From: Gordius sp. MW1
Lineage: Eukaryota > Nematomorpha > Gordioida > Gordea > Gordiidae
DNA: 64,000 bases
NCBI GenBank assembly: GCA_964036665.1
Contig: OZ038533.1
Location: 12,050,413 to 12,114,412, forward strand
Direction: 5' to 3'
This document shows, one piece after another, positions 1 through 64,000 of the stretch. The notes under the pieces were generated by a model, which did no database searches, had not been told where the DNA came from, and saw only the letters and a program-made list of their open reading frames with translations. Position 1 is the first letter of the stretch; each line of letters begins with the position of its first letter. A program made the position numbers and the translations under genes.

Positions 1-225
1 TATTTCATATCGTAAAATCGCGTTGCTTAAACGTTCTCTTACCGAGTGATAGAAAACAACGCTTTTGCGTTCATTAATTTAAATTTGATTAAAATTATCG
101 AGAAAATATGAAATGATATGTATAAATACCCTAACTCTAACCCTAAACCAGATGAACGCAAAAGCGTTGTTTTCTATCACTCGGTAAGAGAACGTTTAAG
201 CAACGCGATTTTACGATATGAAATA
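1..225. repeat. Perfect 74-bp inverted repeat (MITE-like hairpin)
   Basis: Bases 1-74 are the exact reverse complement of 152-225, separated by a loop of about 77 bp. The loop contains a degenerate telomere-like run around 129-148 (ctaactctaaccctaaacc). The left arm starts at the window edge, so the true terminus and any target duplication cannot be seen. The lack of mismatches suggests a recent insertion or gene conversion between arms. The 67-residue frame across it is not credible as a gene. Confidence 0.85.
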
Positions 226-796
226 TGTCACCAGAATTGGAGAATGTTTAGCCTGTTCCACATACATACATACAACTCTACGTCCCACTTTGTCATTGTG
301 CTTATTAGCGCAAACTTATAAAGTATGGCAAATTTGAAAGACTCGCTAGTGCAAATCCCTGTTACCAAAGTACGAAATATTATAGAATTAGACGGAGACA
401 TAAAATTAATTAATAAAGAATCGCTTTTGTTAATTACCAAAGCTACAGTAAAGTTATATATAAAAATGCTTTTACAATAGCAAGGAGCTTTTTATAAGAC
501 AATTAGTTAATTCTATTCCAACTATTAATCATTCAATTAGAAGAAAACACATAGGTAACTATAATTCATTTAATAATTTATTAAAATTTATGTTATATTT
601 GTGCAAAATTTTAATTTTAGATATTATTTTATTTGCCTTATAATTGCATTTGAATAGCAAATATTATTAATCATTATATTTTTAAATATAGATAATGTTA
701 TTGAAGAAAATATATTGATGGAATTTTTAGATGACATGCTATAATAGATGTGATAATGATTATATGTGTAATATTACCACACTATATTTGTTAAAT
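226..796. other. 3' flank of the TEX10-like gene; no gene seen
   Basis: AT-rich sequence with no convincing coding potential. On the minus strand an AATAAA hexamer (plus-strand tttatt at 628-633) lies about 165 bases past the TEX10-like stop and could be its polyadenylation signal. Confidence 0.4.
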
Positions 797-3700
797 TTAA
801 CAAATTTTGAAATAATCAATAGTAATGAAATAATTGAACTGTTTACTATATATATTATCAATAGGCAAATGGCTGAGAAAATTATGTAACAATTTAAAAA
901 TGTGCTGAGGTGTATTTTGTGGCATGTTATTTGTTACAAGTTTGCAAAAGTTTGTAATAAAATCTTCATCATGGGTTCTCATGACACAAATTAGTTTAAA
1001 TAATGACTCAGTGTATAATTCTAAGTTGACAATTTTACTCTATAATATTTTCCACAATATACAAAATTTTATTGTTGATAATTTTACCTGATCAGTTGTC
1101 AATAATGGGTAAAAAATAAGGCATATCCAATTTGTTATTTTGATAATATATGGAGCAATAGCTAATTTTGTGGTAACATGTTTCAGAAATAGTTTGGTCA
1201 ATATAGAAAATAGACCATCAATTAAAATTATATTAGATGCTGTTTTATTGTCAAACACATAATTTGTGTTGAAGATGGTTGGAATAAAGTTATCATATAT
1301 TTCTATTAATTTTTCTGATTTCATTAGCTAATGTATTTTATAAATTTACCTGTCATATTTGATTCTTCCATATTTAAAAGTATTTCATTGACATCTTGGA
1401 CATCTAATTTTGCAATTTGATTTGCATTTATCTTGCATAATATTTTATTAATAATGCACTGATTTGATTCATTATTTTTATCAATTATGGTATTTTCACT
1501 ATTGAACCTTGACATCAAAATAGCAAGGTTCCAGAATAATGACATCATTTTATTGACCTTATCATTAGGCACCTGTAAATAAAATTACTAACCATAACTG
1601 ACAAAATAATTAATTAAGGCAAAATTTTTTGGAAAAAATTAAATAATTATTAAACACAAAATTTTAAGGTTGTCAATATTTTTTATAATTTCCCTTATTT
1701 TTTAGAAGTGCACCAAATTCAACTAATGTACATTATGGTACAGCTATATTAAAACTAAAATTATTATTAACAGCTTTTTATAAAAATGAGTTGGCATACT
1801 TTAAGACCACCTTTAACAAATAATACATTTATATTATTAAATCAGTTGCCTATTCATCTTGCTTTATAATTAACAAGCTTAAATAATTTTTAAAAAGGTG
1901 TTTATGCCATTTTTTTTTAATTTGTGACTATTTTCTAAATTAGTTAATAGATTATTTAATTCATATTAATGATGTCTTGTAAAACATAATGTTTTAAATG
2001 TCATTTTCATTAAATCAGTATATAGCCCATTATTAAGTGCCTTGGATCTATCATTTTAAGTGTATTTTCACCTATGATGATGCACCTCAAATGATTACAA
2101 TTTTAGGTTTTGCCTAAATTTTAGTTAAAAATAGACTGATTTTTTTCTTATTCATTTACATTCTAACCAAACCCAAGATTATCCCAAAAATTTTGATTAC
2201 ATTTTAATATGAACCTTGAAAATTTCGAGGGTTTCCCCTAAATCAACATAAAGTTTGATATAAAGAACGTTAAAAAGTAAACAATTACACGGTTTAACCT
2301 GAAAAATGGGCCGGCAAACTTTTTGTAGATTTTGCGTGTTAAACATGAATATATTCTTATTGTTTCCCTTTCTAGCCAAATTTTTAAAAAATTTGCTGTT
2401 AAAGTTGTTAAAAACTGCGATTTTCGCATTTTCAAATGTCAATTACTTGCAAATTAATCGATAAAATTTTAATTTATAAATAAAGAGGGGAGGAAATTTT
2501 TTTAACACTAGTATTAATTTTTGATATATATATTTAAAACTTGTCTCTATCTTTTTACATTGACAAATTGCCCCAGACTTAAGGTTGCCCTTATTTCCTC
2601 TGTTGTTTATCTACTACTACTACTAGAGATGTGCCTGGCCCAGCCAGACCTGTATCTTACTTGTTTTTTACTAACCAACTTCTATATGCAGTGATAAAAA
2701 TATAAAATAAAAAGTTTCAAATAAAACTTTTAGATCAATTAAAAAAAAAAAATAAGAAATTAAGCTTAATTTTATATACTAAATAAATCTTTCTTTCATT
2801 TTATTCTTTTTGGCATTTAAGCTATCCTACAGTGCACCATCCTCTGATTCTTGTATATTTTGAGGCTAGGTTTTTATGGTCAAACACTAAAATTTTCTGA
2901 TAGTTTCCTTTATGACCACCCTACAAATTGTATTTCTTAATGACCAGTTATTAAAATTAAATTATGAAAATTAATGCTCCTAAGAGGAGAGCAATTGTCC
3001 AGCCTTTATAAAAGGCAGAGAAATACCCTCTATGAGGTAGTAACATAAATATATTTACAGATTTAATTAGTTTTTAAGTGAAAGCAATTTATTACTTTAT
3101 TAGAATTCTTCATTATATTATTGAGACATTTTTCTTCAAACTGATTTAAAGCCAAGGATATGTAGGTTTGGATTTTATACTTTGATGATACTTTCTTATT
3201 GGTTTGAAAAACTTTGGCATAATTAATAAATAACTCTAAGCATGATATGAGTGTTTCTGTGGTCTGATTGGAATCAAAATTAGATTTTAAAAAATTTTCT
3301 GTTTCAATCATCCATAAGGCACTGATATAGTTAATTATAAGATGTGTTATTTTTTCAACATTGCCAATACATTCAGTTGAAACAATAGAATTCAAAACAT
3401 TGTTGTAGAGGGATGAGCCTTCATCCCATTTGTCTGATAATAGCTGCTTAATGCCAAATGTGTCAACAAGATTAAAATTTAAGGCAATTTTCTTGACAAG
3501 TGGTAAACAGGATAAATTATTTGCAAAGTCAACATACTTTTCTTGGTGCATTGTTTTGTAATGGAGCACTGTAAATAAATTTTATTTATATTAAGATATA
3601 TTTGTTACCTTTGTGTTTAAACAATTTTATATCCCTTTTTTGAATATCTGAGCCTATCTCTTGCAATATTGGCCATTTAAAATTATTGTGAAGAGAACTT

Positions 3701-4396
3701 AATAGTGTTTCTACCATTTTTGATACATCATTAATTTGAGATATTAAAAAGAATTTCATTTCAATATTAGTTTTATACAAATATAGCTGACCAACATAGT
3801 TTTCATAAAACTCTAAAACCAATTTAATATAGCTAAGAGATTGAATGTGCATTTCATGTGAACAACTCGTTAAATGACTAAGTTGTAGTATTAATCTATC
3901 AACTACAACCTTCCATTTAAAACATTTTTGAATATCTTGTAAAGCATTTTTGTTGAGACATAAGTGTATAATTTGAAAAATTTTATGTTGAACAGGATTA
4001 TTTTCATAAGTTAGCATCTAGATTGCCATTAAAATATCTAAGATATATGAATACCTTGAGTAAGATGTCAACAACATATTTAATTTTGACCTCTTCTTCT
4101 AGGTTATGATGCTCTATAAAGTTTATGGCAGCACCTAAATTTTTAGCTCGAACATTCTCATCTTTACTATTAGGAGTTTGTAATATATTAAATATGTTCT
4201 TATGCTAAAGGAGCTTATAATTTAAAGTAAGTAATTTCACTTCATGAATATGTTTAACATCAAATTGGGGTTTTAGCACTAGTTGTTGCGCTCTCACTTT
4301 TGGTTGGGTGATATGACTTCTCACCAATTTTTTGCCAACCTTTAGCTTAACTTTTTGAAAATCAGCATTCTTCTTTTTTTTCTTAGCTTGAACCAT
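797..4396 (-). CDS. TEX10: TEX10/Ipi1-family pre-60S ribosome maturation protein
   Basis: TEX10 (yeast Ipi1) is a helical-repeat subunit of the Rix1/PELP1-TEX10-WDR18 complex that acts on nuclear pre-60S particles. Exon 1 carries the family N-terminal signature ADFQKVKLKVGKK at about residues 11-23. Exons on the minus strand, with all phases consistent: 4396-4241, 4204-4055, 4017-3609, 3568-3096, 1572-1350, 1314-1088, 1039-797. They sum to 626 residues plus stop. Introns are 36, 37, 40, 1523, 35 and 48 nt, all GT-AG. DENVRAKNLGAAINFIEH (exon 2) and HIQSLSYIKLVLEFY (exon 3) resemble the ARM-like repeats of TEX10. The start is the ATG at 4396. The protein is shorter than human TEX10 (about 929 residues) and diverges strongly after exon 3, so the C-terminal exons rest on phase and open frame more than on similarity. 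An unseen exon inside the 1523-nt intron cannot be excluded. Confidence 0.8.
1573..3095 (-). other. Single long intron of the TEX10-like gene
   Basis: AT-rich, no recognisable element or exon. The minus-strand frame at 2197-2442 has no recognisable similarity and no matching splice phase was found, so I treat the stretch as intron. It is about 30 times longer than the other five introns of the gene. Confidence 0.5.
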
Positions 4397-4766
4397 TGAC
4401 AGCAATTTGTTACAAATAGATTAAATGAACTTTGTAGAACAATAAGATTTAGAGGAAATGGCTAAATATCCACGAGATATCCCATCTGAATGAAGGCAAA
4501 ATATTCCTTCCTTTGTAAAAATAGATAAAATCTGTGTGTAAGCAGAATCCTATGTAATAATATTTTAGGGCAGCAGGTTTCTTTTTAAATTTGTGTCTCA
4601 AAGGATTTTTTAAATTTTAGCGGGATCGTGATATTTATTTGGATAATTTAAAATTAGAATGCCAATAGTGGGGATTCTCAAAATTCTAAAATTATGACAG
4701 ATTAAACAATCTTACACATCATTTATTTTGCAATTTTAAAATAATTCTAATTCTTAATGGTTGTAG
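4397..4766. other. 5' flank of TEX10-like gene
   Basis: Short upstream interval between the TEX10-like start codon and the terminus of a TIR element at 4767. No TATA box or other clear promoter motif stands out in this AT-rich sequence. Confidence 0.3.
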
Positions 4767-5250
4767 TAGTGTTGTAAAAACGGCTGGCTGGTTTTTCCCA
4801 GCGTATTGCTAAGCTTAGTTGTTGGCGTTTATTTTCACCCAACCTTTTAAGTGTTAGGTGAATTTTCTTGGGAGGGCTTTGGCGTTTTCGTAAAAAACAC
4901 CCAAAGCGTTTTGGGTGAGTTTTTTTGGGGCACCTTTGGCGTTTAGGTTTGGGTGTATTAAACAGCTAACGGGTTTGGGTGGATAATATTATTAACCCCT
5001 TGGTTTGGTTTTGGTCGTTTTGGGTTGGGCATGCAAATATATCAATTTGTTTATATTGTTCATCATATTCGTGTATTTAGATTTAGGTAATGAACTTTAA
5101 ATTTAAGAAAATAAAAATAAATGTATCATGACGTCACTGAGTTAAAACTTTTCCCATTGTGACGTCATAATGAAAAATATTATAATCTAATCTCTAGTAA
5201 ATTGTAGTTAATTATTATGCATTATAGAAGTAGGTAGTGAATTAATATGT
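4767..5250. mobile_element. Terminus of a TIR (hAT-like) element, same family as 48438-54546
   Basis: Begins with TAGTGTTGTAAAAACGG, the same terminal sequence that, inverted, ends the 6.1-kb element at 54546. The following roughly 480 bp, including the direct dyad around gacgtcactgagt and gacgtcataatg, match 48438-48900. No partner terminus with a matching target duplication was found downstream. The interval 6480-6600 also matches internal sequence of the large element (49970-50060), and 7065-7145 matches the segment just outside its internal terminus (50218-50310), so 4767-7150 may be a rearranged relative. Confidence 0.65.
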
Positions 5251-5280
5251 TTTATTTATGAAAAAATTTTGTGAAGATTT

Positions 5281-6045
5281 GCCCCCCCCCCTTATTTTTT
5301 ACCCTCTTTCTCACCTGGGGAGGAACGGCGGGCAAGTGGGGTGTTTGCCCCCCCCCCCAAATTTTTTACCCTCTTTCTGATGCGGGGGAGATGGGGGTGT
5401 TTTGCCCCCCTCCTAATTTTTTACCCTCTTTCTGATGCGAGGGAGAGGGGGTGGCAGGGGGTGTTTTGCCCCCCCCCCCTAATTTTTTACCCTCTTTCTG
5501 ATGTGGGGGAGTGGGGGGCATGGGGGTTTTTTGCCCCCCCCCCAATTTTTTACACTTTTTCTTAAGTGGGGGAGAGGGGGGCATGAGGTTTTTTTTGCCC
5601 CCCCCCCTAATTTTTTACCCTTTTTCTGATGTGGGGGAGAGGGGGGCATGGGGGGGGGGGGTGTTTTGCCCCCCCCCCCTAATTTTTTACCCTCTTTCTG
5701 ATGCGAGGGAGAAGGGGGGGGGGGGCAGGGGGTGTTTTGGCCCCCCCCCCTAATTTTTTACCCTTATGGGGGGGGGGAGAAGGGGCAGGGGGGTGTTTTG
5801 CCCCCTCCCCCCTAATTTTTTACCCTCTTTCTGATGCGAGGGAGAGGGGGTGGCAGGGGGTGTTTTGCCCCCCCCCCCTTAATTTTTTACCCTCTTTCTG
5901 ATGCGGGGGAGAGGGGGGGCATGGGGGGTGTTTTGCCCCCCCCCCTTATTTTTTACCCTCTTCCTGATGCCGGTGAGAGGGGGGGGGGGGGGTGAATCGC
6001 CCCTCTTCTTATTTTTTACCCTCTTTCTCACCCGGGGGACGGCGG
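5281..6045. repeat. G/C-run minisatellite, about 60-75 bp unit
   Basis: About ten units, each built of a C run of 8-13, then taattttttaccctctttctgatg, then a G-rich tail (ggggagaggggggcatggggg) and gtgttttg. In all frames it gives proline- or glycine-rich open frames that are not genes. Homopolymer lengths may be unreliable in assembly. The same unit appears inverted at 7365-7640. Confidence 0.9.
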
Positions 6046-7150
6046 AAAGCCCTTTTTAACCCTTTCAAAATATTTTTGTGAATTTTTGCGGTCACAGTGG
6101 TGACAAATGTCATAATCAACATTTTCTATTGAAATTAAAATTTTTTTTGAAAATAGACTTATATTTTTGGGAAGATTTGCGGTCACAGTGGTGACAAATG
6201 TCCTAATCAACATTTTCTATTGAAATTTATATTTTTTTTTTAAAATTGACTTATTATATGACAAAGATTTTCTAAAATTCGAAAATATATTTTTGAAGAT
6301 TTGCGGTCAACAATTGTCTTAATATACCATATCAATTAAAATAATTTTTTTTAATTTAACTTCATTTAAGAAATAAGCTGTATTATTAAATAAAATATTA
6401 ATATGAAATTTTACTAATTTAAAAAAATTTGCCATCATGGGTAAGTAAGTTTTACTATTTAAGTTATCTGGGCATTTAATGGAAAAACTTAAGGTATTTC
6501 CAAAAAGCATATCATGCTATTAATTACTATGCATTCACAAGGCACCAACACTCTACGTCCTGTTGACTTAGACCTCGCGTTTACAATGCTTATAAGGATC
6601 ATAAAAAATATAGGACTTTTCTGAGTAACAAAAATGAGTTAAGCATCTTAATTTAAATTATTGCTTATTATTTAATAATAAACTTAATTTTCTGATTGCT
6701 TATGACTTAATTAGTAGTTGACATAATAAAAAAAGTTTAATTTTCATTTATTTTATTTATAATAATATGAATCGCAACTTCTACATACCTTGATATGTTG
6801 TACATTAAAAAAGAAATGAATGTAAAATGATGTAATAAAGAGCCTAGACAGCCCACGCCACACCATGCTTTGTTGTGCCATGATTTTTTTTTATATATTT
6901 AGTTTAGTACTTAACTTAAATCTGATAGGTTTAAATCTGGTATTGCGCATGCATTGCAACGAGAGAAGGGAGAGAGAGGGTGGATTAGTACATGTACATG
7001 CTACATGGGAGTGGTGATATGTCTGAGTCGCGCGGGATGCCGTTCTCTGATATTGAAAATATAGTTTAAATATAAAATAAAAGGGACATTATATAATTAA
7101 TAAGTCTTTATCTTTTACAAGAGGCGAGGAATTCAAAATATATTTAAATT
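6046..7150. repeat. Short direct repeats and shared transposon-derived sequence
   Basis: Two copies of a roughly 110-bp unit (6080-6175 and 6172-6245) carry tgcggtcacagtggtgac and caacattttctattgaaat, with a third degenerate start at 6300. Around 6487-6600 the sequence matches 49977-50060, and 7065-7145 matches 50218-50310, both in the 6.1-kb foldback element. No gene. Confidence 0.55.
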
Positions 7151-7364
7151 AAATTTTGTGATTAAAATTGCTATTGCCGGGAATATTTAGAGGGGTATCT
7201 GTTAGCTGTCATTAATTTAGAATGAAGAATTAATATTAATTTTTAAATGAAGGATTGAATTCAATCTGCTCTCGAATGGCCAGATAAATATTACTTTATA
7301 ATCGTTTTCTATATATTGTCATTTAAAATAATAAAAAAAGGGGCGGGGGTCAAATTACCTACCC

Positions 7365-7640
7365 CCTCCCCCCCCCCCCCTCCGGTGAGAATGAGGGTCA
7401 AAAATAGGGGGGGGGGGCAAAACACCCCCCCCCCCCTCCCCGGGTGAGAAAGTGGGCCCCCCCCCCTCCCCGGGTGAGAAAGTGGGTAAAAAATAAGGGG
7501 CGGGGGGCAAAACACCCCACCTGCACCCCTTTCCCCCGCATCAGAAAGAGGGTAAAAAATTGGGGGGGGGGCAAACACTCCCCATGCCCCCCTCTCCCCC
7601 ACATTAGAAAGAGGGTAAAAAATAAGGGGGGGGGGCAAAG
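7365..7640. repeat. Inverted copy of the G/C-run minisatellite
   Basis: Reverse-complement orientation of the 5281-6045 unit (agaaagagggtaaaaaat followed by a G run). About four units. Open frames across it are repeat translations only. Confidence 0.85.
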
Positions 7641-7900
7641 TTCTTAATTTATTTATGATATATAATATGTTTAAAATTGTAATTTTAACAAGTAGCAATT
7701 CAATTTACTATCTGCGAATTCACTGCTCGAGCTCCTCCTAAATTTTTTAACAAAATTTGGCTGCTTCGACTAACCTCTCGAGCATTTTTACGTGCTACTG
7801 TTAAAACTATTGCACCGAGCAGCTAGCACTCATTGTGTTAAACTAGCATATTACCCAGCTACTGTTCGTGCTCGAGCATAGCACATAGTTAGCATTGCTA

Positions 7901-7923
7901 AAGTTAGCAATTTAACAACTCTA
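7901..7923. repeat. hAT-type terminal motif
   Basis: The sequence gttagcaatttaacaactcta matches the right terminus of the 76-bp MITE at 58478-58553 and also occurs near 28000-28020. The matching left end is not identified; the sequence upstream (7700-7900) has several short mirrored words but no clean TIR. Confidence 0.4.
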
Positions 7924-8340
7924 AGCGGGCATAAGCTTAAAAATTTCATTTTTACATTTTAAGTTCTTAAGGTTATTGTCGAGATATCTTTTTAAAGATT
8001 CTGGACCGCCTATTGGAGAACCTAGTAAAAAAACCTCGTCCTTTTCAAGGCGTAGAAAAGATGCAAAGGATGGGTGGATATCAGTTGTGCTGTCAGAAGA
8101 AATTTCGCATTTTGTCGCGTTTAATGATAGGTTAAGTTTTATGTAGTATTCATTAATGATGTTAAGAGCTTTGATTAGCTCTTCCGTGGTGCCTGATAAG
8201 GTGGCATCGTCGAGATGCCATACATTTAACCTCAAATTGCATTTGTCGTTAATTTCGTCTATTAATGGTTTGATGGCCATACAAAATAAGGGGGGGGGGC
8301 AAGGAGGTCTCCCTGTTGAATCCCTTCAGCTGAATCTATA
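7921..8340 (-). pseudogene. Reverse transcriptase fragment (HLDD box)
   Basis: The minus-strand frame contains a YxDD-type catalytic box as VWHLDDATLSG, followed by LNLSLNATKCEI and FLLGSPIGGPESL, the usual order of reverse transcriptase motifs C to E. Just upstream, in another frame, SAEGIQQGD corresponds to the motif before the catalytic loop; the two are separated by a frameshift in a run of C residues (about 8290). The fragment is about 140 residues, so most of the element is missing. I recognise a non-LTR-like retroelement polymerase but not the clade with confidence. Confidence 0.7.
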
Positions 8341-8550
8341 AAAAATTGCCCGAATTTTAGGATAGAGGATGTCCCATAACTTAAAAGGATATAATTAGCA
8401 TAGTTTTAATAAAGGAATCTCTGTTTAAGTTATTAAAAGCGTTTAAAAAATCTAATTTAAAAAAGACTGTATGTGAAAGGGGGAAAGTATAGAGAGGTAG
8501 GGGTAGTGCCTCTGCTAGTAAGTAACTTACCGAGCTTTAGATAGTTAGTA

Positions 8551-8976
8551 TGACGCGCGAAGCAAAAAAAGCGAAGTTAATTTTTGGGCTAATTAACAAA
8601 CTTTTCATTTTTTTATTAATATCTTTACATTCATCGTGAAATTTATCATATATCAATGATATATCAATGGTATTCATTGATAGGATCGTAAATATTCTAT
8701 AAACATATAAAGTTATATAAAAAATACATACATACCAAATTCAATTTTTTAACCATCGCGCGAAAAGTACAAATGATTTGTATCTTATTTTCGTTCGCTT
8801 TTAACCGTGGGCGAAAATAATCGTCTGCGGTTTCACTATGAACGCCTCCTATTTACAATTGTTATTTTCGTGATATACGTAAATTTTACGATTGAATATA
8901 AAGATATTAATAAAAAAATGAAGTGTTTGATAAATTAGCCCACAAATTCACTTCGCTTTTTTTGCTTCGCGTGTCA
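8551..8976. mobile_element. Foldback MITE with about 100-bp inverted arms
   Basis: The left arm starts tgacgcgcgaagcaaaaaaa and is mirrored at 8870-8976, including the ttaatatctttacattcat segment. It lies immediately upstream of the first SMG8-like exon (9262), so it could contain or displace promoter sequence. No long target duplication is obvious; a TA may flank the left end. No coding capacity. Confidence 0.7.
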
Positions 8977-9261
8977 TCACGAACGCCGCGTAATGCCTCG
9001 AGTGACAATTAAATTACAGATAATTGGTTTTAACGTATGTCATCGCAAGTATATACACGATTTTCATTTTTTTTCGGTTATATAATATTGTTGTACCCCT
9101 TACAGTGTTAAACAATTTTAAGGTTTTTACACAAATAATAAACAACACTTCGTTATTTTTTCGACTATATAAGATCACAATTGCAATCGCTAATCTGGTC
9201 CTAAATTTTAGATCGTTTAACAGTCACCTTATTACGGCAAAACATGCTTCTTAGGCAAAAC

Positions 9262-12200
9262 ATGTTAATTATAGGTTTGGTAGGGGAATGCTCCAAGATA
9301 ATAGATATAAATTGGCAAAGTCATGTAAATTTTTTGTTCTATTTGGAAATAACATGTTCATGGGGTCATTGTCGGTCACAAAAATAAATTCATATCTTTC
9401 ATAAATTGTTCACGTTTTTCATATTTTTTAAAATATAGGATTATTTGCTTTATATACATTATATATGTATACATGACTTTATTTTATGTTATTGAATAAT
9501 ATAAATTATATGTTAAAAATAGGGTCCAATAAAATATTTCTTGGATCAAGATGTAAATGTTCTTTATCTAAATTTTAAAACTGAATACTTATCTGATTAT
9601 GACTTTAAAGAATTGGAATATGATGAATCTCTCACAATCCTGCTTATGATATTTCTAGCTCATGTCATTGTAGTAAGATTTTCTATTTTTTAAATTTTTA
9701 TACAAAAAAATGTCACATCAACTAGTTTAAATTAATTGATTTAATTAAATTGTCTTGATTAGAGTGATTATTGTGTTTTAACTAACAATAGTTTTTTTTA
9801 ATTATTATTCTCTGTCAATTTGTTATAGCTAGCTTTGTTAGCAAATTTGATAAGGCAACAAAAATAACTCACATTTGATTATATTAAGGTCCCACCACAC
9901 TTTAAACAGTTTTGATAATTACTTCAATTTTTTCCTAATGAGCCTTTTAGCCACAAATTTAATTAATGTATATTTGATTGAAAAATAATTGTTTTTTTTT
10001 AATTATTAAGATAAATTAAAAATAGATCAAATGATGATTCACAATTTTCAACAGAATCATGATCTATAAATTTGGCTTAGATTAGGCTAAAATCAATAAA
10101 AAAAAAAGCTTAGCTATCTTTTGATCAAAATTAAATGCCCTTGAAATTTTGTGTTAAGGCCAGTATTAATTTTATTTATCAAATAATTGTGATTTTTATT
10201 TTGTATTATATAAGAATTATCTATCAGTATTATTATTATAATAGCCATCAAGTATTTTTTTGACCAATAAATAATAACAATTAATGCTTAAGCCTAGAAT
10301 AACCTAAATGATCCTACTTAATTATACTTAAAGGGATTGTATAATGTAAGCCTTTTAAAAATAGTTTTAACATATTTTTTTATCAAAAATATTAACTTTA
10401 TTTACTTAAATAAGTATTGTATTTTTTATTATTATTTGATTAAGAACTTTTTTCGTTTACAAACAGTTATATGTAATGGAATTTCAAGTATCTTGTAATG
10501 AGACAAGGGTTCACATTTTAATATACCATTAGAAGGCATTTATATTCAAGTTGATATTATTTAATTATATGACTAGCGATTTTTATTTGTTTTAACTAGT
10601 ATTGTTAAATTGCACATTTTTACCTTTATATATTGTTTAAATTTTCTTCTTATATAGATTATAGTCCCAAGTAGCACCTTTGATATCGCCCATTTAAAAA
10701 GATTTCAGATAGTTGAATATTTGAAGTAAAATTGCTTAACATTAATACCATTCATATTATCTTCTATTTTTCTGTATTTAAATTCACTTGTAATCTGGAT
10801 GTTTTTAACTCCCGTCATATTTATCATTTTACCTTAAATTTTTTTGATAATTAATAATTTATATTCTAATGTTTTAAAAATTTGATGAACATTGATTGTT
10901 ATATGTATTAATTCTGAATTTAAGGACTAAAAATAAAATTTGAATTTTTCCTTTTTTGCCCTAGTTTATTTTGACTGCTTTTTTATTATTCTATGTGTTG
11001 TTGTTAAAATGCCAGAGCGCCGACTCCTACCCTAGCTATGCCTAGGGGTTTTGTAGTGTTTATATAGAAATTTGCTCAAAAATTGGCATTAATCATATTC
11101 TTTTTAATTTTTAGCAGACCTAATCTTAAACAACCTTTCTTTAAGCACGCAGGTTGTAAAATCTGCTCATTATATTCAATCTAAGCTTCTAACTAACCAT
11201 AGGATACAAATGAAACTTTAAAACTTAAGATGACAGAATTTATTACAATATTTAGATTTAAGCATTCTTGCAAACAATCTTTTTAGATGGTATATGATTA
11301 AAAGGTTGATTTTTGGCTATAAGAAAGGTACAAAAGGACGAATGTTAACTCAGTTTATGTAAAGTTAGTACCCTTTGTGATCTAATTCATTAATATTAAA
11401 ATATTATTAAGTATTAATGCTATAACGTTTAGTGTAAAGATTCTTAAAATGGTTCTGGGCGCGTAATATTTTAACCCATTTAATTTAGTTATAAATCAAA
11501 AAACCGGGGGGGGGGGGGTGGAATTTCCCGCCCCCCCCCCAGCCCCCCCTCACTTACGCCACTGCGTTCTGTTAAAATTTATGTACGAACAAATAAAGAT
11601 TTTTCTAAATATTGCAAACCTTATCAAATATTTTGTTTTATTCAAATGTCATTTGAAAATTTATATACATCGATTATTTAACCCTATGTTGGTTTTATGG
11701 GTCAATTGGACTAAATTTTTGATCTAAGGTATTAAAAATAGAAGGTCACTAGGTGTAGATTTGTATAAAATGTAAACTTATGGTCTTAATACAGACTTTC
11801 ATGGCCCAAATTGAAGCAAATTTTTAAATAACATATAAATTTCATTTTTAACTTTTTATAATTTTGAAATTACAATGGGTTAACTTCAGGGTCATAATGA
11901 CCATGACCAATAACTAGCTGAGGTGGAAAAAATGTAATATCAACCAAGGTTTAATTTTTTGTTTAATCATATATTGAGGCATTTTATAGAGATGGGAGTC
12001 AACCGTTAAATTATTATTTGATTGTTGTGTATATATCTCATCGTTTTGATACGGTTCTTAGCTTCAAATAAACCATTTTATAAAAAACTTATGAAAATTA
12101 TGACAAATATCACCTATATATAATTTTAAAAAAATAGAAAAATTGGTTATGACCTAGCTAGTATTAAATTGTGGGTGATTAAATATAATGCATAGTTTAT

Positions 12201-15200
12201 GTGGCCTTTATTAATTGCTATATTAATAATAAACGATAAAGTTAAAAAGGTTCCATTTCGCAGTGGCAACATTTTATTTAATTCCCAAACTATCTCAATT
12301 TTCCTTGTTACCTTTATATATCTAAACGGATAAATTCTCTTGTAATACCATTCAAATTTTTATTTAAAGTCCTTTTTTATGAAAAAAATTAACTTAACAA
12401 AAACATACCAGGTGTAATGGCAAAAAAGTAAGCATCGCGTCGTCCTTAAATGGCTTTTATGAATTTGGCATATGACGTCATGCGAGTTTATACTTATAGA
12501 TCATGCGACCTCCTGATGCGCTGCTTAACAGGGTAAATTATTTCGTTAGACATAGAGCCCTGTGCCTACCAATGGGCCAATGCCGATGTTTTAATTCTTG
12601 TTTTGTTCGAGCTCGGCCGGGGTCCGAATCTTCTTTTTAATCTTTGGCCCGATTTTTTTGGTAATTTTTAGGCAACTTTACACATGATATTTATTTTAAA
12701 TTTATTTGCTCTTAGTATTATGATGAGCAATAAATTAAAGATCTATATTACTATATATTAAAAATTTAGATTTTAAAATGCAGGTTTAAAACTTTTATTT
12801 AAAGTATAAACAATTGGATGATTTTAAAAATTATTAAATTTTTTTTTAAAGTTCCAATAGCTACTTGATATATACTTAAAAATGTATGTTTTTAAATTTA
12901 GAATATAATTTAACGATGAACAAAAAATCATTATGAGGGGGGCGGGTGGCTGTTTTAAAAGCTAATGGTTAACTTATCATACATAGGATTGCTTCGAACC
13001 TCCGGTCTGGGTGGCAAATCAGGCCCGACTTAAGCCCGAGGTCTGGTTTGGCCTAAAATTTTCTCGGGCCGCCCGTGCAAGGCTCTAATTAGACTCTCAT
13101 TATTTTGTTAACTGCGCTCCATATTGTTATAAATGTTTATAAGATCGAAAATTTTAAGTTATCTCCTCTTTTTTGTTAAACTAAATAAAATTTTATAATA
13201 AAATTTGACATTGAATTTATTTACAATTTTTCGCAGCGAGCCCATAGCTTTGTTGCTTGTGTGAATTAAATATTGCATAGATTTTTAATAGAATAACGCA
13301 CATGCCCCTAAAATTAAAATTAGCACTGCTGCTTAATGACACCTTTGTGGTAGTGCACGTGTTTTTAAATCTGATTTTTAAATTGATTTACATTAAATTG
13401 CATTAAATGTTATAAAATATTGACGCTTTTGGGTAAATTAATTAGTGTTTAGCACGTTTCGGTAAATAGGATTGTAATTTTTTTGTCGAGGAAAAATGCC
13501 AATATATTAGGTAACATAGGGTTTAATATCATTATTGTTTAATGAGCTTATATGTTTGTCGAGGGGAAATAAAAAATCTTAATAATGAGGGGTGCATAGG
13601 TCACAAATTTTTTAAATTTGAAGAAAAAATAAAAATTTGTTTTTACTAATTTATTTTTGAATTTATACGCAAAATATCATATTTTAATAGTCTATGTTTA
13701 AGACATAGTCTGCATGTGCACCCGTCTTCTTCTTTCTATGATTGTTTATAACCTAAGCTGATGGTCAGTCCTTTCAAGATTAATTTCCATTTGTTTCTAA
13801 ATTAACATAATCTTTCTTTATCTTGTGAATTTTCATATCGTGCCTTATTTTATGAATCCACCTAAGCTTGGGTTTTCTTCTCTCAATTTTTATTTCGACG
13901 TAGCTATCATCCCTTCTCTCGACATGGTCATACCATCATAGTCTGTTTGTTAGGAGCTTTGTCTTAATAGATTTATATTAATTAAAGGCTGTAAATAAAT
14001 TTAATGAACATTTAAAAGAACTGCCCCCGCCTCGGGTTGTTTAAGATAAAAACGTCGTAAAACTCGGGCAACTTTCTGACTCACAATTATGTTTAGCCAT
14101 AGGGATCAATTTGAATTTAAGGCTCATGGATCTTGCAGCAACTCATATATATATTTTAAATAAAATATCAAGCGTTTTGAGAGAAATATATTAGTATATA
14201 CCTAACCTTCCTCTGTGATCTTTATAGTTTAAAAGTCCAATATGTTTATGATATATGTGTAATTTATTAGTTAAATGGCATCTATTTTTATTGATTTAGG
14301 CAAAAAGTGGCACCCATTGTTACTTCAGCCTTGGTTCGTGACGTCTTGTCTCAAAATAAAACCATAAATGAGGGAGAATCCATTTTTAATAAAACCTTTA
14401 CATCCTGCATTAACAATTTAAGACCGCCCCGCCTATTGTTTGCCTTCACTAAATGTCCCCTAACCTCTGCTGAATTGAAGAATACACTATCAGAATTAGA
14501 TTTTTCAGAGCACAAGACCATACCAGAATATCTTAATCAACACATCCCATATATTTTAAAAGTAAGACTTTGCATTCTCATGCATTATTATCCAATTTTA
14601 AATAACATTTTGCCATAGTTCTGTGACTTTTTGGAACTTTTTCGCATAGTAATTAATAAATTTGTTGCCTTTATTATAAAGATTAGCTAAAGTATGATCT
14701 TTAATGTTTTATACAACTTTGATGCTGTTTACGTATATATATTAATATAAGAAAGCAAATCCGATCAAACGCATGGAACACTTAATGGAAGATCAAATTT
14801 ATCAAATCTTCAAACCTGCCTCCTTCCTTTCCTCGTAATCTATAAATTAAGCATATTTCCTATATTTAACGACAAACTATCAGCGTCACTTCATTAATTT
14901 TTTTCCTAGGCCTGATCCATTGGTGTGTTTTCCATTCAATCAAGAATTCGTATTTATTTCGCCTTCCCAAGCATTTAGCGTGAAACCCGAAAAGGATGCA
15001 GTGAACGATATAACCGATCAAATCGTTCAAGGAGCTTTCGATGAGTTGTTTGAAAAGATGAAAAGTTTATAATATTTCCAATATCTAGCCAATAAAATCA
15101 ACTGTTTTTCACACAATTTAAAGCTATAATAAGGCCATACACGCCTAGCAAATGTATGGAAGCGCAACAATTCTTATATCTAACGGCTAGGTCATTTTTG

Positions 15201-18200
15201 TCATTATCTAAAGCGTAGAACCTTGAACCAAAAATTAAAAATTGAATTTTTTATAAGTGTATTCAAGTTAACATATTTTGAATATTTATTTATAATAAAT
15301 TACAATAAAAGTCTTAAAAATAATCAACCACAACTCTTTTTCAGGTAAATATTTTACCATATAAAACATTAAAATAATTAACTTTAAGGTAATATATGGG
15401 ATGAAACCGATGATTTGCTCAATGACAAAGAAACGAAGGTGCAAGCAACTCAACGTCCTTTGTTGTACGATTTTTGTCCGACTCAAGGAGATGACAAGTG
15501 TAACGTAAAAACGGCTTTCTTGCGCTTTTTAGCGAGCCATATAGCGACTAGAAAGGCGGAGATTAATCATTCGGTAGGGCGAAATTTAGCAAGATTTGGG
15601 GGTAGGAATTTGAGAGAGAACGCCACAGTGAAGTCTGGCAGCGATGAGGATACCGACTTTGCCGGGCACGAATTTTCTTTCTACTTTGATGAGGTAGATT
15701 GTTTCGAAAAAGTTTATTTCTCATTTGCACATAGCTGGCTCTATAGGTTAACGCTGCATTGCTTAAAGTAGTGATGGTGATATAGCGTTTGATAGGCGCT
15801 AAAGCTATAGCACATAGTCACTTGGAGGCGCTAGAGGTGTAGCACATAGTCAGAGCTCTAGCGCCTTATGTGACTTTGTGCTATAGCTCTAGCGCCTCCA
15901 AGTGACTATGCTATGTAGATGGAAGGCGCTACACGCCCTGGTGCTAAGCGTTTCACCATCACTAGCTTAAAGGCGTGAAATGCTTTTGCAGGGGCGCCTT
16001 AGATCTAAAAAAGTGGAGTGGCGGTTACATAATCAAGAAATTATCAAAAACGTTGCACAATTTTTAATTTATATTTGGTAAAATTTTTATGGATTTTGAA
16101 ATATTAATGGGCATCCTTAAATTTGTGCTTTCAGATTTAGTTAAGAATGCTATTAAAGCCACTAAGTTCCTTTGTCAGCGTTTATTTTTTGGAAATTTTT
16201 AGCTTTTCACCGCTTTTTAATTGTTTTTCGCAGTTAACTATTTTGATTTGTTAATGGCCAAAGTTTTATTTGAAATTTATTATATTTACAACATTAATGA
16301 TTGATACTCTCTGTATGGTATAGAATGCGCCCAGCCTAATCCATCCAAAAGCGTACGCCAAAATTATTTCAAGTTCTAACTCCAAACCTGTGGGCCGATT
16401 GATTGCCCTAAATTGGTATCAGTATGCAAAAATTATGGTCGCTCTTTTTTACCCCAGTTCCCCGTCAAATCTGGACCAAGATATACTCAAAGGAAAAATA
16501 AAAACCTTAATGGGATCCTTTTTCACGAAATATTTGGACCCTCAAAAGCATTTATCCAACATGTATGCAATATTAGAAGTCGTTACATAATGAGCCTAAA
16601 GTGATGTAACTTAACGCCGACGGAATAGGATGTTTTTTGAGAGGGGGAAGCGTGGCTTGAGGATTGCAAATCAATTAATTAATTGTATAAGATATTTAGA
16701 TCATATTAGGAGATTAAAATTTTAGCAAATGAAAACGGCATTCCAAGTATTGCATTCGGTAAATTTTGGCTATATTTAACAGTAAAGCAATCTATTTAAT
16801 AATTATTATTATCAAACGCGCTATTCTAATAAAAAATAAATAACGTTATTCATAATGGTGATATAATTTATACCGAACAAAACTATGATAAAAACTGAGC
16901 AAAATAATAATATTAATATATGTTCTCTGAATTAATTTACCATTATATGTAATCAAAACAACAGTTTCTGAGTAATAGGCCATTTGTTTTTTAATGAAAT
17001 ACTAGGCATAAAAACTCTGCAAGTTTCCATTACATTTTAAGACCTTGTAACGCTATATAATTTTTTTCCTAAAATTTTGCATTAAAACTTAGCTCCTCGT
17101 AATAGATTTAATTAATTGAAATGAATGCTTTATATTTGTAATTAGCAGACATAAACATGATTTACGTGTCCGCAAATCAAAAAATAACTATACTGTAATT
17201 GCTCCCATCTAGGGCAATTTTGGGTCAAAAACTGATTTGATTAAATATATAACCAACCCTTTTAGTGTGATGATTATTGAATACATTGATGCTTTGTTAG
17301 TATAATAGAGAGGGCAGGGAAATTGGCTCATTCTTATTTCGCCGAGAAACTTCCACCTTTGTGCGCAGCCGAGCGATACAACCAGCTTGTAAGCTACATG
17401 CACCAATTTATTTATTTGATGTATTACATGAAAAATTAAGATTAATATTTTGATATATCAATGAAAGCAAGTATTTATTTGTTTAACTTATAAGTCAAAC
17501 GTAAATTGCAAACTTTCCAATAAAAATGAAATATACTATAATTGCTCCACCGGACGCGTTGTTATGTGTTTTATTTTAGGTTGACGCGCAAAAGATAACT
17601 AAAAACAGTGATTTTTAATTTTCAAAGTTCATTTTCATCCCTATTATACAATATTTAAGAGTTTTCCTATGAAAAATGTTGTGTATGATCTGATAATGAT
17701 GAACATCATTGAAAACAATTTTTGCATCCTTTGATTTTATGATATGTTAAAGTGACCTTTGTTTAAACTATTAAATTTTAGTTTAACAACCACATTTTTA
17801 ATTGCCTTGATTTTTAATGCGACCGAAATTATTTGGCTAGATTCAAGAAACTGTCGAGTTATACAAAAACAATGCACGTGGTTCCACCCAAGATATCCAT
17901 CTAGGCATGCGGCAACTGCAAAAAGAATGTAAAGATTTTTGGTGTTGTCACCGACCTTGTGAAGCTCTAAGCCTTTGCGGGCACGCCTGTTTACTCAAGG
18001 TCCATTTTTTGAGACATTTGGAAGTTTTGCTTTTTCATTCATTATTGACAAATAATAAATATCTATATTAAATGCTTTAATTTCCTAATAAAATTTTTAA
18101 CTGAGCTTTTACCTATACCAATAATTTACGAATTTGCAAAAGTTTTCAAATGGTGTTAACTACGCGTTTAAATCAAATATTATTATCCCATTTTTTGGCT

Positions 18201-21200
18201 TATATAGTTTCATAAATACCCCTTCAACGAAGATTTAGCTAACGAAAACAATCCCGATGTTATCCAAACAGAATTTCACAAGTCAAAATTTAAATCTATG
18301 TCGTTTTGTGATTGCGGATCAACTTTAGCCGTCAGACCCGATCCTTTTACCCCCAAAGTAATTTATTACCTATAGGCATAATTTATAGGCACTAAAATAT
18401 TTAACCCAAATACGGCAATTGATTCTTAAATCACATATTAAAAAACAATAGGTCTAAGTTAGGGGTCTGCAAAGTCTTTAAACACACTAGTAATGACGCT
18501 TGCAATAATGAGTTGTTCAAATTAATTTTGTAATTTGAACATTAGCAGATGTTAAAATGAGAATTATAAGTACGATAAACAAAACGATTTACCAATTTGT
18601 CATGAAAAAATTTTTGCAAATAATTTTAGCGATATCAAACAACATATGATCGTAAGTAATGAATAAATTTTAATTACCTCAAGGCAAATAAATATTAGAT
18701 AATGAAATTGATATATAAATTAAAAAATCTAATAGATGACAACATGGCAGATAGCGAATGTTTTCCCTAAGATAGCATGGGTCATGAGGGAAGCTGGGTA
18801 TGTTAGGGGAGGGGGGTGTGTTGAGGGGTGAGGGAATAAGGGTTTAATAATAGTGTTGTCGTTATGTCGAGTGTTAAGGGGTGGGATGATATAGACCTGA
18901 GTGCACCGCACACGACAGGTGGGTCTTAGGGGGCGGGGATGCAACGTCGTTTAGCGTTGGACAGAAATTGGCAATTGAAAATCTTTATTTTATTATGAAA
19001 AAAATTGTGATGTCGAAATAGGTTGAAGGATGGAGAGATCATGAGAATTTTGTGTACACCAATAATGACAAGGTTTAGTCAATATAATTTTACCATAATT
19101 TTTAATTTGAATTAAATTTTGGACGAGACAACAGGACATTAATTCAGGGGGGAGGGGCGTAAAAAGTTTGTAGCAAATGTAATTACATGTTACATTACGT
19201 TCCCTTTCCTACATCCCCGGCTAAATCTGTTATGTGCCGCGTTCACTCAACGCTAAACTTTCGTTCCTGCATTTCCAATTAATCGAATATATAGGTGAAG
19301 TGTAGGATAAGCGATGGGTAAAACTCAAAATAAACATCAGGGTATGGGTAAATATGATATAAAAGACGTGAGTTTTCGAATGCCATACTGTGTCAAAAAA
19401 GTCAAAACATGATGAGATAAACTTTCAAAGTAATGGAACATTGTAATAAAGCATCAAAGTTTGCGTAGATGGCGCTAAAAACATGATTATATTTGTCACA
19501 GCTAAATTAAAAGTGTATAGCTAATGCAATGTTGTGGAAAATTTCAAAGCAATCGGTCAAGATTTGCGAAGATCCTAGCGAGAAAAGAAACGCACTTTAC
19601 ATTTTTATTTAAATAAATTGCAAATAAAATATATTGTATAATTTATAAATTGGATAGGTATTAACATTAGTTTTCAGCCTTATTTTATTGCTTATCATTT
19701 TTTGAACTTATTCTATTTTATTGGTATTGCTGTTCTATATCAAACATTTTAAAATTAGTTATTTTATTTGGTGTTATATATCCGCATATCCAATTATAAC
19801 AAATATTATAGAGATCTAAATGTTTATGCTTTTACAGGAAGCTAACTGGGATTATTATGAAAAGCTCAGGGTCCAATGTTGCCGGTTAAAATTTAAATTA
19901 CATTTGGGTTCGTATAAAGATAAAGACATTTCAAATCCTACCACTGAAGGTAAAATTATTTTAATTTTTTAAAAGTTTAATATTATTACTACTTCATAAG
20001 ATTTTATAATATTTGACATGTTACCACGCATTAAATATTGAATTATTGTTTATATGTTAGAAAATGTTGAACGTGGTTTTAAGTCGCTCCCATCTGAAGT
20101 CCTCCAAATTGTTAACCCAGAGAAATATGATTTTTATAACGACAGCAATGAAAAGGGTATGTTTTCTAGTATTTAACGCTTTACACTAAAGGCCTAATTA
20201 CCGTTTAAATGATCCACTACTAGTTATTTTTCAAGGCCCTACCTTACTTGGGCAATGCGTCATTTTTTAATGCCTGGTAAAACATAAGAAATTTGCTTAG
20301 GAAAAATGTTGATCCTTCAAACAGCTACTCTGCCTTTACACTATAATTTACTGTAATTTAGTATATAAAATTTTATAAAAAAAGTGTTTAAAAAAGAAAA
20401 TTTCTTAAACTTCTTTGTCTGACTCGCCTGAAGTGATAATTGATTGCTCATCTAAAGAATAAACCAAAATATAAATATGAATGGAAACAATCTTTTTATG
20501 ACAATTTGCCACCTATGTTGGTGGTCATTTATTTCAACATTAGTTTCCATTCGTCACTATATTTACCCATCTATTCATTTTTTATGTTTTCATATCATGC
20601 TTCATTTTGGGATCTCGTTTAAGTTTAGACTTCCTCTTCGTTTTACCGCAAGTTTTAGCCTCTCAATTTTCTTTCCGACTCGTAATTATCTCGTCTCTTT
20701 ACATCATATCATCTTAGTTTGTTTGCTGCAAATTTGTCTTCATAAATGTTGTATTAGAATACCATTTATTTGATCATTGCATTTGTGTTCCTTCTTGACA
20801 ACTCCTAACATTAACATTAGCATTTTCTTAACCACAGACGCTAATGTTGCTCTTGCCTTTTCCATTTAGCCCATGATTCCGATCTATACAGTACTATGAC
20901 TGGACCTATTAAGTTTACTCATTAGTCTTGTTATCTTCCTGTCACACAAAACTCCGGTTAAATCTCTCCTTTTAGGCCAAACTTTATTCCTCGCTTAGAT
21001 TTTTTTATCTCATAGACCATTCGCTTGAAATAAAAATCCTTCTTTTAAGCTCCATTTAAAATATTGGGTGCATTTGCGGGTTTTCTTCTAATTAAAGCTA
21101 AGACCACTTTCTTCTATTGCATTTACCCATCTGTTTAAAAAATTAACCGATTTCTGCTTACCTTTGGCACACAGGATTATATGTCTGCATACATCAATTG

Positions 21201-24005
21201 CTTCGCCCAAGTTATGAATAGCGAGGAACTAAGTGCTAATCTATAGGATTAGGAACGCCATATAAAGATATTGTGAGAGATGGAGTCGAACATCCTCATT
21301 GCCTCGTGTATGCTTTAATAAGATGTTCGATTAATAGTTTCACTTTTATTGAAGGCTATATGAAAATTGACTTTGTATCTAGGTGGGTCCAAAGCGGAAG
21401 CAGCATTTGTAAAGCGGCGACAATTTAATGATTATTTATAAGAGGGATTGTATTATATTCATGATAAATATTGATGATGGTTTTATTTATAATTATTTTT
21501 TAATTATAATTAGCCTTAAAAGAATCTATGGTAATTAAGTGTTTCAAGGCACATTTCGCCATGACCTATGCTTTTACGGACAGCATGCAAACCTACGATT
21601 CTTTCAATCCAGAAGACCTATTTTTTACTTCCTGGTCTTTAGTTCATTTTGGACCATCGACTAGTTATATTGGCGATACAGGTTAGCGATTAAATTTTAT
21701 TTTATTAGTATTTTTCGTTGCACTAAACATCTTAGGACTTGATGGCCCAAATTTTTTGCCCAATTCAAATTTTCTTTTACCCTGGTACGATAAAATAGAG
21801 AGCGGCCCTGAAGGTAGATTTTTAATAATTCTGAGAACATTACGATTTTTAGGCAAGCACTTGTCGCCACAGGCTATTCCTTTTCATTTCACGTGTGGTT
21901 TAGAATACGAATGTCACTACGGTCATCGTTTCATATATAATAATCTCGAAACGGGCAAACAAACTACCAGTTCAAATATTAAAAGACAAGTATATTTTTT
22001 ATAGAGGCCTTCAGAAATTTGAAAGTCAAGGAACCTTGACTTATTATTAAATTCAAATTAATTAACATTCGAAAACTCTTCATTATAAACTCACACATTA
22101 CCTAGGCGCCTAGCCAAGAAAGGGGGTAGTGAAAATTCCAATCCCCTTTACGGTAGAATATTTTTATCAATAATGATTGAAAAAAATTCTTAGATAAATT
22201 GAAAAAGTTAACATTAAAAACTCATGTAAAACCTCAAAAGTATATAAATTCTGTATCTTTTTCAACAAAATTGGCAAGGTGTTTTAATTTTATTTTAGAA
22301 ATCGTTTGTTAACTTGCTATGAAAAGTAACTTGATTGGGCCTAATAATTTTATCGTGAATATTATTTCATTATTTTTCGGTTAAGGTAGGGCTTTGCTCG
22401 AGTAATAAAGGGCACAAACATCAACTTGAATAAGAATTGTCTTAAAAGAGGCCTGTCGCCCATAAAATGGCTGATGTTCTATCTAATATACCGCCATTAG
22501 CCTGTTTAACACGTGCATCAGCGCAGTTTTTCAATACACAAGAGACTTAACACTTATATACGAAATAGTAGATTTTCAACAAAAAAGTCGACATTTAGGA
22601 TTTTCCCAGAATCATCTCCAAGCTAATGTGAACTACTAGACATTTTATAGCGAATCAACAAAAAAACTAACGATGCTTATAAATATGACGATATTGAAAA
22701 ACGTTTTGTATTTTTTACATAAATTTGTAAATATATGTAGGAATTAAAATGAAACTATATTATTCCCCTCTCCTAAGGAAAATTTAGGCCATGCGCCTGA
22801 GTTAATTTATTGTCTCTTTAATTAAGCTGCAAAAAATCGAAGACACTTTTAATTTAACATTAAATTTTAAGAATGATTTGTTAATCAAAATATTTTTAAA
22901 GAGATAAATATAAAATTAACGTGTTGTGTACTACACCTTTTTACCCAATTTAAATTTAGTTTCTTTTAAATTTTATGAGTTGAGGTTTCGGATGTTCAAA
23001 ATGTCTGCTTGATTGAGTTGTAATTAATAATTCTCATTACTATTTTAGCCGTCTGCAAACAAGGTTATGAATAAAGACATGCCAATATGGGTCCCATGTC
23101 CTTGCAGGTTATTTATAAATAATTTATTATTATATTTTCTTTATTGATGTAACTTTTTGACCTATTATAATTTTTAAATATTATTTCTATTAACCCTCAT
23201 TTAATAGGGGCAAAACGAGATGTAGGTAGGCACGGAATAGATACATTTAAGTGATCGGGTGTTGATTAAAATGCAATTCTAAAATATGTGTAAAGCAGAA
23301 AAAACAAAAAAGTCAAAACATATAAGACTAATTTTATATAAAATTATCAAAATGTGGCCCTTGATCCACAAAAAATTAAAAGCCCTCATTTTGGCTGAGA
23401 ACGGTTTCTCTTCAATAAAAAAATTGTTTACCGCAGATGCCCGATCAGGAGGCGACAAATTAAAAAAAATGTGAGAGCCCAAATACGCATCGCCCCTCTA
23501 ACATGTATAAAATAATTTATTATATCAAAGAAAAGGTGAGAAGGCGCTTCAATGTTTTTGTAATCGTGCACAAAAATATTTAGGTTCCGGCTGTAAGCCT
23601 TCCTTAATTTTTTTATTTGTTAAATTTTATAATATAGAAGCATCAATAAAGCATGGGCTCAATTGACGAGACTTTATGTTCTAGTTCCTAATACACCTGT
23701 TAAAATTCGCCTCGATATCAATGTGTCAGTAAGGGAACCGCAAAAAGATGATCAAAAAGATAAAAATACTTCTTTTCAGGATATAACATTTTCCCCTGAC
23801 ATTCATAAGGATAATCTAATCTTGGCTCCTAACTCATTTTGGGCGTTACGATTTCCGTATGTTTATTTAATAGATTTTAAATTTAATCAATTTTAGGTAT
23901 ATTTATTACAGTCAGATTGGCATTAACTTACCTCCTAAATCAAATCCTTCTTCCGTTCAAGATTATGCTACACTGAAAGAAGGATTTTTTAAATTTGTTG
24001 TATGA
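9262..24005 (+). CDS. SMG8: SMG8 homologue (SMG1 kinase complex, nonsense-mediated mRNA decay)
   Basis: SMG8 binds SMG9 and the SMG1 kinase and restrains UPF1 phosphorylation in nonsense-mediated decay. Exons, all phase-consistent: 9262-9324, 9523-9672, 10658-10725, 14300-14561, 14884-15064, 15389-15693, 16324-16578, 17311-17388, 17841-17999, 18208-18357, 19838-19949, 20061-20156, 21514-21681, 21736-21813, 21853-21989, 23049-23107, 23638-23856, 23897-24005. Total 882 residues plus stop (human about 991). Family landmarks in order: DQDVNVLYLNF (about 28), STFDIAHLKRF, PFNQEFVFI (about 196), CEALSLCGHACLLK (about 500), CDCGSTLAVRPDPF (about 542), SWSLVHFGPSTSY (about 663), GLEYECHYGHRF (about 725), FWALRFPY (about 840). 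Exon 1 is the least certain: it gives a G-domain-like IIGLVGECSK. An in-frame ATG at 9244 is an alternative start. All introns are GT-AG; two are only 39 nt (21814-21852) and 40 nt (23857-23896). Confidence 0.92.
12553..13087. mobile_element. hAT-type non-autonomous element (TAGAGCCCTG end)
   Basis: The left end TAGAGCCCTGTGCC and right end GTGCAAGGCTCTA are imperfect TIRs, with subterminal GGCCCGA-rich sequence as in 27312-27891. Flanking octamers GTTAGACA (12545-12552) and ATTAGACT (13088-13095) match at 6 of 8 positions, suggesting an old target duplication. No transposase. It lies in an SMG8 intron. Confidence 0.65.
13725..13970 (-). pseudogene. LINE reverse transcriptase C-terminal remnant
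   Basis: Reverse-strand translation gives WYDHVERRDDSYVEIKIERR followed by KPKLRWIHKIRHDMK. This resembles the tail of animal LINE polyproteins, where a W-G-H-V-R-R-x-D motif precedes a basic segment and an R-W-x-x-x-I element. Only the last roughly 80 residues remain, in decayed form, within an SMG8 intron. Confidence 0.55.
15769..15964. mobile_element. 196-bp hAT MITE with perfect 8-bp target duplication
   Basis: Termini TAGTGATGGTGA and TCACCATCACTA are perfect inverted repeats. The element is flanked on both sides by GCTTAAAG (15761-15768 and 15965-15972). The interior is largely palindromic, with repeats of ggcgcta and cacatagtca. It sits in the SMG8 intron between exons 15389-15693 and 16324-16578. 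Confidence 0.92.
20470..20870 (-). pseudogene. LINE polymerase C-terminal remnant
   Basis: The reverse strand near 20860-20800 reads MEKARATLASVVKKM, like the segment just past the reverse transcriptase thumb of LINEs in the family seen at 31550-33090. Farther on, near 20700, RVGKKIERLKLAVKRRGSLN resembles the basic tail also seen at 13725-13970. Several stops and frameshifts. Located in an SMG8 intron. Confidence 0.45.
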
Positions 24006-25130
24006 TTTATTTTTTAATTAATATATAAACAATTAATTATAGCATTTAAGCAAAATAAATATATTTAGCATAGCGATCACTTTTGATATAAACATTGAAT
24101 ATTGGTTGTTTTAAAATACCAAGTATTAAAATCTAATCCGACACATAATGGGAGTGGGTGATCTCTCTAATAGAGATCTGCACCGCATGCCTAGCCCGCG
24201 GGCGGATTAATGGGTAATTGCCCTGGAATTATAGTTTTAAAAAAGTTGGGTTTTTTTACTATGTCTTACAAACAAGAATATTATGACGACAGAAATATAT
24301 ATTTATAACAGATAATTATTTTTTTGTTATATGCGCCACTTAGGAACATACTTATGTCACATTCATCCATTTTGCATTCCTGGCTTTATATTAATTTTAA
24401 AAAGTATATATCCTTCGTAATTTTTATCTTCTTTTCAACGTCACGTGAAGTATAGCTCTGTTTCAAATTAACCTTAGTAACAGTTTAAGGTGTTTAATAA
24501 TGCATTTCAAAATTTATGTATAAAATGTTAAATAATACTTTAATATTTTACGGGTTTATTACATATAACGTTATTGATTTTGGATTTCTAGAAATAAAAA
24601 CTACTACTGATATGTGGAGCCATGATTACAGAAAGGGCTCTTTTCAACAATTGGCATTCATTTAATAAAGTGTTATTTTTAACACCTTGAAGAGCCCTGC
24701 ACGGGCGTCCGAGGCTCTGCTGTCGGGGGTTTGGGCCATAAATTATAATCTAATCGGGCTTGGATCGCCAAAATATAGCTAACGGATTTTACCAAATTTT
24801 AATATCCTTACAGGGACCTTCGTAAAGAGTGCTACTTTTTATAAATAAATTTAATAAACGCTAGCATTCCCTGAAAATTTCTAATAGTGCTCTCCGACAA
24901 TTGCTACTGTAAAATTTTTATTTTATATTTTAATAAAAAAAATAAACTAGCCTTCCGATTTTTATAAATATACATTGGAAATAGTAATATAAAGAGGAAA
25001 GGAAACAAAAGTTACAAAAGCATATATGACAAATATACCCAAATGATTTTAAGCCCTTTTTAACGTTATGTATGAGGCTACAGGTCAGAACTTTCATTTA
25101 CTTTGTATGTTTGGATCAATCACCTATTTA
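24006..25130. other. 3' flank of SMG8 and intergenic sequence
   Basis: AATAAA at 24054-24059, about 50 bases past the SMG8 stop, is a plausible polyadenylation signal. At 24691-24730, agagccctgcacgggc resembles one end of the TAGAGCCCTGCA hAT family, but no partner end or target duplication was found. Otherwise no gene. Confidence 0.5.
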
Positions 25131-27018
25131 AAACTCGGGCCTTCGGCCCTCGTGGGGAGGGGGAGAAGGGAAGGGGAAGGGGGGACGACTCATCTACACT
25201 CCGTATAAATGTATCATATTTGCTATGCAATTTATAGGCGAGAAAGGTGGGAAGGGGCGAGAATGCCTTTAGGGGGTATTAAATGCCTAATGATTAATTA
25301 ATTATTTATACAAATTTTTCATCACTTTGGCCAGTGGTGATATTTTCTAATGGTTAGCAAACAGTCAAATGGTATTAACAAGAACAAAATATTAATTTAA
25401 TTAAAAAAAAATTACTTTTAGTTTTAGGCTAAATTCTGAAACTACCCGCCCGATTCGCTCGAAACTTTACCCGTAGGTGCCCAGGGTGGCCAGGGGTAAA
25501 ATAGCTTTTAGGAACACGTAGGAAGAGGTAATTATTAATTTAATTTTTTCCCCTTTAAATATAGTAGGCCTCTCATATATATGTGGTATATAAACTTCCA
25601 AAATTAGTGAAGAAGGCCAATGGTCATTTTTTTCCATTGGTCTGCAGCCAGGACACGTTAAAAGTCGATATAAATACATAAGAGTCAAAAAAAAAAATTT
25701 CGATTCACACTTTGGCCAGTGGTCATTTTTTTCATTGGTCAGTACCAAGAGACAGTCTATTAATATATAAGAGCCAAAAATAACGAAAAAAATTTTTTGA
25801 TTAACATTTTGGCAAATGGTCATTTTTTTCCATTGGTCAGCAGCCAGGACACGTTAAAAGTCGATATAAATACATAAATGTCAAAAAAAATGAAAAAAAA
25901 AATTTCAATTCACACTTTGGCCAGTGATCATTTTTTCCATTGGTCAGTACCAAGAGACAGTCTATTAATATATAAGAGCCAAAAATAACGAAAAAAAATT
26001 TTTTGATCAACATTTTGGCCAATGGTCATTTTCTTCCATTGGTCAGCAGCCAGTGGACGGCCAAAAAGCCATATTATCAATGGTAGTAACAAGAACAATA
26101 TATTAATAAAAAAAAATAACAAAAAAATTTGGCCCTCTTTGAGTATCGAACCAGCATTTAAGAATTTGACCTCGATGGGATTCGAACCCACATCAGTAGA
26201 GGCATAGGCTTTTGTAGGGGGGGGCACATGGACCCATATCAGTAGAGGCATAGGCTCTGTCGGGGGAGGGCATAGGGTAATTGTCAATGTTAGCCAAAAA
26301 AAACGAAAAAAATAATTTCGATTCACATTTTGGCCAATGGTCATTTTTTTCAATGGTCAGCAGCCAGCGGACGACCAAAAAGTTTTATTATCAATGGTAG
26401 TAACAGGAACAATCATAATAGTCAAAAAAAACGGAAAAAAAACTTGGATTCACATTTTGGTCAATGGTCATTTTTTTCATTGGTCAGCACCCAACGGACT
26501 GCCAAAAAGTCTTATTATCAATGGTAGTAACATGAACAATCATAAGAGTCAAAAAAAACTCCGGGATTCGACCCAAAAACTAGTTAAATTAACAAAAATT
26601 AAAAGTAAACAACGTGACAAGACATTCGGTGCAAGACAAGATCATTTTTTTCATTGGTCAGTAGCCAGCGGACGGCCAAAAAGTCATATTATCAATGTTA
26701 CAGTAAACAGTCAAAATTATTGGGGTTTAACAAACTATTTAAATTAAATAAATAAAATTTAAAGTAATAGCTCTTGCAGGATCCTAAAATTTCTTTTAGT
26801 TTAAAAAAGGGCTTAATTCTGAAACTACCGGCCCGATTCGCTCGAAACTTTACCCGTAGGTGCTCAGGGCAGCCAGGGGTAATTCTAACACAGCGAGGGA
26901 GATAGAGATGAGGGGTGGGGCACCTCTTATGTATTAATTTAAAAAATCGATAAAAAACAGTGAAGGGTAACGGACAACGAAAAATCAAAAACGAGCCCAT
27001 AAATTGCATAGCAATTAA
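25131..27018 (+). mobile_element. Composite repeat element, copy C1
   Basis: Left end AAACTCGGGCCTTCGGCCC (GGGCC-ttc-GGCCC hairpin), then a purine-rich tract and the conserved tgctatgcaatttat block. An array of the roughly 120-bp unit (ccaatggtcatt, cattggtcagcagccag, cggccaaaaagtc) follows at 25620-26715, then the gagggagatagagatgagg block. The right end is cccataaattgcatagcaattaa (hairpin AATTGCATAGCAATT). Copies C2-C6 share this order. This copy lacks a clear (ACGG)n run and contains tRNA-like B-box sequence near 26165-26185. A partial second right end follows at 27037-27174. All open frames are repeat translations. Confidence 0.75.
25436..25500. repeat. Dispersed 65-bp conserved block
   Basis: The block containing gattcgctcgaaactttac and cccgtaggtg recurs at 26815-26885 in the same orientation and inverted at 53400-53465. 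It is linked to the composite elements and always lies near the body unit. Function unknown. Confidence 0.6.
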
Positions 27019-27036
27019 TAATCTTATATATATTCT

Positions 27037-27174
27037 AACACAGCGAGGGAGATAGAGATGAGGGGTGGGGCACCTCTTATGTATTAATTTAAAAAATCGA
27101 TAAAAAACAGTGAAGGGTAATGGACAACGGACAATTAAAAATCAAAAACGAGCCCATAAATTGCATAGCAATTA
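27037..27174 (+). repeat. Extra partial right end of the composite element
   Basis: Direct duplication of 26889-27018: attctaacacagcgagggag through the terminal gcatagcaattaa. It probably arose by tandem duplication or a nested partial insertion. Confidence 0.75.
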
Positions 27175-27311
27175 AAAATTGCATATAATATTTTAACTAC
27201 CTTTTATACGTTTTTACACAAACCTATGAGGCTAAAAACTAATTTAAAACTTGGTAGGCGTCCCTTTCTTTGTGTTAAATTTATCATTTTAAGAATAAGG
27301 TTCCGTATACC

Positions 27312-27891
27312 TAGAGCCCTGCAAAATTGAATTTTATCGGCCCGAGCCCGAAACTTTTTTTTATTTTTTGCCCGAGCCCGATTTGTTTTTTTCACTCAGG
27401 CCCCACCCGAGCCCGGCCCGACTTTTGTAAAAATGTAAATTTGTACCAATTTTATTTCAAAATTACGTATCGCGAATATTATGTGATTTAAAATATGAAT
27501 AATTATGGTAAATAATACTCACTCTATTGTTCAAAATAGCTACCATTATTTTTGCTTTTAAGCTTAATCTACACACTATTGTTTTAAATATTTCATCATC
27601 ATTCATAGTCAAAGTCATACATAGCATAGATAGACCCACACGGCTAACCAAGATATTAATATGAGGTGGGGGGGGGGGTAGTAAAATTCTAAATATTTAT
27701 TTGTAGGGGGATTATCTTGTATTGTAATTATATTTTGGATTAATATTTATTCAAATTTTTTTTCGGGCCTCGGGTCGGGCTGGCCCATCAGGCCCGACCC
27801 AAGCCCGAGGCCCGATCAGTGTTTTAAAATTTGCCCGAGCCGGCCCGAAAGCCCGTCGGGCCGGGCCTCGGATGGCCCGTGCAGGGCTCTA
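27312..27891. mobile_element. 580-bp hAT-type element with perfect 8-bp target duplication
   Basis: TIRs TAGAGCCCTGCA and TGCAGGGCTCTA bound a 580-bp segment flanked by CGTATACC on both sides (27304-27311 and 27892-27899). Subterminal regions are rich in GGCCCGAGCCCG. No transposase is encoded, so it is non-autonomous. Confidence 0.92.
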
Positions 27892-28164
27892 CGTATACCC
27901 CACAAACCACGAGTCTGCTCAGGATTAGGATTGAGATTAGAAAACTGCAAAGTCACTTTTTTTCAACCCGAACCCGAAAGCGTTTAAATTTTTTCGAGAA
28001 GTGAGCAATTTAACAACTCTAACAGGCACACAAACAGATACGGGGGGGGAAGGGGGTTCAGGACTTAATGATGAAAAAAATTATATCAAACACGGTCCCC
28101 CTGCTAGTGATGCGGAAAAACCGAGAAAAATCTCGTCTCGTGAATTGAAAAATGGAGTCGAGAT

Positions 28165-28549
28165 TGGTGTCTCAAACCCCCCCCCCCCCGTCCTACTTCG
28201 GATAGTGATGATTTAAATTCTCCCCCCCCCCCCCCGACCTACTACTTATAACGATAATTTAATTACCAAACTTGATTTTAACTTTTCCCTTTCATCTTAA
28301 CCACCTTACCACAATTGAGGTCGACCTCGTAAAAACTTCTGTGGTGTTCAACCTAGACCCCCCCCCCACACACATACGTGCACATTTTTTTATCAATCGA
28401 TACGAACTCACGCATACGTGCACCATTATATATAATTATTATTAAAGTTAATATCCCTCCCTTTTAAGGGAGGGCCGAAATATTTGTAGTCAATAAACAT
28501 CGCCTTAGAAATAGAAATTCTAATAATAAATAAGTCTATTGACTTATAA
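28165..28549 (+). repeat. Left LTR (385 bp)
   Basis: About 385 bp and highly similar to the right LTR at 29526-29945, except for C-run lengths and an extra copy of the acgtgcaccattt motif in the right LTR. Begins TGGTGTCTC and ends GACTTATAA. Confidence 0.88.
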
Positions 28550-29525
28550 ATGGTGTCAGAAGATGTGGATAATTGAACCTTCGGCTACTAACCCCAAAGC
28601 AGAAATGTTGGAAATGCTTTAATTCTATTTTTTTTAATCGAACCATTCATTTAAGAGAAAACTCGATATCCTGATTCCGAGTATCAAACCTCAGAAAGGA
28701 AATATCCATCATTGCAATAAAAAAATTCTAAAATCAGATAGCAAAATTCTAGGAGCGAAGAGAAATCCCTCCATTTTTCTGAAAATTGGTAAACAAACAA
28801 ATAACCACCCAAACTGAAGCATACCTGAGTGTCAAACGATGAAAAATATATTCACAACAATTATTCGATACCTAGATATTATGTAAGATAAAGAACACAC
28901 ATGATTTGTTCACATATATTATTATATGACGTTTAAATTGTTATTCAACCCCTTTTATTCTTATTCATAATGTTACATATTTTTTCTTGATTATTATTTG
29001 GCGGGTGGAGAATGGCAATTGACAATGTAGGTATAAAAAAGTAAAAGAAAAAAGTGAAACGGTACAGCCTTTTGATAGATATTTAGTTTATATTGATTAT
29101 AATTTTGATTGAAGCTATTGCCCAGTGGTGCTTTACAGAGCTGGGACCACGTCCAGTTGCCATGCGTATAGAGCTGGGACCACGTCAAGTAGCCATGCGT
29201 ATAGAGCAGGGACGAGGTCCACTAGCCATGAAGTACCCCAACTGATTTATAATGCAGGATTTCATTAAGATCAGTTGCCATGAATCAGTTCCGAGGGCAA
29301 AAGCAGAACGATAAATTAAATGAATGGGCGTCAGCAATTGTGAAAAAATTGTATTGTTGGTTATACTTATGATTTATTTGAACTCTGATTAAGAAATATG
29401 GTAAATTGCCACCTCGACCTAAGTCCGCCTCAGTCTTTAAATGGCCTTCAACAACACTTGAAACCCCAATACCTTTATCGGAACATTAGGACTTTAAGTC
29501 GTTGACTTCTCGATAAAGGGGGAGG

Positions 29526-29945
29526 TGTTGTGTCTCAAACCCCCCCCCGTCCTACTTCGAATAGTGATGATTTAAATTCTCCCCCCCCCCCGACCTACTA
29601 CTTATAACGATAATTTAATTACCTAACTTGATTTTAACTTTTCCCTTTCATCTTAACCACCTTACCACAATTGAGGTCGATCTCGAAAAAACTTCTGTGG
29701 TGTTCAACCTAAACCCCCCCCCCCCCACACATACGTGCACCATTTATCAATCGATACGCACTCACACATACGTGCACCATTTTTTTATCAATCGATACGC
29801 ACTCACGCATACGTGCACCATTATATATAATTATTATTAAAGTTAATATCCCTCCCTTTTAAGGGAGGGCCGAAATATTTGTAGTCAATAAACATCGCCT
29901 TAGAGATAATAATTATAATATTAAATAAGTCCAATTGACTTATAA
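29526..29945 (+). repeat. Right LTR (420 bp)
   Basis: Begins TGTTGTGTCTC directly after the polypurine tract and ends GACTTATAA. It is longer than the left LTR because of tandem copies of an atacgtgcaccatt-type unit. Confidence 0.88.
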
Positions 29946-29950
29946 GAGAT

Positions 29951-30985
29951 CGACGAGAATTTTGATGTCGAGACGAGACGATACGAGATTTTCTCGGCGA
30001 GATCTCGACTTTTCATTGACCGTTAGGTTTTAGTAAATTATTGTGTATTTTAAATTATATTTAAGGTATTAAGTGTAAATCAATATGTATGGAATATATT
30101 TGATATTAAAAAAATTCCCAAATGTAGTAAATATTATATTTTTGCAAAAAAATTAAAATTTGGCAATTTTACCTAAGTGTGGTTGATTTTTGTCATACAT
30201 TTAAATACGTACTCGTTAATTTAAAGTTTAAAACCTTATGTTCTTAATTCTATAATAATGCTGCTTTTATTGTTGTTTTTACAACGTTTTAATTTGTGCA
30301 ACTAGTTATCAATTCTGTAAATAATAATAACATCATTAAATGTCACTCGCACTATGTGGTTTATAGCGCTATAGTAAACATGCAATAATCACTATGGGCT
30401 ATAATTGATGATGGTTATATTATATTAATGGACTTAAACATTTGCCTTAAACATGTTAAGGTCTACTTTGAAGCATTAGCAAAGGTTAATAAAGGGTCTC
30501 ATTTTGCTCAATTATGCAACTAAATCAACTATAAGCGAACTTATAATTTTCAAAGTCCATTTATAGTTGACAGACACAGTGAATTTGATACAAATATTAT
30601 AATTTGCTATAACAATAAAATTTAATCTTTAATATTTTAAATTTATTTATAGTTTTTTTAGTCTGCACTTTTTATAGAAATGTTATCTTTATGAGTTAAT
30701 TCATATCTTTATATTGTCAATGAGATGTCGTGTCCCGCTAAATCTTTAAAAAGTTTGTGTATTAAAGTTTTTCCAAAAATATTAAATTTGCCATTTGGAT
30801 TTTTGAACACTTATTTATATTTTTAATAAAACAGGAGAAATTTTTATTCCGTATATATTTTTTTTTTAAAAGTCGAGACGAGACTTTTCTAGACCGAGAC
30901 GAGATCGAGATTTTCCTAATCGCTCCCGAGACGAGACTTTGTTTTCGAGACCGAGACGAGACGAGATCGAAACACTACCCCTGCC
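29951..30985. repeat. GAGACGA-rich element interrupted by the LTR insertion
   Basis: Clusters of gagacgagac occur at 29960-30015 and 30865-30972 in opposite arrangement, with related sequence left of the LTR element (28125-28160, ctcgtctcg). This suggests a TIR element of about 1 kb into which the LTR element inserted. The right end cgaaacacta at 30970-30979 would fit a hAT-type terminus. No coding potential seen in the AT-rich centre. Confidence 0.45.
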
Positions 30986-31549
30986 ATTCCCAAATTGTAT
31001 TGCAAAAATATTTAAATATTTATGAGGTAAATAAATTTTTTTATCTATTTTGATTTTCTAAAAGTTGATTGGTAACCAAGTGGTACAGCACATCCTTTTT
31101 ATTGTTTTACAATCACTATTCAATAAAATTAACTTTTAAATTATATTTTTGTTAAGTTTAAAAACTATAAAGTAAAATTTGAAAAATTGGAGCTATTAAA
31201 AATAATGACTAACGTAATGTTCTAATAACGCCTTATAAATAAATTTTAATTTCTTGATCGATTTGAAATCCCATCAAAATTATGACTTTAAAGCCCCATA
31301 TTCATATGCATCCTTTTCCTAAGGTTGATCTACAACAGGGTTTATAAGTTGGGTTTTTGAAACTTTTGACTAATTCCTTTGCTGAGTAGGCTATTAGGAA
31401 ACAAAACATTTTTATGTTATATAAAAGGTGCGGGTGTGCAGGGCTCTACCCATTTGTGCAGTAACTAGTGTAGACATTTTTTAATGATTTTTAAGGGTCA
31501 GACTTCTTCTTTATAAGTTATTTGGTCCCACAGTCGTGGGGTTTGTTTT
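30986..31549. other. No gene seen
   Basis: AT-rich intergenic DNA. The motif tgcagggctcta at 31438-31449 looks like one end of the 27312-27891 hAT family, but no left partner was found. Confidence 0.4.
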
Positions 31550-33090
31550 GAGAGTTTCTTCCATCTTGACCAGGTGGGTGCCATATCTTGACTAATCTCT
31601 TTTGTTTTTTACTTTATCGACTTGCCATTTCCACGTGACACGGGGTCGTCCTCTTCCTCTCTTACCCGATACCTCCATGTCCAGTACCTTTCGATTCGTC
31701 ATTCGTGGCTCTTATTAGTATATGCCCATACCACCTTGGCCGATTTTTGTTAATCAGGTCCGCCATAGGTTGAATACCCATTTTTGTCATGGGAAAGTCA
31801 TTCGTCATATGGTCGAGCTTAGTATACCCCAAGCTTTACCATATCATTCTCATCTCTGTGGCTTGTAATAGCTTTCCTTCCGTGGTGTTTAATGCCCATG
31901 TTTCACTTCCATAGAGTAACACCGGTCTTACGATGGATTTGTAAGCTTTGCTCTTCAACCAGTTTGGCATTTTCTTGTCGCACATTACACCGGATATACT
32001 TCGCCATTTAAGCCATCCTTTTTGGATGCGGGCATTGACTTCCGTTGCTCAACCTCCCTCTTGATGTAGCATCGAGCCGAGGTATGTAAACCTGTCTACT
32101 TTTGGGTACTTTAGAGAGTCATCCAGCGATGGGCTGCTTGTACCGTTCATTTCCATGCATACCGTTTTTCGATCGACCTTTAACCCATATCCAGCTAAGC
32201 CCTTTGACCACTTTTCGGTTTCTTCGAATACTTTCTCCCTTGTTTCCTCGCATAGAACTATAGAAAAGATTCAGAGTCTCCAACTGTCGTCCTAACGCAA
32301 GAGTTTGAGGCTTCATAAATATTTTTCATAAGCCGTATATATGCGTCAGGAATATTTTGTTTTCTCAGGCACCACCATATTAAATCGCGGGGGACCGTGT
32401 CATAAGCTTTCTCCAAGTCGATAAAGACCATATGAAGGTCTTTCCTCTTTTCACCATACTTATCCATCATTTGTCTTAGTGCGAAGATTGGGTTGACTGT
32501 GGATTTGCCGGCCACAAATCCGAATTGGTTAGCCGATATTTCCACCTCGTTTTTCAGCCTTCTAAAATCCTTTCCATAAGCTTCAAGGAGTGGCAAGTTA
32601 GCTTGATACCTCTGTAATTGCCACAGTCTTGAGGGTCTCCTTGGCCTTTAAATAAGGGTACAATCGTGCTTGCTCTCCATTGATTAGGAATTCGCTCTTC
32701 TACCAATATCTTGTTAAGGAGGTTCGTCATGGTGGTGACTCCTTCTCTACGGCATCCGAGCAATGCTTCCATAGGTATTCCATCTGGGCCATTTGCTTTT
32801 CCTTTTTGCATCTTGTTAATTTGTGTCCTAACTTCATCCTCCTGAAAGAGTTCGACCATACTTATATTTGGCTCAATTTCGGGAAGGGAATCCTTGTCAT
32901 TTACAATATTCATAAGGTTCTTAAAATTTTTCCATCACTTCCTTCGGCTTGAATAAGGTTTGACCCTTCTCGTCTTTGACTATTTTAAGAACTTAGACAT
33001 CGCGGCTTTTCTTCTCCCTTATTTGGCCAATTTGCACATATAAATACCTCGATTGCTCGAGGCACTTTATTCATATAAACTGGCGTTAAT
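31550..33090 (-). pseudogene. Decayed LINE (non-LTR) reverse transcriptase
   Basis: Minus-strand segments in several frames follow LINE polymerase order. They are IREKKSRDV (about 33020), KGKANGPDGIPMEALLG (about 32800), a NYRGIKLTCHSLKLMERILEG segment from about 32620, QFGFVAGKSTVNPIFALRQ (about 32500), VFIDLEKAYDTVPRDLIWW with the first catalytic aspartate (about 32420), and the C-terminal IVRPVLLYGSETWALN (about 31920). The region that should hold the F/YADD box is deleted at about 32258-32275: VGDSESF runs straight into sequence normally found after the box. With frameshifts and stops it cannot be active. The style suggests an RTE-like LINE, but I am not sure of the clade. The upstream end is truncated near 33090. 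Confidence 0.88.
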
Positions 33091-34016
33091 GATGCATAAA
33101 ATTTTATTTTTCTAATGAGCCGGGCCTGTAGTGCTGGAAAATACGGACCGGCTTGTAAGTTTTCCAAAGGCGTATGGGCGGATAAAGTGCATAAAATCAT
33201 ATTAAGACGGACGATACCATTGGCAGATAATTACCAAATGGCAGAAATCGCGGGAGTTATAACCAAAGGTGTAAAAATGTTACATTGAACATATTTTGAT
33301 ATAACAATCGCCAAATATTTGAATTGGTGTCATCGTGGGTTCACAAACTTCTAGTTACGTGTTAAATTCGCAGCTAAGCCATATTTTTGCAATATTATAT
33401 AAAAATCAGAAAAATGTCAAAAAAGCTATGCATTCATTTAAAACTTTAATATTTAAAATAAACTTAGCAAACGAATAAAAGCCTATCAATGACGCAAAAA
33501 GCTAAACAATATGAAAAGTAAACTTAGGAAATAATTTTGCAGATAAGATTGCCCTTATAATAAATAGTTATATTTTCATATTATATTAAATTTAAACCAC
33601 GAGTAAAAGTTTAAATTAATATGTTAATTTTGAATAATTCTAAATATTTTGACATAAGCTTAAATAATTTGAGCTAGGCTACACAATAATCCAAACCGCA
33701 ATTTAATTCGCCAGGGAAAATAGTAAACATTTTTATACTATGAACCCTTTAAATTGGATTTATTAATAATATATGTCCATAATTACATCGTATACAATAA
33801 ACGCGTTGCCAAAGCGATTGCAAAGCGCAATTGTTAATACTAGGTTAGCTATTACACTCATAGATTATTGTTATTGCACTTTCATAATTTCGATTTCAAA
33901 AATATGTATAATATGACTGTCGCCACCCAATTCCACACCTTACTAATGAATGCACACGACTCAGAGGGGACGACTTGTCGAATAATGGGAAAAGCTATTA
34001 GGGCGTATAGTAGTTA
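33091..34016. other. 3' flank of the calcium channel beta gene; no gene seen
   Basis: AT-rich sequence without recognisable elements. The minus-strand 3' untranslated region of the calcium channel gene should lie here, but no poly(A) signal is singled out with confidence. Confidence 0.4.
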
Positions 34017-37000
34017 TTAATGGTGATTAGTATAAGAGTTGTTGTGCATCACGATGGAAGGCATTATGACGGCTTGAGGGCCGGTCCTGAGCGCCGGCAA
34101 AGATTCTTTGCCGTTGCACGATGGTTGTTGTTGCAGCGCCAGCTTATCTAGCCCTTGTTGATGGACGCGATCGTCGTTATTGCTGTTATTGTTGTTGGCG
34201 TTAAGCTTGCTACCACCCCCCATTGCTCGGGCAGGTCTACGTTCCGACTTAGTCCTGCGCATTAGATCGTTCACGGTAAGACCACCACCACCTCCTTCCC
34301 CTCCGGCCTTCGCCGACGTATCGTTGTGTTCGTACATGTAATCGTCTTCGGCGTCATCGTTCATGTAATCATCGGGGTGGTGTGGTGGCTGGTGGGAGGA
34401 GGAGGATGAAGTGCGTCGCCTACGACTGACCAACTCGGCGCGAGCACTTCGACGAGTACGATCACCTCGATCGAAATCGTTATTGTTGTGGGTAGAGAGC
34501 GGCGAAAGGTTGTGGTGACGGGTTGGGGAACCGGCTTCGACACCAGTCGCGAGCCCGTCGTCGGCGGGATGATGAGGGAGTAGGCGTCTGTGGGAGGGGT
34601 GATGGTGGTGGTTGGAGTGATGCGGGGGCGAGGCTACGTTGGGATCGGCGTAGGGAGGATGGGTGGCGCGCCAATAAGATTCCAACACTTCGGCCAAATG
34701 TTCGCACGCGTCTTCTAGCTGATTTTCTTCCAGGATGACGTCAAACATTTCCTTCCAACATATTTAGTAATTTTACTCACTATTAATTAAAAATCTTAAT
34801 AATTTTTCGCTCGTTAAATTTAAATATAACAAATGTATATACAAAAAATGTAAATAACCCCTAATTTCCTTTTAGTCCAAATTTTAATCATAAATCTACA
34901 CCGAGTCGTTCAAAATAAAAGGTTTTCCCGTCTAGTGTCAAATCAAAGTTGATAAATTAAGGCGTATTTTAAATAAAAAAATTTAATTTAAGAGTTACTA
35001 TGTCTAAACGTGTTTATTTTTTAAAACCATTTGATTATGTTTTAAATAATGTGTTAGAGTTTTCAGATCCATACATAAAGATTAACTAAGTTATTTAAAA
35101 AAAAAATTATTTACTTAGGTCATACGAAAATTATTGTTTTGTCTATTGGTACACAAAATTACTATCGACATAGTGTTGGGTTCGAATAGCGAATTCAATT
35201 TTGCACATGCTATAAAAACCTTAAAAGGACCAAGCATGAATACATGAGTTATTATAATGATAAAGCTTCAAAATGCTTACCGTTGGACATTGGGCTAATT
35301 TTTCGGCGGTCACTAATTGCACATTGAGATTTCTTGATTGAGATTTTCCGCGAGATTTGATAAGGCGTGTTAAAACCTTAAAAATTATATTTAAGCAATA
35401 TTTGCTTTAAATTCTGATGTCATCAATACTAACTACGGTTGTGTACCTAACACTTTATAATTGGTGTATTGAAATTTTAATGAGTAAATTGTATTGATTA
35501 TACCATATCAAATAAATGGTAGTATGCAGTTAATTTTTTGACGATTAATAAAAGGGTTTTGTCAACGTTTAAAAATACTGATTGTATTAAAATTAAATAA
35601 CCTGCTTAATGGAGTAGGGAAAGGATCACAAGGGAACAAACATTTTCAATTATCACTAAATTTGATTAATTTTAATTTGGGTAATAACTGGTGACGCTAT
35701 TTATACGATATTAAATAAGGTCCATACAATTCGGTCTGTGAACTTTTTCGTCATTAAAACTTTTGTTTTACTTTTAGGCAATTTTTGTTCAATCTTATTT
35801 TTTTACTAATTATCGTGATAATTTTTATATTTTAACGATAAACAAATGGATAAAATGCTTTATAAGTGAATAGTTTATAAAATAAGCAAATCTTTTAGAA
35901 AACTTGAAATTCAAGTGCATTTGATTATACAGCTGAACTCTAAAAAAATCCTAAACGCCAAATAACTCATTCAGGCCGTGCTCTAAAAAAATGAGCGGGT
36001 GGGGAATGGGCTTAGTAACTTTAACTTTTTCAACAGACGGACATTGAAGTAAGCAAGATAATAATTAAAATATATATCCCTAACCCCATTTTTAAATAGA
36101 AGAAGACACTGTCGGTTCAGTTATAAAAACGGTTGCCAAACTACTGAAGAGAAATTATGAAATAAGTCATTACTTTTTGGGAAGAAATTTTGACATAAAC
36201 AATGATAGGAGCCAGGGACGTTTTAGCGAGTTGAGATGGATGATTGATTGTATCACAATCTAGAACAATTAATTGTAAATTGCGTGCCAATTCGAAGATG
36301 CGTTCGATTTCTGCTTGAACCTCAGCTATATTTTAACAGAATATAGTATGAGGTGTTAATGTTATAAACTACCTAGTGTTGACGTGCGGTTATTAGAAGA
36401 TCTGTCTATGATTGCCCGTTTGGAAGGATTATTAAGGAGGGAACGCTTAGCTAAGGATATATCAGCACTTACTCTGGTAATGACAATCCTAACGTGCAAT
36501 ATAATGATATATTTACGTGAAGATAGAATGAACAAAAGTGAGTAGATAAAATGCAAATTATATTTTGACAAATTTTTAGAATACCAGGTGAAAAACAAAA
36601 GTATAGAATATTTAAATCTAAAATACCTTCCTTCGAATCTTTTTTTAAGAAAATCAAATAAGGCTTTTTGCATCATATCCGTCACTTCGTAGCCTTTTAA
36701 TGATGGTCCAACAAATACTATAGGTCTCATAGAAGGCACCACATCATAGGGCGGCACATGTTCAGGCTAAAATATATTAAAGTCATAAATATAGCGTCCG
36801 CCTTTAGCATATAGATCAATGAAGTTGCTTTTAATGAAGAGTGAGTGAAGTTAAGAAATCTTAAAAATATTCAAACTTGAATTTAAAATAACAAGTCATA
36901 TTAGAGGCTTAAATAAAGCTATTAATAAAGAATTTAATTAAAAATTATTATGCCTTTTTGAAAAATGGTTTCCTTTTTTCTTTATTGCCCGCTAAGACGT

Positions 37001-37126
37001 TAGGTTTCCCGTCCGTGTCGTCGTCTTTTTGAGATGAAGACTGTTGGTGAGGAAGGCGAGAATGATAAAAATCATTCGCTCCTGTTGCGTCTGCATTATT
37101 CGCGTTCGTTTTATCACCTAAAGCTC
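34017..37126 (-). CDS. CACNB: Voltage-gated calcium channel beta subunit, 3' portion (GK domain and tail)
   Basis: CaV beta subunits are cytosolic MAGUK-like proteins that bind the alpha-1 I-II loop and control channel trafficking and gating. Minus-strand exons, all phase-consistent: 37126-36954, 36766-36627, 36488-36373, 36325-36174, 35376-35281, 34751-34017. They encode about 469 residues. The linker ends KRKPFFKK, as in Drosophila. The GK domain then runs [96 protein letters not shown] and [16 protein letters not shown], finishing with [10 protein letters not shown]. The last exon adds a roughly 220-residue tail rich in His, Asn, Ser, Gly and Arg. The intron after 36954 has a GC donor (AAG|GCATAA); the others are GT-AG. 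The SH3 domain and N-terminus are absent, so upstream exons must lie at higher coordinates or were missed. Confidence 0.95.
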
Positions 37127-38801
37127 CTTCAAAGTTTACAAAAATAAAATTTAGGCTTTAAATACTATTTTCACTTAAATGGCGGTTTAGACAAATAAGT
37201 CAATTTCCTGTTTTAGTCACAGATAGGAAAATTTATGGTTGTTTTGTCTAGTCGATGTCGTTGATAATTTAAAAATTTACTAGATTGAATTAAATTCCAA
37301 GTTAAAAACGAATATATGCGCCAAGTACTAAATTGTAACGTATATGTAGACCATTAATGTTAATTCGGGAGAGTAATATTGGTTAAAATCCCAAGTTTTA
37401 ACATCCCGGTAACTTTAAAACTAACCAGCGAGAGAAATCGTGGGGTCTTAGCAGCCACAAAATTTATAATATTAAAATATAAAACGCAATATTATATTAC
37501 TGATGTGCTTTTCAGTAGTCTTATACGAAATAGGTTTGGTGAAAACTTCATGGATTACAATAATCTGCATGGATCTTTTAATTATAAATACCTTTAAAGG
37601 GAAGGATATTGTTGACATAGTAAAATAATTCGTTTTTTTATTAGCACTTAACATAAATTCTGTATTTTATACATGCATAGAATCCTCAAAAGCTAAGAGG
37701 GTGAGAAATGGTTCAAATTATGTTTAAAGTATATATAAGATGTCAGAGCATAATAATCTAACAAATCATCGCATATCTTTGCCAAATACCAAAACTTCAC
37801 AACAGCACTTAGAAAAGTTTAATAATTCACTAAAGGTGACGCAGCTTTAAAACCATTTTTCTCAAAAACTACTGAAGAAAAAAACATTTTTTAAATCAAA
37901 TTTGAAAGATTGGATTTGGATAAATTATCTAATACAATTCTATAAGTCCTTCTTTATTGGTTCTTAAATTAGACTCGTTCAAAAATCGTAAAAATCGCAA
38001 TTCCAACCTGCCTTCTTTTATTCAATATTTATGTACACACTCAACAATATGTTTTTGCAACTTATTACACATTTAAAATCTGAATAATTCTTCCAACATT
38101 TTGATATTAATTTCAAATCATATGAGTTTTAAAGTCTTTAAAATTTACCTTAAAGTTGAACGTCACCTACAGTACAATGGGCAAGCTTATGTGTCTAGCG
38201 TTACCTTTTTAATGATTTAATTATAAAACTATTAAATTAATGACTTTTTCTTTGCAAAAGTTGATAGTATAAAGGGGGTGGGGGTAGAAAAATCAAGAAG
38301 AGCAAAAATCTACGCTTTTTAGGTAAAAAATTTTGGTAACCCGATATTTTCCTCTATTATTTTTGATAGGAAATATGGCGGGTACATGATATTTATAGAT
38401 AAAATTCTCTAAAATGCCAAATACAGCTAAAATTGGTTCCATTGATAATTTTATAACGGCCTAAGATAAATATTTACATTTCTATAATTCATTCTGATTT
38501 TAACATATTTTTATAGAATTTATCACATTTTTAATAGCAGATGGCGGACTTTTTAAAACTTGGTCTCATTAAAGGGTTTGCAATAAGTCCGCTGTTATAA
38601 AACGTTAAAAAAAGATCGAAAATAGAATTTTAATTGTCGTAGTCCCTTTCTAAGAATTGAAAGTTTTATTATTTTGCTAAAAAAATACACATCCATAATT
38701 TAAAATTAACGATTACCGAATTTAAAATTCATATTACAATTTTATTAACATATAATTAGTCTCTCAAAAATGTCAATATCTTCAACAAAACAACATCATG
38801 G
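37127..38801. other. Probable intron of the calcium channel beta gene
   Basis: AT-rich. I searched the minus strand for the SH3 domain and linker exons and did not recognise any. No transposon termini found. Confidence 0.35.
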
Positions 38802-38957
38802 CATGGGCGTAGCCAAAATTGGATTTAGAAAGGGGAAATAATGAGGGAGGGGCGGCAGAATGATAATTTTTGAATTTAAACCATAATTATATTAAAGGAT
38901 TTTTGGATTTAGAGGGGAGTAAACGTCCCTCCCTGCCACCCCCTGGCTACGCCCATG
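38802..38957. mobile_element. 156-bp MITE with CATGGGCGTAGCCA ends
   Basis: Perfect 14-bp TIRs (catgggcgtagcca at 38802-38815, tggctacgcccatg at 38944-38957). The flanks do not show a convincing target duplication. Non-coding. Confidence 0.75.
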
Positions 38958-39374
38958 TCCAATGGTGTACTAGAAATCGGTTTTAAGACATAATCAGACA
39001 ACTCTGAACCAAACACATAAATTTTCCAAGGCTTGAGTGTTTCTGTATATTTTAACTGATAGGTTTAAAATCAAATAAAAATAGTGCAACTCATATTTCA
39101 ATCAATAAATTTAATGTGATTTTTATGCACATCACACAGCAGAGAAATTCATAAAAGGCAAGTCTTTTAGATTCCGTTTAAAAAAGTGGTTTGAGGTCCC
39201 TAAAACCAGCTATCTCGTTGGAACAATACCAAGAGGCCACGTCATCGTTGTTCAAGCAAAATATAATAGGATTAGAAGGAGCCGTCATAAATGACTTAGC
39301 CACCTTTCAACTTTGTCTCTTTTAATGTATATTCTTATTAATTGCTATGCAATTTATGGGCTCGTTTTTTGTTG

Positions 39375-39434
39375 TCCGTCCGTCCGTCTGTCCGTCCGTC
39401 TGTCTGTCTGTCCGTCTGTCTGTCTGTCCGTCCA
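39375..39434. repeat. (CCGT/CTGT)n microsatellite
   Basis: Tetranucleotide tract mixing CCGT and CTGT; its reverse complement (ACGG/ACAG)n occurs in C3 at 46226-46270 and a short version in C4 at 51485-51514. It always lies beside the hairpin right end of the composite element. Confidence 0.9.
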
Positions 39435-39859
39435 TCCCTATCTATTTGCATTGGGTATATTAGGTTATCGCTTTTTTAAATTAATGGATGAGAAAGAGGT
39501 GCCCCACCCCTCATCTCTATCTCCCTCGCTGTGTTATTTTTAGAATTAATGCATAATAGGTGCCCCACCCCTCATCTCTATATCGCTCGGTGTGTTATAT
39601 ATAAGATTTGTTAAATTATCTATTATATAATAAACATAAATAAAAGTTGTTTACTTTTAATTGCTATGCAATTTAACTAGTTATATCATAAACATAAATA
39701 AAAGTTGTTTACTTTTAATTGCTAGGCAATTTAACTAGTTTTTGTTATATAATAAACAGATAAAAGTTGTTTACTTTTAATGCTATGCAATTTAACTAGT
39801 TATATAATAAACATAAATAAAAGTTGTTTACTTTTTAATTGCTATGCAATTTAACTAGT

Positions 39860-40880
39860 TTTGGGGTTAGAATCCCGGAGTTTTTTTAACTCTTATGATT
39901 GTTCTTGTTACTATCATTGATAATAAGAATTTTTGGCCGTCCGCTGGCTGCTGACAATGAAAAAAATGACCATTGGCCATAATGTGAATCGAAATTATTT
40001 TTTTCGTTTTTTTTGACTATTATGATTGTTCCTGTTTCTACCATTGCTATTATGACTTTTTGGCCGTCCGCTGGCTGCTGACCAATGTTATATAATAAAC
40101 ATAAATAAAAGTTGTTTACTTTTAATTGCTATGCAATTTAACTAGTTTTTGGGTTAGAATCCCGGAGTTTTTTTGACTCTTATGATTGTTCTTGTTACTA
40201 TCATTGATAATAAGACTTTTTGGCCGTCCGTTGGCTGCTGACCAATGAAAAAAATGACCATTGGCCAAAATGTGAATCCGAGTTTATTTTTTCGTTTTTT
40301 TTTTGACTATTATGATTGTTCCTGTTACTACCATTGCTAATATGACTTTTTGGCCGTCCGCTGGCTCCTGACCGATTGAAAAAATGACCATTGGCCAAAA
40401 TGTGAATCGAAATTATTTTTTTCGTTTTTTTTTACTATTATGATTGTTCCTGTTCCTACCATTGCTATTATGACTTTTTGGCCGTTCGCTGGCTGCTGAC
40501 CAAAGGAATAAAATGACCATTGGCCAAAATGTGATTCGAAAACTTTTTTTTCGTTTTTTTTTTGACTATTATGAATTTATATCCACTTTTACCGTGTCCT
40601 GGCTGCTGACCAATGGAAAAAAATGACCATTGGCCAAAATGTGATTCGAAAATTTTTTTTTCGTTTTTTTTACTCTTATGAATTTATATCCACTTTTACC
40701 GTGTGCTGGCTGCTGACCAATGGAAAAAAATGACCATTGGCCAAAGTGAGCATCAAAATTTTTTTTTCCGTTTTTTTGGCTATCATTGACTTATAGAGTA
40801 TCTGTTGGTACTGACCAATAGAGAAAAAGTGACCATTGGCCAAATTTTTGATTTTTTTAATTAAAAATTGTTCATATTTA
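39860..40880 (-). repeat. Tandem array of about 120-bp units
   Basis: About eight units, each with tgaccattggccaaaatgtg, a T-rich tract, actattatgattgttcctg, accattgctattatgac and tttttggccgtccgctggct. The unit length is close to a multiple of three, so long repeat-translated frames arise. A 60-bp-unit segment interrupts it at 40085-40150. Confidence 0.85.
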
Positions 40881-40993
40881 ACAAAAAATTTCTTCCAACA
40901 ATTCTGCAAATTCTTAACATTGTGTTGTTTTATAATATAATGTTTGTTAGACCCATAATCACTAAAGGCCATAAAAACTAATGTAATACGCAA
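40676..40993 (-). other. Element-borne 105-residue open frame, unknown
   Basis: Begins MRITLVFMAFSDYGSNKHY and continues into the repeat array. A near-identical frame exists in C3 (44956-45270, plus) and a damaged one in C5 (about 57900-58095, minus). Because the copies share recent ancestry as DNA, conservation alone does not show that it is translated. No domain recognised. Confidence 0.3.
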
Positions 40994-41271
40994 CTAGATG
41001 CAAACACTAAATCTAACCCTAACCCTTGCCTATATTACATTTTGCCTTTATTACATTTTGCCTATAATGGAAAATTTGTATAAATAATTAATTAATCATT
41101 AGGCATTTAATACCCCCCTATAGGCATTCTCGCCCCTTCCCACCTTTCTCGCCCATAAATTGCATAGCAAATATGATACATTTATACGAAGTACAGATGA
41201 GTCGTCCCCCCTTCCCTTTCCCTCTTCCATTCCCTTCTCCCCCTTCCCACGAGGGCCGAAGGCCCGAGTTT

Positions 41272-42224
41272 AATATTTTTACAATCGATTAATTATTAAA
41301 TTGTCATTGAAAAGTGAATATCAGAGCTACTACATTGCGTTTAAATTGTCTCAAGTGCCTAAAGACCTCTTTAAAAGTCCAGGAAAATATTTTAATTTAT
41401 GGGCGGCGTAGAATGCTCTGATTAAATGTTGACGCCATAAAAGTCATTATTTGGATTGGATGTCACTTACCACAATGCCTGCCTGCCAGCTGTATTGTAG
41501 AAATTATTAAACTCTGCAGTTTTAAAAAATGAACTAAAATCATTCTTAAAAATACGGCCGACTTCCTAAATTAGGTTAAAATCTTAGATTTTTTAAGGTG
41601 AGAGACGCGATAGATGGTCATCAACAAAAAAATGCACTCAACGGCGCTGCTCTGAATGCATTGAAGCAATAATAATTTTATGCCCATACTGCAATGTCAA
41701 ACCTCAAATTCATTGTTGATCATCGCTCCAATATGATTAATTAATTTTTTACTAAGTTTTTTTATTTAACCAGCGAGAGGATTCGTCGAGTACCATAGAT
41801 CCCATGATAGTTATCGACTTGAATTAAATGGGGCATTTTAAAACGAATTGATCTGGCCTTTTTAGTAATCTAATATTTTACCAAGAACTAGGTTTGGGGA
41901 CAATTCTATAAATTTTGGCGCACTACTTTTTAAAATAGGGCAACTTTTTGGCCACTAGGGTACTGTGTAGCCCACGAATGCTCACGTAATTTTTGTTTTG
42001 TTGGGAATTTTGACTTATATATGATTTATACTCAACTCGTCTATTGCACAATTCATCTACTGAGCAAAAATTATAATTTAAACATCATTATATAAGTATA
42101 TCTATTATATATAACAATATTAAATATTGTAAATGCATCTTAACGTATTATTAAGCATTTAATCTAAACCATGAAAGAAAATATCAAGGCAGGCAATAAA
42201 AAATTAAAATTGAAAAGTATGGTA
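41272..42224. other. No gene seen
   Basis: AT-rich sequence between copy C2 and the second LTR element, with no recognisable repeat or coding segment. Confidence 0.35.
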
Positions 42225-42400
42225 CCCCCATATCCTTTATTTTACTATTTTGAATATACGATTTTATCGTCTGCGTATATTCATCTTCTGCGTATATATT
42301 TATCTTCTGCTTTTTAATAATTTATCTTCTGAGTTTAATATATATCTTCTGCGTTTGATATTTATCGTCTGCGAATATTTAACTTCGGCACATGATCGCT

Positions 42401-43371
42401 CCTGGCCATCTGGCGAATTTGCTAATATTAGGCAACAAATGATCTAAAGTTAATCTAAAGTAAAGCAACATATAATATTAACACTAATTTTTGATTATTT
42501 TCTGTCAGGAATATAAATAATTCTGTTTTGCAATTATCTTTCAAGTTATATATCATTGGAACATACATACATACACTTAGGTTCTCCATTGTAACTTAAG
42601 CACACAAATTTTGTAAAGGTTAGTTTAATATTACTATATATTGCAATTCTAACAAAAAGTATTTTTCATCGTTTATGTAAGTTTCAATAAATGTAAAAAT
42701 AGACAAAATATCTCCTGTTTATAAATTATGATAATCTAAATTGTCAATATTATGTTTTTCCAGATCTTCCAATCGAAGGACGGTGGGGTGGAGAGGAGGG
42801 ATGGCGGGCGCGTAAAGGATTTATTTTCATCGTTTATGTAAGTTCTAAAAAATGTAAAAATAGACAAAATTCCTCCTGTTTATAAACTATGATAATTTAA
42901 ATCCTCTAAATTATGTTTTTCCAGATCTTCCAATTGAAGGACGGTGGGGTGGAGAGGAGGGATGGCGGGCGCATAAAGGATTTATTTTCATCGTTTATGT
43001 AAGTTTTAAAAATGTAAAAATAGACAAAATTTCTCCTGTTTATAAACTATGATAATCTAAATCCTCTAAATTATGTTTTTCCAGATCTTCCAATCGAAGG
43101 AATGTGGGGTGGAGAGGAGGGATGGCGGGCGCATAAAGGATTTATTTCATCGTTTATGTAAGTTTTAAAAAATGTAAAAAGTAGAACATATAGATATTAA
43201 TTGGTAGTTTTTTTCTTATTTAAATTTTTTATTTTTTTATTATTTTTAATAGGGCAAAACAACGTTTGCCGGGTCAGCTAGTAAATTATATATTATATAT
43301 ATATATATATATAAATAAGCACATTTTTTGCAATTATTATGACTTTTCGCCAGCTGCCCATTTCGCCAGAT
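42401..43371. mobile_element. Insertion in the left LTR, with Helitron-type 3' end
   Basis: The inserted segment carries mirrored words near both edges (catctggcgaa at about 42409-42420; ttcgccagatg at about 43362-43372). Inside it are three copies of a roughly 160-170-bp unit (42670-43160). These are followed by ggcaaaacaacgtttgcc and then gggtcagctag at about 43254-43282. A short hairpin closely followed by CTAG and then T is the classic 3' end of Helitrons. The 5' TC end was not located. Confidence 0.6.
42670..43160. repeat. Three tandem units of about 165 bp
   Basis: Each unit contains ccagatcttccaatcgaagg, a ggtggggtggagaggaggga stretch, and tttcatcgtttatgtaagtt. Units are highly similar. 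Position just before a hairpin-CTAG end fits the tandem repeats found in non-autonomous Helitrons. Confidence 0.85.
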
Positions 43372-44522
43372 GGGCTGGATTCCACATGATTTTATCGTTT
43401 CATAATAATGAATTTTGGTTATAATAAAGCAGATTCTTTCTTTTGGTGATAATAGAGTAGAACATAAACTTCTACAATGGTGACCCCGCATTTCGGGGAG
43501 CCGGTTTTTTATCCCTCCCCCTAAAAACTCTTTCTAGTAACGGCGTCAGGTTATCATCGTTAAAATTAATGCAATTCAGATTATTTTTGGGCACTACTTT
43601 CTCAAGCCACCACCAAATACGACGCTGGCAAAAAAATCGAGATACACACCAAAAAATCTTTCAACCTCATAATCTCGAGCTAAACGTGTTTTAATACTGT
43701 GGAATGAACGTACCTATCTGGTCGCTAATACGATGACAATTTAAACGCCTTACTACATAATCACCATCAAACTCTGCAACGTCTGCCGCCGACTAAAATT
43801 GTCCACTGTTTCTCAAGGCCATATTCAACAACACCTAATGGCCCTTTTTATAAGCAAGGATTTAAACAATTTCGGCTAGACAATGCATGAACATCTGCTA
43901 TTACCAGCATTCTCTCATACTGACCGATTTAACTGATGAAAGACTGCGATCCTAATATAAATGTGTCTGCTCCGACATGTCTACTAATATATTGTACGGC
44001 ACAACAACTTTTAACTCACACCTCGGCCACCTCACTATCAAAAAACACTCGCGCAAACGCTAGTGCAAACACTAACTCCATACAACCACAAATTGGCCAA
44101 CTAAGCTAGCTGAGTATTTTAAATTTCATTTTTGGCACTCCTTACAAATAGGACGGGAATTGTATGGTACCCCTATATCCTTTATTTTAATATTTTGTAT
44201 ATACGATTTTATCGTCTGCGTATATTCATCTTCTGCCTATGAATATCCATCTTCTTCGTATGCATTTATCGTCTGCGTATATTTATCTTCTGCGTTTAAT
44301 ATATATCTTCTGCGTTTGATATTTATCGTATGCGAATATTTACCTTCGGTGCATGATTTTATCATTTCATAATAATTACTTTTGGTTATAATAGAGCAGA
44401 TTCTTTCTTTTGGTGGGTAGAACTTAAACTTCTACAAAAGTTAATCTTCATATATTATATGCTTATTATAAGTCTTTGCAACGTTAGCGTTTATAACAAG
44501 AATAAATATAAAATTAATTAAT

Positions 44523-44664
44523 TATAAACATGCGGCCATTGTTACACGATCCAAATCCTTGTACTGTATAAGCGATCTGACATTCCATTTGCTCATTCGA
44601 TCCAAAAAATAAAGAAGCGCCGATTTGTGTTTTTCGCAATCGGAAAAACACGAATCGTAAGAAA
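44523..44664. repeat. Left arm, outer part, of a long inverted repeat (MULE-like TIR)
   Basis: Contains ccattgttacacgatccaaa, gcgatctgacattccat and cgatccaaaaaata. The same sequence forms the TIRs of the 316-bp MITE at 62768-63083 and recurs at 55855-55912. It continues at 46306 after copy C3 and is mirrored at about 48340-48437. Confidence 0.6.
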
Positions 44665-46305
44665 AAACTCGGGCCTTCGGCCCTCGTGGGAAGGGGGAGA
44701 AGGGAAGGGAAGAGGGGAAGGGAAGAGGGGAAGGGAAGGGGGGACGACTCATCTGTACTTCGTATAAATGTATCATATTTGCTATGCAATTTATGGGCGA
44801 GAAAGGTGGGAAGGGGCGAGAATGCCTATAGGGGGGTATTAAATGCCTAATGATTAATTAATTATTTATACAAATTTTCCATTATAGGCAAAATGTAATA
44901 AAGGCAAAATGTAATATAGGCAAGGGTTAGGGTTAGATTTAGTGTTTGCATCTAGTTGCGTATTACATTAGTTTTTATGGCCTTTAGTGATTATGGGTCT
45001 AACAAACATTATATTATAAAACAACACAATGTTAAGAATTTGCAGAACTGTTGGGAGAAATTTTTTGTTGAATTTAAACAATTTTTAATTAAAAAAATCA
45101 AAAATTTGGTCAATGGTCACTTTTTCTCTATTGGTCAGTACCAACAGATACTCTATAAGTCAATGATAGCCAAAAAACGGAAAAAAAATTTTGATGCTCA
45201 CTTTGGCAAATGGTCATTTTTTCCATTGGTCAGCAGCCAGCACACGGTAAAAGTGGATATAAATTCATAAGAGTAAAAAAAACGAAAAAAAAATTTTCGA
45301 ATCACATTTTGGCCAATGGTCATTTTTTTCCATTGGTCAGCAGCCAGGACACGGTAAAAGTGGATATAAATTCATAATAGTCAAAAAAAAACGAAAAAAA
45401 AGTTTTCGAATCACATTTTGGCCAATAGTCATTTTATTCCATTGGTCAGCAGCCAGCGGACGGCCAAAAAGTCATAATAGCAATGGTAGGAACAGGAACA
45501 ATCATAATAGTCAAAAAAAACGAAAAAAATAATTTCGATTCACATTTTGGCCAATGGTCATTTTTTCAATCGGTCAGGAGCCAGCGGACGGCCAAAAAGT
45601 CATAATAGCAATGGTAGTAACAGGAACAATCATAATAGTCAAAAAAAAACAAAAAAATAAACTCGGATTCACATTTTGGCCAATGGTCATTTTTTTTATT
45701 GGTCAGCAGCCAGCGGACGGCCAAAAATTCTTATTATCAATGATAGTAACAAGAACAATCATAAGAGTCAAAAAAAACTCCGGGATTCTAACCCCAAAAC
45801 TAGTTAAATTGCATAGCAATTAAAAAGTAAACAACTTTTATTTATGTTTATTATATAATTAGTTAAATTGCATAGCATTAAAAGTAAACAACTTTTATCT
45901 ATGTTTATTATATAACAAAAACTAGTTAAATTGCATAGCATTTAAAAGTAAACAACTTTTATTTATGTTTATTATATAACTAGTTAAATTGCATAGCAAT
46001 TAAAAGTAAACAACTTTATTTATGTTTATTATATAATAGATAATTTAACAAATCTTATATATAACACACCGAGAGAGATAGAGATGAGGGGTGGGGCACC
46101 TCTTATGCATTAATTCAAAAAATAACACAGCGAGGGAGATAGAGATGAGGGGTGGGGCACCTCTTTCTCATCCATTAATTTAAAAAAGCGATAACCTAAT
46201 ATACCCAATGCAAATAGATAGGGATGGACGGACGGACGGACAGACAGACGGACGGACGGACGGACGGACAACAAAAAACGAGCCCATAAATTGCATAGCA
46301 ATTAA
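44665..46305 (+). mobile_element. Composite repeat element, copy C3 (best defined ends)
   Basis: Starts AAACTCGGGCCTTCGGCCC and ends gcatagcaattaa. Order: hairpin left end, purine-rich tract, telomere-like ggttagggttagat (44922-44937), a 105-residue frame, roughly 120-bp array (45105-45790), degenerate B-box-like ttctaaccccaaaac, roughly 60-bp array (45800-46045), two gagggagatagagatgagg blocks, (ACGG)n microsatellite (46226-46270), hairpin right end. Flanks read cgtaagaaa and taaacaaatt. The unoccupied sequence cgtaagaaataaacaaaa exists at 62889-62906 and inverted at 48334-48352. So C3 inserted between A and T without duplicating the target. Confidence 0.88.
44956..45270 (+). other. Element-borne 104-residue open frame, unknown
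   Basis: Near-identical to the frame at 40676-40993 on the minus strand; it starts in unique sequence and runs into the repeat array. No recognisable domain and no independent evidence for translation. Confidence 0.3.
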
Positions 46306-46750
46306 TAAACAAATTTCTTATTCACGTTTTCATATTGTAATTTCGATCTCGTGTATCCAATCCATTTTTTTATTCTTTCACGAATTTCTCTTTGGAATCA
46401 ATTAATTGAAGCTAAGGAAAAATAGGAACTGACTATGGTCTTTGTTTAATTTTTTATATATTGGATATATTTAGGTAATTTTTGTATGTTTAATAGTTCA
46501 TGAAGATACTTTTTGAAAACAACATCATGGAATCAAAATGAAGCTAGAAACAAATTCAAATATTAATATTCCATAAACGTTCATAGAGAAATCAAGACAA
46601 ATTTAAATTAAAATATAAATATCTTATATAATTCTTTCTATCTAAAAACTAATTATGCCAAATAAATTATAATATACCATTCACAATTCTGTTCATAACA
46701 TTGTTTTCCACATCAGATATTTTCTTAATAACTCACTTGTAAATTTATTT
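46306..46750. repeat. Inner part of left arm of the long inverted repeat
   Basis: Mirrors about 47735-48340 base for base over long stretches (for example ccattcacaattctgttcat against atgaacacaattgtgaatgg). The right arm has an extra roughly 160-bp segment at 47765-47925. Confidence 0.75.
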
Positions 46751-46879
46751 TAATTGTTCAAGTATTAATCTAAATGCAAAATTAGAATTTTCATAGTGGA
46801 CCTCTTAGTTTTCAGATTTTAATATAAAAACCGGCAATAATATTAATAAGACCATGATTATCCATAATCATAGATAAGA

Positions 46880-47290
46880 AAAGGGAAATGATGGGACTTC
46901 AATTTATAAGTAGCATTAATGATTGATACTTCAGGATATTTAGAATATTTTGATGCAGTTCTTGTGTTTGGGAGAACAAGCCACAGAACACATCTAAGAT
47001 ATTGATGAGGGAAAGAAACTCACTTGATTCTTCTTGCTTTTTATTAAACTTCTTAATCTTTATATTATAGAGATCTTTTAAAAATGTTTTGAAGCTTAAG
47101 GACATTGGCATCAATGTCATTGATATATACCACAATTCCTGTTTCCTCAATATCTAATTTTCTTTGCTTAAGAAGATGATGAAATAGTCTTCATCTAAAA
47201 TATACAATGATTATATACAAACTAATACATTGGTGTTGCTTCCCTCCCAGTATATTTTTGCTCTAAGGCAGATGCAAGGGTTAATAAGAA
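46880..47290 (-). pseudogene. Possible MULE/ZSWIM-like transposase remnant
   Basis: Minus-strand translation gives SKYSKYPEVSIINATYKLKS followed by HHFPFLIYDYG. This resembles the catalytic start of MULE-type transposases, where PEVLxxDATYK is followed by a hydrophobic strand; the aspartate is replaced by asparagine here. Upstream ETGIVVYIND could be the preceding segment. Stops and frameshifts are present. It lies between the arms of a long inverted repeat, as expected for a TIR transposon. The call rests on a short motif. Confidence 0.35.
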
Positions 47291-47734
47291 GTTTTATTAT
47301 GTTCTACAAGGTGGCACAAACATGAAGTTCAAAAAACTTTAAGTTTAAATTACACTTGTTCCATTACAACAGAGAATATCAAAAGAAATACCTTTGACCC
47401 AAATGTAAAATATAATATAATTAATTTTAGAGAACAGCTAGCAACTATGTCAGCCAACATCAATAATAGAAATTATGCACTTTAGAAGATCATCTTATGT
47501 ATTTGACTGATCTTGTGTGAATGCCAAACTTGCCAGATATGGAAACTACAATGTCACAAATAAAGGGTAATTATCTAACAAACATTTGTAAACCTTGTTA
47601 GAAATTTTAAGGTCAAACTTAGAAATTGAAATACAACAAAATCCTATTTCACTTAATGAAAACATTAGATCAAGTATTTTAATTTTATTTTAACTTAATT
47701 TGTTTTAAATAAGTAAGAATCATGTGTCAATTAG

Positions 47735-48437
47735 TGAATTTACAAGTGAGTTATTGTCTTATTGTCATAATATAACATTGTCTTTTAGACCTTAACAATG
47801 TACTAATGTCACCAAAACTTTGCCATGGCTATGGCAAGGCCCATCACCTAAAAAGTAAGTTTTAATTAGCTAATAATACACGAATTTAGAAATCAAAAGT
47901 CCTAAAGGCACTTAGAAAAGATCTGTTGTGGAAAACAGTGTTTAAAATGTTATGAACACAATTGTGAATGGTATATTATAATTTATTTAGGCATAATTAG
48001 TTTTTAGATATAAAGAATTATACAAGATATTTATATATAATTTAAATTTGTCTTGATTTCTCTATGAACGTTTAGGGAATATTAATATTTGAATTTGTTT
48101 CTAGCTTCATTTTGATTCCATGATGTTGTTTTCAAAAAGTATCTTCATTAATTATTAAACATACAAAAATTACCTAAATATATCCAATATATAAAAAATT
48201 AAACAAATACCATAGTCAGTTCTTATTTTTCCTTAGCTTCAATTAATTGATTCCAAAGAGAAATTCTTGAAAGAATAAAAAAAATGGATTGGATACACGA
48301 GATCGAAATTACAATAAGAAAACGTGATTAAGAAATTTTGTTTATTTCTTACGATTTGTGTTTTTCCAATTGCGAAAAACACGAATCGGCGCTTCGTTAT
48401 TTTTTGGATCGAATAAGAAAATGGAATGTCAGTGTGG
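47735..48437. repeat. Right arm of the long inverted repeat
   Basis: Reverse complement of 46306-46750 and then 44566-44664, skipping C3. This arm keeps the unoccupied C3 site (48334-48352). The arm ends where the 6.1-kb foldback element inserted (48438). Confidence 0.75.
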
Positions 48438-48904
48438 TAGTGTTGTAAAAAACCAAGGGTTTCTATTGGTCGCCTGCAAGCGTTGACGTTTATTTTCACC
48501 CAGCCTTATCAGTGTTAGGTGAATTTCCTTGGGAGAGCTTTGGCGTTTGGCGTTTTTGTAAAAAAGACCTAAAGCGTTCTGGGTGAATGTTTCGGGGTGA
48601 CCTTTGGCGTTTAGGTTCGGGTGTATTAAACACCTAAAGGGTGTGGGTGGATAATATTATTAACCTTTTGGTTTGGTTTTGGTCGTTTGGGGTGGGGCAA
48701 GCAAATATATCAATTTTAGGTAATAAACTTTTAATTTAAGAAAATAAAAATAGTTATATCATGACGTCACTGAGTTTAAACTTTTCCCATTGTGACGTCA
48801 TAATGAAAAGTATTTTAATTTATAATCTAATCTCTAGTAAATTACAGTTAATTATTATGCTTTGCTTATGCTGCATTAGAGAAGTAATGTTTTATTTATG
48901 AATA

Positions 48905-49725
48905 AAAGATGGCTAAAATCCGTTTAATGATTTCAAAAATTATTTTTTAGACATGCCAAAAATTTTATAAAAATTTTGCTTTGTAGAATCTTCTATAAAG
49001 ATGGCTAAAATCTGTTTAATGATTTCAAAATTTATTTTTTAGACATGCCAAAAATTTTATAAAAATCTATAAAAGGTGGGAAATTTCGCTTTATAGAATA
49101 TTCTATAATGATGGCTAAAATCTGTCTAATGATTTCAAAATTTATTTTTTAGACATGCTAAAAATTTTATAAAACTTTATAAAAGGTGGGAAATTTCGCT
49201 TTATAGAATCTTCTATATAGATGGCTAAAATCTGTTTAATGAATTCAAAATTTATTTTTTAAACATGCCAAAAATTTTATAAAAATCTATAAAAGGTGGG
49301 AAATTTCGCTTTATAGAATATTCTATAAAGATGGCTAAAATCTGTTTAATGATTTCAAAATTTATTTTTTAGACATGCCAAAAATTTTATTAAAATTTAT
49401 AAAAGGTGGGAAATTTCGCTTTATAGAATATTCTATAAAGATGGCTAAAATCTGTCTAATGATTTCAAAATTTATTTTTTAGACATGCCAAAAATTTTAT
49501 AAAACTTTATAAAAGGTGGGAAATTTCGCTTTGTAGAATCTTCTATATAGATGGCTAAAATCTGTTTAATGAATTCAAAATTTATTTTTTAGACATGCCA
49601 AAAATTTTATAAAAATTTATAAAAGGTGGGAAATTTCGCTTTGTAGAATCTTCTATATAGATGGCTAAAATCTGTTTAATGATTTCAAAATTTATTTTTT
49701 AGACATGCCAAAAATTTTATGAAAA
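48905..49725. repeat. Array of about 118-bp units, forward
   Basis: About seven units; each contains gatggctaaaatctgtttaa, tgatttcaaaatttattttt, agacatgccaaaaattttat and ggtgggaaatttcgctttgt. Units differ by a few bases, indicating recent amplification or homogenisation. Confidence 0.92.
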
Positions 49726-50424
49726 TAATATATATTTTTGAATTTTCTGCCTCAGGTTTGCTCTAATTATAGGCATAAAATTTAAACCACTTGACCAAAT
49801 AGGCAAATTAATATATTAATGAACGTATAAGAGTTGAAATATTATCCTTGCAAATTTTGACAAATTTATATTATAAAATATCTAAGTTATTTAAAGTTTG
49901 GGGTAATTCTAATTATTACCCCAAATACCATCCGTATTAGCATTTTTGACCCAACCTCTCAAGTGTTAAGAAAATAAACAAGGCATTTCCAAAAAGCATA
50001 TCATGCTATTCTGTTGACTTAGACCTCGCGTTTACAATGCTTATAAGGATCATAAAAAATATATAGCTACCATATGTGCTCGGACGCATAAGCTCTGTCA
50101 TAAAGAGGGGTAAAATGCTGAAATTAAGGAATATTAATTAGCTTGTTTACAACTTTACAACTAAGCTTAGCAATACGCTGGGAAAAACGAGCCAGCCGTT
50201 TTTACAACACTACTACAAATATAAAATAAAAGGGACATTATATAAATAATAAGTCTTTATCTTTTACAAGAGCCGAGGAATTCAAAATATATTTGAAATT
50301 AAATTTTGTGATTAATCGCAATTAATCTGCTTAGCAAATGTGTAAATTATAAAGTTAAACCATATTAAAATGTTCAAAAAAATTGTTACCACCTGGCTGA
50401 GGCAGAAAATTCAAAAATATATAT

Positions 50425-51365
50425 TTAAATAAATTTTCATAAAATTTTTGGCATGTCTAAAAAATAAATTTTGAAATCATTAAACAGATTTTAGCCATCT
50501 ATATAGAAGATTCTACAAAGCGAAATTTCCCACCTTTTATACATTTTTATAAAATTTTTGGCATGTCTAAATAATAAATTTTGAAATCATTAAACAGATT
50601 TTAGCCATCTATATAGAAGATTCTACAAAGCGAAATTTCCCACCTTTTATAAATTTTTATAAAATTTTTGGCATGTCTAAAAAATAAATTTTGAAATCAT
50701 TAAACAGATTTTAGCCATCTATATAGAAGATTCTACAAAGCGAAATTTCCCACCTTTTATAAATTTTTATAAAATTTTTGGCATGTCTAAAAAATAAATT
50801 TTGAAATCATTAAACAGATTTTAGCCATCTATATAGAAGATTCTACAAAGCGAAATTTCCCACCTTTTATAAATTTTTATAAAATTTTTGGCATGTCTAA
50901 AAAATAAATTTTGAAATCATTAAACAGATTTTAGCCATCTTTATAGAAGATTCTACAAAGCGAAATTTCCCACCTTTTATAAATTTTTATAAAATTTATG
51001 GCATGTCTAAAAAATAAATTTTGAAATCATTAAACAGATTTTAGCCATCTATATAGAAGATTCTACAAAGCGAAATTTCCCACCTTTTATAAAGTTTTAT
51101 AAAATTTTTAGCATGTCTAAAAAATAAATTTTGAAATCATTAGACAGATTTTAGCCATCATTATAGAATATTCTATAAAGCGAAATTTCCCACCTTTTAT
51201 AGATTTTTATAAAATTTTTGGCATGTCTAAAAAATAAATTTTGAAATCATTAAACAGATTTTAGCCATCTTTATAGAAGATTCTACAAAGCAAAATTTTT
51301 ATAAAATTTTTGGCATGTCTAAAAAATAATTTTTGAAATCATTAAACGGATTTTAGCCATCTTTT
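50425..51365. repeat. Array of about 118-bp units, inverted
   Basis: About eight units in the orientation opposite to 48905-49725, so the two arrays could pair as very long hairpin arms. Variants such as the gcatgtctaa form are shared between both arrays, consistent with exchange or a palindromic duplication. Confidence 0.92.
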
Positions 51366-51446
51366 ATTCATAAATAAAACATTACTTCTCTAATGCAGCA
51401 TAAGCAAAGCATAATAATTAACTGTAATTTACTAGAGATTAGATTA

Positions 51447-54151
51447 TTAATTGCTATGCAATTTATGGGATCGTTTTTTGGTGTCCGTCCGTCGTCCGTC
51501 GTCCGTCGTCCGTTACCCTCCCTATCTATTTGCATTGGGTATATTAGGTTATCGCTTTTTTTAACTTAATGGATGAGAAAGAGGTGCCCCACCCCTCATC
51601 TCTATCTCCCTCGCTGTGTTATTTTTTGAATTAATGCATAAGAGGTGCCCCACCCCTCATCTCTATCTCTCTCGGTGTGTTATATATAAGATTTGTTAAA
51701 TTATCTATTATATAATAAACATAAATAAAAGTTGTTTACTTTTAATTGCTATGCAATTTAACTAGTTATATAATAAACATAAATAAAAGTTGTTTACTTT
51801 TAATTGCTATGCAATTTAACTAGTTTTGGTTATATAATAAATATAGATAAAAGTTGTTTACTTTTAATGCTATGCAATTTAACTAGTTATAAATAAACAT
51901 AAATAAAAGTTGTTTACTTTTTAATTGCTATGCAATTTAACTAGTTTTGGGGTTGGAATCCCGGAGTTTTTTTTGACTCTTATGATTGTTCTTGTTACTA
52001 TCATTGATAATAAGAATTTTTGGCCGTCCGCTGGCTGCTGACCAATGAAAAAAATGACCATTGGCCAAAATGTGAATCGAAATGATTTTTTTCGTTTTTT
52101 TTGACTATTATGATTGTTCCTGTTTCTACCATTGCTATTATGACTTTTTGGCCGTCCGCTGGCTGCTGACCAATGTTATATAATAAACATAAATAAAAGT
52201 TGTTTACTTTTAATTGCTATGCAATTTAACTAGTTTTTGGGTTAGAATCCCGGAGTTTTTTTTGACTTTTATGATTGTTCTTGTTACTATCATTGATAAT
52301 AAGACTTTTTGGCCGTCCGTTGGCTGCTGACCAATGAAAAAAATGACCATTGGCCAAAATGTGAATCCGAGTTTATTTTTTCGTTTTTTTTTTGACTATT
52401 ATGATTGTTCCTGTTACTACCATTGCTATTATGACTTTTTGGCCGTCCGCTGGCTCCTGACCGATGGAAAAAAATGACCATTGGCCAAAATGTGAATCGA
52501 AATTATTTTTTTCGTTTTTTTTGACTATTATGATTGTTCCTGTTCCTACCATTGCTATTATGACTTTTTGGCCGTCCGCTGGCTGCTGACCAATGGAAAA
52601 AAATGACCATTGGCCAAAATGTGATTCGAAAATTTTTTTTTCGTTTTTTTTACTCTTGTGAATTTATATCCACTTTTACCGTGTGCTGGCTGCTGACCAA
52701 TGGAAAAAAATGACCATTGGCCAAAATGTGAATCCGAGTTTATTTTTTCGTTTTTTTTGACTATTATGATTGTTCCTGTTACTACCATTGCTATTATGAC
52801 TTTTTGGCCGTCCGCTGGCTCCTGACCGATGGAAAAAATGACCATTGGCCAAAATGTGATTCGAAAATTTTTTTTTTCGTTTTTTTTTGACTTATGAATT
52901 TATAACCACTTTTACCGTGTCCTGGCTGCTTACCAATGAAAAAAAATGACCATTGGCCAAATTTTATATATAACCTAAAAATTTATTATAGATGGTCTAA
53001 CAGACAGCCAACTATGTAATATATATTTTTAACCTTATAAATGCATATATATTTTTTTATTGGGTTAATATATTTCATTTAATTAGATTGTGATTTCATA
53101 GAAAACCTAAAAAGTAATATTTAAAAAAATAATATAGGTATTAGATTCTAATTTACGATAAAATATATCGATAGAAACTAACACAAAATTCGAAACCTCC
53201 TTCAAAGGTATAAGCATAGCCCGTTATTTCTAATTAAATTGAATCTACTATTAAACTCAAACACGAATTGTACTTTATTAGATGGCGCGCGTAAGTTTAT
53301 ATAATTAGTAAAATTTTTCTACGTGTCATAGATATTACACCGCGTGTGGCAGGGAAATGTCCGATATTTTTAAAATGAAAAGGTATTTTAGGAATCTGAA
53401 AAGGTTATTTTACCCCCGGCCGCCCTGGGCACCTACAGGTAAAGTTTCGAGCGAATCGGGCTGGTAGTTTAAGAATTTAGCCCTTTTTTAAAACTAAAAA
53501 AAACTTTTTTTTTAATTTTTTTTTTACATTAAATTAATATTTTGTTTTTGTTAATACCATTGATAATATGACTTTTTGACCGTCCGCTGGCTACTAACCG
53601 ACGAAATATATTGATTTTCTAAACATAAAACACAACTTTATTATTTCATCATCTATATAAATAACATAATAACTTCTACTATTTTAAAGCCAGCATGGTA
53701 TAGTGGTTATAGCGCAGGCTTGTGAACTGGAGGTGTGGGGTTCAAGTCAGGGAGGGGACAAATTTTTTTTTTTAATTTTTTTAAATTAAATTAATATTTG
53801 TTCGTGTTAATACCAATGATAATATGAATTTTTGACCGTCCGCTGGCTACTGACCAATAAAAAAATGACCATTGGCCAAATAAATCGAAATTTTTTTTCG
53901 TTTTTGAATTGGTTAACATTGATAATTACCCTATGTCCTCCCCTACAAGGGCCTATAACTAATTAACTAATTATTTTGCATCTAATACCCCCTATAGGCA
54001 TTCTCGCCCCTTCCCACCTTTCTCGCCCATAAATTGCATAGCAAATATGCTACGTTTATACGGAGTATAGAAGAGTTCCCCCTTCCCCTCTTCCCTTCCC
54101 CTACTCCCCTTCCCTTCTCCCCCTTCCCACGAGGGCCGAAGGCCCGAGTTT
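51447..54151 (-). mobile_element. Composite repeat element, copy C4, inside the foldback element
   Basis: Hairpin right end at 51447, shortened microsatellite at 51485-51514, roughly 60-bp array 51700-51945, roughly 120-bp array 51955-52960, unique AT-rich stretch with the conserved 65-bp block (53400-53465), tRNA-like head (53689-53760) with one body unit, and hairpin left end at 54132-54151. The foldback arm reads gatta before and taaattaaaatac after. The mirrored left arm (48805-48845) has these joined directly, so the insertion was between A and T with no target duplication. Confidence 0.85.
53689..53760 (+). tRNA. tRNA-His-like sequence (GTG), probably a SINE head or pseudogene
   Basis: 72 nt with tRNA layout: U at position 8, an A-box-like tggtatagtggtta, anticodon GTG at positions 34-36 (53722-53724) inside a TTGTGAA loop, and a B-box-like gggttcaagtc. 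The acceptor stem does not pair (GCCAGCA against GGGGACA) and the T stem is poor, so a functional tRNA is unlikely. It is followed by a T run and directly by one copy of the roughly 120-bp body unit, the structure of a tRNA-derived SINE. Confidence 0.55.
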
Positions 54152-54546
54152 TAAATTAAAATACTTTTCATTATGACGTCACAATGGGAAAAGTTTTAAC
54201 TTAATGACGTCATGATATAACTATTTTTATTTTCTTAAATTAAAAGTTTATTACCTAAAATTGATATATTTGCTTGCCCCACCCCAAACGACCAAAACCA
54301 AACCAAAAGGTTAATAATATTATCCACCCACACCCTTTAGGTGTTTAATACACCCAAACCTAAACGCCAAAGGTCACCCCGAAACATTCACCCAGAACGC
54401 TTTAGGTCTTTTTTACAAAAACGCCAAACGCCAAAGCTCTCCCAAGAAAATTCACCTAACACTGATAAGGCTGGGTGAAAATAAACGTCAACAACTAAGC
54501 TTAGCAATACGCTGGGAAAAACCAGCCAGCCGTTTTTACAACACTA

Positions 54547-55852
54547 CAGTGTGGCATTAAGCCAAATTTTAGTAATTCCAAATTTTACGTGGCAATGATT
54601 TGCCCTTTTTGATTTTTAAAATTAAAATTACCCTTGGATTTTATAAATCTCGTTTGGCTGTTCAAGGCCACGCGTTTATTAATAGATTTTAGAATCACGC
54701 CGATTGTTAATTTCGCTATTTGTTAATTTATTGTTATCTTCGCTGTGTATTATTATTGGTGCGCCATCTTTATTTACGCCTAATCAGATTACTTCACCCA
54801 TGATCTCCATAACTGTGTTTTTATCATTATTGTTACCATTTCGCTGTTTATTATTATTTGTGCGTTATCGTTATTTACGCCTAATCTAATTACCTCATTG
54901 TTATATATGTGTTATATATATGATGTTAATTCGATGGATAAGGAAACATTATTCTATGGATGTGGGAATAATTATGATGTTAATTCAATGAGAATCCAAA
55001 GGATAATAAGAATTCAGGATGTAAATTCATTATTCTAGGGAGATCATATCAGGATGTTAATTCATTAATCTATGGATATGGGAGGATAGGAGTATTCCCA
55101 ACTTAAAATAGAAAATTAAATATGAAATTAACCCTGCCACTAGCTTCCCCAAAACCCACTTGTCCAAATCCACACCCTCAAACCCCCATATTTCCCCTTC
55201 TGACAATTTCCATCCCATCTTACCTTCCCAGCTAATCCATTCTTGGAAATAGCATCCCCAGAATCCATGTAGCCAAGTCCACACCCTCAAAGCTACAGAT
55301 TTCCCTACTGATAATTCCCATCCCATCTCACCCTTACAGCCAGCCCACTTTTAAAGTTATGGAATTCTTGGAGTGAATGGTCGAAGAACAAAACCAGGAG
55401 GAGTCTTCATTTTTTAAGGGGAAAGATGTTGATGTTATATATTGGTATATTGGTGATTCTTCATTCTTTAAGGGGAAAGATGTTATATATGTGTTATATA
55501 TATGATGTTGTATATGTGTTGTTGTACATTGGTATATCATTGTATACAGATTATATGATTGAATATTGTAAGCCAAAGTCCAAGTTGGCAAAAAAGGAAC
55601 ATATGTTTTTACTAACTTAACTTTTATATTTCTTTTGTTTATATATAGTTGTCCCTCCCCGGCCCTAGTGATTAATAAAATTATCTTATGATATTCCTAT
55701 TATTAGTTTATTATTAGTACGGTCATCCTGATACTCATCCATGATTATTATTGTTACTACTTAACACAAATTGTCAGTAGAAATTTTTCAGTTGTAATAT
55801 ATTTTGTAGTCGAGAAAAGAAAAAAAATTTTCATCTTGGGGATTCCTTATTT
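54547..55852. repeat. Several short tandem repeats; no gene
   Basis: 54690-54900 holds two copies of a roughly 120-bp unit (tttacgcctaatc, tttcgctgttta). 54920-55080 repeats a roughly 50-bp unit with gatgttaattcat. 55100-55330 has two roughly 120-bp copies (cccatcttacc, ccacaccctcaaa). 55400-55550 repeats ttctttaaggggaaagatgt with tatatgtgtta runs. All open frames here are repeat translations. Confidence 0.65.
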
Positions 55853-55854
55853 AT

Positions 55855-55912
55855 TAGTCAGATCGCTTATACAGTACAAGAATTTGGATCGTGTAACAAT
55901 GGTCTAAACATG
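55855..55912. repeat. MULE-like terminal repeat fragment
   Basis: agatcgcttatacagtacaa and ggatcgtgtaacaatgg match the TIR seen at 44523-44620 and at both ends of the MITE 62768-63083. It lies just upstream of the plus-strand piggyBac copy. Confidence 0.6.
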
Positions 55913-56427
55913 CTTTGCATTTTTGAACTACATTTTGAATGGTTGTAGATCCTATGAGCGATAGACCAGTTGAGCAAATGCGGCTCAAAGGGTAAGAGAT
56001 GGTTCAGTCAGATTATATTTAGAACACACATAAAGTAACATAATAATCTATTTTGATATCATCACAATGTAGGTTCAAGTGAGAAAGATATTATTTCAAC
56101 AAGTAAACATGACTCAGAGAGTGAAGAAGAGATTGACTTAGGTGATCACAAATCATCATAAAAAATATCTCAAAGTAGCTAATTAGATTAATTATATAAT
56201 TTGTAGATAAGGACGGTACTACCTAAAAGAACCAGGTTGCATAATCATGTTTTGTAGGCACAAATAGGAAAATTTGCAAAAACTCATTTAGAGTGTTTTT
56301 CATTATTTTTTATTCAATTTATTTCTTCCCTCATTACCTATACAAACCAATGCATATCTTTATTCAAATACTTCACAACAAAATAAATTGATGGATTTAC
56401 AAGAGTTTAATGCATTGCAAGGAATTT

Positions 56428-58352
56428 TTAATTGCTATGCAATTTATGGGCTCGTTTTTGGTTGTCCGTTGATGTCCTCCCTATCTATTTGCATTGGGTT
56501 TATTAGGTTATCGATTTTTTAAATTAATGCATGAGAAAGAGGTGCCCCACCCCACCCCTCATCTCTATCTCCCTCGCTGTGTTATTTTTTAAATTAATGC
56601 ATAAGAGGTGCCCCACCCCTCATCTCTATCTCCCTCGCTTTCGGGCGGGGTCGGGTTTTAATTGCTACGTTAAATTAATGCATAAGTATATCTATTCGTT
56701 TTTGAATTGGGTAACATTGATATTAATTGCTATAATTACCCCACTACAAGGGTTTGGGTTAGAATCTCGGAGTTTTTTTAGACTCTTATGATTGTTCTTG
56801 TTACTACCATTGATAATAAGACATTTTGGCCGTCTGCTGGCTGCTGACCAATGAAAAATTGACCATTGGCCAAAATGTGAATCCAAGTTTATTTTTTCTC
56901 TTTTTTTTGACTATTATGATTGTTCCTGTTACTACCATTGCTAATACGACTTTTCGGCCGTCCACTGGCTGCTGACCAAAGAAAAAATGACCATTGGCCA
57001 ATATGTGAATCGAAAATATTTTTTTCGTTTTTTTTTACTATTATGATTGTTCCTGTTACTACCATTGCTATTATGACTTTTTGGCCGTCCGTTGGCTGCA
57101 GACCAATGAAAAAAATGACCATTGGCCAAAATGTGAATCCAAGATTTTTTCGTTTTATTTTGATTATTATGATTTTTCCTGTTACTACCATTGCTCTTAT
57201 GACTTTTTGGCCGTCCGCTGGCTGCTGACCGATGGAAAAAATGACCATTGGCCAAAATGTGATTCCAAGTTTTTTTTTCGTTTTAGTTTTGACTATTACG
57301 ATTGTTCTTGTTACTATCATTGATAATAAGACTTTTTGGCCGTCCGCTGGCTGCTGACCAATGAAAAAAATGACCATTGGCCAAAATGTGAATCCGAGTT
57401 TATTTTTTCGTTTTTTTTTGACTATTATGATTATTCCTGTTACTACCATTGCTATTATGACTTTTTGGCCGTCCGCTGGCTCCTGACCGATGGAAAAAAT
57501 GACCATTGGCTAAAATGTGAATCGAAAATATTTTTTTCGTTTTTTTTTACTATTATGATTGTTCCTGTTCCTACCATTGCTATTATGACTTTTTGGCCGT
57601 CCGCTGGCTGCTGACCAATGGAATAAAATGACCATTGGCCAAAATGTGATTCGAAAATTTTTTTTCTCGTTTTTTTTGACTATTATGAATTTATATCTAC
57701 TTTTACCGTGTCCTGGCTGCTGACCAATGGAATAAAATGACCATTGGCCAAAATGAAATTCGAATTTATTTTAACGTTTTTTTTACTCTTATGAATTTAT
57801 ATCCATTTTTACCGTGTGCTGGCTGCTGACCGATGGAAAAAAATGACCATTGGCCAAAGTGAGCATCAAATTTTTTTTCCGTTTTTTGGCTATCATTGAC
57901 TTATAGAGTATCTGTTAATACTGACCAATAGAGAAAAAATGACCATTCGCCAAATTTTTGATTTTTTAATTAAAAATTGTTCAAATTCAACAAAAATTTC
58001 TCCCAACAATTCTGCAAATTCTTAACATTGTGATGTTTTATAATATAATGTTTGTTAGACCCATAATCACTAAAGGCCGTAAAAACTAATGTAATACGCA
58101 ACTAGATGCAAACACTAAATCTAACCTTAACCCTTGCCTATATTACATTTTGCCTATAAATGGAAAATTTGTATAAATAATTAATTAATCATTAGGCATT
58201 TAATACCCCCCTATAGGCATTCTCGCCCCTTCCCACTTTTCTCGCCCATAAATTGCATAGCAAATATGATACATTTATAAGAAGTAAAAATGAGTCGTCC
58301 CCCCTTCCCTTCTCCCCTCCCCCTTCCCACTAGGGCCGAAGGCCCGAGTTTT
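56428..58352 (-). mobile_element. Composite repeat element, copy C5, inside piggyBac
   Basis: Right-end hairpin at 56428-56450, gaggtgcccc blocks, roughly 120-bp array 56755-57960, damaged 105-residue frame, telomere-like ctaaccttaaccc at 58122-58134, and hairpin left end ending cccgagttt at 58352. Removing it rejoins the piggyBac frame (ttgcaaggaattttt with ctaataatgg, reading LQGIFLIM), so insertion was in a short T run without target duplication. A 205-residue frame at 56889-57506 (minus) is a translation of the array. Confidence 0.85.
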
Positions 58353-58477
58353 TCTAATAATGGACACTCTAAAATCAAATCACCAAAACTTGGAAGATCT
58401 ATGGGAACATGATGGTTGTGGCATTACAATTTTTTAGCAATTATGTCAATTAATTACTTCAAGCTATTACTTAAAGC

Positions 58478-58553
58478 TAGAGTGTTAAATTGTTAACTTT
58501 CTTCAAACTGATGGTAGCTGGAGTTGAAGAAAGTTAGCAATTTAACAACTCTA
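58478..58553. mobile_element. 76-bp hAT MITE with 8-bp target duplication, inside piggyBac
   Basis: Ends TAGAGTGTTAAATTG and CAATTTAACAACTCTA, flanked by CTTAAAGC at 58470-58477 and 58554-58561. Removing the element and one octamer restores the piggyBac reading frame (KLLLKALRFQD). Confidence 0.92.
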
Positions 58554-59235
58554 CTTAAAGCTTTGAGGTTTCAAGATGCACCCGCATAAGATGAGAAAAA
58601 ATCATGACAAGGCACACATATTAGACAGATATTCAATTTGTTTTCAATATAAATTTACAATTAAATCCCCTAGTCATTATGTCACAGTCGATGAAATGCT
58701 TCCTGCTTTTTGTGGCAAATGTCCATTTAAACAATATATGCCAAATAAGCCATCCAAATATGTCATAAAATTTATTCCTTAGTAGATGCCAAAACTTTCT
58801 ATGTAATAAATTTAGAAATGTAAACAGGAATTCAACCAGAAGGGCCTTATAAACTTAGTAATAAGCCAGTTTCTAGACTAATCAAGCCAATCTCCCAAAC
58901 CAATAGGAATGTAACTATGGATAATTGGTTCTCCAGTTTTGAATTGACAAAACATTTATTGATAAACCACTCACTAACTTCTTGGCACCTGAAGAGAAAC
59001 AAAAGACAAATTTATCATAACTTTTGTCAAATAAGCCTGTATTGTCAAGCACATTTGCTTTTCAATTGGTTTCATATATACCAAAAAAGAACAAACAGGT
59101 AATATTACTATCTTCACAATATGACAATAAAATAGATCCAGTAACAGGCAACACTTTAAAGCTGGAAATTAAAACTTTTTATAATAACAAAGGGGGGAAT
59201 TGATGTTGTAGATCAACTCTGTCCAACCTATAAGT

Positions 59236-59489
59236 TGCAAGGGTGTCAAATTAACCAACCCTCATAGAATGTAGACTTAAAAATAATTTGTGTATGCCTA
59301 GCAATTTCAAGGAGTCTATCCAAAAAATCTTGAACACTAAGGATGAATCTCCTCCCAAAGGCTTAAAATGATCTAGCTTTTGTACAAGAGTCCAATATAA
59401 AAAAACCAAACTAACTTGTACTTTCTCCAAATTTGTTTGCTCAAGTAACATCACAGTATTGTGTAAAATATGTACATAGAAAATTTAAC
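59236..59489. other. Spacer between facing piggyBac copies
   Basis: The first and last roughly 40 bp (59213-59252 and 59484-59522) are still inverted copies of each other (ttgcaagggtgt). The middle is not recognised. Confidence 0.4.
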
Positions 59490-60740
59490 ACCCTTGCAAC
59501 ATTGTAGGTTGAACAGAACTACCACAGCAACTTTCTCTTTAGTCATGTTGTAAAAGGAAATAATTTCAACTTTAGAGCATTCCCTGTTGCTGGATCAATT
59601 TTGTTATTATATATGACTTGCTTATATTTTTTTGGTATATATGAAGCCATAATTAAATTCTCTTGAAAGGCAAATTTGCTTGACAATACAGGTTGCTTTT
59701 TTTGGCATAAATCTATAGGAATTTGCTTTTTGTTTTTTCCAAAATGGCTACCTTTGTTAACAAATAGCTTGTAAACAAATGTTTAATTAATTCATAGCTG
59801 GTGAAGTAACTGTCCATGGTCCCATTTCTATTAGATTTGGAGATTGGCTTAATAAGCCTGCACATCATATCAAAAGGCTTATTACTTAGTTGGTAAGAGC
59901 CTTCAGGCTGAATACCTGTATATTTCTAAGTTGATGTTTTAAAAAAGTTATGGCATCTAACAATGAATATATTTTTATGCCATATTTGGATGGCTTATTC
60001 GGCTTGTATTGCTTGAATGGACATTTGCCACGAAAAGCAGGAAGCATTTCATCTACTGTAACATACTGACCAGGTGAAAAAACAGCTTGTGAATTTATAT
60101 TGTTGAAAATCTGTCCAATATGGGTAGCCTTGTCATGAGCCTTTCTCTCATCTGTGTGGTTGCATCATAGCTGCGATTGATTGGCATAATAGCCCTTAAA
60201 ATTTCAATGCCATATCCATCTTGTCGCCATAAAATTTTCAAGTTTTGGTGATTTGATTTTAAAGTTCCCATTATTAGAAGTAAAGTATTGGTATTTAGCA
60301 AAGATATGCGCTTATTTGTGTGTGTTATAATGAGAAGAGATATATTGGGTGTAGAATAGTGCAAAACATTCTAAATGAGGATTTGCAGTTTTCCCCACTG
60401 CTTTCACTCCTGGCAAACAATGTTTTGAGATCGAGTTATTTTGGGGGTATATCAGTTTTGCTGCCATTTAGTACCATCCTCACCTGTAAATTTTATAATT
60501 AATCGAAATTAACTATCATATAGGTATTTTTTCTGTGCCAATTCCTCATAACTTAAATTAATATTTTCTCAGTGTCTGTATCATGTTCAGTAGTCAAAAC
60601 AATATCCTCTTCACTTGAAGTAATATTACATTCACCTAAGTGATGATATGGAATTTATGATATATTATGTATGCTATAAACATAATTTAAAACCAACTCT
60701 AACCTTCTGAGTTTGAAGTTGATGATTCCAAACAATCATA
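59490..60740 (-). pseudogene. piggyBac-like transposase, inverted copy
   Basis: On the minus strand from 60740: acidic YDCLESSTSNSEG and SSEEDIVLTTEHDTDTE, then GEDGTKWQQN, RSQNIV, HTNKRISLLNT, GTLKSNHQNLKILWRQDGYG, IEILRAIMPINRS, YVTVDEMLPAFRGKCPFKQY, GKNKKQIPIDLCQKKQPVLS and MASYIPKKYK, down to a decayed VDQLC-like site at about 59520. Frameshifts and stops make it inactive. It keeps sequence at the C5 site (60260-60285) in the unoccupied state. It faces the plus-strand copy across a 254-bp spacer, and both break at the same point. Confidence 0.85.
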
Positions 60741-60748
60741 GTATACAG

Positions 60749-61084
60749 TAGAAACCTGCACGGCCCGCGGACCGGGCTTCTGCTAAAAAATAAAACAATG
60801 GGCCGGCCTGGACGGGCCGTAATATAACTTAACGGGCTGGGCCATACTTAAGGCCCGTTAAACGCCCGTTACAAAATAAATTAGATGTACAAAAGAAGGT
60901 GTTTTTATAATGTTTTAATTTATAATTATTTTATGTATATAAAATTAACAAGAAAAATTGAATTTTATTTCCATCTTAGTTCATTAATATCTCAATCCGC
61001 ATTATAAGTGTTAAAGATAATTTATATACGTAAATTTTTATTACGGGCGGGCCGACTGACCTAAACAGGGCAGTTGCAGGTTTA
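60749..61084. mobile_element. 336-bp hAT-type element with perfect 8-bp target duplication
   Basis: Ends TAGAAACCTGCA and TGCAGGTTTA, flanked by GTATACAG on both sides (60741-60748 and 61085-61092). Subterminal GGCCCG-rich sequence as in the 27312-27891 family. No coding capacity. Confidence 0.9.
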
Positions 61085-61185
61085 GTATACAGTATTCATG
61101 TTAATATCTTATAAAAAGTTATACTTCCGTTCTGCAGCCATTTTTAAGTGATCAAACTATGCAAATATTTGTTTTTATAGGATTA

Positions 61186-62270
61186 TTAATTGATATGCAA
61201 TTTATGGGCTCGTTTTCGTTGTCCGTTCGCCCGTCCAACATGTATCTTAATTGCTGGTTCGAATCCCGGAGAGGGCAAATAAAATTGAAATTAATATATT
61301 GTTAAGACGGTCTCCTGGCTACTGACAATTGAATAAAATGACCATTGGCCAAAGTGTGAATCGAAATTTTTTTTCGTTTCTTATGTATTTATATCCTTTA
61401 TGACCGTCACTTAACTGCTGACCAATGGAAAAAATGACCATTGACTAAAGTGTATCAAATTTTTTCCTTCTCTATTTTAAATATAGACTATTTGGCCGTT
61501 TGCTGGCTACTGACCAATAAAAAAAATGACCACTGGCCAAAGTGAGATTAAAATCAAATTTTTTCTATAGATAGCCAGTACTTGGCAGTCTGCTGGCTAT
61601 TGACCAATGAAAAAAATGACCACTGGCCAAAGTGAGATTAAAATCGATTTTTTTCTAGATTTTAATTTAGGCTAGTTATTTGGCTGTCTGCTGACCATTA
61701 GAAAAAATGACCACTGGCCAAAGTGTATATCGCATTTTTTTTATATTATAATTATAGGCTATTTGGCCATCTGACCAATGGAAAAAATGACCAATGGCCA
61801 AGGTCTGGTTGGATTTTCATTTTTTTAATATCTTGTTTATACTATACATATGCGCATGGTTTGAATAGAGTCTATAGTCATAATTCAAATTATGGGTCGC
61901 CTACACCAAATTGTTTAAATTTCTACAGTATAAAAGAAATTCTAAATTAAAAGTTGTACGTTTTGGAAGGATGACTTTTGGCTTTTCCAAGGTCATACCC
62001 TCTATTTGCGTTCCTTTCGTCATTTTGATTAATTTAGAAGTTGATAAATAATAATGAATGAAAGAAAACCTATTCCTCAATAAATAAAGTATTAAATAAC
62101 TAATCATTTTGCATTTTATACCCTCCCCCCCCCATAGGCAGTCTCGCCCCTTCCCACCTTTCTCCCCCATAAATTGCATAGCAAATATACTACTATACGG
62201 AGTATAGATGAGGTTCGTTCCCCCTTTACTCCAGCCTCTCCCTCCCCTCTTCACTTCCCCCCCCCCTGGT
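61186..62270 (-). mobile_element. Composite repeat element, copy C6, divergent
   Basis: Right end ttaattgatatgcaatttat at 61186, a remnant of the microsatellite (cgttcgcccgtcc), then a B-box-like ggttcgaatcccgg at 61257-61270. About five divergent body units (tgaccattggcc, tgaccactggcc) lie at 61310-61810, and the tgcatagcaaatat and purine-rich blocks at 62100-62270. The left-end hairpin is lost. This looks like the oldest copy. Confidence 0.7.
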
Positions 62271-62489
62271 TTTTTATTTTATTTATATATCACTTTTTTT
62301 AAATAAAAAACATACCTATGAGCATTCATGGGGTATACAGGACCCCACGAGCCAAAAAAGTTTTTATATATTGAAAAATAGTGAGGGTGTCAAATCGCTA
62401 GCCCCTTACTGTTTTTTTTACCTCACTCAATTAGCAACCATAAATTCTATGATTATTTAATTCAATCATCAAAATCGTATTTCAAGGCA

Positions 62490-62750
62490 AAAATTTATAA
62501 AACTGTTGGCCAGAGAACTCTCCCATCTACATATGCTTAAAAAGTTGACTAATAAGCAGTTGCACAGAGATTTAAGAGAATTTATAAAACGATTGTATAA
62601 CATTCAAGACAAACACGAACTAAAATCTGATAACAAAGATGTTCCAGCTGTCCCCGATGTCGGGATAAGAAAACAAGATTTTCGTGCAATAGATGTCAAA
62701 ACCCTGTCTGTGCTGATCACACTATAATATTTTGCGAAACATACGAAAAT
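62490..62750 (+). pseudogene. piggyBac C-terminal fragment with zinc-binding motif
   Basis: LLARELSHLHMLKKL, then REFIKRLYNIQDK, then in a shifted frame CSSCPRCRDKKTRFSCNRC and QNPVCADHTIIFC. The cysteine spacing is that of the C-terminal cysteine-rich domain of piggyBac transposases. One frameshift near 62640. It could be the displaced end of the plus-strand copy at 55953-59235, or a separate copy. Confidence 0.75.
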
Positions 62751-62767
62751 AATGACCATTTTTAGGA

Positions 62768-63083
62768 CCAATGTTACACGATCCAAATTTTTGTACTGTA
62801 TAAGCGATCTGACATTCCATTTTCTTATTCGATCCAAAAAATAACGAAGCGCCGATTAGTGTTTTTCGCATTCGGAAAAACACAAATCGTAAGAAATAAA
62901 CAAAAAATTTTACTCACGTTTTCATATTGTGATTTCGGACTCGCAAGGGCAGGTTTTGTAGGGTTAGGGTTAGGGTTAAGTCATTTTAGGTTCAAGATAC
63001 ATAATTACTTTTTTTGGATCGACTAAGAAAATGGAATGTCAGATCGCTTATACAGTCCAAGAATTTGGATCGTGTAACATTGG
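62768..63083. mobile_element. 316-bp MULE-like MITE with telomere-like core
   Basis: Arms of about 70 bp (CCAATGTTACACGATCC and its inverse) match the long TIRs at 44523-44664 and 48340-48437. Flanks ccatttttagga and ccattttttaga agree over 9-12 positions with one length difference, fitting the 9-11 bp duplications of MULEs. The interior includes gggttagggttagggtt at 62961-62977. It keeps the unoccupied C3 insertion site at 62889-62906. Confidence 0.75.
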
Positions 63084-63539
63084 CCATTTTTTAGAGTCTT
63101 CTATTTTTTTACTGTATAATCATTTTATCATAAATGCATGTTTTTTATATTTTTCAAACCCTCTTTTAATAAAAAAAACATTTGCTTTTTATATTTTTAC
63201 TAACTCTTTGGTCTCCATGACAAAAAGAAGTCATTTAGATTTTTATTAACTTTCTTTGTGTTTAGCCAATTGCATATAATTTTAGAATTACTATTTAAAT
63301 TTTTTCCCACAAACCTATAAGAGGCTTTAATAAACTTGTATTTTAAATTCGGGAAGTGTTACTATATTGGTTTTGAAATTATGATCATTTTAAGAATGGG
63401 GTTTAATCGACCTCATAAGTCACTTCAGGGTTGGGATTTCTATAAGTACATTGGAGGGTTAAAAAATATAAAAACATGCATGATAAAATAAAAAAAGAGG
63501 TAGGGTATAAAAAATGGTCATTTTTTCGCTTATTTTTTC
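63084..63539. other. No gene seen
   Basis: AT-rich sequence between the MITE and the terminal piggyBac fragment. It may be piggyBac 3' untranslated or terminal sequence, but no TTAA-flanked end was identified. Confidence 0.35.
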
Positions 63540-64000
63540 ACAAAAACTTATGATGTGTTCAGCACAGAGAGGGTCTTGACAAGTATTGCACGGTCTTGTT
63601 TTTTAATCTCCGTTTGGAATATCTTTGTTTTTGTTAGAGAGTTTGCGTTTTTCTTCGATGTTATACAATCGTTTAATGAATTCCCCTGTATCTCTATGCA
63701 GCAATTTATTTGTCTAAGCATATATGTAGATGGGATAATTCTTTTGCCAACATTTTTATCATTTTTGTCTAGACATATGATTTTAATGATTATATTGATA
63801 AATAATCATAGCATTTGTAGTTGCAATATTGAGTAAGGTAAAGATACAAGGGGGCAAAGTTTCGTTATATGCTGCACAAAGCTGATCAACTATGTTTACT
63901 CATTCGTTAGTCTTGTTGTAAAATGTGATTATATAAGGTTTTAAAGCAGTTGTAGAATCTGGATCAATTTTTTGGTCATTGTGTAGAGATGACATAACAT
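63540..64000 (-). pseudogene. piggyBac C-terminal half, running off the window
   Basis: Minus-strand blocks in order: PYIITFYNKTNEWVNIVDQL (about 63930, holding the third catalytic aspartate), LNIATTNAMIIYQ (about 63810), EFIKRLYNIEEK (about 63670) and CQDPLCAEHIISFC (about 63560). Frameshifts lie between blocks. It parallels the C-terminal piece at 62490-62750 in the opposite orientation. The N-terminal part lies beyond the right edge. Confidence 0.75.

Follow-up and report, generated by a model that had tools for sequence, protein, structure and literature searches.

The six related tandem-repeat copies (C1 to C6) in the window, the 64,000-nucleotide stretch of the Gordius sp. MW1 genome analysed here, very probably belong to the HINE, or non-autonomous, component of a rolling-circle transposon of Helentron/Helitron2 type, and in all likelihood are short, protein-less copies derived by deletion from a Helentron of this genome. 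HINEs and Helitron2 elements are described with the same anatomy: a hairpin at either end, subterminal inverted repeats that are asymmetric, a GTCY repeat, a satellite-like core, and insertion without target duplication (PMC4067079, PMC7492417, PMC3627910). This anatomy, together with a same-ended copy carrying Helentron enzyme pieces, makes precise the likeness to non-autonomous Helitron-like elements that a preliminary description of the window had rightly drawn.

The same description suggested that the family may be new. This does not hold for the kind of element, as a longer copy in the same genome has both ends and the remains of a Helentron enzyme; at most the family itself may be new. 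A text search for the end sequence gave no match among 5.39 million papers, which says little about Repbase. The 212-Mb genome contains 3,271 exact 3′ ends and 5,356 exact 5′ ends. Overall, the earlier observations are partly confirmed and their interpretation is partly supported.

Anatomy of the window copies

Read in Helentron orientation, a copy begins with TTAATTGCTATGCAATTTATGGG, a palindromic 5′ subterminal repeat (subTIR), followed in some copies by (GTCY)n, then by tandem arrays, and finally by a 3′ part consisting of an inverted copy of the 5′ repeat, a pyrimidine tract, the hairpin GGGCC-GAA-GGCCC, and GAGT(TT). Left and right are reversed relative to the preliminary description, whose ‘right’ end is the 5′ end. 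The element ends are TTAATTGC (5′) and CCCGAGT(TT) (3′), and the canonical Helitron 5′ TC and 3′ CTRR are absent from them, as had been recognized; such non-canonical ends are typical of Helentron/Helitron2. A tandem core and an ACGG/GTCY microsatellite are also features of bivalve pearl elements and fly mini-me elements, a likeness of description and not of compared sequence.

Comparison of the six copies bears out both their relatedness and their approximate places. C1 (25131–27175) is on the minus strand, with its 5′ end at 27175 and the 3′ hairpin end at 25131, and the first ~150 bp of its 5′ end are duplicated (26882–27179). C2 (39338–41271, plus strand) has the 5′ palindrome, arrays, 3′ subTIR and 3′ hairpin, with (GTCY)n at 39374–39437, a 58-bp array at 39616–39860, and a ~107–130-bp array at 40168–40777. 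The order is the same in C3 (44665–46305, minus strand), inserted at GTTTA^TTTCTTACG, and in the longer (2.7 kb) C4 (51447–54151, plus strand), inserted at GATTA^TAAATT. C4 also includes a tRNA-like piece, for which neither ARAGORN nor Rfam gives a match. C5 (56428–58351, plus strand) lacks the 58-bp array, has a single long 129-bp array and adjoins piggyBac-like sequence. C6 (61186–62270, plus strand) is degenerate, with a 90-bp array, no 3′ hairpin and an assumed 3′ limit.

The TGCTATGCAATTTAT block has 28 matches in the window with up to two mismatches, where 0.80 are expected and 100 shuffles give at most 4. The AATTGC hairpin end described for every copy is present in all six as the palindrome AATTGC-TAT-GCAATT (one mismatch in C6), and this subTIR lies no more than 2–4 nt from the 5′ end in 26 of 26 tabulated copies, one of them mismatched and 20 of them genome copies picked by their match to C3. 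Its inverted 3′ copy is likewise found in all six (one mismatch in C1). It is 84–112 bp from the 3′ end, behind the pyrimidine tract (C6 with its assumed limit), and no window copy has the 38–60 bp spacing given for mite families (PMC4067079); we treat this as family variation and not as a defining feature.

Other parts are less uniform than was first proposed. The GGGCC hairpin said to be in all copies is present, as GGGCC-GAA-GGCCC, in five of the six, and the conserved block GAGATAGAGATGAGG in the same proportion (two per copy), with C6 lacking both; the 5-bp stem is perfect in 22 of 25 copies, and the hairpin folds as DNA no more strongly than shuffled sequences (z −0.71). A 58–60-bp array, described as usual, occurs in C2, C3 and C4 and not in the other three. 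The (ACGG)n microsatellite, described for all, forms runs of at least three GTCY units in two of the six, C2 and C3, and has an interrupted CGTCCGT form in C4. The main array is present, although with units of ~90–130 bp rather than a fixed 120 bp.

A longer copy that shares both ends and carries enzyme remains

A genome search for a Rep/helicase element sharing either terminus, as had been proposed, found a 14.8-kb copy on contig 6 (A2; L060+L061) that shares both, has the same array, and contains broken pieces of a Rep, a PIF1 helicase and, weakly, an endonuclease. It starts with TTAATTGCTATGCAATTTATGGGATCGTTTTTTGGTGTCCGTCCGTCC and ends with CGCCCATAAATTGCATAGCAAAT...CACGAGGGCCGAAGGCCCGAGTT, as do C2 and C4; both of its ends align to C4, and the HINE array is at 452–1391. 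An 851-aa ORF bears the Rep, which has the motif RGSPH, a type that is a Helentron signature (PMC4067079). A2 is thus a same-ended partner with an RGSPH Rep and a PIF1 helicase in the same genome. FKR(I/V)EFQHRGSPHAH is present in 13 of the 17 loci obtained with a Helentron-type query, and RVSPHAH in a 14th.

Pfam searches of the A2 pieces identify PF14214 and PF05970, with PF03372 below the cut-off (18.5 vs 24.5 bits), and the endonuclease part is interrupted by a ~3-kb insert. The 5′ end of A2 recurs in a sibling, A1, where it precedes the same ORFs, and A1's 884-aa helicase piece has no endonuclease match; the enzyme genes are broken in A1 and A2, both family-A copies that were read through. 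In a further sibling (A3) the 3′ end recurs apart from a 2-base gap within the hairpin, and the 3.5 kb of upstream sequence read contains no 5′ end; limited reads of A4 to A6 show no ends in the expected orientation.

A second Helentron family (family B; C8:4082501-4096500) has a single open frame of 1,767 aa that spans DUF6570, Rep, PIF1 and Exo_endo_phos, the endonuclease match (25.0 bits) being above the 24.5 cut-off. With PF03372 above the cut-off just in family B, the endonuclease of family A is weakly shown. Family B was considered as the partner and not used, because its seemingly common 5′ end motif sits inside a repeated upstream array.

Insertion sites and alternative origins

Two insert-free sites in the window correspond to C3 (48263–48426, plus strand, and 62815–62943, minus strand) and two to C4 (48743–48902 and the more diverged, on its 3′ side, 5110–5262, both minus strand). 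Compared by eye with these, A^T insertion without duplication fits both copies, with an ambiguity in the insertion point of 2 nt of T for C3 and 1 nt for C4. Precise, duplication-free insertion had been described for C3, C4 and C5, and is upheld for the first two. It does not stand at base level for C5, where the piggyBac-like comparator matches well only outward from the 3′ junction; on the 5′ side the alignment is loose and ~45 bp are absent beside the junction.

Empty sites are available for six copies (C3, C4, A2, g10, g14 and g17), all of which fit TA^T with no duplication needed, so that consistent target duplications, which would have spoken against the preliminary description, are not required in any of them. 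The overlap is at most 1–2 nt, all T, in five; at g10 there is a 4-nt TATT overlap that is ambiguous and readable as a short duplication. The dinucleotide before the element is T-A in 19 of 26 copies and T-T in seven, and the downstream side is AT-rich. The TT preference of Helentrons is therefore not seen in the 26 copies or at the six empty sites, TT being a preference and no criterion in the published classification; a TA^T target followed by AT-rich sequence is intermediate between the described Helitron and Helentron targets.

The joined flanks of A2 match two nearby sites (C6:3259497-3259911 and C6:3222636-3223021, contig 6 coordinates) at 87 and 86% identity, and the whole 14.8 kb is absent there, indicating that A2 inserted as a single unit. 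This, with the recurrence of the 5′ arrangement in A1 and of the 3′ arrangement in A3, makes it highly improbable that A2 is a chance composite of an unrelated Helentron between two HINEs, even though HINEs are dense in the genome, a second HINE adjoins A1, and several family-A copies are without such ends in the stretches read. Derivation from canonical Helitrons is more improbable still. These are abundant in the same genome (of 30 PF14214 loci extracted, 29 belong to the canonical RGLPH type) and likewise insert at A^T, as this family mostly does, but the elements lack TC...CTRR ends, have a 5′ hairpin and subTIRs, and have both of their ends in an RGSPH copy. Neither end was found in the 30 canonical Rep loci at 3.5 kb each, which may fall short of the element ends, and RGSPH loci cut at 3.2–3.4 kb similarly show none with the same mismatch limits. 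Least credible of all is a MITE moved by a cut-and-paste DDE transposase, with the ~20-bp subterminal inverted repeats as worn TIRs: those repeats are present, but the two ends differ without symmetric terminal inverted repeats, the six empty sites need no duplication, and the same-ended copy codes for a Rep-helicase.

Under the favoured Helentron reading, a family-A partner presumably moved C1 to C6. Its Rep (HUH-type) nuclease and PIF1 helicase would recognise the shared ends: at the 3′ end the GGGCC-GAA-GGCCC hairpin with its pyrimidine tract, at the 5′ end the AATTGC-TAT-GCAATT palindrome, and near both the subterminal repeats in inverted orientation. One strand would be peeled off by rolling-circle replication and joined into T-A^T, or more rarely T-T^T, AT-rich sequence following on the 3′ side and the target remaining unduplicated; this strand chemistry is a proposal, as is the part that each hairpin plays.

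Related elements and the satellite arrays

The HINEs of mite and Culex and DINE-1 of Drosophila resemble C1 to C6 in having a 5′ subTIR that is palindromic and lies two nt inside the end, an inverted 3′ subTIR, a 3′ palindrome, tandem repeats in some, an unduplicated target, a variable number of terminal Ts, and an origin as deletion derivatives of a same-genome Helentron (PMC4067079). They differ in their TT rather than mostly TA^T target, and the present family has only GAGT(TT) after the hairpin. Cg_HINE of Crassostrea gigas is similar by description, not by sequence, with a 5′ subTIR, 3′ subTIR and palindrome, GTCY in several of the elements, and satellite-like arrays, one or two per element, that keep a fixed orientation (PMC7492417). 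Its monomers are mostly 140–180 bp, vs 58 and 90–130 bp here, its suggested target is TT, and the array-holding, enzyme-bearing copy sets the present family apart from it. Helitron2 and FoHeli likewise have a hairpin at either end and TIRs that are asymmetric, the hairpin stems of FoHeli1/2 are separated by GAA, and insertion is mostly without target duplication, whereas their targets differ (after TTTT in Helitron2, after TNAT in FoHeli1/2) and Helitron2 is described without the endonuclease that family B has (PMC3627910, PMC5148889).

A very abundant satellite-carrying HINE family is thus tied to a same-genome Helentron whose coding copy already includes the array, providing a workable case for the origin and spread of satellite arrays by rolling-circle transposons. 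Head-to-tail pairs have 8 exact junctions at one chosen spacing, against 0.04 expected without target preference. We do not take them as products of one circle, since near-identity is lacking between the neighbours of all three pairs read, whose best stretches of at least 200 bp reach 92, 85 and 91%.

The internal arrays include copies of TGCTATGCAATTTAA in C2 (five), C3 (four) and C4 (five). These internal 5′ palindromes, the duplicated C1 5′ end and the motif in a second family's arrays raise the tentative and rather doubtful idea that the element builds satellite arrays while it replicates by rolling circle, through repeated slippage or re-capture at its 5′ end, spreading them to thousands of sites. 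The second family concerned is a Helentron, and it is in its 5′ arrays that the 5′ terminus motif recurs.

Ends and abundance of the family

The six tandem-repeat elements C1-C6 of this window, which lies on contig 7 of a genome of 211.8 Mb in 12 contigs, each start with TTAATTGCTATGCAATTTATGGG, the AATTGC palindrome being taken as 5′ (with one mismatch in C6), and the intact copies (five of the six) end with GGGCCGAAGGCCCGAG followed by Ts. The 5′ and 3′ sides follow Helentron orientation, opposite to the left and right of the preliminary description. A subterminal inverted repeat (subTIR) lies near the 5′ end as ATTGCTATGCAATTTATGGGC; its inverted counterpart, GCCCATAAATTGCATAGCAAA, is found 84-112 bp from the 3′ end, with an assumed limit for C6. 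The shared ends of the element order described previously are upheld, the 3′ hairpin of C6 excepted. Only some copies have (GTCY)n runs, the GAGATAGAGATGAGG block or the 58-bp array, the last of which was already described as usual. The 5′ palindrome also recurs within the 58-bp arrays of C2-C4 (39616-39860, 45798-46043 and 51701-51946), the 5′ end of C1 is duplicated, and a tRNA-like stretch within C4 (53690-53760) has no match by ARAGORN or Rfam.

There are 15,656 exact genome matches to TGCTATGCAATTTAT (one to the reversed control pattern), 5,356 to the 27-nt 5′ end and 3,271 to the 21-nt 3′ end (none to either reversed control). At about 1.9 kb per copy the family would, as a rough estimate, occupy 3-5% of the genome. 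A genome search with C3 gave at least 86 matches, and the 40 scored of 4,058 first-look candidates include eight full-length matches besides C3 itself, at 94-96% identity. Folded as DNA, the 5′ palindrome does better than most shuffles (z -2.0; 9/200 as good); the 3′ hairpin does not (z -0.7; 48/200 as good), although its stem is perfect in 22 of 25 copies.

An enzyme-bearing copy with the same ends

A search with PF14214 gave at least 150 matches scored among 714 candidates, and of 30 loci cut out 29 have the canonical Helitron motif RGLPH and one has no clean motif. A Helentron-type query gave 17 matches, with RGSPHAH in 13, RVSPHAH in one and no motif in three; the Helentron signature described in PMC4067079 is S before P, with F-K-R ahead of the motif. 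The Helentron-type loci fall into two families. In family B, a frame of 1,767 aa contains DUF6570, Rep, PIF1 and endonuclease; the 5′ arrays of its copies B1 and B2 (L056, L057, L062, L063) hold further, partly altered occurrences of the terminus motif of the window elements. At the start of one family A open frame (L061:1253-2006) stand about 12 tandem repeats of 60 bp (20 aa) that are open in two frames.

The genome search for a Rep/helicase element sharing a terminus, proposed in the preliminary description, yielded the family A copy A2 on contig 6 (C6:3184501-3200000), which has both ends, TTAATTGC at 216 and GAGTT near 14985. A2 carries the array of the HINEs at 452-1391 and ORFs of 851 aa (Rep-bearing), 454 aa (helicase) and, behind a ~3-kb insert, 199 aa (endonuclease-like). 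Its joined flanks match two loci, C6:3259497-3259911 (1-400 of 400) and C6:3222636-3223021 (1-395), among 40 of 311 candidates scored; these loci lack the element, which shows that its 14.8 kb inserted as one piece. C4 aligns to A2 in two terminal parts only, the pattern expected of a deletion derivative.

That A2 is instead a chance composite of HINEs and a Helentron is improbable given the one-piece insertion, but gains from A3-A6, none of which shows both ends: A3 has a 3′ end missing two hairpin bases, and the 3.5 kb examined upstream of it contain no 5′ end; for A4-A6 the reading covered limited stretches, in which no end stands in the expected orientation, and A4 has an inverted HINE 3′ end upstream. 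A1 retains the 5′ end and has lost its 3′ end; the Pfam matches of its two ORFs (876 and 884 aa) include Rep and PIF1 and no endonuclease.

Insertion sites and target preference

Sites without the insert exist for six copies (^, insertion point): GAATA^TCATTACG for g14 (four sites read), CATA^TATAAT for g17 (four), GATTA^TAAATT and a more diverged GATTA^TAATAT for C4, GTTTA^TTTCTTACG for C3 (two), AACTA^TATTCAG for A2 (four read) and AATTTATATTTG for g10 (six); g10, g14 and g17 are copies elsewhere in the genome. Of the A2 sites, L105 is clean, L104 and L106 contain additional host bases on their 3′ side, and L107 is more diverged (75% identity). C3, C4 and two A2 sites were placed by eye because the alignment program slipped in runs rich in T. 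When the flanks of 19 copies were joined, two (g14, g17) matched across the joint, among 40 of 2,070 candidates scored. The earlier claim of insertion without target duplication holds for C3 and C4, and no duplication is needed at the sites of the other copies; in g10 up to 4 nt (TATT) could be shared. With the 5′ end set at TTAATTGC, the 3′ end is GAGT (g14, g17), GAGTT (A2) or GAGTTT (C3, C4), and a variable terminal T count is likewise described for Helentrons in PMC4067079. C4 adjoins one arm of a large inverted repeat (arms at 48971-49726 and 50429-51298, with a 110-bp unit repeated about seven and eight times), and its empty site adjoins the other.

The tabulation of insertion dinucleotides suggested previously covers 26 copies: 20 genome copies, from 21 with both ends counted by eye among the C3 matches, C1-C5 and A2; C6 and A1 were omitted because their 3′ ends are missing. 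Since the genome copies were found via a C3 match over that span, the constancy of the letters from TTAATTGC to GAG is partly by choice, from which the flanking letters are free. Position -4 is T in 26/26 (p = 1.6e-12 at background) and position -3 is A in 19 and T in seven, never G or C, giving T-A and T-T respectively. GAG is followed by T in all 26 and by TT in 25; A/T makes up 152/208 of the upstream flank, the background level, and 169/182 of downstream positions +5 to +11.

Mode of movement and relation to known elements

C1-C6 are very probably HINEs, non-autonomous derivatives of a Helentron of the same genome that would have moved them; the shared ends, enzyme domains, one-piece insertion, target preference and lack of need for a duplication are observed directly. 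That they are MITEs is highly improbable. The canonical Helitron loci cut out are too short for a fair control of end presence, and this, with the failure of A3-A6 to show both ends, raises the MITE and composite alternatives slightly and lowers the Helentron reading slightly, which keeps its high probability. Following published Helitron, Helitron2 and Helentron work (PMC3627910, PMC5148889), Rep and helicase would drive rolling-circle replication of one strand, the 3′ hairpin would signal its stop or start, the 5′ hairpin would be opened by the inverted pair of subTIRs, and the single strand would be joined at TA^T.

The anatomy is that of HINEs, the satellite-carrying Cg_HINEs (PMC7492417) being closest; the family departs from HINEs in its target, which is TA^T for most copies, and in how far the 3′ subTIR lies from the end. 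The suggestion of novelty applies to the family and not to the kind of element, and the elements are filed as a new family of HINEs that may have been described before, as a text search of papers for the end sequence, which found no paper, and topic searches on Helentrons, HINEs and satellites leave room for an earlier description.

Eight HINE pairs abut exactly head to tail, with the junction GGCCCGAGTTATTAATTGC (L122, L123, L124 and five further places); in the three pairs read the joined copies are not near-identical. A Helitron 3′ end of canonical appearance (an GGCAAAACAACGTTTGCC hairpin followed by GGGTCAGCTAG and a T) lies behind a 161-bp tandem array at 42663-43281 of the window, and the HINE copy g09 stands directly behind a very similar end.
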